A stretch of DNA of 50,671 bases, from NCBI GenBank assembly GCA_902775555.1, contig CACYMQ010000040.1:1-50671 (forward strand). Direction: 5' to 3'. The stretch is from an uncultured Lachnospiraceae bacterium. GTDB taxonomy: Bacteria; Bacillota; Clostridia; Lachnospirales; Lachnospiraceae. Each line of letters begins with the position of its first letter. Position 1 is the stretch's first letter. Position numbers and translations under genes: made by a program. Under the pieces are notes generated by a model, which was given only the letters and a program-made list of their open reading frames with translations, was not told where the DNA came from and searched no databases. This document shows, piece by piece, positions 1 to 50,671 of this stretch.

Positions 1-995
1 CCATGCAGGTAAATGATTTCCTGCATTCTCTGGTTGTGGACGGGATCCTGCAGGGAGTCGGAGCCGTGCTGTCGTTCCTTCCCATCATTCTGCTGCTGTT
101 CTTCTTTCTGTCCATACTGGAGGATTCCGGCTATATGGCCAGAGTGGCTTTCGTAATGGACAAGCCACTCAGAAAACTGGGACTCTCGGGACGGAGTATC
201 GTTCCCATGCTGATCGGCTTCGGATGTTCGGTCCCGGCGGTCATGTCAAGCAGGACACTGCCTTCGGACAGGGACCGTAAGCTGACGATCCTGTTGATCC
301 CTTTCATGAGCTGTACGGCAAAGCTGCCCATTTATTCTTTTTTTACGGGGGTCTTCTTCCCGGGACATGAGGCACTTGCCATGACGGGGCTGTACATTTT
401 CGGCATTCTTATGGGGATCGTTGCGGCGCTTGTGGCCCGAAAGACCATTCTCAGGGGGCGGGCGGTGCCTTTTGTTATGGAGCTTCCGAACTACCGGATG
501 CCGGGACTTAAAAATGTAATGCAGCTGCTGTGGGAAAAAGCAAAGGATTTTCTGGTCCGCGCATTTACCGTGATCTTCATTGCGTCCATCGTGATCTGGT
601 TCCTCAGGAACTTTGATTTCAGGCTCAGCCTGACTGCGGATCCGAAGGACAGCATCCTGGCAAACGTGGCGGGAGTCGCGGCACCTGTATTCAGTCCCAT
701 GGGCTTCGGTGACTGGAGGATCGTAACCGCACTGATCACGGGATTTCTTGCCAAGGAGAGTGTGGTATCGACGCTGTCTGTACTTTTTGTCGGAGCGGGT
801 GCGCTGCAGGGCGCGATCAGTCCTGCGGCGGCAGCGGCGCTTCTTGTATTCTGCCTGTTATATACACCCTGTGTAGCGGCCATCGCATCCGTGAAGAGGG
901 AATTGGGGGCAAAATGGGCAGTTTCCGTGGTGGCTTTCCAGTGTGCGGTCGCCTGGATCGTATCGCTGGGTATATATTTACTGGCATCCTTATGA
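1..995 (+). CDS. feoB: Ferrous iron transporter FeoB, C-terminal part (5' end outside window)
   Basis: This is the membrane half of FeoB, the GTP-driven ferrous iron importer of the cytoplasmic membrane. About 330 residues are visible. They hold several hydrophobic helices, the family's gate region around GYMARVAFVMD, the segment GFGCSVPAVMSSRTL with its conserved Cys, and a second Cys segment, FMSCTAKLP. The cytosolic GTPase domain that opens FeoB proteins is absent because the gene runs off the left edge, so the ATG at 3 is probably internal. The C-terminal motifs ETP-like gate, LLYTPCVAAIA and a final hydrophobic helix are intact, and the stop is at 993-995. No feoA or iron regulator is visible on this side of the gene. 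Identity is confident; completeness cannot be judged. Confidence 0.95.
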   Translation, partial: MQVNDFLHSLVVDGILQGVGAVLSFLPIILLLFFFLSILEDSGYMARVAFVMDKPLRKLGLSGRSIVPMLIGFGCSVPAVMSSRTLPSDRDRKLTILLIPFMSCTAKLPIYSFFTGVFFPGHEALAMTGLYIFGILMGIVAALVARKTILRGRAVPFVMELPNYRMPGLKNVMQLLWEKAKDFLVRAFTVIFIASIVIWFLRNFDFRLSLTADPKDSILANVAGVAAPVFSPMGFGDWRIVTALITGFLAKESVVSTLSVLFVGAGALQGAISPAAAAALLVFCLLYTPCVAAIASVKRELGAKWAVSVVAFQCAVAWIVSLGIYLLASL

Positions 996-1109
996 TTTTT
1001 CCGTTATAATGGAAATGTATTCAGAATGTATTCAGGGGTTTATGTGTGTCCGGCGCATTCGCAGGGGTATTTTGTGAAAGTGATAGCAGAGAATAGGGGA
1101 GGTGGCGTC

Positions 1110-2594
1110 ATGCTAAAGGAGTGGGTAAAAGAGGAAATGCCTTCGGAAGAGGAGATATCCGAAAGGCTTGAGAAGGCCAGGGCTGCGCTGGCGGTGCACC
1201 AGACGGCGATCAAGGCGAAGGGACTGCCGGTTCTGGTGGTCATGGACGGCTGGGGAGCTGCCGGAAAGGGAAGTGTCCTCGGAAGGGTGATCAAGGGGCT
1301 GGATCCCAGATTCTTCAAGGTGGAGACCTTGTCACAGCCCACCCCGGAGGAGACACGGCGTCCCTTCCTGTATCGTTATTTTGTCAGGATACCGAAAGGG
1401 GGACAGTTCTCCTTCTTTGACGGAAGCTGGATGGGTGAGGTGACCTCACATTTTCTTCACGGAGAGATCGGGGAGGAACAGTACAGGGAGCATCTCACCA
1501 GTATAAAGAGATTCGAACGCCAGCTGAATGATAACGGATATCTTGTAGTGAAATTTTTCTTCCATATCAACGAAAAAGTCCAGAAGAAGAGACTGAATGA
1601 GCTGGAGAAAAATGACGTGACCAAATGGCGGGTGTCATCCTCCGATAAGTGGCAGAACAAGCACTATAAGGAATGCCTGGATGTGTACGATGAGTACCTT
1701 GAGACCACGAATCAGTTTGTGGCTCCCTGGTATTTTATCGACGCGGTTTCGAAGAAGTGGTCGGAGCTTCAGATGACGGAGATCCTGGTGGCTTCCATCG
1801 ATACGGCATTATCGAATATGGAAGCAAAACAGAAACCGCCCATGCTGCAGAATGTCTTCCCGATGAAGAGCATACCGAAGCTTTCGGAGATCCCTCTGGA
1901 TAAGACCATTGCGGATGAGGATTACAAGAAGGAACTGGACCAGCTGCAGAAGAAGCTGAAGAAGCTGCATAATGAACTGTATCTGAAGAAGATCCCGGTG
2001 ATCATAGCGTATGAGGGATGGGACGCTGCCGGAAAGGGAGGAAATATCAAACGTGTGGCCGCCGCACTTGATCCCAGAGGCTATGAAGTACATCCCATCG
2101 CCAGCCCGGAGCCTGCCGAGAAGGCACGGCATTATCTCTGGAGGTTCTGGAACCGTCTTCCGAAAGACGGACATATTGCGATCTTCGACCGGACCTGGTA
2201 CGGCCGGGTCATGGTGGAACGCCTGGAGGGCTTCTGTACGGAGAACGACTGGCAGCGGGCCTATAATGAGATCAACGAGTTTGAGAAGGAACTGGCGGAC
2301 TGGAATGCGGTGGTGATCAAGTTCTGGGTCCAGATCGACAAGGATACGCAGCTGGAGAGATTCACGGAGAGGCAGAATACGCCGGAAAAACAGTGGAAGA
2401 TCACGGATGAGGACTGGAGAAACCGGGAGAAATGGGATCTCTACGAGGAAGCCGTGGACGAGATGCTGGCGAAGACCAATACCCGGTATGCCCCCTGGCA
2501 TGTGCTTGAGTCCAATGACAAGAAATACGCCAGGATCAAGGCGTTGAAGATCATTATCAAGGCTATCGAAAAGAAACTGGGTGAGAAAAAGTAA
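1110..2594 (+). CDS. pap: Polyphosphate:AMP phosphotransferase, two-domain PPK2 family
   Basis: The enzyme moves phosphate from polyphosphate to a nucleotide (AMP to ADP in characterised two-domain PPK2 proteins) in the cytosol. Two PPK2 domains lie in tandem. The first has a Walker A motif GWGAAGKG near residue 47, the second GWDAAGKGG near residue 303. The second domain keeps the lid-type motif FDRTWYGRVMVER, while the first reads FDGSWMGEVTSHF, so the C-terminal domain is probably the catalytic one. I chose the ATG at 1110 because it follows a GGGGAGG ribosome site; an in-frame ATG at 1026 would add 28 residues without homology-like character. The length of 494 residues fits the family. 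A terminator follows directly, so it is probably a single-gene unit. Confidence 0.93.
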   Translation: MLKEWVKEEMPSEEEISERLEKARAALAVHQTAIKAKGLPVLVVMDGWGAAGKGSVLGRVIKGLDPRFFKVETLSQPTPEETRRPFLYRYFVRIPKGGQFSFFDGSWMGEVTSHFLHGEIGEEQYREHLTSIKRFERQLNDNGYLVVKFFFHINEKVQKKRLNELEKNDVTKWRVSSSDKWQNKHYKECLDVYDEYLETTNQFVAPWYFIDAVSKKWSELQMTEILVASIDTALSNMEAKQKPPMLQNVFPMKSIPKLSEIPLDKTIADEDYKKELDQLQKKLKKLHNELYLKKIPVIIAYEGWDAAGKGGNIKRVAAALDPRGYEVHPIASPEPAEKARHYLWRFWNRLPKDGHIAIFDRTWYGRVMVERLEGFCTENDWQRAYNEINEFEKELADWNAVVIKFWVQIDKDTQLERFTERQNTPEKQWKITDEDWRNREKWDLYEEAVDEMLAKTNTRYAPWHVLESNDKKYARIKALKIIIKAIEKKLGEKK

Positions 2595-2614
2595 ATAAGG
2601 ATCGTCAGATCGGA

Positions 2615-2658
2615 CCGGAGGGACTTTGTGTATTTTCTTGCAAAGTCCCTCCGGCTTT
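2615..2658 (+). terminator. Rho-independent terminator after pap
   Basis: A perfect 14-bp stem (2615-2628 with 2641-2654) surrounds a 12-base loop and is followed by CTTTTG. The stem is GC-rich at its base. The T-run is short, so termination may be incomplete. Confidence 0.8.
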
Positions 2659-2666
2659 TGTATAAT
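2639..2666 (+). promoter_or_regulatory. Sigma-A promoter for the Na/Pi transporter gene
   Basis: TTGCAA (2639-2644) and TATAAT (2661-2666) are 16 bases apart. The -35 box overlaps the 3' arm of the upstream terminator. Predicted start of transcription near 2673, which rules out the upstream in-frame ATG at 2675 as the translation start. Confidence 0.65.
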
Positions 2667-2743
2667 GATTTTGTATGCGCATTTGTAAAGAAGCGCAGGA
2701 TATGAACAACCCGTTTCATACGGGGGTGATCGGGAGACGGATA

Positions 2744-5056
2744 ATGGATGTGATCGCTGTATTACAGCTGTTTGGCGGTGTCGGACTGTTCCTGTTCGGC
2801 ATGAACTTTATGAGCTCTTCTTTGGAGAAGGTGGCAGGCTCGGGAATGGAACGTGTATTGGGACGGCTTACGACCGGCCGCAGTAAGATCGGCGGACGGA
2901 TCAAGGGCTGGTTTTTCGGTACATCGATCACGGCCATCATCCAGAGTTCGGCGGCTGTTACGATCATGGTCAGCGGTTTTGTGAATGCCGGGATCATGAA
3001 ACTGTCACAGGCGCTTCCCGTTGTGTTCGGTTCAAATGTCGGTAGTACGGCGACAGCGCAGATCCTGCGTCTCGGAGATCTGGGTTCCGACAACTTCTGG
3101 CTTCTGCTTCTGAAGCCCTCGTCCTTTGCACCGCTGCTTGTGGGGATCGGTGCATTTATCCGACTGTTTACCAAAAAGAAAAAAATGAAGGAATCTGCCG
3201 GCATCATCATAGGTCTCGGCATGCTTTTCTATGGAATGACATTGATGGAGGAGGTGTTCGAACCCCTTCGGGAGAGCGAAGAGTTCCAGTCCATGTTCAC
3301 ATCCTTTGAGAATCCCCTTCTGGGTCTGGCCATCGGTCTTGCAGTGACGGCTGTGATCCAGAGTTCGAATGCCTCCGTGGGTATCCTGCAGGCGCTTTCC
3401 GCTACGGGTACCATTACGTATGCGGTCACCATTCCCATTGTGATCGGTGTAAATCTCGGAAAGTGTATGCCCATCGTGATCGGCATGTTCGGTTCCGATA
3501 AAAAGGCAAAGAAGGTTTCCTGGAGTTACCTTCTGTTCAATATCTTCGGGGCTCTGTTCTTCATGCTCGTGATCTACGGCCTGCACTACACCGTGGGTCT
3601 CTCATGGCTTTCCGATACGGTCAACCGAAGCAGTATCGCTACGGTCCACCTGGTGTTCAACCTGATCACCAGCATCATCCTGCTGATCGGGACCGAGCGT
3701 ATGACCAGGATCTGCAATAAACTGGGCGGAGAGGAGGAACAGAGCCCCCAGACCCTGGAGCTTGCGAAACTGGATGACATGCTTCTCAATACTCCGACCA
3801 TCGCGTTGGAACAATGTAAAGAACTGATCCGGAAAATGACGGATGCGATCCATGAGAATTATCGCACGGCCACCAGCATGATCTATACCTATGATGCATC
3901 CAAGTTCCCTGAAATGGAAGCAAATGAGGAGTTCCTCGATCAGTGCGAGACCGCATTGTCCGCCTACATTGTAAGGATCGATCAGCGGCGTCTCACGGCA
4001 GATGACAAGCTTGTGGTGAGCGAGATCCTGAATTCCATCAGTGACCTGGAGAGGATCGGGGATTACTGTATGAATATCGCCTATGTTGCCCGGGAGAAGA
4101 ACGAGCAGGAGATCCATTTCTCCCCTTATGGACACCGGGAGGTGGATACGATCATCGATGCAGTGGAATATACCATGGATACCTGCTTTACCTCCTTCCA
4201 GACAGATGATGAGACGCTGGCTGTCCGTGTGGAGCCTCTTTCGGAAATGATCGACAAGTTAAAGGAACTGATCAAGTCCCACCATGTGGACAGGCTTCAG
4301 AACGGAGACTGCAGCATCCAGGGCGGTGTGCATCTTTTTGATCTGATCAACAGTTTTGAACGTATCTCATCCCATTCGGCAAATGTAGCCCTTCACGTTA
4401 TAAAACGTGTCAGAAACAACCGTGATTTCGATGAGATGCATGGACATGCAAGCGACAGCTTCAGTGAAGAATATAAAGCCATGTATCAGTATTATGTCTC
4501 TCAGTATGTGGATCCGCTGCTCCGTCCCATGACGGAGGAGGAGATCGAAAGAGTGACCCGTTCCGTTGCCGTCGAGGGTTCGTTGGAAACCCTGATCGAG
4601 AAGAAGAAGGAAGCGGAGAAGAGAGCGGAGAAGGCGGAAAAGGCCGAGAAGAAGAGAGAGAAGAAGGAGAAGGCTGAGAAGGCCGGGAAGGAGAAGGCCG
4701 AGAGAGCCGAGAGAGAGAAGGCTGAGAAGGCCGAGAAGGAGAAGGCGGAGAAAGCCGAGAAGGAGAAGGCGGAGAAAGCGGAGAAAGAGAAAGCGGAGAA
4801 AGAGAAAGCCGAGAAAGAGAAAGCCGAGAAAGAGAAGGCAGAGAAGCAGCCGGAGAAAAAGGCTGAGAAGAAGACAGAAAAACAGCCGGAGAAGAAGGCT
4901 GAGAAGAAGACAGAGAAACAGCCGGAGAAGAAGGCTGAGAAGAAGACGGAGAAACAGCCGGAGAAGAAGGCTGAGAAGAAGACGGAGAAGAAGCCTGCAA
5001 AACAGCCGGAGAAGAAAGCGGAGAAGCATCCGGAGAAACCGTCGAAAAAGAAATAG
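2744..5056 (+). CDS. Na/Pi cotransporter family protein with PhoU-like domain and Lys/Glu/Ala tail
   Basis: This resembles NptA-type sodium-dependent phosphate transporters. The N-terminal half (about residues 1-310) carries the duplicated Na/Pi cotransporter repeat with the hallmark segments QSSAAVTIMVSGF and QSSNASVGILQAL and several membrane helices. Residues about 340-590 form a PhoU-like helical domain in the cytosol. From about residue 615 to the end lies a low-complexity tail of KEKAEK and PEKKAEKKTEKQ repeats that the family does not need. I chose the ATG at 2744 (GGGAG upstream, MDVIAVLQLFGG as typical family start); ATGs at 2675 and 2702 are in frame but 2675 sits at the predicted transcription start. 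The gene is monocistronic, between its own promoter and the promoter of the penicillin-binding protein gene. Confidence 0.9.
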   Translation: MDVIAVLQLFGGVGLFLFGMNFMSSSLEKVAGSGMERVLGRLTTGRSKIGGRIKGWFFGTSITAIIQSSAAVTIMVSGFVNAGIMKLSQALPVVFGSNVGSTATAQILRLGDLGSDNFWLLLLKPSSFAPLLVGIGAFIRLFTKKKKMKESAGIIIGLGMLFYGMTLMEEVFEPLRESEEFQSMFTSFENPLLGLAIGLAVTAVIQSSNASVGILQALSATGTITYAVTIPIVIGVNLGKCMPIVIGMFGSDKKAKKVSWSYLLFNIFGALFFMLVIYGLHYTVGLSWLSDTVNRSSIATVHLVFNLITSIILLIGTERMTRICNKLGGEEEQSPQTLELAKLDDMLLNTPTIALEQCKELIRKMTDAIHENYRTATSMIYTYDASKFPEMEANEEFLDQCETALSAYIVRIDQRRLTADDKLVVSEILNSISDLERIGDYCMNIAYVAREKNEQEIHFSPYGHREVDTIIDAVEYTMDTCFTSFQTDDETLAVRVEPLSEMIDKLKELIKSHHVDRLQNGDCSIQGGVHLFDLINSFERISSHSANVALHVIKRVRNNRDFDEMHGHASDSFSEEYKAMYQYYVSQYVDPLLRPMTEEEIERVTRSVAVEGSLETLIEKKKEAEKRAEKAEKAEKKREKKEKAEKAGKEKAERAEREKAEKAEKEKAEKAEKEKAEKAEKEKAEKEKAEKEKAEKEKAEKQPEKKAEKKTEKQPEKKAEKKTEKQPEKKAEKKTEKQPEKKAEKKTEKKPAKQPEKKAEKHPEKPSKKK
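4600..5052 (+). repeat. Purine-rich in-frame repeats encoding KEKAEK / PEKKAEKKTEKQ tail
   Basis: The coding strand is almost only A and G here. The first part encodes KEKAEKAE units, the second about four copies of a 12-residue PEKKAEKKTEKQ-type unit. Such tracts can change length by slippage. The bias creates long spurious reading frames on the opposite strand. Confidence 0.85.
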
Positions 5057-5088
5057 GAGCGGCTTTCAGGAGACCGGACCACAATATC

Positions 5089-5117
5089 TTGTATTTTGGG
5101 AAAGTGTTTGCTATAAT
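5089..5117 (+). promoter_or_regulatory. Sigma-A promoter for the class A PBP gene
   Basis: TTGTAT (5089-5094) and TATAAT (5112-5117) with a 17-base spacer, about 50 bases before the TTG start. Confidence 0.75.
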
Positions 5118-5168
5118 TAATTAGTTAGCGTATGATGATCCATATGAAGTGACAGGAGGCCAAAGGCT

Positions 5169-8069
5169 TTGAACTTCAATAAATATAGTTTGCAAAAAAA
5201 ACAGAGAAGACTGGTTTCCAAGGGACAGAGGAACGAACGCCGGATCTTTATCACCGGATTCAAGCTCCTGCTGGCCCTGATCGTGTTTGCCGTTGTAGTT
5301 ATGGCAGGTGCCGGTTTTGGTATGATGAAGGGCATGCTGGACAACGCTCCGGATATTGACACCATCAGTATCAAGCCCAAAGGATTCAAGACGATCATCT
5401 GCGATCAGTCGGGAAAGGAAATCGATACCCTTTCCACCGTAAATTCCAACCGGATCTATGTATATTATGATGAGATACCGGAGCAGATGGTAAATGCCTT
5501 TGTATCCATAGAGGACGAGCGCTTCTGGGAGCATAACGGGATCGATGCAAAGGGTATCCTTCGTGCCGCGATCCGGCTTGTGACCACCCGTGATTCCAGT
5601 CAGGGTGCCTCCACCATCACCCAGCAGCTCATCAAAAACCATGTATTCAATGTCGGCATGGATGAGAAGACCTTCCTTCAGCGTCTGACCCGAAAGGTTC
5701 AGGAGCAGTATCTTGCCGTGGAGCTGGAGAAGCGCTATGACAAGAAGCAGATCATGGAGTATTACCTGAATACCATTTACCTGGGACAGGGCGTGAACGG
5801 AGTCGAGGCTGCCGCCAACCGCTATTTCAACAAGAGCGTGGGCAAGCTTACTCTTTCCGAGATCGCGCTGATCGCCGGTATTACCCAGAACCCGTATCAG
5901 TACGATCCGGTCATCTTCCCGGAGGAGAGCATGGCCCGCCGGGACCTGGTGCTTTACAAGATGCGCGAGCTGGGTTATATCAACGAATCGGAGTATCAGC
6001 ATGCCCTTAGCGACAATGTGGGGAACCGGGTTCAGAAGGTGGCCCAGGTCCGTAAGGAAAAGGCAGGCTATAATTCCTATTACATGGATGCCCTGATGTA
6101 TGCTTTTGTGGATGACCTGCAGGAGATCTACGGAATGTCCGAATCCGAGGCATGGACCGAGATGTATTCCGGCGGATATACCATTTATTCCACACAGGAT
6201 GATAAGATCCAGAAGATCTGTGATACGGTCCTGAATGACGGGGAGTATTTCCCGAATAAGAATTCCGTTGCACTTGAGTACCGGCTGACGCTGCTGGATC
6301 AGGACGGAAAGACGACCTACAATTATGATAACAATACCATGGTGTATTATAACCGGGAACTGACCGGGAATTATAAGTACAACAATATCTACCCGGATGA
6401 AGAGAAAGCCCGGGCGGCTGCCGAGACCTACAAGGAAGCCATGATGGAGGAAACGGGAGCCAGCTTCAATGCCGAGAGTCTGAAGGTGAATCCCCAGCCC
6501 CAGATCTCCTTCTCACTGATCGACCAGCATACCGGTTATGTTAAGGCGATCGTCGGAGGAAGAGGGGAGAAGACGGCAAACTTAAGTTTCAACCGCGCAA
6601 CCATGGCGATGCGCCAGCCGGGTTCGACCTTTAAGGTACTTGCGGCCTTTGGTCCGTATATTGATACGGGAGGATGTCTGGCCTGCTCCTTTGATGACGC
6701 ACCTTATAAGTTTGTAAACGGGGTCTCGGTCAGCAACTGGTACGGATCCTACCGGGGTGTGCATAATCTTCGGACGGCCATCAAGGATTCCATGAATATC
6801 ATAGCCGTTAAGGCGATCACGGACCTGACACCGGAGGTTGCCTATAATTACCTGATCAATGACGGTTTTACCACCATCGTCGATCACTACACATCCAAGA
6901 ACGGGGATGTCTATTCGGATATCAACCAGGCTCTTGCGCTGGGCGGTATCACCAACGGAGTTACCAACCTTGAGAATACGGCGGCATATGCTTCCATTGC
7001 AAATATGGGCATTTACCGCAAGCCGGTATTCTACTCAAAGGTTTATGATCATGACGGCAATATTGTGATCGATAATACGAATCCCGACGATCCCAAGCGG
7101 ACGCACCGGACCATGAAGGCTACCACCTGCTGGCAGCTGATCCAGGCGATGCGGGAGGTTGTCACCGGTGGTACCGGTACGGCGGCCAGGATGAAGACGG
7201 GTATCTTCAATGTCGGGAAGACCGGAACCACATCCGAGGATTATGATCTCTGGTTCTGCGGGATGACACCATATTACACGGCATCTATCTGGTATGGATG
7301 TGACTCCAATGTGGATAACGGAAATGTGCTGGTTCACGAAACCATGTGGCGTGATATTATGGACCAGATTGCGGAAATGGAAGGCCAGGATCCGGATGCC
7401 AGGTGGGAACAGCCGGACGGGATCACAAAGGTGAGTCTCTGTACCGTGACAAATATGCTTCCGGGTGTGGACTGTCCTACGAGTACGGATCTTTGTGCGG
7501 TGGACAGTGTGCCTGAAAAACGCTGCGGAGGACATGAGGTCATTGAACTCTGTGAAGAGTCCCATCATGTTGCCACGAATACCTGCCCGAACAAAAAGAA
7601 ATATGTGGTTCAGAGAGATGAAAGCGGCGATCGGATCCTGGTTGGTGCCGACTTCAAATATGATCAGGCTATGTTCGTGACGCCCTGTGAACTGCACCCT
7701 GCGGTGGCAGATGCACATACTATTACCACGGCAGCGGGACCCGGCGGTTCGATCTCCGCTTCTGCGGATGTTGAACCGGGAGCGGACTTTACGGTTTATA
7801 TCTCGCCCAGTGCCGGTTATACCATTGCAGATGTTGTGGTGGATGGTGTCAGTGTGGGACCTGTTTCCTCCTATACCTTCACCGCCATCGCCGAGCCGCA
7901 TTCGATATCGGCGACCTTCTCGGGTGGATCGGGAGAAATAGACCCGCCTGCTCCGCCGACTCCTCCGGATACGCCGGATACACCGGACACACCGGACACA
8001 CCGGATACGCCGGACACACCGGACACGCCGGACACACCGGACACGCCGGATACACCGGCAGAAGAATAA
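5169..8069 (+). CDS. Class A penicillin-binding protein (PBP1A-type transglycosylase/transpeptidase)
   Basis: A bifunctional peptidoglycan synthase anchored in the membrane. Residues 1-33 are basic and cytosolic, and a membrane helix spans about 34-55. The GT51 glycosyltransferase domain shows EDERFWEH near residue 115 (catalytic Glu) and the ASTITQQL motif. The transpeptidase domain has SxxK at Ser486-Lys489 (GSTFKV), SMN at 541-543, and KTG near 684. After it comes a Cys-containing segment, then a domain like divergent InlB B-repeats (about 850-920), then a Thr-Pro-Asp repeat tail. The start is TTG at 5169, nine bases after a perfect AGGAGG (5154-5159); no better ATG exists nearby. At 966 residues it is longer than usual because of the C-terminal additions. 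It sits alone between a promoter and a terminator. Confidence 0.95.
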   Translation: MNFNKYSLQKKQRRLVSKGQRNERRIFITGFKLLLALIVFAVVVMAGAGFGMMKGMLDNAPDIDTISIKPKGFKTIICDQSGKEIDTLSTVNSNRIYVYYDEIPEQMVNAFVSIEDERFWEHNGIDAKGILRAAIRLVTTRDSSQGASTITQQLIKNHVFNVGMDEKTFLQRLTRKVQEQYLAVELEKRYDKKQIMEYYLNTIYLGQGVNGVEAAANRYFNKSVGKLTLSEIALIAGITQNPYQYDPVIFPEESMARRDLVLYKMRELGYINESEYQHALSDNVGNRVQKVAQVRKEKAGYNSYYMDALMYAFVDDLQEIYGMSESEAWTEMYSGGYTIYSTQDDKIQKICDTVLNDGEYFPNKNSVALEYRLTLLDQDGKTTYNYDNNTMVYYNRELTGNYKYNNIYPDEEKARAAAETYKEAMMEETGASFNAESLKVNPQPQISFSLIDQHTGYVKAIVGGRGEKTANLSFNRATMAMRQPGSTFKVLAAFGPYIDTGGCLACSFDDAPYKFVNGVSVSNWYGSYRGVHNLRTAIKDSMNIIAVKAITDLTPEVAYNYLINDGFTTIVDHYTSKNGDVYSDINQALALGGITNGVTNLENTAAYASIANMGIYRKPVFYSKVYDHDGNIVIDNTNPDDPKRTHRTMKATTCWQLIQAMREVVTGGTGTAARMKTGIFNVGKTGTTSEDYDLWFCGMTPYYTASIWYGCDSNVDNGNVLVHETMWRDIMDQIAEMEGQDPDARWEQPDGITKVSLCTVTNMLPGVDCPTSTDLCAVDSVPEKRCGGHEVIELCEESHHVATNTCPNKKKYVVQRDESGDRILVGADFKYDQAMFVTPCELHPAVADAHTITTAAGPGGSISASADVEPGADFTVYISPSAGYTIADVVVDGVSVGPVSSYTFTAIAEPHSISATFSGGSGEIDPPAPPTPPDTPDTPDTPDTPDTPDTPDTPDTPDTPDTPAEE
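7971..8057 (+). repeat. 9-bp tandem repeat encoding Thr-Pro-Asp tail of the PBP
   Basis: About nine or ten near-identical units of ACACCGGAC/ACGCCGGAT keep the frame and encode (TPD)n. The tail is extended, acidic and Pro-rich, as in wall-spanning linkers. Confidence 0.9.
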
Positions 8070-8074
8070 GAACG

Positions 8075-8103
8075 AAAGGCCTGCATTTTATGTGGGCCTT
8101 TTC
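8075..8103 (+). terminator. Probable terminator after the PBP gene
   Basis: AAAGGCC (8075-8081) pairs with GGCCTTT (8095-8101) around a 13-base loop, followed by TTC. The stem is 7 bp and the T-run short, so it is moderate in strength. Confidence 0.6.
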
Positions 8104-8131
8104 AATCGTATCCAACATTCCAGTGAATCAT

Positions 8132-8160
8132 TTGTACCATGTACTGTACCATGCATTAAT
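8132..8160 (+). promoter_or_regulatory. Promoter of the LytTR gene with an overlapping direct repeat
   Basis: TTGTAC (8132-8137) and ATTAAT (8155-8160) are 17 bases apart. The spacer region holds a perfect direct repeat GTACCATG at 8134-8141 and 8146-8153, 12 bases from start to start. Direct repeats are the usual LytTR target shape, so self-regulation by the next gene is possible but inferred. Confidence 0.5.
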
Positions 8161-8200
8161 ACTAAGGAAAGCACCACCCGTTTATTAAAAAGGGGGATTG

Positions 8201-9040
8201 ATGGACGGCCTGCTTTTTGCGACAGATCAAAAGTATGTGGAGTTCTATCAGGATGCCATCAGGGAAGGATGCCCGGGCACCCGTCTGAATCTATGCCAAT
8301 CCGGTGTTGAGATGATCGATACCCTGTTCAAAACCGATGTGGCATTTCTTTTGGTGGATCTTGCCATCTCCAGATCCGGAAAAATCGATGATATCAGTAT
8401 GCAGGAGCTTTATTCCGTACGGCAGGATGACCGGTTTCGGTATCTGCCGCTTGTTCTGGTGACGGATCTGGATGACGAAAGATTTTTTGCCTATAACCGT
8501 CTCCACTGTTATGCGTATTATCATAAACCCCTGAACAAGGAGGTCTTTCTTTCTGATGTGATCCCCTGCTTCCGGCATGCAGTAAGTGAGCATGACTTGA
8601 AGGAGCAGATGCAGGCGCTGTATACCATAAAAAAGAGCAGATCGGTCTATTTTGTCCCTGAATGTGAGCTTGTACGATATGAAAAGCAAAGACACAAAGG
8701 GATGATCATCACCATGGATGAAGAGATCGAACTGGACATTAAAAATCTCTCACGGATGAAACGCCTGATGACTTCCGACAGTTTCGTGCAGTGCAGCCGG
8801 AGACACTATGTGAATCTGGGGTTCATACATAAGGTCGGATCCGATAATGTCCAGCTCAGGGGAGGGTACGGCGAGGTTGAACTGTCGCCGGACCGAAGGG
8901 AGGTTGTACTGAGGAGGATGGATGAGGAAGCGGAGAAAAGAAAACTCCGCGTAAGGCGGGATCCTGACGCCGAAAAGGAAAAGAAAGAGGATGGCGGGAA
9001 GAAAAAAAGAACGAAGAAAAAAAACGAAAAGGAAAGGTGA
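8201..9040 (+). CDS. LytTR DNA-binding protein with degenerate receiver-like domain
   Basis: The N-terminal 120 residues have the layout of a response-regulator receiver: hydrophobic strands, an Asp in LLVDLAIS, a Thr-containing VLVTDL and a Lys in YHKPL. The acidic pair that normally binds magnesium near the N-terminus is not seen (FATDQKY), so phosphorylation is doubtful. Residues about 145-245 are a LytTR domain, recognised by SRMKRLMTSDSFVQCSRRHYVNLGFI. The last 35 residues are very basic (Lys/Glu/Arg). The start is ATG 8201 (TTG at 8198 is also in frame) after AGGGGG. No histidine kinase adjoins it. Target genes are unknown; its own promoter carries a direct repeat. Confidence 0.8.
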   Translation: MDGLLFATDQKYVEFYQDAIREGCPGTRLNLCQSGVEMIDTLFKTDVAFLLVDLAISRSGKIDDISMQELYSVRQDDRFRYLPLVLVTDLDDERFFAYNRLHCYAYYHKPLNKEVFLSDVIPCFRHAVSEHDLKEQMQALYTIKKSRSVYFVPECELVRYEKQRHKGMIITMDEEIELDIKNLSRMKRLMTSDSFVQCSRRHYVNLGFIHKVGSDNVQLRGGYGEVELSPDRREVVLRRMDEEAEKRKLRVRRDPDAEKEKKEDGGKKKRTKKKNEKER

Positions 9041-9058
9041 ACGGCGATGCTCTAAACC

Positions 9059-9087
9059 TTGAATAAAGGGCTCTTTTCTGATAAAAT
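9059..9087 (+). promoter_or_regulatory. Promoter of the pyrimidine unit
   Basis: TTGAAT (9059-9064) and TAAAAT (9082-9087) with a 17-base spacer. The -10 box lies in the loop of a weak hairpin, CTCTTTT (9071-9077) with AAAAGAG (9088-9094), followed by GTTTTG, which may end the upstream LytTR transcript. No PyrR attenuator could be recognised in the short leader. Confidence 0.6.
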
Positions 9088-9157
9088 AAAAGAGGTTTTG
9101 TCTGCTCGAAACGTTTAAGGGATGATCGGAACCTATATGCCAGAAAGGAGAACAGGC

Positions 9158-10444
9158 ATGATCATAAAAAACGGAACGATTGTAGACCCCTCACAGGGGA
9201 TGGAAGAGATCGGTACGGTCTATATCAGGAACAACCGGATAGAGAAGGTGGTTCCCGGTGATTATGTACCTTCGGATGAAGAGAAGGAAGAGGATATCCT
9301 CGATGCGGCAGGTAAATATGTGATGCCGGGACTGATCGATCTTCATGTACATTTCAGAGATCCCGGTCAGACCTATAAAGAAGATATCGGGACAGGAGCG
9401 GCGGCAGCGGCTGCGGGCGGAGTTACCACCGTGTGTGCCATGCCGAATACGGTTCCTGCTGTAGACTGCGTAGAAACACTGAAGTATGTGCAGGAGAAAG
9501 CGAAATCCTCGGCATCCATCCGCGTGGAACAGGTTTCGGCCATTACCCTCGGCGAAAAGGGGGATACGCTGGTGGATATCCCGGCCATGAAGGAAGCGGG
9601 AGCCGTGGCTTTCTCAGAGGACGGAAAAAGTGTGATGGATACACTGGTTTTCCGGGAAGGGCTGAAGAAGATTGCGGAAGCCGGAGGTGTGGTCATGTCC
9701 CATTGTGAGGACAGGGATCTGGTGAACGGCGGAGTGATGAACGCCGGACCGAAGCAGGAAGAGCTCGGATATCCGGGGATCACAAATGCGGTAGAAGACG
9801 TGATCGCTGCCAGGGACATTTTCATGGCAGCCGAACAGGGGGCCAGACTGCATCTTTGTCATTGCTCCACAAAGGGAACCGTGGAACTGATGCGTATGGC
9901 CAAACGGCTTGGCTATGATGTGACCGCGGAGGTGTGCCCGCATCATTTTACACTGACGGAGACGAATATCCCGGGAGATGAAGGAAATTACAAGATGAAT
10001 CCGCCTCTTCGGAGTGAAGAAGATGTACAGGCGCTTATCGGGGGACTGGCAGACGGGACCATGGATGTGATCTCTACCGATCATGCACCCCACGGTGAAG
10101 AAGAGAAGCAGAAAGGCTTTCAGTCACCCTTTGGGATCGTGGGTCTTGAAACCAGTGCGGCACTTACCTTTACGGCACTGGTGGCGCCGGGTCTCATATC
10201 CATGAGCAGGATGGTGGAGCTGATGAGTACGAATCCTGCAAAGGTGATCCGCATGGATGCGGAAAGAGGAACCCTTCGTGCAGGAGCGCTGGCGGATGTA
10301 ACGGTGTTCGATCCGAATGTGGTCTGGACGGTGGATCCCGGACAGTTCCGGTCGAAGGGACGTAATACACCCTTTGCGGGGAAGACGCTGGTAGGACGCG
10401 TTACTGCCACGATCTGTGACGGACAGGTCGTATATCAGATATAA
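9158..10444 (+). CDS. pyrC: Dihydroorotase
   Basis: Closes carbamoyl-aspartate to dihydroorotate, the third step of pyrimidine synthesis, in the cytosol. It belongs to the amidohydrolase fold: the metal-binding HVHFRDPG motif lies near residue 60 and the late Asp motif STDHAPHG near residue 310. Other family segments are GVTTVCAMPNT and SHCEDRDL. I chose ATG 9158 because AAAGGAG lies just upstream and MIIKNGTIVDPS is the typical family start; the ATG at 9122 would add 12 residues without a ribosome site. The length of 428 residues is normal. It opens the operon pyrC-pyrF-pyrK-pyrD, 23 bases before pyrF. Confidence 0.96.
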   Translation: MIIKNGTIVDPSQGMEEIGTVYIRNNRIEKVVPGDYVPSDEEKEEDILDAAGKYVMPGLIDLHVHFRDPGQTYKEDIGTGAAAAAAGGVTTVCAMPNTVPAVDCVETLKYVQEKAKSSASIRVEQVSAITLGEKGDTLVDIPAMKEAGAVAFSEDGKSVMDTLVFREGLKKIAEAGGVVMSHCEDRDLVNGGVMNAGPKQEELGYPGITNAVEDVIAARDIFMAAEQGARLHLCHCSTKGTVELMRMAKRLGYDVTAEVCPHHFTLTETNIPGDEGNYKMNPPLRSEEDVQALIGGLADGTMDVISTDHAPHGEEEKQKGFQSPFGIVGLETSAALTFTALVAPGLISMSRMVELMSTNPAKVIRMDAERGTLRAGALADVTVFDPNVVWTVDPGQFRSKGRNTPFAGKTLVGRVTATICDGQVVYQI

Positions 10445-10467
10445 TAATACAATTAGGAGAAAGACAA

Positions 10468-11394
10468 ATGATTTCAAAACTGATCAACGAGATTAAGAAA
10501 AAAAATGCACCCATCGTAGTCGGACTTGACCCGCAGCTGGGATTTCTTCCCAAAAAACTGATGAAGGCGGGGATCAGGGAATACGGAAAGTCCCTGGAGG
10601 CGGTTGCAGCTGCGGTTTTCGAGTTTAATAAAGCGATCATAGATGCAACCTGTGATCTGATCCCTGCAGTGAAGCCGCAGGTGGCTATGTATGAGCAGTT
10701 CGGTGTATCCGGTCTGGTGGCATTCCGTGAGACGGTGGAATATGCCAAGTCCAAGGGCCTGATCGTGATCGGTGATATTAAGAGAGGGGATATCGGTTCC
10801 ACCTCCGGTGCCTATGCTGTCGGCCATATCGGCACCATTCAGGTAGAAGGAGAAACCTTTGCACCCTTTGATGAGGATATGGTGACCGTGAACCCGTATC
10901 TCGGATCGGACGGAGTGAAACCCTTCATCCAGGTCTGCAACGAAAATGACAGAGGGATCTTCGTACTTGTGAAGACCTCCAATCCCTCATCGGGAGAATT
11001 CCAGGACCGCGAGATCGACGGACGTCCGCTGTATGAGTTGGTGGGAGAGCAGGTTGCCGCCTGGGGCGAAGAATCCATGGACGGTGACTACAGCAATGTC
11101 GGTGCGGTGGTTGGAGCAACGTATCCCGAACAGGGACGTGTCCTCAGAAAACTGATGCCGAAGACCTATATCCTGGTGCCGGGATACGGCGCACAGGGAG
11201 GACAGGGAAAGGATCTGGTGGACTTCTTCAATGAGGACGGACTGGGAGCCATCATCAATTCTTCCAGAGGCATCATAGCCGCTTATACGAAATCCGAATA
11301 CGCGAAGTTCGGAGAGGAACATTTTGCCGATGCATCCCGTCAGGCGGTTGTAGATATGCTGGATGATATCCGGGGAGCGCTTGGCAGCAAATAG
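10468..11394 (+). CDS. pyrF: Orotidine-5'-phosphate decarboxylase (long type)
   Basis: Converts OMP to UMP, the last step of the de novo pathway. The catalytic segment DIKRGDIGST is visible near residue 93. VVGLDPQLGFLPK near the N-terminus binds the ribose phosphate side in this family. At 308 residues it is of the longer group found in mycobacteria and many Clostridia, not the 230-residue E. coli type. ATG 10468 follows TTAGGAGAAAG. The next gene, pyrK, starts ten bases after the stop, so the genes are co-transcribed. Confidence 0.95.
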   Translation: MISKLINEIKKKNAPIVVGLDPQLGFLPKKLMKAGIREYGKSLEAVAAAVFEFNKAIIDATCDLIPAVKPQVAMYEQFGVSGLVAFRETVEYAKSKGLIVIGDIKRGDIGSTSGAYAVGHIGTIQVEGETFAPFDEDMVTVNPYLGSDGVKPFIQVCNENDRGIFVLVKTSNPSSGEFQDREIDGRPLYELVGEQVAAWGEESMDGDYSNVGAVVGATYPEQGRVLRKLMPKTYILVPGYGAQGGQGKDLVDFFNEDGLGAIINSSRGIIAAYTKSEYAKFGEEHFADASRQAVVDMLDDIRGALGSK

Positions 11395-11404
11395 AGGGTG
11401 TGTT

Positions 11405-12187
11405 ATGAAAAAACAAATGATCACGGCTGAGGTGGTAAGCCAGAACCGTGTAACAGATGATATATACAGTATGGTGCTGAAGGCCGGGGAGATCGCAAAG
11501 GAGGCGGTTCCCGGGCAGTTCGTATCGCTTTATTCCGCAGACGGTTCCAGACTGCTCCCGCGCCCCATCAGTCTCTGTGAGATCAACAGAAACAAGGGGA
11601 CGCTGCGTCTGGTATATCGTGTGGTCGGAAAGGGGACGGAGGAATTCTCCGGATACAAGTCCGGTGATACCGTCCGGGTCATGGGACCTCTGGGAAACGG
11701 ATTCTCGCTGGAAGGCAGCCAGCCCATCCTGATGGGCGGAGGGATCGGTATCCCGCCCATGCTGGAGCTGGCAAAGCAGCTGTCGGAACAGGGGATCTCC
11801 AAGAAGGATATCCATGTGATCCTCGGTTACCGGGATCATGCATTTCTGGCGGATGATTTTAAGAAGTACGCCACCATACATATCACCAGTGACAGCGGAG
11901 AGGTTGGCTTCAAGGGGAATGTTGTGGAGTACGTACGGGAAGCAAACCTGATGGGAGACATGATCTATGCCTGCGGGCCGACTCCCATGCTCCGGGCCAT
12001 TAAGCGGTATGCTTATGAAAATGATCTGCCGGCGCAGCTCTCGCTGGAAGAGCGTATGGCCTGTGGGATCGGGGCGTGCCTGGCCTGTGTCTGCACAACG
12101 GCAGAGGTGGATGAGCATTTCAAGGTGACCACCAGAAGAGTCTGCAAGGACGGACCGGTATTTTTCGCAGAGGAGGTGGAGCTGTAA
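11405..12187 (+). CDS. pyrK: Dihydroorotate dehydrogenase B, electron transfer subunit
   Basis: The FAD and 2Fe-2S subunit passes electrons from dihydroorotate, oxidised by PyrD, to NAD. RPISLCEI is the FAD-binding segment and GGGIGIPPMLELAK the NAD-binding one. The C-terminal Cys cluster CGIGACLACVC, with a further Cys in RRVCKDGPVF, is the iron-sulphur site. I chose ATG 11405; an earlier in-frame start at 11363 would lie inside pyrF. The TAA stop overlaps the pyrD ATG by one base (TAATG), which implies coupled translation and equal amounts of the two subunits. Confidence 0.95.
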   Translation: MKKQMITAEVVSQNRVTDDIYSMVLKAGEIAKEAVPGQFVSLYSADGSRLLPRPISLCEINRNKGTLRLVYRVVGKGTEEFSGYKSGDTVRVMGPLGNGFSLEGSQPILMGGGIGIPPMLELAKQLSEQGISKKDIHVILGYRDHAFLADDFKKYATIHITSDSGEVGFKGNVVEYVREANLMGDMIYACGPTPMLRAIKRYAYENDLPAQLSLEERMACGIGACLACVCTTAEVDEHFKVTTRRVCKDGPVFFAEEVEL

Positions 12188-13089
12188 TGATCGATACATC
12201 CGTAACCATCTGCGGTGTTACCATGAAGAATCCGGTAACGGTTGCTTCCGGCACCTTCGGGTCCGGTATGGAATATGACGAGTTCGTTGATGTAAGCCGG
12301 CTTGGCGCCGTCACCACCAAGGGCGTGGCGCTGACACCCTGGGCCGGGAATCCCACTCCGAGGATCGCCGAGACCTACGGGGGGATGATGAATGCAGTGG
12401 GACTCCAAAATCCGGGGATCGAGGAATTCCTGAAGACGGATCTGGAATTTCTTAAGAAGAAGGATACGAAGATCATAGTAAATGTCTGTGGTCATTCCGA
12501 AGAGGAATATGTCGCTGTAGTGGAACGTCTGGCTGAGGAGCCGGTGGATCTTCTTGAGATCAATGTGTCCTGCCCGAATGTCAAGGAGGGCGGTATCGCA
12601 TTTGGCGTAGATCCCGGTGCGCTGGAGCATATCACCAAAGAGGTGAAGAAGAAGGCGAAGCAGCCGGTCATCATGAAGCTGTCACCGAATGTGACGGATA
12701 TCACGGAGATGGCAAAGGCGGCGGTTGCGGGAGGTGCAGATGCACTGTCCCTCATCAATACGCTGACCGGAATGAAGATCGATATCCACAGTAGACGCTT
12801 TGCCGTAGCCAACCGGACCGGCGGAGTATCCGGACCGGCGATAAAGCCCATCGCGGTGCGCATGGTCTATCAGGTGTGTCATGCGGTGGAGGTTCCCGTG
12901 ATCGGGATGGGAGGGATCTCATCTGCAGAGGATGCGATAGAGTTTATCATGGCGGGTGCGACGGTGGTGTCCGTCGGAACGGCAAATTTCCGGAATCCCT
13001 TTGTTACGGAGGAAGTGATACGGGGGATCGAAGATTTTATGAAGGAGCAGAAGCTGGAGTCTTTGGATCAGATCCGGAAATGCTTATAG
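12187..13089 (+). CDS. pyrD: Dihydroorotate dehydrogenase B, catalytic subunit
   Basis: Class 1B FMN enzyme oxidising dihydroorotate to orotate, partner of PyrK. The catalytic Cys lies in NVSCPNVKEGG near residue 127. ASGTFGSG, GAVTTKGV and the C-terminal phosphate-binding GMGGISSAEDAIEFI are typical. The 300-residue length is normal. The gene overlaps pyrK by one base and is followed after 17 bases by a small membrane protein gene. Confidence 0.97.
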   Translation: MIDTSVTICGVTMKNPVTVASGTFGSGMEYDEFVDVSRLGAVTTKGVALTPWAGNPTPRIAETYGGMMNAVGLQNPGIEEFLKTDLEFLKKKDTKIIVNVCGHSEEEYVAVVERLAEEPVDLLEINVSCPNVKEGGIAFGVDPGALEHITKEVKKKAKQPVIMKLSPNVTDITEMAKAAVAGGADALSLINTLTGMKIDIHSRRFAVANRTGGVSGPAIKPIAVRMVYQVCHAVEVPVIGMGGISSAEDAIEFIMAGATVVSVGTANFRNPFVTEEVIRGIEDFMKEQKLESLDQIRKCL

Positions 13090-13106
13090 GATGGTAAGAT
13101 AGGACA

Positions 13107-13427
13107 GTGTTTTCACGTAGAAGAAAAAGAAAGAAGTACACATTTGCAGATGACCGGGTGGCAGTGGAAACCACCATTTCCCTGATCTTCGGAGGATTAT
13201 CGATCCTTGTGAGTGTGGGATGCATCATCTACAGCGCCATTGTAGCGGGGCAGGTGTCGGATCGTGTGGGGGTTCTGATGCTGATCGCTCTGGTGATGGC
13301 CATCACCGGACTGGGGTTCGGTATCGCCTCCTTTCGGGTGGTGGAAGGAGACAACAATGTGAAAAGGACATCGGTGATCCTTTCGATACTTGCACTGGTG
13401 CTTCTTCTGGCATTGTATTTGATCTAG
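13107..13427 (+). CDS. Small three-helix membrane protein, DUF6142-like
   Basis: 106 residues: a basic N-terminus (FSRRRKRKKY) and then three hydrophobic helices, at about 25-46, 55-76 and 88-105. The arrangement resembles DUF6142 proteins of Lachnospiraceae, but I assign this from memory of the pattern only. The start is GTG at 13107, with only a weak ribosome site. It lies in the pyrimidine unit between pyrD and the M29-like gene. Function unknown. Confidence 0.65.
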   Translation: MFSRRRKRKKYTFADDRVAVETTISLIFGGLSILVSVGCIIYSAIVAGQVSDRVGVLMLIALVMAITGLGFGIASFRVVEGDNNVKRTSVILSILALVLLLALYLI

Positions 13428-13464
13428 ACATATAGTATGGGGATGTTGTAGTAAGGGGTTTGGC

Positions 13465-15597
13465 ATGACTGGAGATAGAGCGACCCTGCTGGAGCGGCTG
13501 GAGCTGGCGAGAGGCAGGGTCATGGAACTGAAGAATGAGGATGTGGGAGCGATGTTCCCGGATCAAATACCGGCAGAGATCAGGGTGGCACTGACTGCTT
13601 ATACGGAAGCAGTCTGTGACTATCTTGGTTCCTGCTTTTTTGTTATGGACCGGCTGGGGGAGGGACTGTTCCGGGAGGAAGGCCCGAGGGTTTCGGACTG
13701 GTCGGGGATCTCTCCGGAAGAATGGAAAGAGATCAATCATATGCTCTATCAGCCTCTTGCAGACGGAGCATATGAAACCAGCTTTGCAAACCCGGAACAG
13801 GCTGCCCGGCTGGGGACCTACGGAGAAGTGCTTTCCTTTCTGATGGCGGAACTGTACAGTATGCCGGCCTATCTCTTTGACGGAAAGCTCTTTATGATCG
13901 TAACTCTGGTGGAACTGTTCCTGGAGATCTTCGGAAAGTTCACCCAGGATACGGCACCTGCGGAAGCAAGAGTCCGTGAAGCCGCAGCATTTTACGCAGA
14001 GGATTATGCGGAGGAGATCGTGTCTCTCCGGTTACGGGATCAGTTTGTTCCTGCCGGGGGCGTGCTCTATCAGATCCTTATGGAAGAGGATCTGACGGAT
14101 GAGAGGTATCTCTATAAGTACGGAGAATATATCTCCGATACGGAACTTCGTTTATCCCGGTTCATGCAGACTCTCTCCAAAGAGGAGATCGATTCCATGG
14201 CCCGCACATTTACAAAGGGATTTCGAAGGGGATTTGAGACGATGCGGATCCCGTTTGAGGGAAAGGAAACCGTATCGCTCCGTTATGCCATAGGGCAGGA
14301 GCGGATGATGCGGAGAGTGGCGGAGCAGTTTCAGGAAATGGGACTTTCCCCCATCATGACACGTGCGGCAGGCAGCCGTCTGAACCGGAAGGGCGTCGTT
14401 CGTCAGGGCGTGATCTCCGGTCCGGTATGCAGACAGTTTGAATATGATCACCGGATGGATGAAGCAATCTTCCTCGGAAGAAGATATATGGAACGTAAGC
14501 TGGCAGCCCAGAAGGAGGTGCTGGAGGAGCTGGCGCCCCTGCTGGGAAAGTATGCGGGACCGGCCCTGGTGGAGACCTTCGGAGAGGACACATTTCTGCC
14601 GGAAGCGAAGGACGGGATCATCCGTCTTACGGAAGAGCAGCAGGCGCTTTCCACGGAACTGACAGGGCTTCAGTCACAGCTGCTGGAGAGATATCTTCCC
14701 GGAAAGGATTACAGCTTTTCCATCATTGCCTATCCCAATCCGAAGATCGGAGACCGTTTTGAAGAGATCTTCCGGGAGACCGTGCGGATCAATACCCTTT
14801 CCAACGAGGTCTATCTGCCGTTGCAGCAGAAGCTGATCGATGTGATGGATCTGGCGGATCACATCCTGGTGGAGGGTGCGGGCGACAATCGTACCCGTAT
14901 GAAGGTGACCATGCGGAAGCTGCAGGATCCGGAGCATGAGACACAGTTTGAGAACTGTGTGGCGGATGTAAATATCCCCCTCGGTGAGGTCTTTACTTCT
15001 CCGGTGCTGGAGAATACCGAAGGGACGCTGCATGTCAGCGGGGTTTATCTGAACGGGTATTTCTTCAAAGACCTGGAGATCACGTTCAGGGACGGGATGG
15101 TGGAGGAATACCGCTGCGGCAATTACGAGGATGAAGAAGCAGGGAAGCGTTATATCCGTGAGAATATCCTGTTTCATCATGCGTCACTTCCCATCGGGGA
15201 ATTTGCCATCGGGACAAATGTTCCGGCTTATCGTATGGCAGGAAGATATGACATCCTGGGCAAGCTGCCCATCCTGATCGTCGAAAAGACAGGACCGCAT
15301 TTTGCTCTCGGAGATACCTGCTACAGCCATATGGAGGATACGGCAGTCTATAATCCGGACGGGAAGGAGATCATTTCCAGGGAGAACCGGTTCTCCGTGC
15401 TCCGGGATACCGAGCCGGAGAAGGCATATTTTAACTGCCACACGGATATCACCATTCCTTATGAGGAGATCGGACGGATCACGGCCGTATATCCGGACGG
15501 GAGTGAGAAGGATCTGCTCAGGGAAGGGCGTTTCGTACTTCCGGGAACAGAGGCTTTAAATGCAGATCAGATGAACCGGACAGAGGACAGAATATGA
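13465..15597 (+). CDS. M29-family (AmpS/PepS-like) metallo-aminopeptidase with long N-terminal extension
   Basis: The C-terminal half (about residues 330-700) resembles M29 aminopeptidases. Candidate metal ligands are Glu in GEVFTSP (near 508), Glu in GEFAIGTN (near 579), His in HFALGDTCY (near 612) and the His-x-Asp of CHTDITIP (near 659). The order and spacing match the family, in which two divalent metals sit between two domains. The first 320 residues have no family I recognise; they are acidic and mostly helical. Usual M29 enzymes have about 410 residues, so 710 is unusually long. ATG 13465 follows AAGGGG. Its last four bases (ATGA) overlap the deoB start, so translation is probably coupled with deoB. 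Substrate unknown. Confidence 0.75.
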
Positions 15598-16766
15598 AGA
15601 ATAAACGTGTCATATGGATCGTACTTGACAGTGTCGGCATCGGTGCCATGCCGGATGCGGACCGCTTCGGGGATACGGGCGCGGATACGCTGGGACATAT
15701 CGCAGAAGCATATCCGGACATACGGATCCCGAATCTTCGGTCATTGGGGCTCGGATGCATCGAAGGTGCGGCTCCGGCCATCGGAAGAGTTCCGAAACCC
15801 ATAGGCGTCTATGGAAAGGCGGCTGAGGTCTCCGACGGGAAGGATTCCGTGACCGGGCACTGGGAAATGATCGGCATCCGTACGAAGGAGCCGTTTCAGA
15901 CGTTCCCTGACGGCTTTCCCGACAGGATCGTAAATGCATTTACGGAGGCGGCAGGGATCCCCGGGGTTCTGGGGAACTGCGTGGACTCAGGTACGGCGAT
16001 CATTCAAAGACTGGGACGTGAACATGAAGAAACGGGAAAACCGATCCTTTATACGTCACAGGATTCGGTATTTCAGATCGCGGCGTCCGAAGAGACCTTC
16101 GGACTGGACAGGCTCTACCGGATCTGCGAGATCGCAAGAGCGCAGCTGACGGGGAAGGACCTGATGGCCAGGGTGATAGCCCGGCCGTTCATAAGAAATC
16201 CGGAAGGAGAGGGATATGTAAGGACCTCCAACCGGCATGATTACGCCATCCATCCGGGAGAGGAGAATCTGCTGGCCTATCTGGCGGAGGCGGGAGTACC
16301 GGTGATCTCCGTGGGTAAGATCAATGATCTTTTCTCCGGATGCGGGATACGGAAGGCATATAAAACAGTTAACAATCCGGATGGAGTTAACCGGACACTG
16401 GAGGTGATGCAGGACGAGAAGGAGGGCCTGATCTTCACGAATCTGGTTGAGTTTGACTCCACCTGGGGACATAGAAGAGATGTGAGGGGATATAAGGAAG
16501 GTCTGGAATATTTTGACCTTCGTCTCCCGGAGATCATGGAGGCGATGCAGGAGGAGGATCTTCTGATCCTGACTGCGGACCATGGATGTGACCCTTCTTA
16601 CAAAGGGACGGATCATACAAGGGAATATGTACCGATCCTGCTGTACGGACATGGGATCACGCCGAAGGATCTCGGAATCAGAACGAGTTTTGCGGATCTC
16701 GGAGAAACGGTGGGGCAGCTGTTCGGGGTGCAACACCTGCCGATGGGAACTGCGATTAAGTATTAA
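15594..16766 (+). CDS. deoB: Phosphopentomutase
   Basis: Interconverts (deoxy)ribose-1-phosphate and the 5-phosphate, feeding nucleoside sugars to the pentose pathway. The metal-binding start [13 protein letters not shown], the catalytic Thr region [10 protein letters not shown], and the late metal motifs [11 protein letters not shown] and TADHGCDPS are all present. The 390-residue length is standard. It overlaps the preceding gene by four bases and precedes an EF-G-like gene by 23 bases. The pyrimidine-nucleoside phosphorylase two genes downstream makes its substrate. Confidence 0.96.
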
Positions 16767-16789
16767 AACATTTTATGGGGAGGTAGCAA

Positions 16790-18859
16790 ATGAACGTATT
16801 TACAACAGACAAGATCAGAAATGTGGTACTGCTTGGACATGGAGGATGCGGAAAGACATCGTTGGTGGAAGCCATTGCATATCTGTCCGGGATGACAAAC
16901 CGGATGGGAAGTACGGACAACGGAAATACCATCAGTGATTATGACAAGGAAGAGATCAAGAGAAAGATCTCTCTGAAGACTTCCGTTGTACCCGTGGAGT
17001 GGGACGGGTACAAGATCAATCTTCTGGATACTCCGGGATTCCAGGACTTCATCGGTGAGGCTGAGGAAGCGGTTTCGGTAGCGGATGCCGCCATCATCGT
17101 TATTTCCGGTAAGGCCGGTATCGAAGTCGGGACAAAGCGTGCATGGGATCTTTGCGAGAAGAGAAAGCTTCCGCGTATGTTCTTTGTAACGGACATGGAT
17201 GTGGATAAGGCCAGCTTCCGTCAGATCGTACAGGAGCTTCAGGAGATGTATGGAAAGCATATCGCACCGTTCCATCTGCCGATCCGTGAGAATGAGCAGT
17301 TTGTCGGCTATGTAAATGTCATCCAGCAGAAGGCGAAGCGCTGGAACGACAAGGGCACGGTAGATAAGTCCGATGTGCCGGATTATTCCTATGAGAATCT
17401 GGGGATCTGCCGCGATGCCCTGATCGAGGCGGTTGCGGAGACCAGTGAGGAATATATGGAACGTTACTTCGAGGGAGACACCTTCTCCGAGGATGAGATC
17501 CGTCAGGCACTCCATGTGGGTGTCGTAGACGGTTCCGTGGTTCCCGTGCTCATGGGATCCAACACCCTGGGACGCGGTATGTTCACTCTGATGGCGGATA
17601 TCATCAAGTATTTCCCGAGCCCGGACCGTTGCAAATGCGCAGGTATCATGACACAGAGCAATGAAGTCTTTGAGGCGGACTATAACTTCGCAAAACCGAA
17701 GTCGGCATATATCTTCAAGACCATCGCCGATCCGTATATCGGTAAGTATTCCCTGATCAAGGTAAATTCAGGCGTACTGAAGCCGGAGGATGTGCTCTTC
17801 AATTATCACAGGGATGTGGATGAACGTCTGGGCAAGCTCTATACCATCTGCGGAAATAAGGTGGAAGAGGTGAAGGAGCTTCATGCAGGCGATATCGGAG
17901 CACTTGCAAAGCTGACAGACAGCCAGACGACGGATACCCTGTCCACCAGAAAGGTTCCGGTCACCTATATCCGTACGGTCATCTCCAAGCCTTACGTATA
18001 CAGAAGATATCAGGCTGTAAATAAGGGCGATGAGGATAAGATCTCCCAGGCACTGTCCAAGATGATGATGGAGGATCTGACACTGAAGAGCGTAAACGAC
18101 AGTGAGAACGGACAGACCCTTCTGTACGGTATCAGTGCACAGCATCTGGATGTGGTGAAAAATGTGCTTCAGGAGAAGTATAAGGTTGAGATCGAACTGT
18201 CCCGTCCGAGGATCGCGTTCAAGGAGACCATCAACGGGAAGTCCGATACCGAATACAAGTATAAGAAGCAGTCCGGCGGACACGGTCAGTACGGACATGT
18301 CAAGATCAAGATGGAGCCCTCCGGAGATATGGAAACCGCTTATGTATTTGAGCAGATCGTTGTAGGCGGTGCGGTTCCGAAGAATTATTTCCCGGCAGTT
18401 GAAAAGGGTATCGCAGAATCCGTAAAGAGCGGTCCTCTTGCCAAGTATCCCGTAACGGGCGTTAAGGTGATCCTCTATGATGGAAGCTATCATACGGTTG
18501 ACTCCTCGGAGCTTGCCTTCAAGGTCGCTACGGAGCAGGCCTTCAAGAAGGGCTTTATGGATGCAAAGCCGGTACTGCTTGAGCCCATCGCAAGTCTGAA
18601 GGTTGTTGTGCCGGATGAGTTCACCGGTGATGTTATGGGCGATCTGAACAAGAGACGTGCCCGTGTACTCGGTATGAACCCCATCGAGGGCGGTCTGCAG
18701 GAGGTTCTGGCGGATATCCCCTATATGGAGCTTTATGAGTATGATACCAAGCTTTATTCCATGACCAGGGGCAGCGGCATTTTCTCCTATGAGTTTGCAC
18801 GCTATGAGCAGGCTCCGGAAGAAGTTGCCAAGGGCGAGATCGAGAAGAATAAAGACTGA
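16790..18859 (+). CDS. Elongation factor G-like translational GTPase
   Basis: 689 residues with the five-domain EF-G layout. The P-loop GHGGCGKTS lies near residue 17, switch II is DTPGFQDF, and the domain IV core GGHGQYGHVKI is present. The guanine-recognition motif, normally NKxD, reads TDMD at about 134-137, and switch I (EEIKRKISLKTS) departs from the RGIT consensus of canonical EF-G. This argues for a paralogue of the EF-G2 type, not the main translocase. ATG 16790 follows GGGGAGG. Between deoB and the nucleoside phosphorylase gene its placement looks like operon insertion, without a known functional link. Confidence 0.9.
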   Translation: MNVFTTDKIRNVVLLGHGGCGKTSLVEAIAYLSGMTNRMGSTDNGNTISDYDKEEIKRKISLKTSVVPVEWDGYKINLLDTPGFQDFIGEAEEAVSVADAAIIVISGKAGIEVGTKRAWDLCEKRKLPRMFFVTDMDVDKASFRQIVQELQEMYGKHIAPFHLPIRENEQFVGYVNVIQQKAKRWNDKGTVDKSDVPDYSYENLGICRDALIEAVAETSEEYMERYFEGDTFSEDEIRQALHVGVVDGSVVPVLMGSNTLGRGMFTLMADIIKYFPSPDRCKCAGIMTQSNEVFEADYNFAKPKSAYIFKTIADPYIGKYSLIKVNSGVLKPEDVLFNYHRDVDERLGKLYTICGNKVEEVKELHAGDIGALAKLTDSQTTDTLSTRKVPVTYIRTVISKPYVYRRYQAVNKGDEDKISQALSKMMMEDLTLKSVNDSENGQTLLYGISAQHLDVVKNVLQEKYKVEIELSRPRIAFKETINGKSDTEYKYKKQSGGHGQYGHVKIKMEPSGDMETAYVFEQIVVGGAVPKNYFPAVEKGIAESVKSGPLAKYPVTGVKVILYDGSYHTVDSSELAFKVATEQAFKKGFMDAKPVLLEPIASLKVVVPDEFTGDVMGDLNKRRARVLGMNPIEGGLQEVLADIPYMELYEYDTKLYSMTRGSGIFSYEFARYEQAPEEVAKGEIEKNKD

Positions 18860-18885
18860 TCGGAAGAGTGAAAGAGGAAAGACAT

Positions 18886-20193
18886 ATGAAGTATCCCATG
18901 TATGAACTGATCGAAAAGAAGAAACACGGAAAAGTTCTTACGGAGGATGAAATCCGGGATATGATCCTGGCCTATACGGCCGGTGAGGTGCCGGACTATC
19001 AGATGTCGGCTATGCTGATGGCCATATGGTTCAAGGGGATGACGGACAAGGAAACTGCCGATCTGACCCTTGCCATGGCCGACAGCGGAGACAAGCTGGA
19101 TCTGTCGGTGATCAAAGGGACCAAGCTGGATAAACATTCCACCGGAGGGATCGGGGATAAGACCTCGCTGATCGTTATGCCGGTGCTGGCGGCACTGGGA
19201 GTACCCACTGCGAAAATGAGCGGCCGCGGCCTCGGTTTTACCGGAGGTACCATAGACAAACTGGAAAGCATCCCGGGACTTCGCTCGGAGTTCAGTGAGG
19301 AAGAGTTTAAGGATATTGTGCAGAAGATCGGCTTCATCGATGCTGCACAGACGGCGGAGCTTGCGCCTGCAGACAAACTGCTGTATGCGCTTCGGGATGT
19401 GACGGCGACAATCGATTCCATTCCGCTGATCGCCTCCAGTATCATGAGTAAGAAGCTGGCAGCGGGAGCGGACCGGATCGTACTGGATGTAAAATGCGGT
19501 ACCGGTGCTTTCATGCAGGATGTGGATTCGGCAAGAGAGCTGGCGAGACAGATGATCAGGATCGGTGATCTTACCGGGCGGAAGGTTGTTGCCGTGCTGT
19601 CGGACATGAATGAGCCCCTGGGCCATGCCGTAGGCAACCGGCTGGAAGTGATGGAAGCGCTGGAGGTCCTGTCGGGAGGCGGTGAGGAACGGCTCCGGCA
19701 TCTCTGCGAGAAGATCAGTACGGAGATGCTGCAGCTTTCGGATCAGGCCAGACCGACTCCGGAAGAAGCCGGGAAGGCGGTCCGGGAAGTGCTGGACTCC
19801 GGAAAGGCATTGGAGCTTTTCAGGACCTACGTAACCGTGGCCGGAGGCGATGTAAGCTTCCTGGATGATCTGAAACCCCGTGCGGAGTATCAGGAAGAAG
19901 TAAAGGCGGATTCGGACGGATATCTGGTATGCAGGAATGCATCGGAGGTTGGACTCATTTCCGTTCTTCTCGGTGCGGGAAGAGCGAAGAAAGGGGACGC
20001 CATCGATCCGGAGGCCGGGATATGGTTCCATAAAAAGCCGGGAGATGCCGTGACCAAGGGGGATGTGATCGCAACGATCCATACCGGAAAGCAGGAGGCA
20101 CTCCCCGAAGCAGTCAGGAGGCTGAAGGAGGTTTGCCCGGTTCGGCCGGAGAGAGAGGCGGGACGCCCTGTCATCTATGAGATTTTAAGGTAG
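18886..20193 (+). CDS. pdp: Pyrimidine-nucleoside phosphorylase (thymidine phosphorylase family)
   Basis: Splits uridine or thymidine with phosphate into base and (deoxy)ribose-1-phosphate. Signature segments are KHSTGGIGDKTSL, the phosphate-binding region, and GRGLGFTGGTIDKLE. The C-terminal domain holds the family's pyrimidine phosphorylase fold. I chose ATG 18886 after AGAGGAAAG; a GTG at 18868 is in frame but lies too close to the previous stop. The 435-residue length is normal. DeoB upstream uses its product, so the unit covers both synthesis and salvage. Confidence 0.94.
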   Translation: MKYPMYELIEKKKHGKVLTEDEIRDMILAYTAGEVPDYQMSAMLMAIWFKGMTDKETADLTLAMADSGDKLDLSVIKGTKLDKHSTGGIGDKTSLIVMPVLAALGVPTAKMSGRGLGFTGGTIDKLESIPGLRSEFSEEEFKDIVQKIGFIDAAQTAELAPADKLLYALRDVTATIDSIPLIASSIMSKKLAAGADRIVLDVKCGTGAFMQDVDSARELARQMIRIGDLTGRKVVAVLSDMNEPLGHAVGNRLEVMEALEVLSGGGEERLRHLCEKISTEMLQLSDQARPTPEEAGKAVREVLDSGKALELFRTYVTVAGGDVSFLDDLKPRAEYQEEVKADSDGYLVCRNASEVGLISVLLGAGRAKKGDAIDPEAGIWFHKKPGDAVTKGDVIATIHTGKQEALPEAVRRLKEVCPVRPEREAGRPVIYEILR

Positions 20194-20208
20194 TTTTGAA
20201 GATTTTAT

Positions 20209-20237
20209 TTGTAAAGTACCGCATTTCTATGTATAAT
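20209..20237 (+). promoter_or_regulatory. Promoter of the pspA-pcrA unit
   Basis: TTGTAA (20209-20214) and TATAAT (20232-20237) with a 17-base spacer, about 70 bases before the pspA ATG, which has AAAGGAGGAAG upstream. Confidence 0.75.
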
Positions 20238-20309
20238 AGGAATGTCGATATGACAGGGGGATCCATGAAGATTCGTGAATCCGTACGATAAAAGGAGGAA
20301 GATTTAGTT

Positions 20310-21034
20310 ATGGGAATCTTGACAAGATTTAAAGACATTATGGCATCCAACATCAACGCTCTTCTGGACAAGGCAGAGGATCCGGAGAAGATGATCGATC
20401 AGACCATGCGGAATCTGACCAGAGACCTGGGTAAGGTTAAGGAAGAGACCGCTGCGGTAATGGCGGACGAGCAGCGCGCTAAGCGTCAGCTTGACGAAGT
20501 AAATGCCGAGATCGCAAAGATGCAGACCTATGCCGAGAAGGCGGTTATGGCAGGAAATGATGCGGATGCAACCAAGTTCCTGACAGAGAAGGCAAAGCTC
20601 CAGACCAAGCAGCAGTCCCTGCAGCAGACCTATGATGTTGCTGCGGCAAATGCCATGAAGATGCGTCAGATGCATGATAAGCTTGTAAATGATATCGTCA
20701 GATGCATGATAAGCTTGTAAATGATATCAATGCCCTGAATGACCGCAAGGATGCGATCAAGGCGAAGATCAAGGTAGCCAAGACACAACAGAAGATCAAC
20801 AAGATGACATCGAATGTCGGTGATTCCAGCGCGAGCATTGCCGCATTTGAACGTATGGAGGCGAAGGCTGACGCCATGCTGGATCTTGCAAATGCAGAGA
20901 CCGAGCTGAACCAGACAGCTGCTTCCTCTGAAGTTGAGAATCTTGCAGCAAAATATGATGCAGCTCCGGATGCAGCCGTTCAGGATGAGCTTGCAGCACT
21001 TAAGGCAAAACTGGGCCAGACATCTGCTCAGTAA
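20310..21034 (+). pseudogene. pspA: PspA/IM30-family gene broken by a 32-bp tandem duplication
   Basis: The first 130 codons encode a typical PspA coiled coil beginning MGILTRFKDIMASN. A perfect 32-bp tandem duplication (20665-20696, 20697-20728) shifts the frame and brings a stop at 20718-20720. The rest of the protein continues in another frame from the second copy to a stop at 21032-21034. Removing one copy restores a single frame of 230 residues, normal for PspA/IM30, which binds stressed membranes. The second fragment has an ATG at 20702 but no good ribosome site. Either the allele is broken (possibly reversible by slippage) or the duplication is an assembly error. pcrA starts one base after the final stop. 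Confidence 0.9.
20665..20728 (+). repeat. Perfect 32-bp tandem duplication inside pspA
   Basis: Two exact copies abut. 32 is not a multiple of three, so the second copy causes the frameshift. The unit contains the sequence GATGCATGATAAGC. Confidence 0.97.
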
Positions 21035-21035
21035 T

Positions 21036-23270
21036 ATGGCCGGATTAAATCCGAAACAGGAAGAGGCCTGCTCGTATACCGAGGGGCCTCTCCTTATTTT
21101 AGCAGGCGCGGGAAGCGGTAAGACCCGCGTGATCACACACAGGATCGCATATCTGATCAGCGAGAAGGAGGTAAACCCCTACAATATTCTGGCGATCACA
21201 TTCACCAACAAGGCTGCGGGTGAGATGCGGGAACGTGTGGACAGTATCGTCGGCTTCGGGGCGGAATCCATATGGGTCAGCACATTTCACTCCATGTGTG
21301 TACGGATCCTGCGGCGGTTCTACGACCGGCTGGGCGGAAAAAACAGTTTTACGATCTATGATGCGGACGATCAGAAGGCTGCCGTAAAGGAGGTTCTTCG
21401 TCTGCTTTCTTTTGATGAGAAGCAGTATCCCATACGTGCCATGATCGCGGCCATCAGCAAGGCGAAGGAGAGCTTCCTTTCTCCGGATGAATATGACCGC
21501 CAGGCTGCGGGAAACTACCGGGATCAGAATATTGCGAAGATCTACAGGGAGTATCAGAAGCGTCTCAGGAGCAACAATGCGCTGGATTTTGACGATCTGA
21601 TCTGCCGGACCATCGATCTCTTCATGCAGCATCCGGATGTGCTGGAGCTGTATCAGGAGCGGTTCCGTTATATCATGGTGGATGAGTATCAGGATACCAA
21701 TCATGCACAGTTTGTTCTTGTGAAGATGCTGGCGGCCAAATATCGGAATCTCTGTGTGGTGGGTGATGATGACCAGTCCATTTACAAATTCCGTGGTGCC
21801 AATATATACAATATCCTGAACTTTGAGGAGGAGTATCCGGACGCCAAGGTGGTGAAGCTTGAGCAGAACTACCGGTCCACCTCCAATATCCTGAATGCCG
21901 CAAACGGCGTGATCGCCAATAACGAGGGCAGAAAGGATAAGAGCCTCTGGACCGAGAATCCGGAAGGAGAGAAGGTGCTCTTTACGCGGTATGAGGATGA
22001 CAGAGGAGAGGCTGTGGGTGTCTGCAAAAGGATCTTTGAACTGATGAAGGAAGGGCGCGGGCTGTCGGAAATGGCAGTGCTGTACCGGACCAATGCCCAG
22101 TCCCGTGTTCTGGAGGAGCAGATGATCCGCGAGGATATCCCCTATCAGCTGGTAGGGGGAACGAATTTCTACGCCAGAAAAGAGATCCGTGACATGGTTG
22201 GTTATCTGAAATGTATCGCCAATCCCGCGGATGATATCTCCCTCAGCCGGATCATCAATGTCCCGAGGAGAGGGATCGGTGACACCACGGTCACGAAAAT
22301 GAGGGACTTTGCGGCAGAGCAGGGAATGTCCCTGTATGATGTGGTGGTAGATGCCGGAGTGGTACCGGGACTCGGCCGGGCTGCATCGAAGCTGGAGGCC
22401 TTTGCGGAGCTGATGCAGGGCTTCCGGAGAGTGGCGGAGGACGGAGCGCTTTCCGTGCTGTATGCGGACATCCTGCAGAAGACAGGCTACAGGGAGGAAC
22501 TGGAGAAGGAAAATACGGACGAAGCGAGAAGCCGTCTGGAGAACCTCCGGGAACTGTCCAATAAGATCTCCGATTATGAGCTTCATGCAGAGCAGCCATC
22601 TCTTACGGAGCTTCTGGAGGAGATCTCTCTGGTGGCGGATACGGAGGAGAGAGAAGACGGCTCGGAACGGATTACGATGATGACCCTTCACAGCGCAAAG
22701 GGACTGGAGTTCCCTTATGTATTCATGGTGGGAATGGAGGAACGTCTCTTCCCGAGCGGCATGTCTCTGGATTCGGATGATCCGGATGCGGAAGAAGAGG
22801 AGAGACGGCTCTGCTATGTGGGGATCACAAGGGCGAAAGAGCAGCTGTTCCTCAGTGCTGCCTCCAGAAGGATGGTAAATGGGAATATCACCTATCCCGA
22901 GGTGTCCCGTTTCATCGGAGAGATCCCCGAGAATCTGATCCGCATGGAAGGAAAGAAGGACAGTAACAGAGGCTATTCCGGGGAACGGTACTATGATGAA
23001 TGGCAGGGCTCCACATTTCGTCCGAAGCCGTCCGGTGCCGGTAGGAAGAGCTATTTACGTACCCAGGCGGGAGGATCCCTCCAAAAGGGTATGCCGCAGC
23101 AGACGATCATAGACTATACGGTCGGGGATACGGTAAAGCATATTAAATTCGGCAGGGGCGTAGTTACGGAGATGACTAAGGGCGGATCCGATTATGAGGT
23201 GACGGTCCGGTTTGACACTGCCGGTGAAAAAAGAATGTTTGCTTCTCTTGCGAAGTTGCGTAAGGTGTGA
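21036..23270 (+). CDS. pcrA: UvrD/PcrA-type superfamily 1 DNA helicase
   Basis: A 3'-5' helicase of repair and replication. All SF1 motifs are seen in order: Walker A GAGSGKT, motif Ia FTNKAAGEM, DEYQDTNHAQ, GDDDQSIYKFRGA, LEQNYRST, TLHSAKGLEFPYVF and YVGITRAKEQL. A C-terminal tail with a Tudor-like end (DTVKHIKFGRGVV) is typical of PcrA. I chose ATG 21036 (MAGLNPKQEEA), giving 744 residues. It lies one base after the pspA stop and has no visible Shine-Dalgarno sequence, so its translation was probably coupled to pspA; the pspA frameshift would remove that coupling. Confidence 0.95.
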   Translation: MAGLNPKQEEACSYTEGPLLILAGAGSGKTRVITHRIAYLISEKEVNPYNILAITFTNKAAGEMRERVDSIVGFGAESIWVSTFHSMCVRILRRFYDRLGGKNSFTIYDADDQKAAVKEVLRLLSFDEKQYPIRAMIAAISKAKESFLSPDEYDRQAAGNYRDQNIAKIYREYQKRLRSNNALDFDDLICRTIDLFMQHPDVLELYQERFRYIMVDEYQDTNHAQFVLVKMLAAKYRNLCVVGDDDQSIYKFRGANIYNILNFEEEYPDAKVVKLEQNYRSTSNILNAANGVIANNEGRKDKSLWTENPEGEKVLFTRYEDDRGEAVGVCKRIFELMKEGRGLSEMAVLYRTNAQSRVLEEQMIREDIPYQLVGGTNFYARKEIRDMVGYLKCIANPADDISLSRIINVPRRGIGDTTVTKMRDFAAEQGMSLYDVVVDAGVVPGLGRAASKLEAFAELMQGFRRVAEDGALSVLYADILQKTGYREELEKENTDEARSRLENLRELSNKISDYELHAEQPSLTELLEEISLVADTEEREDGSERITMMTLHSAKGLEFPYVFMVGMEERLFPSGMSLDSDDPDAEEEERRLCYVGITRAKEQLFLSAASRRMVNGNITYPEVSRFIGEIPENLIRMEGKKDSNRGYSGERYYDEWQGSTFRPKPSGAGRKSYLRTQAGGSLQKGMPQQTIIDYTVGDTVKHIKFGRGVVTEMTKGGSDYEVTVRFDTAGEKRMFASLAKLRKV

Positions 23271-23276
23271 TATACT
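23248..23276 (+). promoter_or_regulatory. Extended -10 promoter inside the pcrA 3' end
   Basis: TTGCGA (23248-23253), a 17-base spacer and TGATATACT (23268-23276, TGn plus TATACT). It would drive the small membrane protein gene at 23320. Confidence 0.6.
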
Positions 23277-23319
23277 CTTGACATAGCAAAAATACCAGGA
23301 AGGTAGGAGGTTCAAATCT

Positions 23320-23574
23320 ATGAAAGAAGTAGCAGTAGTTAAGGAAGACAGCCCGGTAAAGAGCGCAAAGAATGCAATTTTTTCCGTTGCAATCATCGCA
23401 GGTATCATTGTACTGATCGCAGCTATTGCTGTTGCAGTTTACAAGTATCTTACACCTGATTATTTGGATGATTTTGATGAATTCGATGATGATTTCGATG
23501 ATGATTTCTTCGAAGATGATCAGGAAATTGCTGAGGATGTAAAGCCTGAGGTTGAGGCTGCACCGGCTGAGTAA
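23320..23574 (+). CDS. Small single-pass membrane protein with very acidic C-terminal tail
   Basis: 84 residues. About residues 18-44 form one hydrophobic helix (IFSVAIIAGIIVLIAAIAV), followed by a tail in which roughly half the residues are Asp or Glu, with alternating Phe (DDFDEFDDDFDDDFF). I know no family for it. A strong AGGAGG lies upstream and a good terminator downstream, and it has its own promoter, so it is probably a highly expressed real gene. The tail could bind cations or basic proteins; that is speculation. Confidence 0.8.
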   Translation: MKEVAVVKEDSPVKSAKNAIFSVAIIAGIIVLIAAIAVAVYKYLTPDYLDDFDEFDDDFDDDFFEDDQEIAEDVKPEVEAAPAE

Positions 23575-23595
23575 TCTTAATCAAGATCATCAATT

Positions 23596-23640
23596 GGACG
23601 CAGGGTTCCGGGGGTGGATCCTGCGTCCTCTTTTTTTTTC
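23596..23640 (+). terminator. Strong Rho-independent terminator
   Basis: GGACGCAGG (23596-23604) pairs with CCTGCGTCC (23620-23628), followed by a TC and nine T residues. Confidence 0.92.
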
Positions 23641-23660
23641 ATTTTTTTCTATTTTTTTTC

Positions 23661-23689
23661 TTGACATTCGGGGGTCTTCCCTTTATAAT
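23661..23689 (+). promoter_or_regulatory. Consensus promoter of the tRNA cluster
   Basis: Perfect TTGACA (23661-23666) and TATAAT (23684-23689) with a 17-base spacer, as expected for stable RNA genes. Confidence 0.9.
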
Positions 23690-23714
23690 TTGAAAAGTGC
23701 TGTGAAGCACGTAC

Positions 23715-23787
23715 GGGATCTTAGCTCAGCTGGGAGAGCATCTGCCTTACAAGCAGAGGGTCATAGGTTCGAGCCCTATAGGTCCCA
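23715..23787 (+). tRNA. tRNA-Val (anticodon TAC)
   Basis: Acceptor arm GGGATCT pairs with AGGTCCC, discriminator A. The anticodon loop is CTTACAA. The T-loop is TTCGAGC. No CCA is encoded. Confidence 0.95.
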
Positions 23788-23811
23788 CTAAAATCGCAGT
23801 AGCGGTTTTGC

Positions 23812-23835
23812 CCCGGCTCAGCCGGGTATTTTTTC
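23812..23835 (+). terminator. Terminator after tRNA-Val
   Basis: CCCGGC (23812-23817), loop TCA, GCCGGG (23821-23826), then TATTTTTT. It would separate tRNA-Val from the following tRNA genes. Confidence 0.75.
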
Positions 23836-23859
23836 GGGAATTTCTTTAATTTCCGATGC

Positions 23860-23933
23860 GGCGGGATAGCTCAGCTGGCTAGAGCACACGGTTCATACCC
23901 GTGGTGTCGAGGGTTCAAGTCCCCCTCCCGCTA
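23860..23933 (+). tRNA. tRNA-Met (anticodon CAT), elongator type
   Basis: Acceptor GGCGGGA with TCCCGCT has a G-T first pair, unlike the C-A mismatch of initiator tRNA. The anticodon loop is TTCATAC. The T-stem has one A-C mismatch. No CCA is encoded. A tRNA-Ile modified at CAT is less likely from the acceptor. Confidence 0.9.
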
Positions 23934-23970
23934 CTTGCTGGCCCCATGTGACCGGGGGGCAAAAAAGGCA

Positions 23971-23999
23971 TTGACAAACGGAGGGGCACTTTGTATAAT
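23971..23999 (+). promoter_or_regulatory. Second consensus promoter within the tRNA cluster
   Basis: TTGACA (23971-23976) and TATAAT (23994-23999) with a 17-base spacer, ahead of tRNA-Pro. Confidence 0.88.
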
Positions 24000-24025
24000 G
24001 TTCCTTGCCTTGATGCCTTGCAGAC

Positions 24026-24101
<76 letters not shown>

Positions 24102-24120
24102 TTAAACAGAATAGTCGTAT

Positions 24121-24191
24121 GCGGGTGTAGTTCAGTGGTAGAACACCAGCCTTCCAAGCTGGATATGTGGGTTCGATTCCCATCACCCGCT
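24121..24191 (+). tRNA. tRNA-Gly (anticodon TCC)
   Basis: Acceptor GCGGGTG pairs with CACCCGC, discriminator T. The anticodon loop is CTTCCAA. No CCA is encoded. Confidence 0.95.
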
Positions 24192-24236
24192 TTTCTCTTT
24201 GTAAAAGCATAAATCATGTAAATACTAGGAGACTAT

Positions 24237-24310
<74 letters not shown>

Positions 24311-24336
24311 CTACAGCCGGAGGCAAATCCCGAGCG

Positions 24337-24409
24337 GAGCGAGGGAGGAACTCCGGTCCCGAACGAAGTGAGGGATGCCGGTGCGGAGCACCGACGCAGA
24401 TGCGAAGCA
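24337..24409 (+). repeat. 73-bp direct repeat, copy 1
   Basis: Identical over 73 bases to 24545-24617, 208 bases downstream. Confidence 0.97.
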
Positions 24410-24544
24410 TCTGAGAACGCATGCGAAGCATGCGTTGCACTAGAGAGCAAGAGGCCTGTAGGAAAACTGCAAAGCAGTTTTCCGTAGGTGAGTTCGACGG
24501 CCGGAGCCGCTAAGGTGGCGCAGGGCGGTGAACGAACCCTGCCC

Positions 24545-24617
24545 GAGCGAGGGAGGAACTCCGGTCCCGAACGAAGTGAGGGATGCCGGTGCGGAGCACC
24601 GACGCAGATGCGAAGCA
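24545..24617 (+). repeat. 73-bp direct repeat, copy 2
   Basis: Exact copy of 24337-24409. It ends 19 bases before tRNA-His. Confidence 0.97.
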
Positions 24618-24636
24618 AAATCGCAAATTGGAACAT

Positions 24637-24711
24637 GGTGGGTATGGCGCAGTTGGCTAGCGCGCCAGATTGTGGCTCTGGAGGCCGAGGGTTCGAGTCC
24701 CTCTACCCACC
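24637..24711 (+). tRNA. tRNA-His (anticodon GTG)
   Basis: It shows the His hallmark: an extra G at position -1 (24637) paired with discriminator C (24711). Acceptor GTGGGTA pairs with TACCCAC. The anticodon loop is TTGTGGC. No CCA is encoded. Confidence 0.95.
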
Positions 24712-24773
24712 CTAGGTCAGTTGGATGGCCAAAACTTTTATATCACGCCACGACTGTGAATAGTGATTCTTCT

Positions 24774-24845
24774 TGGGCCATCGCCAAGCGGTAAGGCACA
24801 GGACTTTGACTCCTGCACTCGTTGGTTCGAATCCAACTGGTCCAG
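24774..24845 (+). tRNA. tRNA-Gln (anticodon TTG)
   Basis: Acceptor TGGGCCA pairs with TGGTCCA, discriminator G. The anticodon loop is CTTTGAC. No CCA is encoded. Confidence 0.94.
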
Positions 24846-24922
24846 CTTACTGCGATATCCCGAAGAGGGATCGCGGCAAGGGATCCGCATTAGTGGATCC
24901 GTAAATTATATATGCTTAAGAT

Positions 24923-24995
24923 GGGCTACTAGCTCAGGTGGTAGAGCACTTGACTTTTAATCAAGTTGTCGGGGGTTCGAGTCCCCCGTGGCTCA
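24923..24995 (+). tRNA. tRNA-Lys (anticodon TTT)
   Basis: Acceptor GGGCTAC pairs with GTGGCTC through two G-T pairs, discriminator A. The anticodon loop is CTTTTAA. No CCA is encoded. Confidence 0.94.
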
Positions 24996-25054
24996 CTTGT
25001 TTCAAGTGTCGGATCCGTACCCCGGGTTCGACATAACTTTTTTCAGGGAAATGC

Positions 25055-25136
25055 GCGGCCATGGCGGAATTGGCAGACGCGCAGGATTTAGGTTCCTGTG
25101 GGAAATCCCGTGTGGGTTCAAGTCCCACTGGCCGCA
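25055..25136 (+). tRNA. tRNA-Leu (anticodon TAG)
   Basis: Class II tRNA with a long variable arm (TGTGGGAAATCCCGT). Acceptor GCGGCCA pairs with TGGCCGC, discriminator A. The anticodon loop is TTTAGGT. No CCA is encoded. Confidence 0.95.
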
Positions 25137-25159
25137 CGAAATGATAAGGAGCATTCAGT

Positions 25160-25759
25160 ATGGATATCGTATGTTTAGACCTGGAAGGCGTACTTGTGCC
25201 GGAGATATGGATCGCATTTGCCGAAGCCACGGGGATACCGGAATTGAAACGTACCACCCGGGACGAGCCGGACTATGACAAGCTGATGAATTACCGTCTG
25301 GACATTCTGAAACAGCATGGGCTGGGTCTGAAGGAGATCCAGGATACGATATCTACCATAGATCCGCTTCCGGGAGCACGAGAGTTCCTGGACAGTCTGC
25401 GGGAGATGACCCAGGTGCTGATCCTCAGCGATACATTTACGCAGTTTGCAAAACCGCTGATGAAGAAACTCGGATGGCCCACGATTTTCTGCAATACCCT
25501 GGAGGTAGCGGAAGACGGTACCATTACAGGTTTCCGGATGCGATGTGAAAAATCCAAGTACACAACCGTAAGGGCATTACAGTCGATCGGGTTCGAGACC
25601 ATAGCAAGTGGAGACAGCCACAATGACCTGGGTATGATACAGGCAAGTAAGGCCGGTTTCCTGTTCAGAAGTACCGATGCCATCAAGGCAGAATACCCGG
25701 AGCTTCCGGCCTATGAGACCTACGACGAACTGCTCGCTGCGATCCAGGCAGTACTATAA
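25160..25759 (+). CDS. thrH: ThrH-like HAD phosphatase (phosphoserine phosphatase / homoserine phosphotransferase)
   Basis: A 199-residue HAD-superfamily enzyme of the cytosol. The start CLDLEGVLVPEIW has the ThrH-specific DLE motif (Asp7, Glu9) in place of the usual DxD. HAD motif II is LILSDTF and motif IV SGDSHNDLGMI. In Pseudomonas ThrH removes phosphate from phosphoserine and can pass it to homoserine; the same role here is inferred from similarity. The ATG follows AAGGAG at 25146-25151. It starts 23 bases after tRNA-Leu, so it may be co-transcribed with the tRNA cluster, and it ends at a strong terminator. Confidence 0.9.
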   Translation: MDIVCLDLEGVLVPEIWIAFAEATGIPELKRTTRDEPDYDKLMNYRLDILKQHGLGLKEIQDTISTIDPLPGAREFLDSLREMTQVLILSDTFTQFAKPLMKKLGWPTIFCNTLEVAEDGTITGFRMRCEKSKYTTVRALQSIGFETIASGDSHNDLGMIQASKAGFLFRSTDAIKAEYPELPAYETYDELLAAIQAVL

Positions 25760-25785
25760 AGCTTTAATTAAGCAAGATGTATTAC

Positions 25786-25814
25786 AGAGCCGTGTGAAAA
25801 CACGGCTCTTTTTT
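25786..25814 (+). terminator. Strong Rho-independent terminator after thrH
   Basis: AGAGCCGTGT (25786-25795), loop GAAA, ACACGGCTCT (25800-25809), followed by T residues to 25814. Confidence 0.93.
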
Positions 25815-25846
25815 AAAGAAATTCAAAAAAAGGAGGGGATATTTCG

Positions 25847-26893
25847 TTGAGTGAAGCGGTAATTGAACTGAAGAATCTGACTAAGAATTTTGATGATCAG
25901 CAGGTGTTGAAGGGGATCGATCTTACGATCCACAAGAATGAGTTCCTTACCCTGCTCGGGCCGTCCGGCTGTGGGAAGACTACAACCCTCAGGATCATAG
26001 CAGGTTTTGAAGAACCCAGTGGCGGCGAGGTTCTTTTTGACGGGGTGGATATATCCAGGATCCCGTCTTATAAACGCGAGGTCAATACCGTATTCCAGAA
26101 ATACGCTCTGTTTCCTTTCTTAAACGTCTTTGATAATGTGGCCTTCGGACTGAAGATCAAGAAGATGGACAAGGCCATGATCGAACATAAGGTGACCCAG
26201 ATGCTGGGGATGGTGGGCCTTTCGGGGTTTGAGAAGAGAGATGTAACCTCTCTGTCCGGCGGTCAGCAGCAGCGCGTGGCCATCGCACGTGCTCTGGTCA
26301 ATGAGCCGAAGGTCCTTCTCCTGGATGAACCTCTCGGTGCACTGGATGCCAAGCTTCGTAAGGAGATGCAGACGGAACTGAAGAAGATACAGAAGGAGGT
26401 CGGCATCACATTTATCTTTGTAACACATGATCAGGAAGAGGCACTGTCCATGTCGGATACCGTGGTCGTGATGAATGAGGGGATCATCCAGCAGGTGGGC
26501 TCCCCGACGGATATCTACAATGAACCGGAGAACCGGTTTGTGGCCAGCTTCATCGGTGAATCCAACATCATTGAAGCGGTTATGAAAAAGGATCTTCTGG
26601 TTTCTTTTGACGGCTTTGATTTTGAGTGCGTGGATAAGGGCTTCAAGGAGAATGAGGATGTGGAGGTCGTGATCCGCCCTGAAGATATCGACATCGTCAA
26701 GAAGAAAAATGCGAAGATCATCGGAACGGTGGAATCCATTGTATTTAAGGGAGTCCACTATGAGATCGTGGTGAAGACGGAGCACAGAAACTATCTGATC
26801 CACACAACGGATTATCACGAGGTAGGACTGGATGTGGGACTATCCTTCGGACCGGACGATATACATGTCATGTACCGCATGGACTGGGAGTAA
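25847..26893 (+). CDS. potA: Spermidine/putrescine ABC transporter ATP-binding protein
   Basis: The ATPase that powers polyamine import. Walker A is GPSGCGKTT near residue 39, the Q-loop FQKYALFP, the signature LSGGQQQR, Walker B VLLLDEP and the H-loop [10 protein letters not shown]. The C-terminal 110 residues form a TOBE-type regulatory domain. The start is TTG at 25847, nine bases after AAGGAGGGG. The length of 348 residues is normal. It leads the operon potA-potB-potCD, with 84 bases before potB. Confidence 0.94.
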
Positions 26894-26977
26894 GGCGGCA
26901 GCAGAAACGGAATGGCTCAGGCAGTCATCGTAAGGCGCGCTTTACGGGAGCGAAGGTTTGAATAGGAGGATACTAAT

Positions 26978-27805
26978 TTGCGTCATTATACGAAACTCAT
27001 CCGCCCGTACCTGATCTGGTCACTGCTGATCGTGATCATCCCTTTGGTACTGATCGTACTTTACAGTCTTACCACCGGCGGAAATGTACTGGTAAATATC
27101 AAGTTTACCTTTGATAATTTTGCGAAGATCGGAGAGGTCATCTATCTCGATGTTCTGAAGAAGTCCCTTGTACTGGGTGTGATCACGGTATCCATTTGTC
27201 TGGTCCTCGGTTATATCCTGGCTTATGTGATCTCCAGATTTAAAGACAGCACACAGGATCTTCTGATCCTTCTTGTTACGATCCCCATGTGGATCAATAC
27301 GCTGCTCCGGACCTATGCATGGATCAGCCTCCTTGCGGATAACGGTCTCATCAACCGTTTCCTCAGCTGGTTCGGTGTGGATGCGGTCAGCTTCATGTAT
27401 ACGGATTTTGCGGTTATGCTGGGTCTTATCAGTGATATGCTTCCCTTTATGGTCATTCCGATCCATACATCGATCCGTAAGATCGATCCCTCTCTGATCG
27501 AGGCGTCCTATGATCTGGGAGCGAGCCGGAGTCAGACCTTCTGGAAGGTCATTTTCAAGATGTCCATTCCCGGTGTGATCAACGGTGTCATGATGACCTT
27601 CCTGCTTTCCATCTCCACCTTCGTTATTCCGAAGCTGCTGGGTGGAGGACAGTACATGCTGATCGGTAACCTCATTGAGAATCAGTTTATCTCAGTCGGA
27701 AACTGGAACTTCGGAAGTGCGATCTCCATCATCCTGACTGTGATCATTTTCATCGGACTCCTTCTGATGAAGCGTTTTGACAAAGACGAGAAGGAGGCTG
27801 ACTGA
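26978..27805 (+). CDS. potB: Spermidine/putrescine ABC transporter permease
   Basis: 275 residues with about six membrane helices and the EAA-type loop (EASYDLGASRSQTFWKVI) that contacts the ATPase. The start is TTG at 26978 after TAGGAGGA. The TGA stop overlaps the start of the next gene by one base (TGATG). Its neighbours potA and potCD complete the transporter. Confidence 0.93.
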   Translation: MRHYTKLIRPYLIWSLLIVIIPLVLIVLYSLTTGGNVLVNIKFTFDNFAKIGEVIYLDVLKKSLVLGVITVSICLVLGYILAYVISRFKDSTQDLLILLVTIPMWINTLLRTYAWISLLADNGLINRFLSWFGVDAVSFMYTDFAVMLGLISDMLPFMVIPIHTSIRKIDPSLIEASYDLGASRSQTFWKVIFKMSIPGVINGVMMTFLLSISTFVIPKLLGGGQYMLIGNLIENQFISVGNWNFGSAISIILTVIIFIGLLLMKRFDKDEKEAD

Positions 27806-29634
27806 TGGGAAAAGTAAGTAAAAGAAGTAAGGTATTCTATATCCTTTACATCGTTGTGCTCTTTATATTCTTCTACCTGCCCATCGTGGTGACCATGATC
27901 TATTCCTTCAATGACTCCAAGAGTCTGACGAACTGGACCGGGTTCTCCTTCCGATGGTACGGGCAGCTGATAAATGACGGATCCATCATGAAGGCGGTAT
28001 TCGTATCGGTTTCCATCGCGGTCTTTGCGACGATCATTTCCACCGTGCTGGGAACGCTTACGGCCATCGGTCTTTCCAGGAGCCGCAGATTCGTACGGGA
28101 AACCGTTCTGAACATCAACAATATCCCGATCATGAATCCGGATATCGTTACCGCCATCGGACTGATGCTTCTGTTTTCGTCCGTCGCCATGCCGAGAGGG
28201 TACCTCACCATGCTTCTGGCGCATGTGGCCTTCTGTACGCCCTTTGTGATCACCAGTGTGTATCCGAAGGTGCGTTCACTGGATCCTGCGATCGCGGATG
28301 CGGCACTGGATCTGGGGGCAACGCCCTACGAAGCTCTGTTGAAGGTGATCATCCCCATGCTGAAGGACGGGATATATGCAGGTGTGCTTCTGGCATTTAC
28401 CATGTCCTTCGATGACTTTGTCATTTCCTACTTTGTGACCGGAAACGGTGTGCAGAACATTTCCATCGTGGTTTACAACATGACAAAGCGGACGAATCCG
28501 ACCATCAATGCACTGTCGACCATTGTGATCCTGGTCATTGCCATTCTGCTGATCGTATCGAAACTGATCCCGGCCATGATGAAGGAAACCATGCGGAAGA
28601 TCATGATCGGTGCACTGTTTATCCTGATCGGAGTCTCCATCTTCACCGGTATCAGGAGCGGAGGCAGAACGCTCCGGGTATATAATGCAGGTGAGTATAT
28701 CGATACCGAGCTGCTGCAGGAATTTGAGAAAGCGGCGGACTGCAAGGTGATCTATGAGACCTTTGATTCCAATGAGAGCATGTATACCAAGATCAAGAGC
28801 GGGGCGGAGTATGACATCCTGATCCCCTCGGACTACATGATCGAACGGCTGATCAAGGAAGAAATGCTTCAGCCCGTAAACTGGTCCAAGATCAAAAATG
28901 CGGACAAACTGAATCCCAGTCTGATGCATAATGCATTTGACCCGGATGATGAATATGCCGTTCCTTATTTTGCGGGTTCGGTGGGGATCCTCTATGACAA
29001 GACCGTGGTGGATCCGGAAGACGTGAAGGCCGGATGGGAGCTGCTCAGAAATACGAAATACAAGGGAAATGTATATATGTATGATTCCGAGCGTGACTCC
29101 TTCATGGTTGCTTTAAAGGCTCTCGGTTACTCCATGAATACGGACAAAAAGGAGGAGATCGACGCGGCTTACAAATGGCTGACGGAGCAAAGGGATACCA
29201 TGGACATCGTTTATGCGGGTGATGACGTGATCGACAATATGATCTCGGGGAACAAAGCCATCGCCGTGGTTTATTCAGGTGACGCCGCATATATCATGTC
29301 GGAAAATGAGAACATGGAATATATTGAACCGTATCAGGGAACCAATATCTGGGTGGACGGAATGGTCATCACCAAGTCCTGCAATGATCTGGATCTTGCC
29401 CATGCCTTCATGAACTATATGTGTGATTATGATGTGGCATACAGGAATTCCTCCTATGTAGGTTATACCTCCCCGATCACAGAGGTTCAGCTTCAGCTGA
29501 AGGAGGATGAATATGCGGAGATCGGCGCATACTCTCCGGACTTCGAGGGAGAGAAGAATGAAGTGTTCCGTTATCAGGAGCCTGCGATAAAAGAACTGTT
29601 CGCGGATCTTTGGACAAAAGTCAAAGCACAATAA
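27805..29634 (+). CDS. potCD: Fused polyamine permease and substrate-binding protein (PotC-PotD)
   Basis: One 609-residue protein combines two subunits that are usually separate. Residues 1-260 are a PotC-type permease with six helices and an EAA loop (DAALDLGATPYEALLKVI). A further helix at about 268-285 then leads directly into a PotD-like periplasmic-type binding domain (about 290-609) starting LRVYNAGEYID. In Gram-positive bacteria PotD is normally a lipoprotein; here no lipobox exists and the final helix is the anchor. The fusion fixes one binding domain per permease subunit. A terminator follows. Confidence 0.92.
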   Translation: MGKVSKRSKVFYILYIVVLFIFFYLPIVVTMIYSFNDSKSLTNWTGFSFRWYGQLINDGSIMKAVFVSVSIAVFATIISTVLGTLTAIGLSRSRRFVRETVLNINNIPIMNPDIVTAIGLMLLFSSVAMPRGYLTMLLAHVAFCTPFVITSVYPKVRSLDPAIADAALDLGATPYEALLKVIIPMLKDGIYAGVLLAFTMSFDDFVISYFVTGNGVQNISIVVYNMTKRTNPTINALSTIVILVIAILLIVSKLIPAMMKETMRKIMIGALFILIGVSIFTGIRSGGRTLRVYNAGEYIDTELLQEFEKAADCKVIYETFDSNESMYTKIKSGAEYDILIPSDYMIERLIKEEMLQPVNWSKIKNADKLNPSLMHNAFDPDDEYAVPYFAGSVGILYDKTVVDPEDVKAGWELLRNTKYKGNVYMYDSERDSFMVALKALGYSMNTDKKEEIDAAYKWLTEQRDTMDIVYAGDDVIDNMISGNKAIAVVYSGDAAYIMSENENMEYIEPYQGTNIWVDGMVITKSCNDLDLAHAFMNYMCDYDVAYRNSSYVGYTSPITEVQLQLKEDEYAEIGAYSPDFEGEKNEVFRYQEPAIKELFADLWTKVKAQ

Positions 29635-29641
29635 AAAGAAG

Positions 29642-29670
29642 TGTAAATAACCCTTCATTTATGGTACAAT
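29642..29670 (+). promoter_or_regulatory. Possible promoter inside the pot terminator hairpin
   Basis: TACAAT (29665-29670) lies in the loop of the hairpin; TGTAAA (29642-29647) is a poor -35 box 17 bases upstream. It could drive the AI-2E gene. Confidence 0.4.
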
Positions 29671-29688
29671 AGGTGAAGGGTTATTTTT
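29646..29688 (+). terminator. Terminator of the pot operon
   Basis: AATAACCCTTCA (29646-29657) pairs perfectly with TGAAGGGTTATT (29674-29685), with T residues to 29688. Confidence 0.85.
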
Positions 29689-29730
29689 GTAATAACAATG
29701 AATGCAAGTCGGGGGAAGAAAGCAGTTATT

Positions 29731-31326
29731 ATGTCAGAACAGGATAATCAAAACAACATTGAAGTAGATAATGCCGACCTTCTGGAATCAGAGCAGGAAT
29801 TTGAGGAGAGAGAGCGGAGAAGAGGGAACCGACGGTTCTCGAAGGAGGCTATCAGCCGACACGCCGGAAACTGGGATAAGAGGGATGTGAACCGCGGGAT
29901 CATTCTGACACTGTCCCTGTGTCTGGTGGTCGTTTTCATGAGTCTGATCGACAAGGTCCCGGTCGTATTCGGATGGATCGGTGCATTCCTGGGAGCGCTG
30001 ACTCCGTTTATCATCGGACTGGGGATCGCGTTCCTTCTGAATCCGGTGGTGAAGATACTGAAGAAGCCGATGCGGAAGCTGACCGGAAAATGGTGTAAGA
30101 CACAGGCAAAGGCAGACAGCCTGGCAAATGTGTTCTCCGTTATTCTGACGATCGTTCTTTTCATCGCCTTCCTTGTGATCCTTCTGTCCATCGTTCTTCC
30201 GCAGATCAAGGACAGCGTCCTGAAGCTGTATGATAACATTCCGACCTACATGAATAATGTGAAGAACTGGTTGAACAATATCTTTAAGGGCAACCAGAGC
30301 GTCATGGATGTGATCAATAAATACCTGGACAACTTCCAGGAAACCATGAGTAAGCTCCTCAGCAATACGCTGATACCGAATCTTGACACCATCCTGCTGA
30401 AGGTTACCTCCGGCATCATGGGAGTGTTCGGTGCGGTGATCAATATCTTTGTCGGTATCATCGTATCGATCTATGTTCTTCTGGATAAAGAGAAGATGAA
30501 GGCCAAGTCCAAGAAGCTCATTTACAGTACCTTCAGTAAGGAAAGAGGAAATAAGGTCCTGGACGGACTGGAGTATGTGAACCGTGTATTCGGCGGTTTC
30601 ATCAACGGGAAGGTGATCGATTCTCTGGTGATCGGTATCCTGACCGGGCTGTTCTGCGCAATGGTGGATATGCCTTACGGCGCGCTGGTTGCAGTGATCA
30701 TCGGTGTGACGAATATCATACCTTTCTTCGGTCCTTTTATCGGTGCGGTTCCTTCCGCTTTCCTGATCCTTGTGGAAGATCCGAAGATGGCACTGGTATT
30801 TGTTATCTTCATTCTGGTTTTGCAGCAGCTGGATGCAAACATCGTACAGCCTGTGGTCCTCGGAGAGTCTACCGGCCTCTCCGGACTGGGTGTATTGATT
30901 GCCATCATGGTCGGAAGCAGTATGTTCGGTATCGTCGGAATGATCCTCGCAGTTCCGGTATTTGCCATCATTTATACGATCCTAACGATCCTGCTGAGGA
31001 ACCGGCTGCACCGAAAAGGGTTCACGAACAATACGGACTATTTTGTCAACCTGTACGGGTTCGATGAGGACGGGAATCCCATACGCGGTGAACGTGTAAA
31101 GAAGAAGGAAGAGAAGAAGTATCATTATATGCTCGGCTTCCTGAACAAGAGAACGAAGAAGGATGATAAGCGGACTGACAGTGATGAGAACGGACAGGGA
31201 GTCTTCGAATACCGTCCTATCGAGGATGATTACACGGTGATCGAGGAGAAGGAGGATAACTCCGCGGATCAGTCAAAGAAAAAGAAGAATTCAGGATCCG
31301 GACGAAAAGGATCCGGTAAGGAATAA
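29731..31326 (+). CDS. AI-2E family transporter
   Basis: A membrane protein of the AI-2E exporter family (PF01594), with about eight hydrophobic helices. The family segments GALTPFIIGLGIAFLLNP, VPYGALVAVIIGVTNIIP-like and GLSGLGVLIAIMVGSSMFG are seen. Some members export autoinducer-2, others carry ions, so the substrate is open. The N-terminal 60 residues are charged and cytosolic, and the last 90 are rich in Lys, Glu and Ser. I chose ATG 29731 (MSEQDNQ) after GGGGGAAG; an ATG at 29698 lacks a ribosome site. The next gene starts 14 bases after the stop. Confidence 0.88.
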   Translation: MSEQDNQNNIEVDNADLLESEQEFEERERRRGNRRFSKEAISRHAGNWDKRDVNRGIILTLSLCLVVVFMSLIDKVPVVFGWIGAFLGALTPFIIGLGIAFLLNPVVKILKKPMRKLTGKWCKTQAKADSLANVFSVILTIVLFIAFLVILLSIVLPQIKDSVLKLYDNIPTYMNNVKNWLNNIFKGNQSVMDVINKYLDNFQETMSKLLSNTLIPNLDTILLKVTSGIMGVFGAVINIFVGIIVSIYVLLDKEKMKAKSKKLIYSTFSKERGNKVLDGLEYVNRVFGGFINGKVIDSLVIGILTGLFCAMVDMPYGALVAVIIGVTNIIPFFGPFIGAVPSAFLILVEDPKMALVFVIFILVLQQLDANIVQPVVLGESTGLSGLGVLIAIMVGSSMFGIVGMILAVPVFAIIYTILTILLRNRLHRKGFTNNTDYFVNLYGFDEDGNPIRGERVKKKEEKKYHYMLGFLNKRTKKDDKRTDSDENGQGVFEYRPIEDDYTVIEEKEDNSADQSKKKKNSGSGRKGSGKE

Positions 31327-31340
31327 GGGGGGACGGTAAG

Positions 31341-32249
31341 ATGTCAGAGAAGAGAACGGCTTACAGTAATAAAGAGATGCTGGCGTGGACGGCACATTTT
31401 TCCGATATCATGAACACGAGTGCCGAGAAGATCAAGCTCGTGAATATCTGCGGGAAAGAGAAGAATGTGGTGCCGACCATAGAGACGCATAAGAGGGTTA
31501 TGATCTTTGCGGATTCCACCCATGAAAACCTCTTCTATGAGCTTTGGGAGAAGGGACTGGGAGAGCATAATGTATGGTTCGCGGAGGGCCTGATCCCCAA
31601 CGATAATATAAAGCAGGGCAAGATCATGGATTTTGCCACCCGGAAGCTGTCCAATCCCTCCGTGATCTTTATCGTAAATGAGAATACCCGGGAGAGCTAC
31701 AGGATCGGAATGAAGAATGAGTTCTTCAGCAAGGGTACCGTGAAATATGTCGGAAATGAGATCCGTGCCGTGATCATGAGCATACTGGGTGTGGATTCCC
31801 ATGATACCATCGCCATCGTCAGCGGAGAGACCATCGTGATCGAGTCTGCGATCATAGCCAGTGAAGGGCAGATCATCGCGGTAGAACCGAATGCGCAGGA
31901 CTTAAAGACCATGGAAGAGAATCTGGACAAGTTCGGGATCCATAATGTCACGATCATTCCGGATCTGTCCGATGAATCCCTGGAGAAGATCCCGGTGCCG
32001 AGGCTTTCCTTTATCGTAGCCACCAAGTATCTGGAACGGGATATCGAGCGCCTGCTGAAGAAGAATGCGAAGATGCAGTTTGTTATTTATACGCTGGAGC
32101 TGGATGTTCTGTCCGATATCAAGTCGATCTTTGAAAAATATCATATCAGCAATATGGAAGTAACACAGATCACCATCAGCAAGACGGATAAGAACAGCGT
32201 ATTTGTGACGCAGCCGTCGCCCTGGCTGATCACCGGTGAGATCCTTTAA
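31341..32249 (+). CDS. CbiE/CbiT-like protein with degenerate SAM motif
   Basis: 302 residues. Residues about 45-135 resemble the C-terminal half of a CbiE-type tetrapyrrole methylase (VMIFADSTHENLFYELWEKG, and a later GKIMDFATRKLSNPSVIFIV). Residues about 140-302 resemble CbiT, the decarboxylating precorrin methyltransferase, including IIAVEPNAQDLKTMEENLDKF. The glycine-rich SAM loop, normally like DVGCGTG, reads AIVSGET near residue 160, so cofactor binding is doubtful. No cobalamin genes are near. A terminator follows. Function unknown; it may be a regulatory or binding protein derived from CbiE-CbiT. Confidence 0.65.
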   Translation: MSEKRTAYSNKEMLAWTAHFSDIMNTSAEKIKLVNICGKEKNVVPTIETHKRVMIFADSTHENLFYELWEKGLGEHNVWFAEGLIPNDNIKQGKIMDFATRKLSNPSVIFIVNENTRESYRIGMKNEFFSKGTVKYVGNEIRAVIMSILGVDSHDTIAIVSGETIVIESAIIASEGQIIAVEPNAQDLKTMEENLDKFGIHNVTIIPDLSDESLEKIPVPRLSFIVATKYLERDIERLLKKNAKMQFVIYTLELDVLSDIKSIFEKYHISNMEVTQITISKTDKNSVFVTQPSPWLITGEIL

Positions 32250-32262
32250 AAATGAAAACAGG

Positions 32263-32290
32263 AACGGGCAGAAGGCACCTGCCCGTTTTT
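32263..32290 (+). terminator. Terminator after the CbiE/CbiT-like gene
   Basis: AACGGGCAG (32263-32271) pairs with CTGCCCGTT (32279-32287), followed by T residues to 32290. Confidence 0.92.
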
Positions 32291-32421
32291 CAATTCTTAC
32301 AAAAAGAGGTGCAAATCTGTCATAGTTCCCAACCCGGACGGAAATTGTGGTAAAAGTATATCAGACAGACAAAAGCGCGCCGGGAATGCGGAATAGCGGA
32401 CCTGCGGACCCGGGTTGACTA

Positions 32422-32450
32422 TTGACTGATTTTTAAGAAAATGGTAACAT
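32422..32450 (+). promoter_or_regulatory. Promoter of the first FHA gene
   Basis: TTGACT (32422-32427), a 17-base spacer, and TGGTAACAT (32442-32450, extended -10). A second TTGACT lies at 32415. The leader to the ATG is about 50 bases; nothing else was recognised in 32291-32504. Confidence 0.7.
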
Positions 32451-32504
32451 ATTGGTTGTGAAAGAAAAAGGCACATAAATGGGCCTTCTAGGGAGGAGAG
32501 AGAG

Positions 32505-33437
32505 ATGCAGGTTACGGTAATTGACACAAAATACGGAACCAGTACATACGATCTGAATGCCATGGGTAAGAATGCCATCTCGTTCGGTCGTAAGGCAGAT
32601 TGTGACATCGTGATGCAGTCTTCCTTTGTATCACGTCCGCATGGCGTGATCTTCATGGAAAACGGAAGCTGGTATGTACAGGATACGAACAGTACCTATG
32701 GTATGTACTGGATGGATCGCAAGGTTGATAAGGTTCCTGTTACGGACGGAACGGTTATCCGGATCTATTCGGAAGGGAATATCAACGGACGGTATGTGGA
32801 GCTCCGGTTCAGCGAGCCGTATGTGCAGCCACCGTATGTTCCTCCGGTAGAGCCTCCGGTAGAGCCTCCGGTAGATCCTCCGGTTATCGAACCGGAACCC
32901 AAGGGCAGCGGCAAGACGGTTGCCATCATCCTTTCGGTGGTGGTTGCAGCCCTGGCGATCGGACTTGTTCTTTTCTTTGTACTTCGTACGGGCACTACTG
33001 CGAAGACGAAGGAAGATGCACTTAAGAACTTTGCAAGTGCCATGTCGAAGAAGGATGCTGGAAAGCTTCTCGATACCATGTTCCCGGATGCGATCCGCAG
33101 CCAGTATGAGAAGAAGATGAAAGCCAACGGATACAGTGATCTGGAAGCGGTTGTAAATACGCTGCTCCTGGTGGGACTGGGCGACAGCTACGAATGCGAG
33201 TTCGTGAGTATGTCCGAGACGAAGGTCTACAACTGGGAAGAGATCCAGACGTTTGAAACGGATACGCTGGGCGTGAATCCTGCGGATGTAAAGATCCAGG
33301 ATATGGTTGCCGTAAAGGCGAACTTCCGGATGAAGGGCCAGATCGGTTCGAAATTCACGGAGGACTGGATCACAAATGATATGACTGCATATCTGTATAT
33401 GGTTGATGATGCATGGTATGTATTCCCGAATAATTAA
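32505..33437 (+). CDS. FHA domain - Pro-rich linker - membrane helix - outer domain
   Basis: 310 residues. The FHA domain (1-100) keeps Gly28-Arg29, Ser43-Arg44 and His46, the residues that hold phosphothreonine, but the usual NGT near the end reads YGM, so binding is probable, not certain. A linker of VEPP repeats follows, then a helix (about 139-160), then about 145 outer residues with the DUF4878-like pattern (TKEDALKNFASAMSKKD, a small alpha/beta sensor domain). Topology is FHA inside. ATG 32505 follows GGGAGGAG. It has its own promoter and terminator, so it is a separate unit just upstream of the kinase operon. A candidate target of the kinases. Confidence 0.85.
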   Translation: MQVTVIDTKYGTSTYDLNAMGKNAISFGRKADCDIVMQSSFVSRPHGVIFMENGSWYVQDTNSTYGMYWMDRKVDKVPVTDGTVIRIYSEGNINGRYVELRFSEPYVQPPYVPPVEPPVEPPVDPPVIEPEPKGSGKTVAIILSVVVAALAIGLVLFFVLRTGTTAKTKEDALKNFASAMSKKDAGKLLDTMFPDAIRSQYEKKMKANGYSDLEAVVNTLLLVGLGDSYECEFVSMSETKVYNWEEIQTFETDTLGVNPADVKIQDMVAVKANFRMKGQIGSKFTEDWITNDMTAYLYMVDDAWYVFPNN

Positions 33438-33446
33438 AAGTTAAAT

Positions 33447-33484
33447 AACGGTTCCGCTGTCCCCGGATGGCGGAACCGTTTTTC
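33447..33484 (+). terminator. Terminator after the FHA membrane gene
   Basis: AACGGTTCCGC (33447-33457) pairs with GCGGAACCGTT (33470-33480), with T residues after it. Confidence 0.93.
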
Positions 33485-33539
33485 TTTTTAAGAACTGTTT
33501 TTTACGATCAAAAAGGGCGGTTTCGTAAGTGGCAAAAAA

Positions 33540-33568
33540 TTGACTGATGTGTCAGAATATGTTAAAAT
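33540..33568 (+). promoter_or_regulatory. Promoter of the PP2C-kinase operon
   Basis: TTGACT (33540-33545) and TAAAAT (33563-33568) with a 17-base spacer. No further terminator is seen until 44722, so the unit may extend over 11 kb. Confidence 0.75.
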
Positions 33569-33599
33569 ATTTCCATCTGTTTTATGGGGGATTTTCAGA

Positions 33600-34331
33600 A
33601 TGATTACCTATAAGCTTTATAGCAATACCGGCAGCAGAGAGGTGAACGAAGACAGTGTAGGACAGCTTGAAAAAGACGGGTCCTGCTGCTTTGTTCTGGC
33701 GGATGGACTGGGCGGTCACGGGAAAGGGGAAGTGGCATCTTCCATAGCCGTTGAGACTGCTCTGAAGCTCTTCGATGAGGAAGGGACCACGCCGGCATAT
33801 CCTGCGGAGTGTTTTAAAAAGGTGCAGGAGACCGTCCTGGCAGAACAGCAGCGTTCCCAGGAACTGGCCGATATGAAGACCACGATGGTTCTCCTTCGGA
33901 TTTCTCAGAAGGAAGTGGTCTGGGGCCATATCGGGGATTCCAGGCTCTATCATTTTCAATCCGGAAGATTAAAATCACATACACTCGATCACAGTGTGCC
34001 CCAGATGCTTGTCAGCGCAGGGGAGATCCGGGAGAAGGATATCCGGTTTCATGAAGACAGGAACCGGCTTCTTCGCGTGATAGGCGCGGAATGGGGAAAC
34101 AGGTCCTTTGATCTGTCCGTGCCGGTTGAACAAAGGGAAGGACAGGCGTTCCTTCTTTGCTCGGATGGCTTCTGGGAACTGATCGACGAGAGGCAGATGG
34201 TAAAGACTCTCCGATCCGCTTCGACGGTAGAGGAATGGATGGATGCCATGGTAAAGATCGTCAACGAGCAGGGAAAAGGCAGAGATATGGACAACAACTC
34301 CGCTATCGCAGTGTGGGTGACAAAGGAGTAA
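33600..34331 (+). CDS. PP2C-type Ser/Thr protein phosphatase
   Basis: 243 residues, cytosolic, metal-dependent. The motifs are NEDS, VLADGLGGHGKGE, the central GDSRLY, LLCSDGFWE and DNNSAIAVW, so all metal ligands appear present. It would remove phosphate from the neighbouring kinases and their targets. I chose ATG 33600 (MITYKLYSNTG) after GGGGG; an in-frame TTG at 33540 is the promoter's -35 box and cannot be translated. It leads the operon, with three bases to the next gene. Confidence 0.93.
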   Translation: MITYKLYSNTGSREVNEDSVGQLEKDGSCCFVLADGLGGHGKGEVASSIAVETALKLFDEEGTTPAYPAECFKKVQETVLAEQQRSQELADMKTTMVLLRISQKEVVWGHIGDSRLYHFQSGRLKSHTLDHSVPQMLVSAGEIREKDIRFHEDRNRLLRVIGAEWGNRSFDLSVPVEQREGQAFLLCSDGFWELIDERQMVKTLRSASTVEEWMDAMVKIVNEQGKGRDMDNNSAIAVWVTKE

Positions 34332-34334
34332 CCA

Positions 34335-36554
34335 ATGGTCAGAAGATGCATGAGCTGCATGAAGGAGTACACGGTACCTCAGGGTTATGAACAGGTCAGG
34401 TTGTGCTGCCCTCATTGCGGATACCTGGAAGGAACCCCGCCGAAGGAAGCGAATCATCTCTATCCGGGGATGGTCCTTCAGGACAGATATGAGATCGGTA
34501 TTGTAGTAGGTTTCGGTGGTTTCGGTATCATCTATAAGGCCTGGGACAGGCAATTGGATATCGTTGTCGCCATCAAGGAATACTATCCTTCCGGCATGGT
34601 GACAAGAGAACCCGGTCAGAAGAATGTCATCGTATACGAAGGGGACCGGAAAAAAGACTATTATGAAGGCCTGGGACGGTTTCTTGAAGAGGCCAGAACG
34701 ACGGCCCAGTTTGACCATAGTGAATATATCGTTCAGGTGAAGAATTTCTTCCAGGAGAATAATACAGCCTATATCGTCATGGAATACCTGAACGGGATCT
34801 CCCTGAAGGATTATATGAAAATGTCAGGGAAGATGAAGGTGAAGGATGCGCTTCAGGTGACGGATGCGGTTGTGGAAGCGCTGAAGGAAATGCATGCAGC
34901 AGGGATCCTTCACAGAGACATCGGCCCCGGGAACATTTTCATTTACGGAAGACAGATCAAGGTCATTGATTTCGGTCTGGCCCGTCTCTCGGATACGGAA
35001 AAGGAACTGACGCGTTCCGTTGCCCTGACTCCGGGATATGCGCCGCCGGAACAGTATCAGAATAAGAGTAAACAGGGTCCGTGGACGGACATCTATGCCC
35101 TTGCCGCTACACTTTATACGATGGTGACAGGCCAGAAGCCCGAGGAAAGCTCGGACCGTCAGATGGAAGACCTGCAGCAGGATGCAAAGGATGTGAATCC
35201 CGAGATCCCCGAGGATCTCAGCAATGCCATCATGAAGGGAATGGCTGTAAATCCGGAGCTTCGTTTCCGGACAGTGGAAGATTTTTCGGAGGCCATTCAC
35301 GGGAAGAAGAAGGTCGATACACCCAAAGAGGAATTGGGAAAGCGAAAGAGAAGGCGGCTCATCTCCATAGCGGCGGTGATCCTGGTCCTTCTTACGGGTG
35401 TGGCCTTTATCGGGCTGCATTACCGGCGTCAGTGGAAGGATACGCATCTTAGTGCAGCCACCCTGAAGGTATGGGTTCCCTATGAGGATGATCATACTGC
35501 GGAGGAGGCGAAGAACCGCTTCGTCGGAACGCAGGATATGGCCGGCGTTACAAAGTCCTTTCATGATAATTTTCCACAGATCGTACTGGAGGTGGAATAT
35601 ATCCCCCGGAGCCAGTACGGAGAACGGCTTAAGTCGGCAGCTGCGTCGGGATCTCTTCCCGCAGTATACTGCATGGACGGGGTGGATCCTTCTCTGCTCG
35701 ATCAGGCAGAGGATCTCGGCACAGTGTACGATGCACTGGCTGCGGAGAATTATTATTACCTGGATGATTACAGGAAGCAGGGAGATCCCAGGCAGATCCC
35801 CATGGGACTGGATGTTCCGATCATTTATGCCGGTGACGGAACCGGATATGATTATACACAGCTTTCGCTGACAGACTATCCGTCTTTGCAGCAGGAACCG
35901 GCAACAGGTTACTACATGGTTCCGGAGGACTACTCGATGCTGATCAATACCATGGGCGGGTCCTTCCGGTATACGGATAAACTGGAGATGGATCAGAAGG
36001 CAAAGGATATGATCTCGGATCTTCTGACCTATGAAACTGCTTCTTCCGGTGAAGGCGGGGAAACAAAGAGTATTGCAGACACGGATGCCGCAGGACAGGC
36101 TTTCGCGGAAGGAAAGATCACTTATTTCCTCGGCAGCTATAAGGATCAGGAACGGTTTGACCGGATCGCTTCCGAACGGGCCTACCGGCATTATGCCGTA
36201 CCCGGACAGACGATCTACGCCGAGTTCTGTGATTACTGGTGCATCAGTAAGTCTGCAGCCGAAGATGAAGATGTGAAAAAGGCAGCGGAGAAGCTGTTGG
36301 AAATGATGATGGAGCCCTACGGACAGCAGGCCATGCACAATTCAGGGTCTTACAGGGAGGCGCTCCCCATTAATAAAGACGCATTTAAAACATTTGTAGA
36401 ATCAGAGACCAGCTTGGATTTTCTGAACGGTTATATGGATCATCTGACATTCCTGTACAGGGATCGGGAGGCTGAGAACGGGAAAGCCCGTCAGCTGCAG
36501 TCGGATGTGGTCGTGGACCGGAAGAAAACGGTAGAGCAGTGGTTGGAGGAGTAG
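34335..36554 (+). CDS. Receptor Ser/Thr kinase with N-terminal zinc ribbon and solute-binding-protein ectodomain
   Basis: 739 residues. Residues 5-33 are a zinc ribbon (CMSC ... CPHC). A Hanks-type kinase follows (about 52-325): Gly-loop GFGGFG, Lys81 in VAIK, His193-Arg194-Asp195 with HRDIGPGN, DFG, and APPEQY, so activity is expected. A membrane helix lies at about 342-361. The outer part (about 375-739) resembles a family 1 ABC solute-binding protein, TLKVWVPYEDDH followed by clamshell-type segments, with no lipobox. This pairing would let a kinase sense a small ligand directly. The start ATG 34335 lies three bases after the PP2C stop, and three bases after its own stop the next kinase begins. 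Confidence 0.92.
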   Translation: MVRRCMSCMKEYTVPQGYEQVRLCCPHCGYLEGTPPKEANHLYPGMVLQDRYEIGIVVGFGGFGIIYKAWDRQLDIVVAIKEYYPSGMVTREPGQKNVIVYEGDRKKDYYEGLGRFLEEARTTAQFDHSEYIVQVKNFFQENNTAYIVMEYLNGISLKDYMKMSGKMKVKDALQVTDAVVEALKEMHAAGILHRDIGPGNIFIYGRQIKVIDFGLARLSDTEKELTRSVALTPGYAPPEQYQNKSKQGPWTDIYALAATLYTMVTGQKPEESSDRQMEDLQQDAKDVNPEIPEDLSNAIMKGMAVNPELRFRTVEDFSEAIHGKKKVDTPKEELGKRKRRRLISIAAVILVLLTGVAFIGLHYRRQWKDTHLSAATLKVWVPYEDDHTAEEAKNRFVGTQDMAGVTKSFHDNFPQIVLEVEYIPRSQYGERLKSAAASGSLPAVYCMDGVDPSLLDQAEDLGTVYDALAAENYYYLDDYRKQGDPRQIPMGLDVPIIYAGDGTGYDYTQLSLTDYPSLQQEPATGYYMVPEDYSMLINTMGGSFRYTDKLEMDQKAKDMISDLLTYETASSGEGGETKSIADTDAAGQAFAEGKITYFLGSYKDQERFDRIASERAYRHYAVPGQTIYAEFCDYWCISKSAAEDEDVKKAAEKLLEMMMEPYGQQAMHNSGSYREALPINKDAFKTFVESETSLDFLNGYMDHLTFLYRDREAENGKARQLQSDVVVDRKKTVEQWLEE

Positions 36555-36557
36555 ATC

Positions 36558-39500
36558 ATGGCGGAAAAGCGCTGTATGGGATGTATGGAATGCTACGATG
36601 AAGCGATCCATGTATGTCCCCATTGCGGATATGTGGAAGGTACGCCGGCTCGGGAAGCATATCACCTGACGCCCGGTACGGTCCTGAACGGAAAGTATCA
36701 GGTAGGCCGCGTACTCGGATACGGCGGTTTCGGTGTTACCTATATCGGTTTTGACAGGCTTCTTGGTCATAAGATCGCCATTAAGGAGTATCTGCCGGGA
36801 GAGTTCGCCACACGAAGTGCGGGGACAACGGCGGTTACGATATTCACCGGAGATAAAGAAGAACAGTTTTATGGAGGGATCCGGAAGTTCTCCGACGAGG
36901 CAAAACGCCTTGCACAGATGGATGGTGTGCGGGGAGTTGTGAGGATCATCGATACATTTTCGGAAAATAATACATCCTATATCGTCATGGAATATCTGGA
37001 CGGCGAAAACCTGAAGCAGCGTCTGGACAGAGAAAAGAAGATCCCGGTGGAGGAAGCGATAAAGATCATTCTTCCGGTGTTGGACGCATTGCAGAGCGTT
37101 CATGAAAAAGGAATGCTGCATAGAGATATCTCGCCGGACAATATCTTCCTGACCAAAAGCGGAGAAGTAAAACTTCTGGATTTCGGTGCGGCACGTTACG
37201 CCACTACGGCACACAGCCGGAGTCTTTCGGTCATTGTAAAGCAAGGCTTTGCTCCGGAAGAACAGTACCGCAGCCGGGGGAACCAGGGTACCTGGACGGA
37301 TGTATATGCCTGCGGGGCCACACTCTATAAGATGATCACCGGAGTCACTCCCGAGGATGCCATGGAGAGGAAGGAGAAGGACGAACTTCTTCCGCCGTCC
37401 AAGCTCGGAGTGAAAGTGGATAAGAATACGGAAACTGCGATCATGAACGCCATGAACATCCTGATCGAGGACCGTACCCAGACCGCGGCGGAGTTCAAAC
37501 AGGAACTGACCTCCGAGACAGGTGTAAAAGTGAAGAAAAGCCACCTCAAGATCGCAGATGTAGGGAAGTGGCCCAAGTGGGTAAAGATCGCTTCTTCCGT
37601 AGCGGCGGCAGCCATCGTGACGGTCCTGATCCTTGCGCTGGCAGGAGTGTTCAGGATTGGTCCTGACGAGACGGAAACCCCGGGACTCGGATCGGGTCAG
37701 CTGTATATGATCCAGGTGACAGGCAGATCGGTTGAGGATGCAAGAGCAGCGCTTCTTGCAGTCGATCTTTCCTCTGATACGGAGGATGGCGTCTACTCTA
37801 CTACACCCGCCGGCTGGGTCTATGAACAGAGCATCGACAAGGGACAGATCGTAGAGAAAGGAACGGTGATCCAGCTTACCTTCAGTAAAGGGGTGGAGAA
37901 GGTTACGCTGGATGATCTCACCGGAAAGACAAAGGCGGAAGCGGAAGCCTGGCTGAAAGAGAAAGGCTTTACATCTGCCGTGGAAGAGATCCCGAGTTCC
38001 ATAGAACCCGGGACTGTGGTACGGACGGATCCGGAGGCCGGCGACATCGATAAGGGATCCGAAGTTAAACTGTATATCTCCAAGGGAATGGAGAATCTGG
38101 ATCCTACAAAGGAAACAACGGTTCCGAACGTGGTCGGCAAGACCGAACAGGAAGCGGAACGCCTTGCGTCGGATGCCGGCATGTACATCAAGACAAAGAA
38201 GGCCATCAGCGATACCGTGCCTGAGGGACAGGTCATTTCCCAAAGTCCTAAAGGCGGGGCGAAAGCGCATGAAGCGGATACGCTGGAAGTGGTTGTAAGT
38301 GAAGGTGCGAAGAAGAAACAGAAGGTGCCTTCCATCATGTATGAAAAGAAGAATACTGCGGCGTCCAGGCTTTCCGAACGGAACCTGAAGGCAACGTATG
38401 TGTATAAAGACAGTGATTATCCGACAGATACGGTAATCGGAGTAAGCCCGTCGGTGGGTTCCAATGTATATGAAGGGGATACGATAACCGTGACATTGTC
38501 CCGTTATAAGGTTGTTCCGAATCCGGGACCGGGACCGGAACCGGAACCGACAACGTCAACGGAACCGGATTCTACAACGGACGTTCCTCCCGGGCCGGGA
38601 CCCGTACCGAAGGTTTCCGTACCGAATGTGGTCGGGAAGTCGGTTTCCGGTGCGTCTTCGACTCTGTCAGGTGCCGGCCTGAAACTGGGAGACCGGAAAA
38701 CGGAATGGACAACGAACAAGAGCAATGACGGAAAGATCAAATCCCAGAGCCCTGGCAGTGGTTCCTCTGTAAATCAAGGTACAGCTGTAGATGTGGTTGT
38801 TTATGAATACTACGATGATAAACCGAAGGTTTCCGTGCCGAATATTGCCGGGAAGTCAGTCTCCGATGCAAAGACGATCCTCTCAGGCTCCGGGCTCAAA
38901 CTTGGAACTCAGTCAAAGGAAAAAACAAGCAACAAGAACAATGACGGGAAGATCAAGTCGCAGGATCCCAAGAGTGGTTCCTCCGTTGATCAGGGTTCAA
39001 CAGTAAATGTGGTCGTTTATGAATACCACGGACCTGTGCCGACGATCAGTGTACCGAATGTGGTCGGGAAGTCGGTCTCCGATGCATCCGCGATCCTTTC
39101 AAATTCCGGGTTCAAGCTCGGGACACAGACCAAGGAAAGTACAACCACCAAGAGCAATGACGGAAAGATCAAATCCCAGGATCCGAAGAGCGGTTCCTCT
39201 GCGGAGAAGGGGGCTGTGGTCAACGTGGTGGTTTATGAGTATTCGGATGAATATGTAACGGTTCCGATCCTCACAAATTATAAGTATTCCCAGGCGAGCA
39301 GCGTACTGGCGGAAGAAAAACTGGTCCTTGGTTCAAATGTTTCGTACTATCACAGCAATTCCAAGTCGGATGGTATGATCCTTGCCTATTCACCGTCAGG
39401 CAAGGTCAAGAAAGGGACGACGATAACGGTTTCCGTATGTGACAACAGCAAGAAGACACTGTACAGGATATCAAGGGTTGTAAGTACGGAGACGGTAAAG

Positions 39501-39704
39501 ACCACCTCACAAAATCCGCCTGCAAAAGATACGGATACCGTGAAATATTATCTGGCTGACAGCTCGGAAGAAGAGCAGGTGTGGTACTGGACCAAATTGA
39601 CCTGGGGCCCCTGGACTGACTATGGTGAAACAGAGTATCAGGAAGAGAAGAATAAGATCCGTGTTGAAACCAAAACAGTCAACAAATATCCGGATTTTAA
39701 CTGA
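36558..39704 (+). CDS. Receptor Ser/Thr kinase with N-terminal zinc ribbon and eight PASTA-like repeats
   Basis: 1048 residues. A zinc ribbon (CMGC ... CPHC) precedes a Hanks-type kinase: GYGGFG, Lys76 in IAIK, HRDISPDN at about 188-195, DFG, APEEQY. A membrane helix lies at about 344-366. Outside are about eight PASTA-like units; four, a Gly/Pro/Glu-rich linker, then three very alike (VPNVVGKS...) and one diverged unit. PASTA domains of PknB/PrkC bind peptidoglycan fragments or lipid II, so a wall sensor is likely. The C-terminal tail (TLYRISRVVSTETVKTT and a Trp-rich part) resembles the start of the secreted protein at 50517. Canonical PrkC has three or four PASTA units and no zinc ribbon. 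Confidence 0.93.
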   Translation: MAEKRCMGCMECYDEAIHVCPHCGYVEGTPAREAYHLTPGTVLNGKYQVGRVLGYGGFGVTYIGFDRLLGHKIAIKEYLPGEFATRSAGTTAVTIFTGDKEEQFYGGIRKFSDEAKRLAQMDGVRGVVRIIDTFSENNTSYIVMEYLDGENLKQRLDREKKIPVEEAIKIILPVLDALQSVHEKGMLHRDISPDNIFLTKSGEVKLLDFGAARYATTAHSRSLSVIVKQGFAPEEQYRSRGNQGTWTDVYACGATLYKMITGVTPEDAMERKEKDELLPPSKLGVKVDKNTETAIMNAMNILIEDRTQTAAEFKQELTSETGVKVKKSHLKIADVGKWPKWVKIASSVAAAAIVTVLILALAGVFRIGPDETETPGLGSGQLYMIQVTGRSVEDARAALLAVDLSSDTEDGVYSTTPAGWVYEQSIDKGQIVEKGTVIQLTFSKGVEKVTLDDLTGKTKAEAEAWLKEKGFTSAVEEIPSSIEPGTVVRTDPEAGDIDKGSEVKLYISKGMENLDPTKETTVPNVVGKTEQEAERLASDAGMYIKTKKAISDTVPEGQVISQSPKGGAKAHEADTLEVVVSEGAKKKQKVPSIMYEKKNTAASRLSERNLKATYVYKDSDYPTDTVIGVSPSVGSNVYEGDTITVTLSRYKVVPNPGPGPEPEPTTSTEPDSTTDVPPGPGPVPKVSVPNVVGKSVSGASSTLSGAGLKLGDRKTEWTTNKSNDGKIKSQSPGSGSSVNQGTAVDVVVYEYYDDKPKVSVPNIAGKSVSDAKTILSGSGLKLGTQSKEKTSNKNNDGKIKSQDPKSGSSVDQGSTVNVVVYEYHGPVPTISVPNVVGKSVSDASAILSNSGFKLGTQTKESTTTKSNDGKIKSQDPKSGSSAEKGAVVNVVVYEYSDEYVTVPILTNYKYSQASSVLAEEKLVLGSNVSYYHSNSKSDGMILAYSPSGKVKKGTTITVSVCDNSKKTLYRISRVVSTETVKTTSQNPPAKDTDTVKYYLADSSEEEQVWYWTKLTWGPWTDYGETEYQEEKNKIRVETKTVNKYPDFN

Positions 39705-39748
39705 GCCGGTCGGCTGATGATAGAGAGAATGAGACGGAGTGGACGAAG

Positions 39749-40438
39749 ATGCTGCGTATAGCGATTTGTGATGATGATAGTACGGATGTGAAGATCATTC
39801 ATGACTGTTTATCTGCTACATTATTTGATGTAGAAGATATACAGGTTTCCAGTTATCCGAACGGGAAGGAACTGATCAATCATCTTCAGGAGGATCCGGA
39901 GGGGATCGATCTTCTCCTGCTGGATATCGGGATGACACCGGTAGACGGCATGGAAGCTGCAGGATACATCCGGGATCAAAAGCTGGATATGGATATTATT
40001 TTCATAACCAAGTCCACGGAGTATGTATATCAGGGGTATCAATATCGTGCCTATGCATATATCCTGAAGGATCATTTAAAAATGAACCTTCCGGAGGTCC
40101 TGGTCCGGTATGTGGAGGAGCTTATCCATAGTGAAGCTTATATGAATGTTTCTGCCTCGGGAGAGATGCACCGGGTTCCCATGTCGGCGATCCGCTATGT
40201 GGAGAGCAGTGGACGGAAGCTGATCCTGCATCTGGCAGATGAGGAGATCAGCTTCTACAGCAAGATGTCGGATATCGAGGATGAGATGGGCAGGCAGGGA
40301 TTTGTGCGGATCCATCAGAGTTATATGGTATCCAAAAAATATGTCCGGAAGCTGCGTAAGGATGCAGTTGTCCTGGAGGATATGGAACTGCCGGTGAGCC
40401 GCAGATATGCCGAACAGGCAAAGCAGATGCTCAGTTAA
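39749..40438 (+). CDS. Orphan LytTR response regulator (AgrA/LytR type)
   Basis: 229 residues. The receiver has the acidic cluster Asp8-Asp10, the phospho-acceptor Asp59 in LLLLDIG, Thr88 and Lys107, so it appears phosphorylatable. The LytTR DNA-binding domain is at about 130-229 (IRYVESSGRKLILHLADEE, FVRIHQSYMVSKKYVRKL). It lies within the Ser/Thr kinase operon and no histidine kinase is nearby, so it could be a target of the kinases or be served by a distant sensor. ATG 39749 follows GGAGTGGACG. Confidence 0.9.
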   Translation: MLRIAICDDDSTDVKIIHDCLSATLFDVEDIQVSSYPNGKELINHLQEDPEGIDLLLLDIGMTPVDGMEAAGYIRDQKLDMDIIFITKSTEYVYQGYQYRAYAYILKDHLKMNLPEVLVRYVEELIHSEAYMNVSASGEMHRVPMSAIRYVESSGRKLILHLADEEISFYSKMSDIEDEMGRQGFVRIHQSYMVSKKYVRKLRKDAVVLEDMELPVSRRYAEQAKQMLS

Positions 40439-40467
40439 TTGTTGTATGGTAAAGGAGGGAACGAGCA

Positions 40468-40741
40468 GTGCCGCATGATGGAACATTTACGGTGACGAAA
40501 AGTCTGGCCATGAATCGGGAGGATACAGGGGCTATCATCGGAGTTAAAGGAGAGTTGATCGGACAGTATATCCGGTTCCGGCCAAATCAACGTTTTCTGC
40601 TGGGAAGAGACCCGGCACAATGTGACGTGATCCTTAACAGCCTTTATATATCCGGTGTTCATTGCGAGTGAAGCGACGGAGGTGGCCCCCGGGAGTCACC
40701 TGCTGATCGGAGATACGGAAAATGAAGTGATCCTCGGATAA
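40468..40741 (+). pseudogene. FHA-domain gene with internal deletion and frameshift
   Basis: A strong AAAGGAGGG precedes GTG 40468. The first 67 codons hold the FHA start (LLGRDPAQCDVILNSLYISGVHCE) and then stop at 40669-40671. Immediately after, in another frame, 40670-40741 encodes the expected end of an FHA domain (EATEVAPGSHLLIGDTEN). Compared with the intact FHA of the gene at 42084, about 30 residues between His-Cys-Glu and the last strands are missing, including the NGTYVNG motif. The lost length must be two more than a multiple of three. Either a genuine deletion or an assembly fault. Confidence 0.75.
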
Positions 40742-40751
40742 TGAGGAGCAC

Positions 40752-42080
40752 ATGGCGAGGGATGATATGAGAAGCAGAGTAAAAAAAATGATCGGGATCG
40801 CAAGTCTGATGCTTGCTTTCCTGCTGATCTTTTCAACCGGAGTGTATGCTGAGACGAATAAAGAAACGCTGTTAAAAAAATGTAATGCGTTACTGGAAGA
40901 TATAGATACATGCCTCCAGAGACAGAACCAACTCCGCAGCGACATGCCGGAGCTTACACTTGATCTGAAAGAAAAAGAGACGCTTGTTCAGGATCTGAAG
41001 AGGAAAATCCAAAACGAATACGACGGTGATTTGAGGTATTTTGAAGGAATGTTTGATTCGTATCGCTCGGAGGTTCCGATCTATCCGATCACTCTTGATG
41101 GCATGACAAATGAAGATGCCGAAGAATGGTTGGAATTACGGGGGATAGCACCCGGGAAAAAGGAAGAGTATTCCTCTACGGTTGAAAAGGGAGTTGTAAT
41201 AGGAACTGAAACCAGAACTTTTAGCAAGATCAGCTTCTTTACCGATGAGGGAGACCGGACATTGACTTATACCGTGTCCATGGGGCCGGAGCCGGGAAGG
41301 GACACTCCGGGTGATGGAGCATCCACCGAAACTACCCAATCTACAACGACGGATCAGGATAGGACTGATACGGAGACAGAAACCGGGACAGAAACCGGAA
41401 CCGATGGTAAAGATGAGAAAAACTCCTCTCTGACCACAGAGGGAAAGACAGACGGATCCACATCCGATCCCTTCTCCGGAAGCGGAAACGGTGGTGACAA
41501 TTTAAAAGGCGATGCAGGAGGTGAAAAGTCCTGGATCAGCCAGAACTGGATCCTGCTTCTTATCATCGGGATCCTTGCCATAGCACTTATTATCGCTATT
41601 GTCTTTATCCTGACAAGCGGTAAGAAAAAGAAGAGAAAGCAGCTTAGTGAGATCAGAAAAGGATATACGGCAAACCAGACGAACTATCCGGGTCAGGGAA
41701 GCTCCATGGGCGCAGCATATCAACAGCCGAACCGGCTGCCGGAGGAAGATAAGGATGAGAAGACACTTCTCCTTTCGAATGTACAGTCCCGTGGTATCAA
41801 TGCACACCTGATCTCCGTAAGAACAGGAGTAGACTTCCCGCTGAAGATCACGGCTAGAACCGTGGTGGGAAGCGGAGCTGACTGCGACTGCACCATCAAT
41901 GATCCGGCATTTGCCCTGCGGCAGTTCATGCTGGAGTGGAATGGTGAGGATGTGTATATCGATGATCTGAATACTGCAACAGGAACCAGAATGAACGGAA
42001 CTCCGCTCAGACATAAACGTAGAATGGAATCAGAAGACAGGATCGGAGTAGGAGAGAGCGAATACATAATCAGGTGGTAA
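40752..42080 (+). CDS. Membrane protein with outer coiled and PASTA-like sensor and inner FHA domain
   Basis: 442 residues. A signal peptide (about 8-34), an outer helical stretch (38-95), a PASTA-like segment (about 108-180: IYPITLDGMTNEDAEEWLEL, then GVVIGTET), a Ser/Thr/Asp/Glu-rich linker, a membrane helix (about 265-288) and a cytosolic FHA domain (about 335-442). The FHA lacks the usual Arg and Ser-x-x-His (GSGADCDC, ALRQFML), so phosphothreonine binding is doubtful. ATG 40752 has AGGAG only four bases away; ATG 40767 with GAGGG is an equally good start and gives a cleaner signal peptide. It lies three bases before the kinase-FHA gene. Probably passes a wall signal to the soluble kinase. 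Confidence 0.82.
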   Translation: MARDDMRSRVKKMIGIASLMLAFLLIFSTGVYAETNKETLLKKCNALLEDIDTCLQRQNQLRSDMPELTLDLKEKETLVQDLKRKIQNEYDGDLRYFEGMFDSYRSEVPIYPITLDGMTNEDAEEWLELRGIAPGKKEEYSSTVEKGVVIGTETRTFSKISFFTDEGDRTLTYTVSMGPEPGRDTPGDGASTETTQSTTTDQDRTDTETETGTETGTDGKDEKNSSLTTEGKTDGSTSDPFSGSGNGGDNLKGDAGGEKSWISQNWILLLIIGILAIALIIAIVFILTSGKKKKRKQLSEIRKGYTANQTNYPGQGSSMGAAYQQPNRLPEEDKDEKTLLLSNVQSRGINAHLISVRTGVDFPLKITARTVVGSGADCDCTINDPAFALRQFMLEWNGEDVYIDDLNTATGTRMNGTPLRHKRRMESEDRIGVGESEYIIRW

Positions 42081-42083
42081 ATA

Positions 42084-43310
42084 GTGGACGAGCGATATTT
42101 TTTAAAACAAAATACAAAACTGAATAATCGATATATCGTTCAGAAGCCTGTGGGATCCGGTGGATTCGGGATCACCTATAAAGCGTTTGATACCCGGTTG
42201 AATAACAGTTGTTGCGTAAAAGAGCTGTTTCCGAGGGACACGGTATACAGGACACAGGGAAATATGTCCCTTGCACCCTTCTCCAGCGACAGAAAAAGAA
42301 TGATGGATCATTGTATCCAGAGGTTCGGAGAGGAAGCACAGCTCCTGCAGAAACTGGGCAACGTGGAATCTGTCGTCAATATCTATGATTTCTTTTATGA
42401 GAATAACACCTGTTATTTTGTCATGGAATTTCTGGACGGCGCAAACCTGAGCACCCTGATGAAGGCTTCGGGAGGAAAACTTCCGCTGAAGACGGTCCTG
42501 GAGGTTGCAGAGAAGGCCGGACATGCCCTGATCGAGGTTCATAAGAACGGGATCTTTCACCGGGATATCAGTCCGGACAATATCTTCATTACGCAGGACG
42601 GCAGGATCAAGCTGATCGATTTCGGTAATGCGAAGCATCTGGTCAAGAAAGAAGGGGAGATCCGTTCCGTCGTTCTGAAGAAGGGCTTTGCACCCATGGA
42701 ACAGTATTCCTCCAAGGGGATACAGGGGACCTATACGGATGTATATTCCTTCGCATGCACGCTGTATTATGCACTGACAGGAGTAAAGATACCGGATGTC
42801 TTCGATCGTCAGACAGAAGATTATAAGAAACTGACGGAGTTCGGTTTTTCCCAGAATCTGTCCGATGGTTTTGACCGGGCACTGGCGATCAGTTATAAAC
42901 TCCGGACACAGACCATCGGTGAGTTTCTGAAGGATATTAAGGTGGGAGCGGTTACGCCGCCACCACCACCGCCACCACCGCCGGAGAATACATTTCCGGC
43001 ACTGGAGCTATATGTATACGGAAGGTATTACGGCTGCTTCAAGATCCGTCCGAATATGAATATCGTGGTTGGAAGAAAGGTTGGAGTCGCGGGCTTCATC
43101 GTGGATGAGGAACATGTAAGTTCCAGACACTGTGAGATCTTCTATTCCACCATTGACCATATGTTTTATGTGCTGGATCATTCGACAAACGGGACTTATG
43201 TCAATGGGATCCGCGTGAAGAGAGAAGGGATCGTTACCGCCAAGGTCGGTGATCAGATCGCACTAGGCAGCGTGAACGGGATCATTATACTAAGGGAAAT
43301 AAAAAACTAA
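42084..43310 (+). CDS. Soluble Ser/Thr kinase fused to an FHA domain
   Basis: 408 residues, no membrane helix and no zinc ribbon. Kinase at about 17-285: GSGGFG, Lys46 in CCVKELF, HRDISPDN at 159-166, DFG, APMEQY. A run of nine prolines is followed by a C-terminal FHA domain (about 300-408) with a full phosphothreonine site: VVGRK, SSRHCEI, STNGTYVNG. Such a fusion can bind its own or a partner's phosphorylated activation loop. GTG 42084 starts three bases after the preceding stop. The PP2C remnant follows at once. Confidence 0.93.
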   Translation: MDERYFLKQNTKLNNRYIVQKPVGSGGFGITYKAFDTRLNNSCCVKELFPRDTVYRTQGNMSLAPFSSDRKRMMDHCIQRFGEEAQLLQKLGNVESVVNIYDFFYENNTCYFVMEFLDGANLSTLMKASGGKLPLKTVLEVAEKAGHALIEVHKNGIFHRDISPDNIFITQDGRIKLIDFGNAKHLVKKEGEIRSVVLKKGFAPMEQYSSKGIQGTYTDVYSFACTLYYALTGVKIPDVFDRQTEDYKKLTEFGFSQNLSDGFDRALAISYKLRTQTIGEFLKDIKVGAVTPPPPPPPPPENTFPALELYVYGRYYGCFKIRPNMNIVVGRKVGVAGFIVDEEHVSSRHCEIFYSTIDHMFYVLDHSTNGTYVNGIRVKREGIVTAKVGDQIALGSVNGIIILREIKN

Positions 43311-43324
43311 AGGAATCATAGCAT

Positions 43325-44076
43325 ATGTTTGTAGATATTGATAAAATAGAAGAAGCGGAAGAGCCCACAGTCGTCCTTGACAGTTATGAAGTGACGGGTG
43401 AGGATTTTTCCCTGAAAATGGGACTCTCCAGTATTCTCGGAACCAGGAAGAACCAGCAGGACAGCGTTTACGGACAGGTGGACGGGAAAAGAGCGCTGGC
43501 CATCGTATGTGACGGAATGGGCGGTATGAATGGAGGAGAACTTGCCAGCCAGACGGCTGTAAAGATCCTTGCCGAAGATTATTACAAAAACAGGCCTGAT
43601 TCTGACATTCCCGGTTTTTTCCGTGAAGAAGCAATTAAAATGAATGCAGCGGTGAGGGATCTGGAGGATGGTAAAGGAAATCCTCTGAACGGGGGAACCA
43701 CGGTGTGGCGGTAAACCGGGAACACAACTTCCGGATGCGTCTGGATGAGAGACTGAAATCCGGTGCGATCACAAAGGAGCAGTATAAGAAAGAGGAAGGG
43801 CAGGCGGAGGCACTGATCAGCTATCTGGGGATCGAAGATCTGACCCTGATGGATATCAACAAGAAACCGTTCCTGCTCCAGGAAAACGATATCGTGCTTC
43901 TTTGCAGTGACGGACTCTATAAGTGTCTCAAGGAAAGTGAGATCGGAGAACTGGTCTACTACGAGGAACCGGATATGGAACGTGCGGCAAGAAGACTGAC
44001 GAATGTTGTATTAAAGAGAAAAAAACGTTCTCAGGACAATACTTCACTGGTGATCATGCAGTACAATAGGTACTAA
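43325..44076 (+). pseudogene. Second PP2C phosphatase gene, missing its central segment
   Basis: The first frame (43325 to a stop at 43714) encodes the PP2C start with NQQDSVYG, VCDGMGGMNGGE and NGGTTV, then stops. The second frame (from about 43705 to 44076) continues with VNREHNFRM, LLCSDGLYKCL and SQDNTSLV. The two halves are joined directly: about 29 residues, holding the GDSR motif, are absent. The lost length would be one more than a multiple of three. The 5' part has AAAGGA upstream. Without the centre neither half should be active. A natural deletion and an assembly gap are both possible. Confidence 0.8.
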
Positions 44077-44110
44077 AGGATATACAAGTTCAAGCTAAGG
44101 AGGAGAGATT

Positions 44111-44703
44111 ATGAACTTAACAAGATGTGCAAACGGACACTTTTATGATGCGGATGCTTTTCAGTTCTGCCCGCATTGTAATGCAGTGTATTTGACACAC
44201 CCACTGCTCCGCATACGATGCCTGCGCAGCCCGAAACGGTTACAAATGATTCACTGAGTGAGCAATTACAGAAGTTGGGCGATGTCGGAGGTTTTGAGGA
44301 TGAGGAGACAGACAAAACCGTAAGATATCAGTCTCTGAATGCAAAGCAGTCTCCGGTCGTTGGCTGGCTTGTATGTATCAGTGGGGAAGAGATCGGACGC
44401 AGCTTTGAGCTGAAGGAAGGAAGGAATTTCATCGGAAGAAGTGATTCCCAGGATGTTACACTTACCGGCGATAAGAGTATTTCCAGAGAAAAGCATGCGA
44501 TCCTTGTTTATGATCCGAAATCCAGGGTATTCATGGTACAGCCGGGTGAATCCCATGAACTGTTCTATCTGAATGACGAGGTTGTTTTGGGATCAACGAA
44601 ACTTGCGATCAATGATAAGATCCTGATCGGGAATACAAAGCTGATATTTGTTCCTTTCTGCGGAGAGTCCTTTGCATGGGAGGACCTGGATAAGGCAGAG
44701 TGA
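44111..44703 (+). pseudogene. CxxxH-CxxC module plus FHA gene, frame broken near 44180
   Basis: AAGGAGGAG precedes ATG 44111. The first 23 residues are the module also found in the next two genes (Cys6, His10, Cys20, Cys23). Soon after CPHCNA the frame changes; the downstream frame reads VFDTPTAPHTMPAQPE and gives a linker and an FHA domain (FIGRSDSQD, SISREKHAIL). The FHA part could start by itself at ATG 44218 but has no ribosome site. A deletion of one (or an insertion of two) more than a multiple of three explains it. Followed by a strong terminator. Confidence 0.7.
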
Positions 44704-44721
44704 TCCGGTGATTAATAATGA

Positions 44722-44766
44722 CCCTTGCCATCCGGACAGACGATATCCGGATGGTGAGGGTTTTTG
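44722..44766 (+). terminator. Terminator ending the kinase operon
   Basis: A 15-bp stem with two G-T pairs (44722-44736 with 44746-44760) is followed by five T residues. No clear promoter follows before 44788, so some read-through may feed the next genes. Confidence 0.85.
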
Positions 44767-44787
44767 TATCAAAAATGAGGAAGACAT

Positions 44788-45639
44788 ATGAATATCATTC
44801 AGTGTAGGTTCGGGCACTATTATGATCATGACGTATTTGCGGAATGCCCACACTGCGCAAAGCAGGCAAATGCGGTATCACCATCCCCGCTGGAAATGAA
44901 CAGAGGAATCGTGGATAATTCGGAAACAGTGTTGGTGCGCCAACCGTTTCAGTGGGGAGTGGAGGATAAAGAAAAAGAGGATAATGACAGAACGGTTCTG
45001 TTTCATGAGGATGATGTGGCACCATCAGGCCTGACCTACGGGCAGGAGAAGGAGAGACAGAACGTTTCTTTCCGTGAGGAATCAGAGTCGGAAACGACAC
45101 TGCTGACACGGGATGAATGGAAAAGAGGATTGATCGTAGGATGGCTGATCGGTGTGACCGGATCAGCCTATGGCCAGTTTTACCCGTTGTTCACGGACAA
45201 CAACTGGGTTGGTACGGATAAGGAAAACCAGCTGATGGTTGGGATTCAGAGTGATGGCTACAGTTGTGTAAACTGCGTCATCAGTTTTGATATGAAGTCA
45301 AAGGAGTTTTTCGTTAACGGGGAACTTCGTATCGCGAATAAGGCAACAACTCCGATCTATGTTGACGGAGATCTGATAGATGGGACCAAATACCTGAAGG
45401 ATCAGGATATTCTGGAGATAGAGGGCCTGCAGTATGAGCTGATCAAGCTTTGCAAGGACGGTTTCTCCTGGTGGAAGGAGAAGAAGAAAACAGGACGGAC
45501 GGAAATGCTCACCATCGATGATGTTATGGGGCAGCCGTCGGAGGACAGCCAGGGAGAGTATTGGAACTGTCCGGTATGTTCGGCGAGAAATCACAGACTT
45601 CAAAGATATTGTCTGACTTGTGGAAGGAGTAGATTCTGA
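44788..45639 (+). CDS. CxxxH-CxxC module, degenerate FHA, and C-terminal zinc ribbon
   Basis: 283 residues, soluble. The N-terminal module has Cys6, His10, Cys20 and Cys23 with HYYDHD between. A charged linker follows, then an FHA-like fold (about 112-225; LIVGWLIGVTGSAYGQFYPL). It lacks Gly-Arg (WVGTDKE) and Ser-x-x-His (SCVNCVIS), so it probably does not bind phosphothreonine. The end is a four-Cys ribbon (NCPVC ... YCLTC). ATG 44788 follows GAGGAAGAC. Two bases after the stop comes the next gene. Looks like an adaptor protein. Confidence 0.8.
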   Translation: MNIIQCRFGHYYDHDVFAECPHCAKQANAVSPSPLEMNRGIVDNSETVLVRQPFQWGVEDKEKEDNDRTVLFHEDDVAPSGLTYGQEKERQNVSFREESESETTLLTRDEWKRGLIVGWLIGVTGSAYGQFYPLFTDNNWVGTDKENQLMVGIQSDGYSCVNCVISFDMKSKEFFVNGELRIANKATTPIYVDGDLIDGTKYLKDQDILEIEGLQYELIKLCKDGFSWWKEKKKTGRTEMLTIDDVMGQPSEDSQGEYWNCPVCSARNHRLQRYCLTCGRSRF

Positions 45640-45641
45640 TC

Positions 45642-47480
45642 ATGAATATAAGAAAATGTGCCCAGGGACATACATATGACTCGGATGTATATATGGAATG
45701 CCCATATTGCAGCAACCCGAATTATATCAATTACAGTGAAATGACCCCTTCGAATGCAGGAGATACGGAACTCCTCCGTGGGTCGGGGGCTCCGCAGGGC
45801 GCTCTGCTCCCGGCAGTTCCGGTGCGTCGTCCGAAACCGGTAGCGAATCCGCCGGAAGTAATCTACCAGGGAGCCGGTTATTATGGAGGAGCGGAGAATA
45901 TGCAGGGGCAGTATGGCCAGCAGATCCCTCCGTTTGATCCGAATCAGATGGGGATGCAGTTCTATCCGATGGATGAGGAACCGGCGACACAGTATCTCCG
46001 CCCGGATCAGCTTCAACAGGGATTCGGATCCCAGGGTCAGCAGGGATACGGCAGCCAGGGCCAGCAGGGATATAACGGCCAGGGCCAGCAGGGATATGGC
46101 AGCCAGGGCCAGCAGGGATATAACGGCCAGGGCCAGCAGGGATATAACGGCCAGGGCCAGCAGGGATACGGCGGTCAGGGCCAGCAGGGATATAACGGCC
46201 AGGGCCAGCAGGGATATAACGGCCAGGGCCAGCAGAATTATGGTGTGCCGGGAGAAACCTCTGAATTGCTGCAGAATATGGTTCAGCAGATGAAGGCCAG
46301 GGAAGGCATGCAATCCGGAAGTGCCGGAACAACAGTGCCCGGTAATTCCGGAAGAACTCCTGCCGGGAATGCGGGGGGAGTACAGTCCGGGAATGCCGGA
46401 AGAACGCCTGCCGGGAATATGGGCAACGTACAGCCCGGTAATTCCGGAAGGATCGCATCGGGAAATGCCGGAGGCGCCGCTGCCGGGAATGCCGGAAGAG
46501 CAGCATCCGGAAATGCCGATCGGCCACGGACTCCGAATACTGCCGGTCCCCGTTCGGATGCTTCCGTAAAGCGGCAGGACTCCAGGCCTGCGTCAGGAAA
46601 GGGATCGGGAGGAAAGAAGAACTCCCAGTTCCCCGGATGGATGATCATGATCATAGTTCTTTCCGCACTTATGGCAGCAGGTGGTGTGGTATTCTTCCTT
46701 CTGGGTCTGTCTAAATCAAAGGAGAGGAGTTCGTCGGGCAGTTACACTCCGGTTTCCGGTTCTTCCGGAGCAGGCAGTTCTACAGAAGCAGGCGGTTCTA
46801 CGGAAGCAGGCAGTTCTACGGAAACAGGCGTTCCTCCGGTGGCTCCCGTTCCGGGAACGAATGCTGCCACAGAACCCGGGTTCGTTATCACACAGGCACT
46901 GAAATTCAGTGACTATACCAAGGTGTGGAATATCACGGACGGAGGTAGTCTGAAGATCCGGAAGACGGGAGAAGCAACCGTTAGTTATGTGACCGGTAAG
47001 CAGATCACAGGCGTGAAATGGTCCTCTTCCGATGCGAAAGGCCTCTCCATTGATGAAAACGGAAACCTGAAGGTACTGAAGGAAGGCACTTGGACGGTAA
47101 CTGCAGAAGTGACAGGGGATGAGAGCGGAACCTACAGTTTCACGGTAGAAGCAGAAAAAGCCGGATGGATAAAGAAAGGGGAACACTTTTATTTTATCAA
47201 TGGTTCAGACGAAATTACAGTCGGACTGAGAAAGATCGGCGAGAAAGAATATTATTTCAACGAGGAAGGGATCATGCAGTCCGGGGTTCAGACAGTGGAT
47301 GGACAGAAGTACTATTTTAAACCCGACAAAAGCGGACATGCAGAAAAGATCCTGAATGATTGGGTTCAGGAAGGCGAGATCTATTACTATTGCACCGGAG
47401 ACGGAACACTGGCTACGGGTACTATGGAAATCGGCGGGAAAACGTACAAGTTTGATGAGAACGGAGTATGGAAGGAATGA
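45642..47480 (+). CDS. Membrane protein: CxxxH-CxxC module inside, Big2 and wall-binding-type repeats outside
   Basis: 612 residues. The N-terminal module (Cys6, His10, Cys20, Cys23) leads to a Pro-rich stretch, ten copies of an eight-residue QQGYNGQG unit (about 125-204), and a Gly/Asn/Ala-rich part with GNAGR units. A helix at about 333-355 has no signal peptide, so the N-terminal 330 residues are cytosolic. Outside are a Ser/Gly linker, a Big2-like domain (about 440-505) and about four repeats of the wall/glucan-binding type (QKYYFKPD, IYYYCTGDGTLATG). The gene starts two bases after the previous stop; the last four bases overlap the next start. It may tether the signalling proteins to the wall. 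Confidence 0.85.
   Translation: MNIRKCAQGHTYDSDVYMECPYCSNPNYINYSEMTPSNAGDTELLRGSGAPQGALLPAVPVRRPKPVANPPEVIYQGAGYYGGAENMQGQYGQQIPPFDPNQMGMQFYPMDEEPATQYLRPDQLQQGFGSQGQQGYGSQGQQGYNGQGQQGYGSQGQQGYNGQGQQGYNGQGQQGYGGQGQQGYNGQGQQGYNGQGQQNYGVPGETSELLQNMVQQMKAREGMQSGSAGTTVPGNSGRTPAGNAGGVQSGNAGRTPAGNMGNVQPGNSGRIASGNAGGAAAGNAGRAASGNADRPRTPNTAGPRSDASVKRQDSRPASGKGSGGKKNSQFPGWMIMIIVLSALMAAGGVVFFLLGLSKSKERSSSGSYTPVSGSSGAGSSTEAGGSTEAGSSTETGVPPVAPVPGTNAATEPGFVITQALKFSDYTKVWNITDGGSLKIRKTGEATVSYVTGKQITGVKWSSSDAKGLSIDENGNLKVLKEGTWTVTAEVTGDESGTYSFTVEAEKAGWIKKGEHFYFINGSDEITVGLRKIGEKEYYFNEEGIMQSGVQTVDGQKYYFKPDKSGHAEKILNDWVQEGEIYYYCTGDGTLATGTMEIGGKTYKFDENGVWKE
46014..46253 (+). repeat. Ten 24-bp tandem repeats encoding QQGYNGQG units
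   Basis: The units are in frame and differ mainly by AAC or GGC and GGC or AGC codons (GYGSQG or GYNGQG). Copy number could vary between strains without loss of frame. Not a CRISPR: no spacers. Confidence 0.95.
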
Positions 47481-50473
47481 GATCAAGATTTTTAAAAGGA
47501 TTGACAGGGCTTCTGACAGCCGGATTACTGTGTGCTTCCACATTTTCAATGGATTCCTTTGCAGATAATCCGATCATGATCGGCGGTGGCGGGTTCATGA
47601 TCAATGAAAATAATTTCCCGGATGCTGTATTTCGTGAATTTATCCAGGACAATTATGATCTGGACGGAGATACCATGCTGAGTGAAGCCGAGAAACAGAT
47701 GGTGACCAGCATGGATATCAGCCGGCTGGGGATCGAGGACGTGACAGGGATCGTGCAGTTTACCTATCTGGAGTCCTTTACCTGTGATTATAACGATTTG
47801 ACATCTTTGGAACTTCCGGACGAGCACATGAAATACCTTTCCTGTTCCCATAACCGGCTGATACAGTTCTATGCGGGAAACAAGCTGGAAACCATCTACT
47901 GCGATAACAATCAGCTGACGGAACTGGACCTCCAGGATATGACGGAACTGAAGGAGCTGGATTTCAGCAGGAACCGGGTGAATCGTATCGATCTCACCCA
48001 TAACTCAAAACTGAAAAGTCTGAAGTGCAGCAATAATTCCCTTACGGAACTGAATCTTGGATATAATACGGAGCTGGAGAGACTGGAAGTCTCCGGAAAT
48101 CCCATCCGGCTTCTGGAGCTCAGGAACAACCCGGATCTCAGTGCGCTGATGATTGGTTCGGATATGATCAAAGTGGAAAATGATGGTGACCTGGGATGGG
48201 TGACCAAAGGGGATAATACCTATTATGTGATGGATAAGAATACTAAACCGAAGAGTTCCAGGCTTGCGGTCGGTGAAAGAACGATCGACGGGAAGGATTA
48301 TACCTTTTCGGACGAGGGCGTCCTGATCCGGGATTCGTCCGGTTCCGGAACGACGGTAGCTACTGATAAGCTGATAGACATCACGGTATTACCTTCCTCT
48401 GTGGATATGACCCTGCTGGATACCAAACAGCTGGCGGTGGTAACCGATCCGTCGGATTTTCCGCGTGAGAAACTGGCATGGGCATCACTGGATGAGAATA
48501 TCGTACGAGTGGATTCCCAGGGGCGTATCACACCGGTGGGAGAGGGAAATACCTATGTTACTGTCAGCTCGACACAGGCCGGAGATGATGCTTACTATAT
48601 GGTACCGGTAAATGTCCGGCCGGTTCTGTCATTTACCTCAGAGCGTCTGGAGCTTTTGTCCGGGCAGGAGGAGCAGATCGAGGTCACCAGAAATACCGGT
48701 GAGATCAGCAGTATCCGTTATGCGTCAAATGATGACGAGATCGCAATTGTTGATGATTACGGAGTGGTAACAGCGGTCGGCGAGGGCCGTACGTCAATCG
48801 AGATCGCCGTGACGGGATATAACGGACAGACCGTGATCTATCAGATCTATGTAGAAGTTACATCAACCGATTATCTGGATCTTACGGTAAATGATCTTCG
48901 TGTCTTCTTCGATGACTCCGAGATCAGCGATCAGATCACCGCGGAGGAAGGTGATATCCTGGATCTGACGGTACTTATTGCGATGCAGGATCAGCGCACA
49001 TTCCGCGCTGACTATTCGACTCCGGAGGTTCAGACCGGAAATGGAAAGGTCAGGATGGTTTGGAGGACCAGTGATCCGAATGTTGCCAGTGTCAATCAGG
49101 GAAGGATCACGATCCGTTCCGCAGGCCTGGCGATCATCACGGTTCGGCCGGTCGGATTGGATCTTCCCATAACATTTACGATCAATGCGGCAAGGAAAAC
49201 CATCGATCTTCAACGGATCTCTATCATCAGTCCGAAGGATGAATATACGGTGGGTGATGTGGAATATCTGACAGCAGTTTATGCACCGCAGAATGCCGAT
49301 GACCGAAATACGGTCTGGGAGTCGACGGATCCGAAAGTCGCTACGGTAGATGCAAATGGCAGGCTCACGGTTCTTGCTTCCGGCTATACGATCATCACTG
49401 CAACAGCCGGTAAGAACGGATCCGTAGTCAATTCGGTCAGGATCAATGTCAGGAATATCCCTGTCAGCTTCCTGTATCTCGGAAAAGGCGGTATGACCGT
49501 ATCGGGAGGAAAGAACACCTACCGGCATGACGCTTCATTTGTGGATCATGCGGTATTTGAAATGAAGCATGGAGTGGATACGGGATTCTATGTACGTACC
49601 ATCGTGAACGGAGATGCGGGGATCAAGGATCTTGCGGCATCCTCTTCCTCGTCAGCTGTCGAGGTTACGGATGTAACTTCCTCTTTCTCGGGATTATCCG
49701 AGACAAACCGGATCTACCGCATCCTGCCGAAGGGTGTCGGTACCGCGACGATCACGATCCGAACAAAGGACGGAAGCAATATCAGTCAGTCATTTACGGT
49801 GAGAGTGCTGCCCTATAACGAATGGCTCAAAAACTCCTCCGGAGAGCTGGTTCATTACAATAAGAATTCCACCATCGATACAGGCTGGAAGAATCTATCC
49901 GGGAAATGGTATCATCTGAGATCCAACGGTGCTGCGGATACCGGATGGAAGAAGCTCGGGAAATGGTACTACTTTGATTCAAAAGGAGTTATGCAGACCG
50001 GTTGGAAGAAGCTGTCCGGCAAGTATTATTTCTTCGGTAAAGACGGAGCCATGAAAACCGGCTGGCAAAAATCCGGGAAGAAATGGTATTACCTGAATTC
50101 CGGCGGAGCCATGCAGACCGGTTGGAAGAAACTGGGCGGAAAGTGGTATCGGTTTGACGGATCGGGAGCCATGGTAACGGGATGGAAGCGGATCTCCGGG
50201 AAATGGTATTACTTTAACCCGTCCGGAGCCATGCAGACCGGTTGGAAGAAGCTGGGTGGAGACTGGTTCTATTTTGAAACCTCGGGAGCCATGAAGACCG
50301 GCTGGATGAAAAGCGGATCCGACTGGTATTATTTCCATGAGGATGAGAATGAAGGAACAGTCGGTTCCATGGCAACGGGAGAAACCTGGGTCGTTACCAA
50401 AGTTGAGGGCTTTACGACCTGGCGTACGCTGTACCGCTTCAATTCAAGCGGTGTCTGTCTGAACAGACGTTAG
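47477..50473 (+). CDS. Secreted surface protein: LRR, five Big2-like domains, wall-binding repeats
   Basis: 998 residues. A signal peptide (1-30, ending SFADN) precedes a calcium-loop-like segment (NYDLDGDTMLSEAE) and leucine-rich repeats of the LPxLxxLxCxxN type (about 85-235). Then come five bacterial Ig-like (Big2) domains (about 290-780; typical VRVDSQGRITPVGEG). The end has about eight glucan/choline-binding-type repeats (GWKKLSGKYYFFGKDGAMKT). I chose ATG 47477, overlapping the stop of the preceding gene (ATGA), with GGAG ten bases upstream; ATG 47468 is also in frame. The protein is likely held to wall polymers. It is co-transcribed with the membrane protein that carries similar repeats. 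Confidence 0.9.
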   Translation: MRSRFLKGLTGLLTAGLLCASTFSMDSFADNPIMIGGGGFMINENNFPDAVFREFIQDNYDLDGDTMLSEAEKQMVTSMDISRLGIEDVTGIVQFTYLESFTCDYNDLTSLELPDEHMKYLSCSHNRLIQFYAGNKLETIYCDNNQLTELDLQDMTELKELDFSRNRVNRIDLTHNSKLKSLKCSNNSLTELNLGYNTELERLEVSGNPIRLLELRNNPDLSALMIGSDMIKVENDGDLGWVTKGDNTYYVMDKNTKPKSSRLAVGERTIDGKDYTFSDEGVLIRDSSGSGTTVATDKLIDITVLPSSVDMTLLDTKQLAVVTDPSDFPREKLAWASLDENIVRVDSQGRITPVGEGNTYVTVSSTQAGDDAYYMVPVNVRPVLSFTSERLELLSGQEEQIEVTRNTGEISSIRYASNDDEIAIVDDYGVVTAVGEGRTSIEIAVTGYNGQTVIYQIYVEVTSTDYLDLTVNDLRVFFDDSEISDQITAEEGDILDLTVLIAMQDQRTFRADYSTPEVQTGNGKVRMVWRTSDPNVASVNQGRITIRSAGLAIITVRPVGLDLPITFTINAARKTIDLQRISIISPKDEYTVGDVEYLTAVYAPQNADDRNTVWESTDPKVATVDANGRLTVLASGYTIITATAGKNGSVVNSVRINVRNIPVSFLYLGKGGMTVSGGKNTYRHDASFVDHAVFEMKHGVDTGFYVRTIVNGDAGIKDLAASSSSSAVEVTDVTSSFSGLSETNRIYRILPKGVGTATITIRTKDGSNISQSFTVRVLPYNEWLKNSSGELVHYNKNSTIDTGWKNLSGKWYHLRSNGAADTGWKKLGKWYYFDSKGVMQTGWKKLSGKYYFFGKDGAMKTGWQKSGKKWYYLNSGGAMQTGWKKLGGKWYRFDGSGAMVTGWKRISGKWYYFNPSGAMQTGWKKLGGDWFYFETSGAMKTGWMKSGSDWYYFHEDENEGTVGSMATGETWVVTKVEGFTTWRTLYRFNSSGVCLNRR
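49883..50397 (+). repeat. Tandem 60-63-bp repeats encoding wall-binding units
   Basis: Several copies share near-identical DNA around ATGCAGACCGGTTGGAAGAA (49990, 50110, 50230). Conserved Trp, Tyr and Gly residues define each unit. Copy number may change by recombination. Confidence 0.88.
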
Positions 50474-50516
50474 GAATCCTATGACCTGTTCTATCGAAAC
50501 AAATTGGAGGTGACCT

Positions 50517-50671
50517 ATGAAAAAAAGATGGAAGAGCATTCTGATCGCGGCATCCCTGATCCTGGGTCAGTTTGCAGGATTGGCCATTCCGATGAAGGCG
50601 GAGGCGGCAACGACCTACAGATATACGCTCTACCGCTATAAGGATCTGGTGGATACCGAGTATAAAACCAC
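50517..50671 (+). CDS. Secreted protein, N-terminal part (3' end outside window)
   Basis: Only 51 residues are visible. A strong GGAGG lies six bases before ATG 50517. A signal peptide (KKRWKSILIAASLILGQFAG ... AEAA) is followed by TYRYTLYRYKDLVDTEYKTT. This last part resembles the tail of the PASTA kinase at 36558 (TLYRISRVVSTETVKTT). The 43 bases before the gene hold no terminator, so it is probably in the same unit as the LRR protein. Confidence 0.75.
   Translation, partial: MKKRWKSILIAASLILGQFAGLAIPMKAEAATTYRYTLYRYKDLVDTEYKT

Follow-up and report, generated by a model that had tools for sequence, protein, structure and literature searches.

A candidate stand-alone phospho-threonine signalling operon with a zinc-finger FHA adaptor in an uncultured Lachnospiraceae bacterium

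Gene content of the island

The window, that is, the whole stretch of DNA analysed here, is 50,671 nucleotides long and represents the entire contig CACYMQ010000040.1 of an uncultured Lachnospiraceae bacterium, the genome of which (3.0 Mb, 96 contigs) is 99.49% complete. From position 32505 to the contig end, all of the genes lie on the plus strand and form one copy of a linked gene set; since the window is the whole contig, this island is truncated at its right end. Its base composition is not distinct from that of its surroundings. Elsewhere in the window, a row of nine tRNA genes (23715-25137) is followed on its 3' side by an ABC transporter operon encoding an ATPase, two permeases and a solute-binding domain. 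The island contains the following features.

32505..33437, +: A, cytoplasmic FHA domain, TM segment (at 134) and ectodomain of unknown family (Pfam FHA 3.1e-15; pocket residues GR and SRPH kept)
33600..34331, +: B, PP2C phosphatase with a whole frame (Pfam PP2C_2 5.5e-18, ORF from 33540; NCBIfam Stp1 170.5 bits, cut-off 230)
34335..36554, +: C, zinc ribbon, Hanks kinase, TM segment and extracellular solute-binding-protein domain (Pfam Pkinase 8.1e-39, SBP_bac_8 1.4e-8)
36558..39704, +: D, zinc ribbon, Hanks kinase, TM segment and eight PASTA domains (Pfam Pkinase 2.1e-34, PASTA in 8 stretches)
39749..40438, +: E, response regulator with a LytTR DNA-binding domain (Pfam Response_reg 1.7e-14, LytTR 7.5e-20)
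40468..40738 (approximate), +: E2, remnant of a small FHA gene in two frames (92 nt absent relative to congener G010)
40752..42080, +: F, signal peptide, PASTA-like ectodomain, TM segment and FHA domain (Pfam FHA 1.2e-9, PASTA 5.9e-5)
42084..43310, +: G, soluble kinase with a C-terminal FHA domain (Pfam Pkinase 5.1e-33, FHA 7.5e-12)
43325..44076, +: H, second PP2C, in two frames (85 nt absent relative to congeners G010 and G016)
44111..44703, +: I, zinc-finger FHA adaptor (Zgh-FHA) with a DKTVRY motif, frame broken (about 94 nt absent relative to G010)
44788..45639, +: J, Zgh finger, linker with TVLF and TTLL motifs, FHA fold with a degenerate pocket and zinc-ribbon-like C-terminal end (AlphaFold2 model and PDB fold match)
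45642..47480, +: K, Zgh finger, Gln/Gly-rich linker, TM segment and extracellular cell-wall-binding repeats (Pfam Choline_bind_3 2.6e-9)
47468..50473, +: L, secreted protein with LRR, Big_2 and cell-wall-binding repeats (Pfam LRR_4, Big_2, Choline_bind_1 and Choline_bind_3)
50517..50671, +: further ORF, probably secreted, cut by the contig end

A preliminary description of this stretch had counted three Hanks-type kinases, two PP2C genes, one LytTR regulator, five zinc-type N-termini and three wall or secreted proteins, all on a single strand, and our analysis yielded the same numbers. The kinases (C, D and G) and the regulator (E) have Pfam matches, the PP2C genes comprise one full gene (B) and one in two frames (H), and two of the three wall or secreted proteins have choline-binding-type repeats, while the third, beginning at 50517 with a signal-peptide-like start as judged by eye, runs off the contig. 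Six FHA-type domains had also been reported; we found five FHA folds, and the number six is reached only if the broken remnant E2 is counted. Two corrections apply: the reading frames of H and I are broken, and the island extends to the end of the contig. The zinc-type N-termini, described as shared modules, do not form a common module but fall into two putative zinc-binding types: two of the kinases carry CxxC...CPxCG ribbons, and three other proteins carry a short CxxGHxYD...CPxC finger.

The Pfam FHA match of I spans the ORF at 44218-44703, and the residues of its pThr pocket are kept. J gave a Zn_ribbon_RanBP match (4.3e-4) that is below cut-off and is without a Pfam FHA match, yet its AlphaFold2 model resembles FHA structures; its pocket is degenerate in the window, G010 and G016 alike. 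K has the same architecture in G010 and G016 (three genomes in all) and, by linking a cytoplasmic finger to wall-binding repeats, may tie the complex to the wall. On another contig of the host genome (C65; L030 3660-5333 and 9089-14181), a DUF4139 protein bears a Zgh finger, indicating that this finger is used outside FHA proteins; an Fe-S protein, a GGDEF protein and two more membrane kinases are encoded nearby.

Within the 3.0-Mb host genome, about 12 kb of the island hold 4 of the 10 Pfam FHA matches, 3 of the 16 kinase matches and 2 of the 5 PP2C matches (one of these scoring under the cut-off), a concentration which argues that the gene density of the island is not due to chance. The types of component and the ideas involved (Hanks kinase, PP2C, FHA, VWA) are already known. 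Their arrangement as a stand-alone operon with a Zgh-FHA adaptor is one that we have not met in print: a search of the literature, with most subscription journals outside it, found no published description of an operon of this kind, and the accessible parts of PMC11217815, PMC1262709 and PMC7159879 do not describe such a stand-alone system.

Conserved gene order in related loci

Related loci were located by scanning named genomes with an alignment of four zinc-finger FHA proteins and keeping the best 80 of 120 candidates, which gave 79 loci. After six had been dropped (four duplicates, one near-copy and one overlapping) and the window and five congener loci found via J had been included, the final set again comprised 79 loci, in which genes were plain ORF calls and domain labels were assigned with local profiles made from window and congener sequences, with Pfam spot-checks. 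By title, the loci from the search (best 80 of 120) belong mostly to Clostridia, with a few from Synergistetes. Because the loci were collected through Zgh-FHA or J, the presence of Zgh-FHA, a label assigned in 65 of the 79 under the local-profile rules, is by construction and operons lacking it are missed; unlike that of Zgh-FHA, the presence of the other genes is not by construction.

Gene order, a stronger test against chance than the counts within the host genome, is conserved in this set, drawn from the best 80 of 120 candidates: the kinase with FHA (KIN-FHA), present in 48 loci, is directly followed by PP2C in 43 of the 79. PP2C stands immediately before Zgh-FHA in 50 loci, and Zgh-FHA before VWA-FHA in 33, while VWA-FHA, present in 51 loci, is directly followed by KIN-FHA in 32; the median intergenic gap is 18 bp (n = 454 gaps). 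The kinase/FHA/PP2C order thus recurs among the 79 loci, the opposite of the scattered arrangement against which the idea of one dedicated system, put forward in the preliminary description, had been set in advance, and supports that idea. The adaptor is patchily distributed, being present in 17 of 61 genomes of the genus (E < 1e-30) and in 7 of 248 further genomes sampled evenly across the phylum. Cultured carriers with KIN-FHA in the operon include Butyribacter intestini (L096) and Petralouisia muris (L060), both gut isolates.

A threonine motif in the linker of the adaptor

Alignment of 40 Zgh-FHA adaptors revealed that the finger residues C6, H10, C20 and C23 are present in all 40, and that the FHA pocket is similarly conserved (G-R and S in 40, H in 39 and N in 34). 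A regular expression for the FHA SxxH signature matched only 4 of 104 Zgh-FHA proteins although the aligned S and H are conserved, because these proteins carry one extra residue (SRxKH). In 38 of the 40 aligned adaptors, the linker contains a conserved Thr located 12-41 residues (median 15) N-terminal to the FHA core. Around this Thr, an acidic residue (D/E) is found at -4 in 34 of the 38 and K at -1 in 19, followed by V/I at +1 in 34, G/S/A/R at +2 in all 38 and F/Y/L/I/V/W at +3 in 36. The mean fraction of the commonest residue is 0.51 in the motif and 0.60 in the FHA domain, compared with 0.11 in the rest of the linker.

With a looser pattern, 63 of the 72 adaptors whose FHA core could be recognised had the motif in the 45 residues preceding that core (mean 3.2 and maximum 8 in shuffles); a stricter pattern matched 58 of the 104 adaptor linkers (3.1 in shuffles), although such shuffle tests overstate the number of independent events, since homologous linkers are not independent. 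Under the stricter pattern, the motif occurred in none of 49 KIN-FHA linkers, in 3 of 54 VWA-FHA segments (2.0 in shuffles), in 12 of 92 TM-FHA proteins (2.1 in shuffles) and in 9 of 114 PP2C N-termini (1.3 in shuffles). The motif is therefore strongly biased to the adaptor but not strictly confined to it, given that TM-FHA proteins and PP2C N-termini exceed the shuffles. One motif common to all FHA proteins of the operon was considered and rejected, KIN-FHA and VWA-FHA being near the shuffled level and occurrences in TM-FHA and PP2C N-termini being rare.

In the AlphaFold2 models, the finger and the FHA domain of the adaptor are predicted with high confidence, whereas the linker has low confidence (pLDDT about 47-59). 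The modelled FHA fold has PDB matches that include the FHA domains of GarA, OdhI and DgcB. In these proteins, according to the available parts of PMC5448819 and PMC6733907, a Thr of the N-terminal tail is the ligand of the protein's own FHA domain, and the DgcB paper emphasises the +3 position after the tail Thr. The conserved Thr motif before the FHA domain, together with the GarA/OdhI/DgcB-like fold and tail, suggests a switch in which the motif Thr would be phosphorylated. Of A and J, A scored only 21.8 bits with the OdhI model NF041660, below its cut-off of 200 bits, and J was without any NCBIfam match.

FHA-tagged outputs

FHA domains in the 79 loci (best 80 of 120) are attached to various proteins, namely VWA proteins (51 loci), ABC exporters (13 loci), trypsin-like proteases (7 loci) and otherwise unlabelled membrane proteins (62 loci), and in single cases to a VWA protein with lipase, a thermolysin with VWA and a LytTR regulator. 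The last of these (L117 3326-4447) is a LytTR response regulator fused to FHA and represents a direct link from phospho-threonine reading to transcription; LytTR genes are present in 21 of the 79 loci and lie directly 5' of a small FHA gene in 6. The thermolysin case (L104 12634-17133) is a protein of 1500 amino acids that combines a thermolysin-type peptidase, Big, VWA, a TM segment and FHA, and the lipase case, from a congener (L045 926-4441), is an FHA-TM-VWA-lipase fusion with a weak Mbeg1-like match, recalling the Mbeg1-like protein in the type VII locus of congener G002.

A linkage to surface proteins had been part of the preliminary description. For proteins with Big or wall-binding domains, this linkage is seen in the window but is not general, since such domains are present in only 14 of the 79 loci. 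Proteins of at least 900 residues with a TM segment and without kinase, FHA or ABC labels were found in 8 of the 79; of two such proteins run against Pfam, one contains lectin and fn3 domains (L057) and the other gave Ig-like matches below cut-off only (L104).

Interpretation of the island

Taken with its relatives, the island probably represents a modular phospho-threonine signalling operon, of which it is one copy and which acts in a stand-alone manner to control proteins of the envelope and surface. In this scheme, the cell surface would be read by membrane kinases that combine a zinc ribbon in the cytoplasm with an extracellular sensor of the solute-binding-protein or PASTA type, and either these kinases or the soluble KIN-FHA would phosphorylate Zgh-FHA on the motif Thr just before its FHA domain, the acceptor motif being acidic residues followed by T-[VI]-x-hydrophobic. 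As in GarA/OdhI, the phospho-threonine would then be bound by an FHA domain, either the adaptor's own or that of a partner. Candidate partners are the FHA-tagged outputs, i.e. VWA-TM-FHA, FHA-TM-protease, FHA-FHA-ABC exporter, polytopic TM-FHA, KIN-FHA and, in this clade, A. The state would be reset by PP2C enzymes, the genes of which lie between those of the partners, and the LytTR regulator, which is sometimes adjacent to FHA and once fused to it, may pass the signal to transcription.

State of the island in this genome

In the host genome, the island might be a decaying relic without function, a reading which we consider rather unlikely and which is compatible with the interpretation given above for the operon in general. 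Three genes lack stretches of similar length relative to G010, which together with G016 is the nearest congener carrying the island (92 nt in E2, 85 nt in H and about 94 nt in I), the stretch absent from H being the one in which G010 and G016 have a GDSK motif. F, which occupies the slot of VWA-TM-FHA, has lost the FHA pocket residues that are kept in G010 and G016. The broken frames of E2, H and I and the lost pocket of F indicate that the window copy may not be working. A kinase/solute-binding pair on another host contig (C57; L029 2023-4130) is split likewise, with 16-29 residues absent depending on the reference.

Set against decay are the low dN/dS values between the window and G010, which ranged from 0.037 to 0.205 in 12 of 13 island comparisons (that for F was not computable; its dS is saturated) and were 0.037, 0.077 and 0.106 for pieces of H and I, although these values reflect long-term purifying selection only, as dS exceeds 1 in every pair. 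In addition, gaps of like size on two contigs, one of them in the paralogous kinase of C57, also fit an assembly fault; recent decay and such a fault are both plausible. A search of positions 39700-45700 for direct repeats revealed short imperfect pairs only, none attributable to the missing stretches.

Relation to the PrkC/Stp pair

Among Gram-positive bacteria, Hanks kinases are chiefly familiar as members of single PrkC/Stp pairs. The island could accordingly be an amplified and decorated cell-wall pathway of this type, with ordinary PASTA-kinase signalling acting on extra substrates, and two of its members resemble such a pair: D has eight PASTA domains and scored 439.7 bits with the Stk1/PknB model NF033483, just under the cut-off of 450 bits, and the Stp1 match of B likewise stays under its cut-off. 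The same kinase model gave 187.8 bits for C and 129.2 bits for G. All three kinases keep the catalytic Lys, HRD and DFG; their catalytic loops, however, read HRDIGP in C and HRDISP in D and G, and the host genome possesses a separate PASTA kinase with the loop HRDIKP adjoining a PP2C gene on contig C5. In the related loci, the corresponding position of HRDIxP is Ser in 41 of 49 KIN-FHA and Lys in none. Furthermore, a PrkC/Stp pair includes no FHA, zinc or VWA parts and does not show the KIN-FHA gene order. We therefore consider this explanation improbable: judging from the HRDI[SG]P loops and the separate HRDIKP PASTA kinase with its PP2C on C5, the cassette appears to be distinct from the housekeeping PrkC/Stp pair.

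Relation to type VII secretion

According to the accessible part of Garrett and Palmer (2024, PMC11217815), several of the systems T7SSc-j include FHA proteins together with kinases and PPM phosphatases, and the island might be the regulatory arm of a T7SSe/f/j-like system, the core of which is elsewhere or lost. Some relatives would fit such a role. For example, in congener G002 a related cassette directly follows genes for FtsK/EssC, YukD and two WXG100 proteins, an arrangement much like T7SSe, and the same genome has a second EssC, with another Zgh-FHA at a distance of about 4 kb; a single contig of G061 carries both EssC and Zgh-FHA, separated by about 7 kb; and two loci (L129 and L091) have type VII genes nearby. 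Of the 79 loci (best 80 of 120), 2 have such genes within the stretch covered.

The preliminary description had found EssC and WXG100 to be lacking in the window, and this absence extends to the whole host genome, where two FtsK-type partial matches, the better with 107.7 bits against a cut-off of 778.4, fall short of a full EssC and the WXG100 profile PF06013 gave no matches at E 0.001. Among 50 carrier genomes selected from 71, EssC was absent from 41 at E 1e-40 and present in 9, a ratio on which the completeness of each genome has a bearing. Within the genus, EssC is present in 7 of 17 carriers versus 9 of 44 other genomes (Fisher p = 0.09; 0.14 with the strict set), and in 5 of the 7 EssC-holding carriers it is on a different contig from Zgh-FHA. 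The type VII-linked cassettes of G002 (L049) and L129 also contain DUF6382-FHA, whereas the window cassette does not; Pfam searches of the FHA proteins of the window gave no DUF6382 match, and the domain is present on host contigs C18 and C2.

With EssC in 9 of 50 carriers and type VII genes in 2 of 79 loci, a link to secretion exists in a subset, and the type VII-linked copies look like just such a subset. Type VII secretion is dispensable to the cassette; as its purpose, an idea prompted by G002, secretion was rejected in general on the EssC and WXG100 results from the host genome, the carriers and the genus, and a role of the island as a regulatory arm of this kind is very improbable.

A second cluster in the host genome, on contig C18 (L033 3015-16565), encodes two DUF6382-FHA proteins (one Pfam-checked), a PP2C, a TPR kinase and a 1796-residue Big_13 protein, and resembles the T7SSe/j accessory set although the host genome is without a full EssC.

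An anti-phage or conflict system based on Hanks kinases was likewise rejected as extremely unlikely, since the PADLOC matches consisted of kinase-domain matches (PD-T4-6 and mad6, with C, D and G) that cover the generic kinase domain and, for D, also the PASTA part, plus one weaker match of B to the candidate model PDC-M21C (45.9 bits), while six of the ten proteins run (A, F, J, a Zgh-FHA, a VWA-FHA and a TM-FHA) had none and the outputs known are envelope proteins.

Implications of a probable stand-alone operon

Returning to the stand-alone signalling operon, we tentatively put forward a broader possibility, held with somewhat less confidence: that these loci, from Clostridia and Synergistetes, represent an undescribed class of bacterial signalling operon. 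The zinc-finger FHA adaptor, its phospho-threonine motif being built in, would serve as a plug-in hub, FHA-tagged envelope proteins would be wired to the same kinases and phosphatases with no secretion machine, and like fingers on wall-binding proteins would tie the hub to the wall. If this is true, any envelope protein that gains an FHA tag, be it a VWA receptor, a protease, a lipase or an ABC exporter, would plug into the hub. A conserved operon that brings together an adaptor, kinases, phosphatases and FHA-tagged surface outputs of its own provides a phospho-signalling circuit that can be tested in bacteria of the gut and rumen, and it sets the kinase/FHA modules found beside type VII secretion apart from secretion itself. 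Since only one Thr motif is conserved, the central claim is directly checkable.

Comparison with known systems

Several known systems share parts with the island. The TerY-P triad consists of a TerY VWA protein, a kinase and a PP2C associated with Ter genes. PrkC/Stp1 resembles the island in combining a PASTA kinase and a PP2C, but most of the readable cassette loops are HRDI[SGA]P rather than HRDIKP, and the island has in addition a zinc ribbon and many FHA partners. The accessory proteins TsxD, TsxF and TsxJ of T7SSe/f/j, as described in the accessible part of PMC11217815, likewise place a kinase, a PPM phosphatase and an FHA protein in one cluster in Bacillota; the host genome of the island, however, is without EssC and WXG100, and KIN-FHA and Zgh-FHA, and in relatives VWA-TM-FHA, replace DUF6382-FHA.

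The threonine phosphorylation pathway of the type VI secretion system (PpkA, PppA and Fha) has kinase, PP2C, FHA and VWA as parts; PpkA is a kinase with VWA in the available text of PMC1262709, so that VWA is on the kinase in that pathway but on FHA proteins in the related loci. For PknF-Rv1747 of Mycobacterium tuberculosis, the portion of the literature available to us describes an FHA-bearing ABC exporter beside a Hanks kinase, and some of the related loci resemble it in having FHA2-ABCG; in these loci, however, the operon is larger and need not include the exporter, which is present in 13 of the 79 (best 80 of 120) and absent from the window. A likeness to the adaptor itself is offered by GarA, OdhI and DgcB, which, in the accessible parts of PMC5448819 and PMC6733907, have a disordered tail containing a Thr with an acidic residue before it and hydrophobic residues after it, and which share the predicted fold. 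Zgh-FHA differs from them in that the residue at +1 of its Thr is V/I, whereas it is Ser in the known tails according to the available text of the DgcB paper, and in its N-terminal CxxGH...CPxC finger and its setting in an operon of kinase, PP2C and FHA genes.
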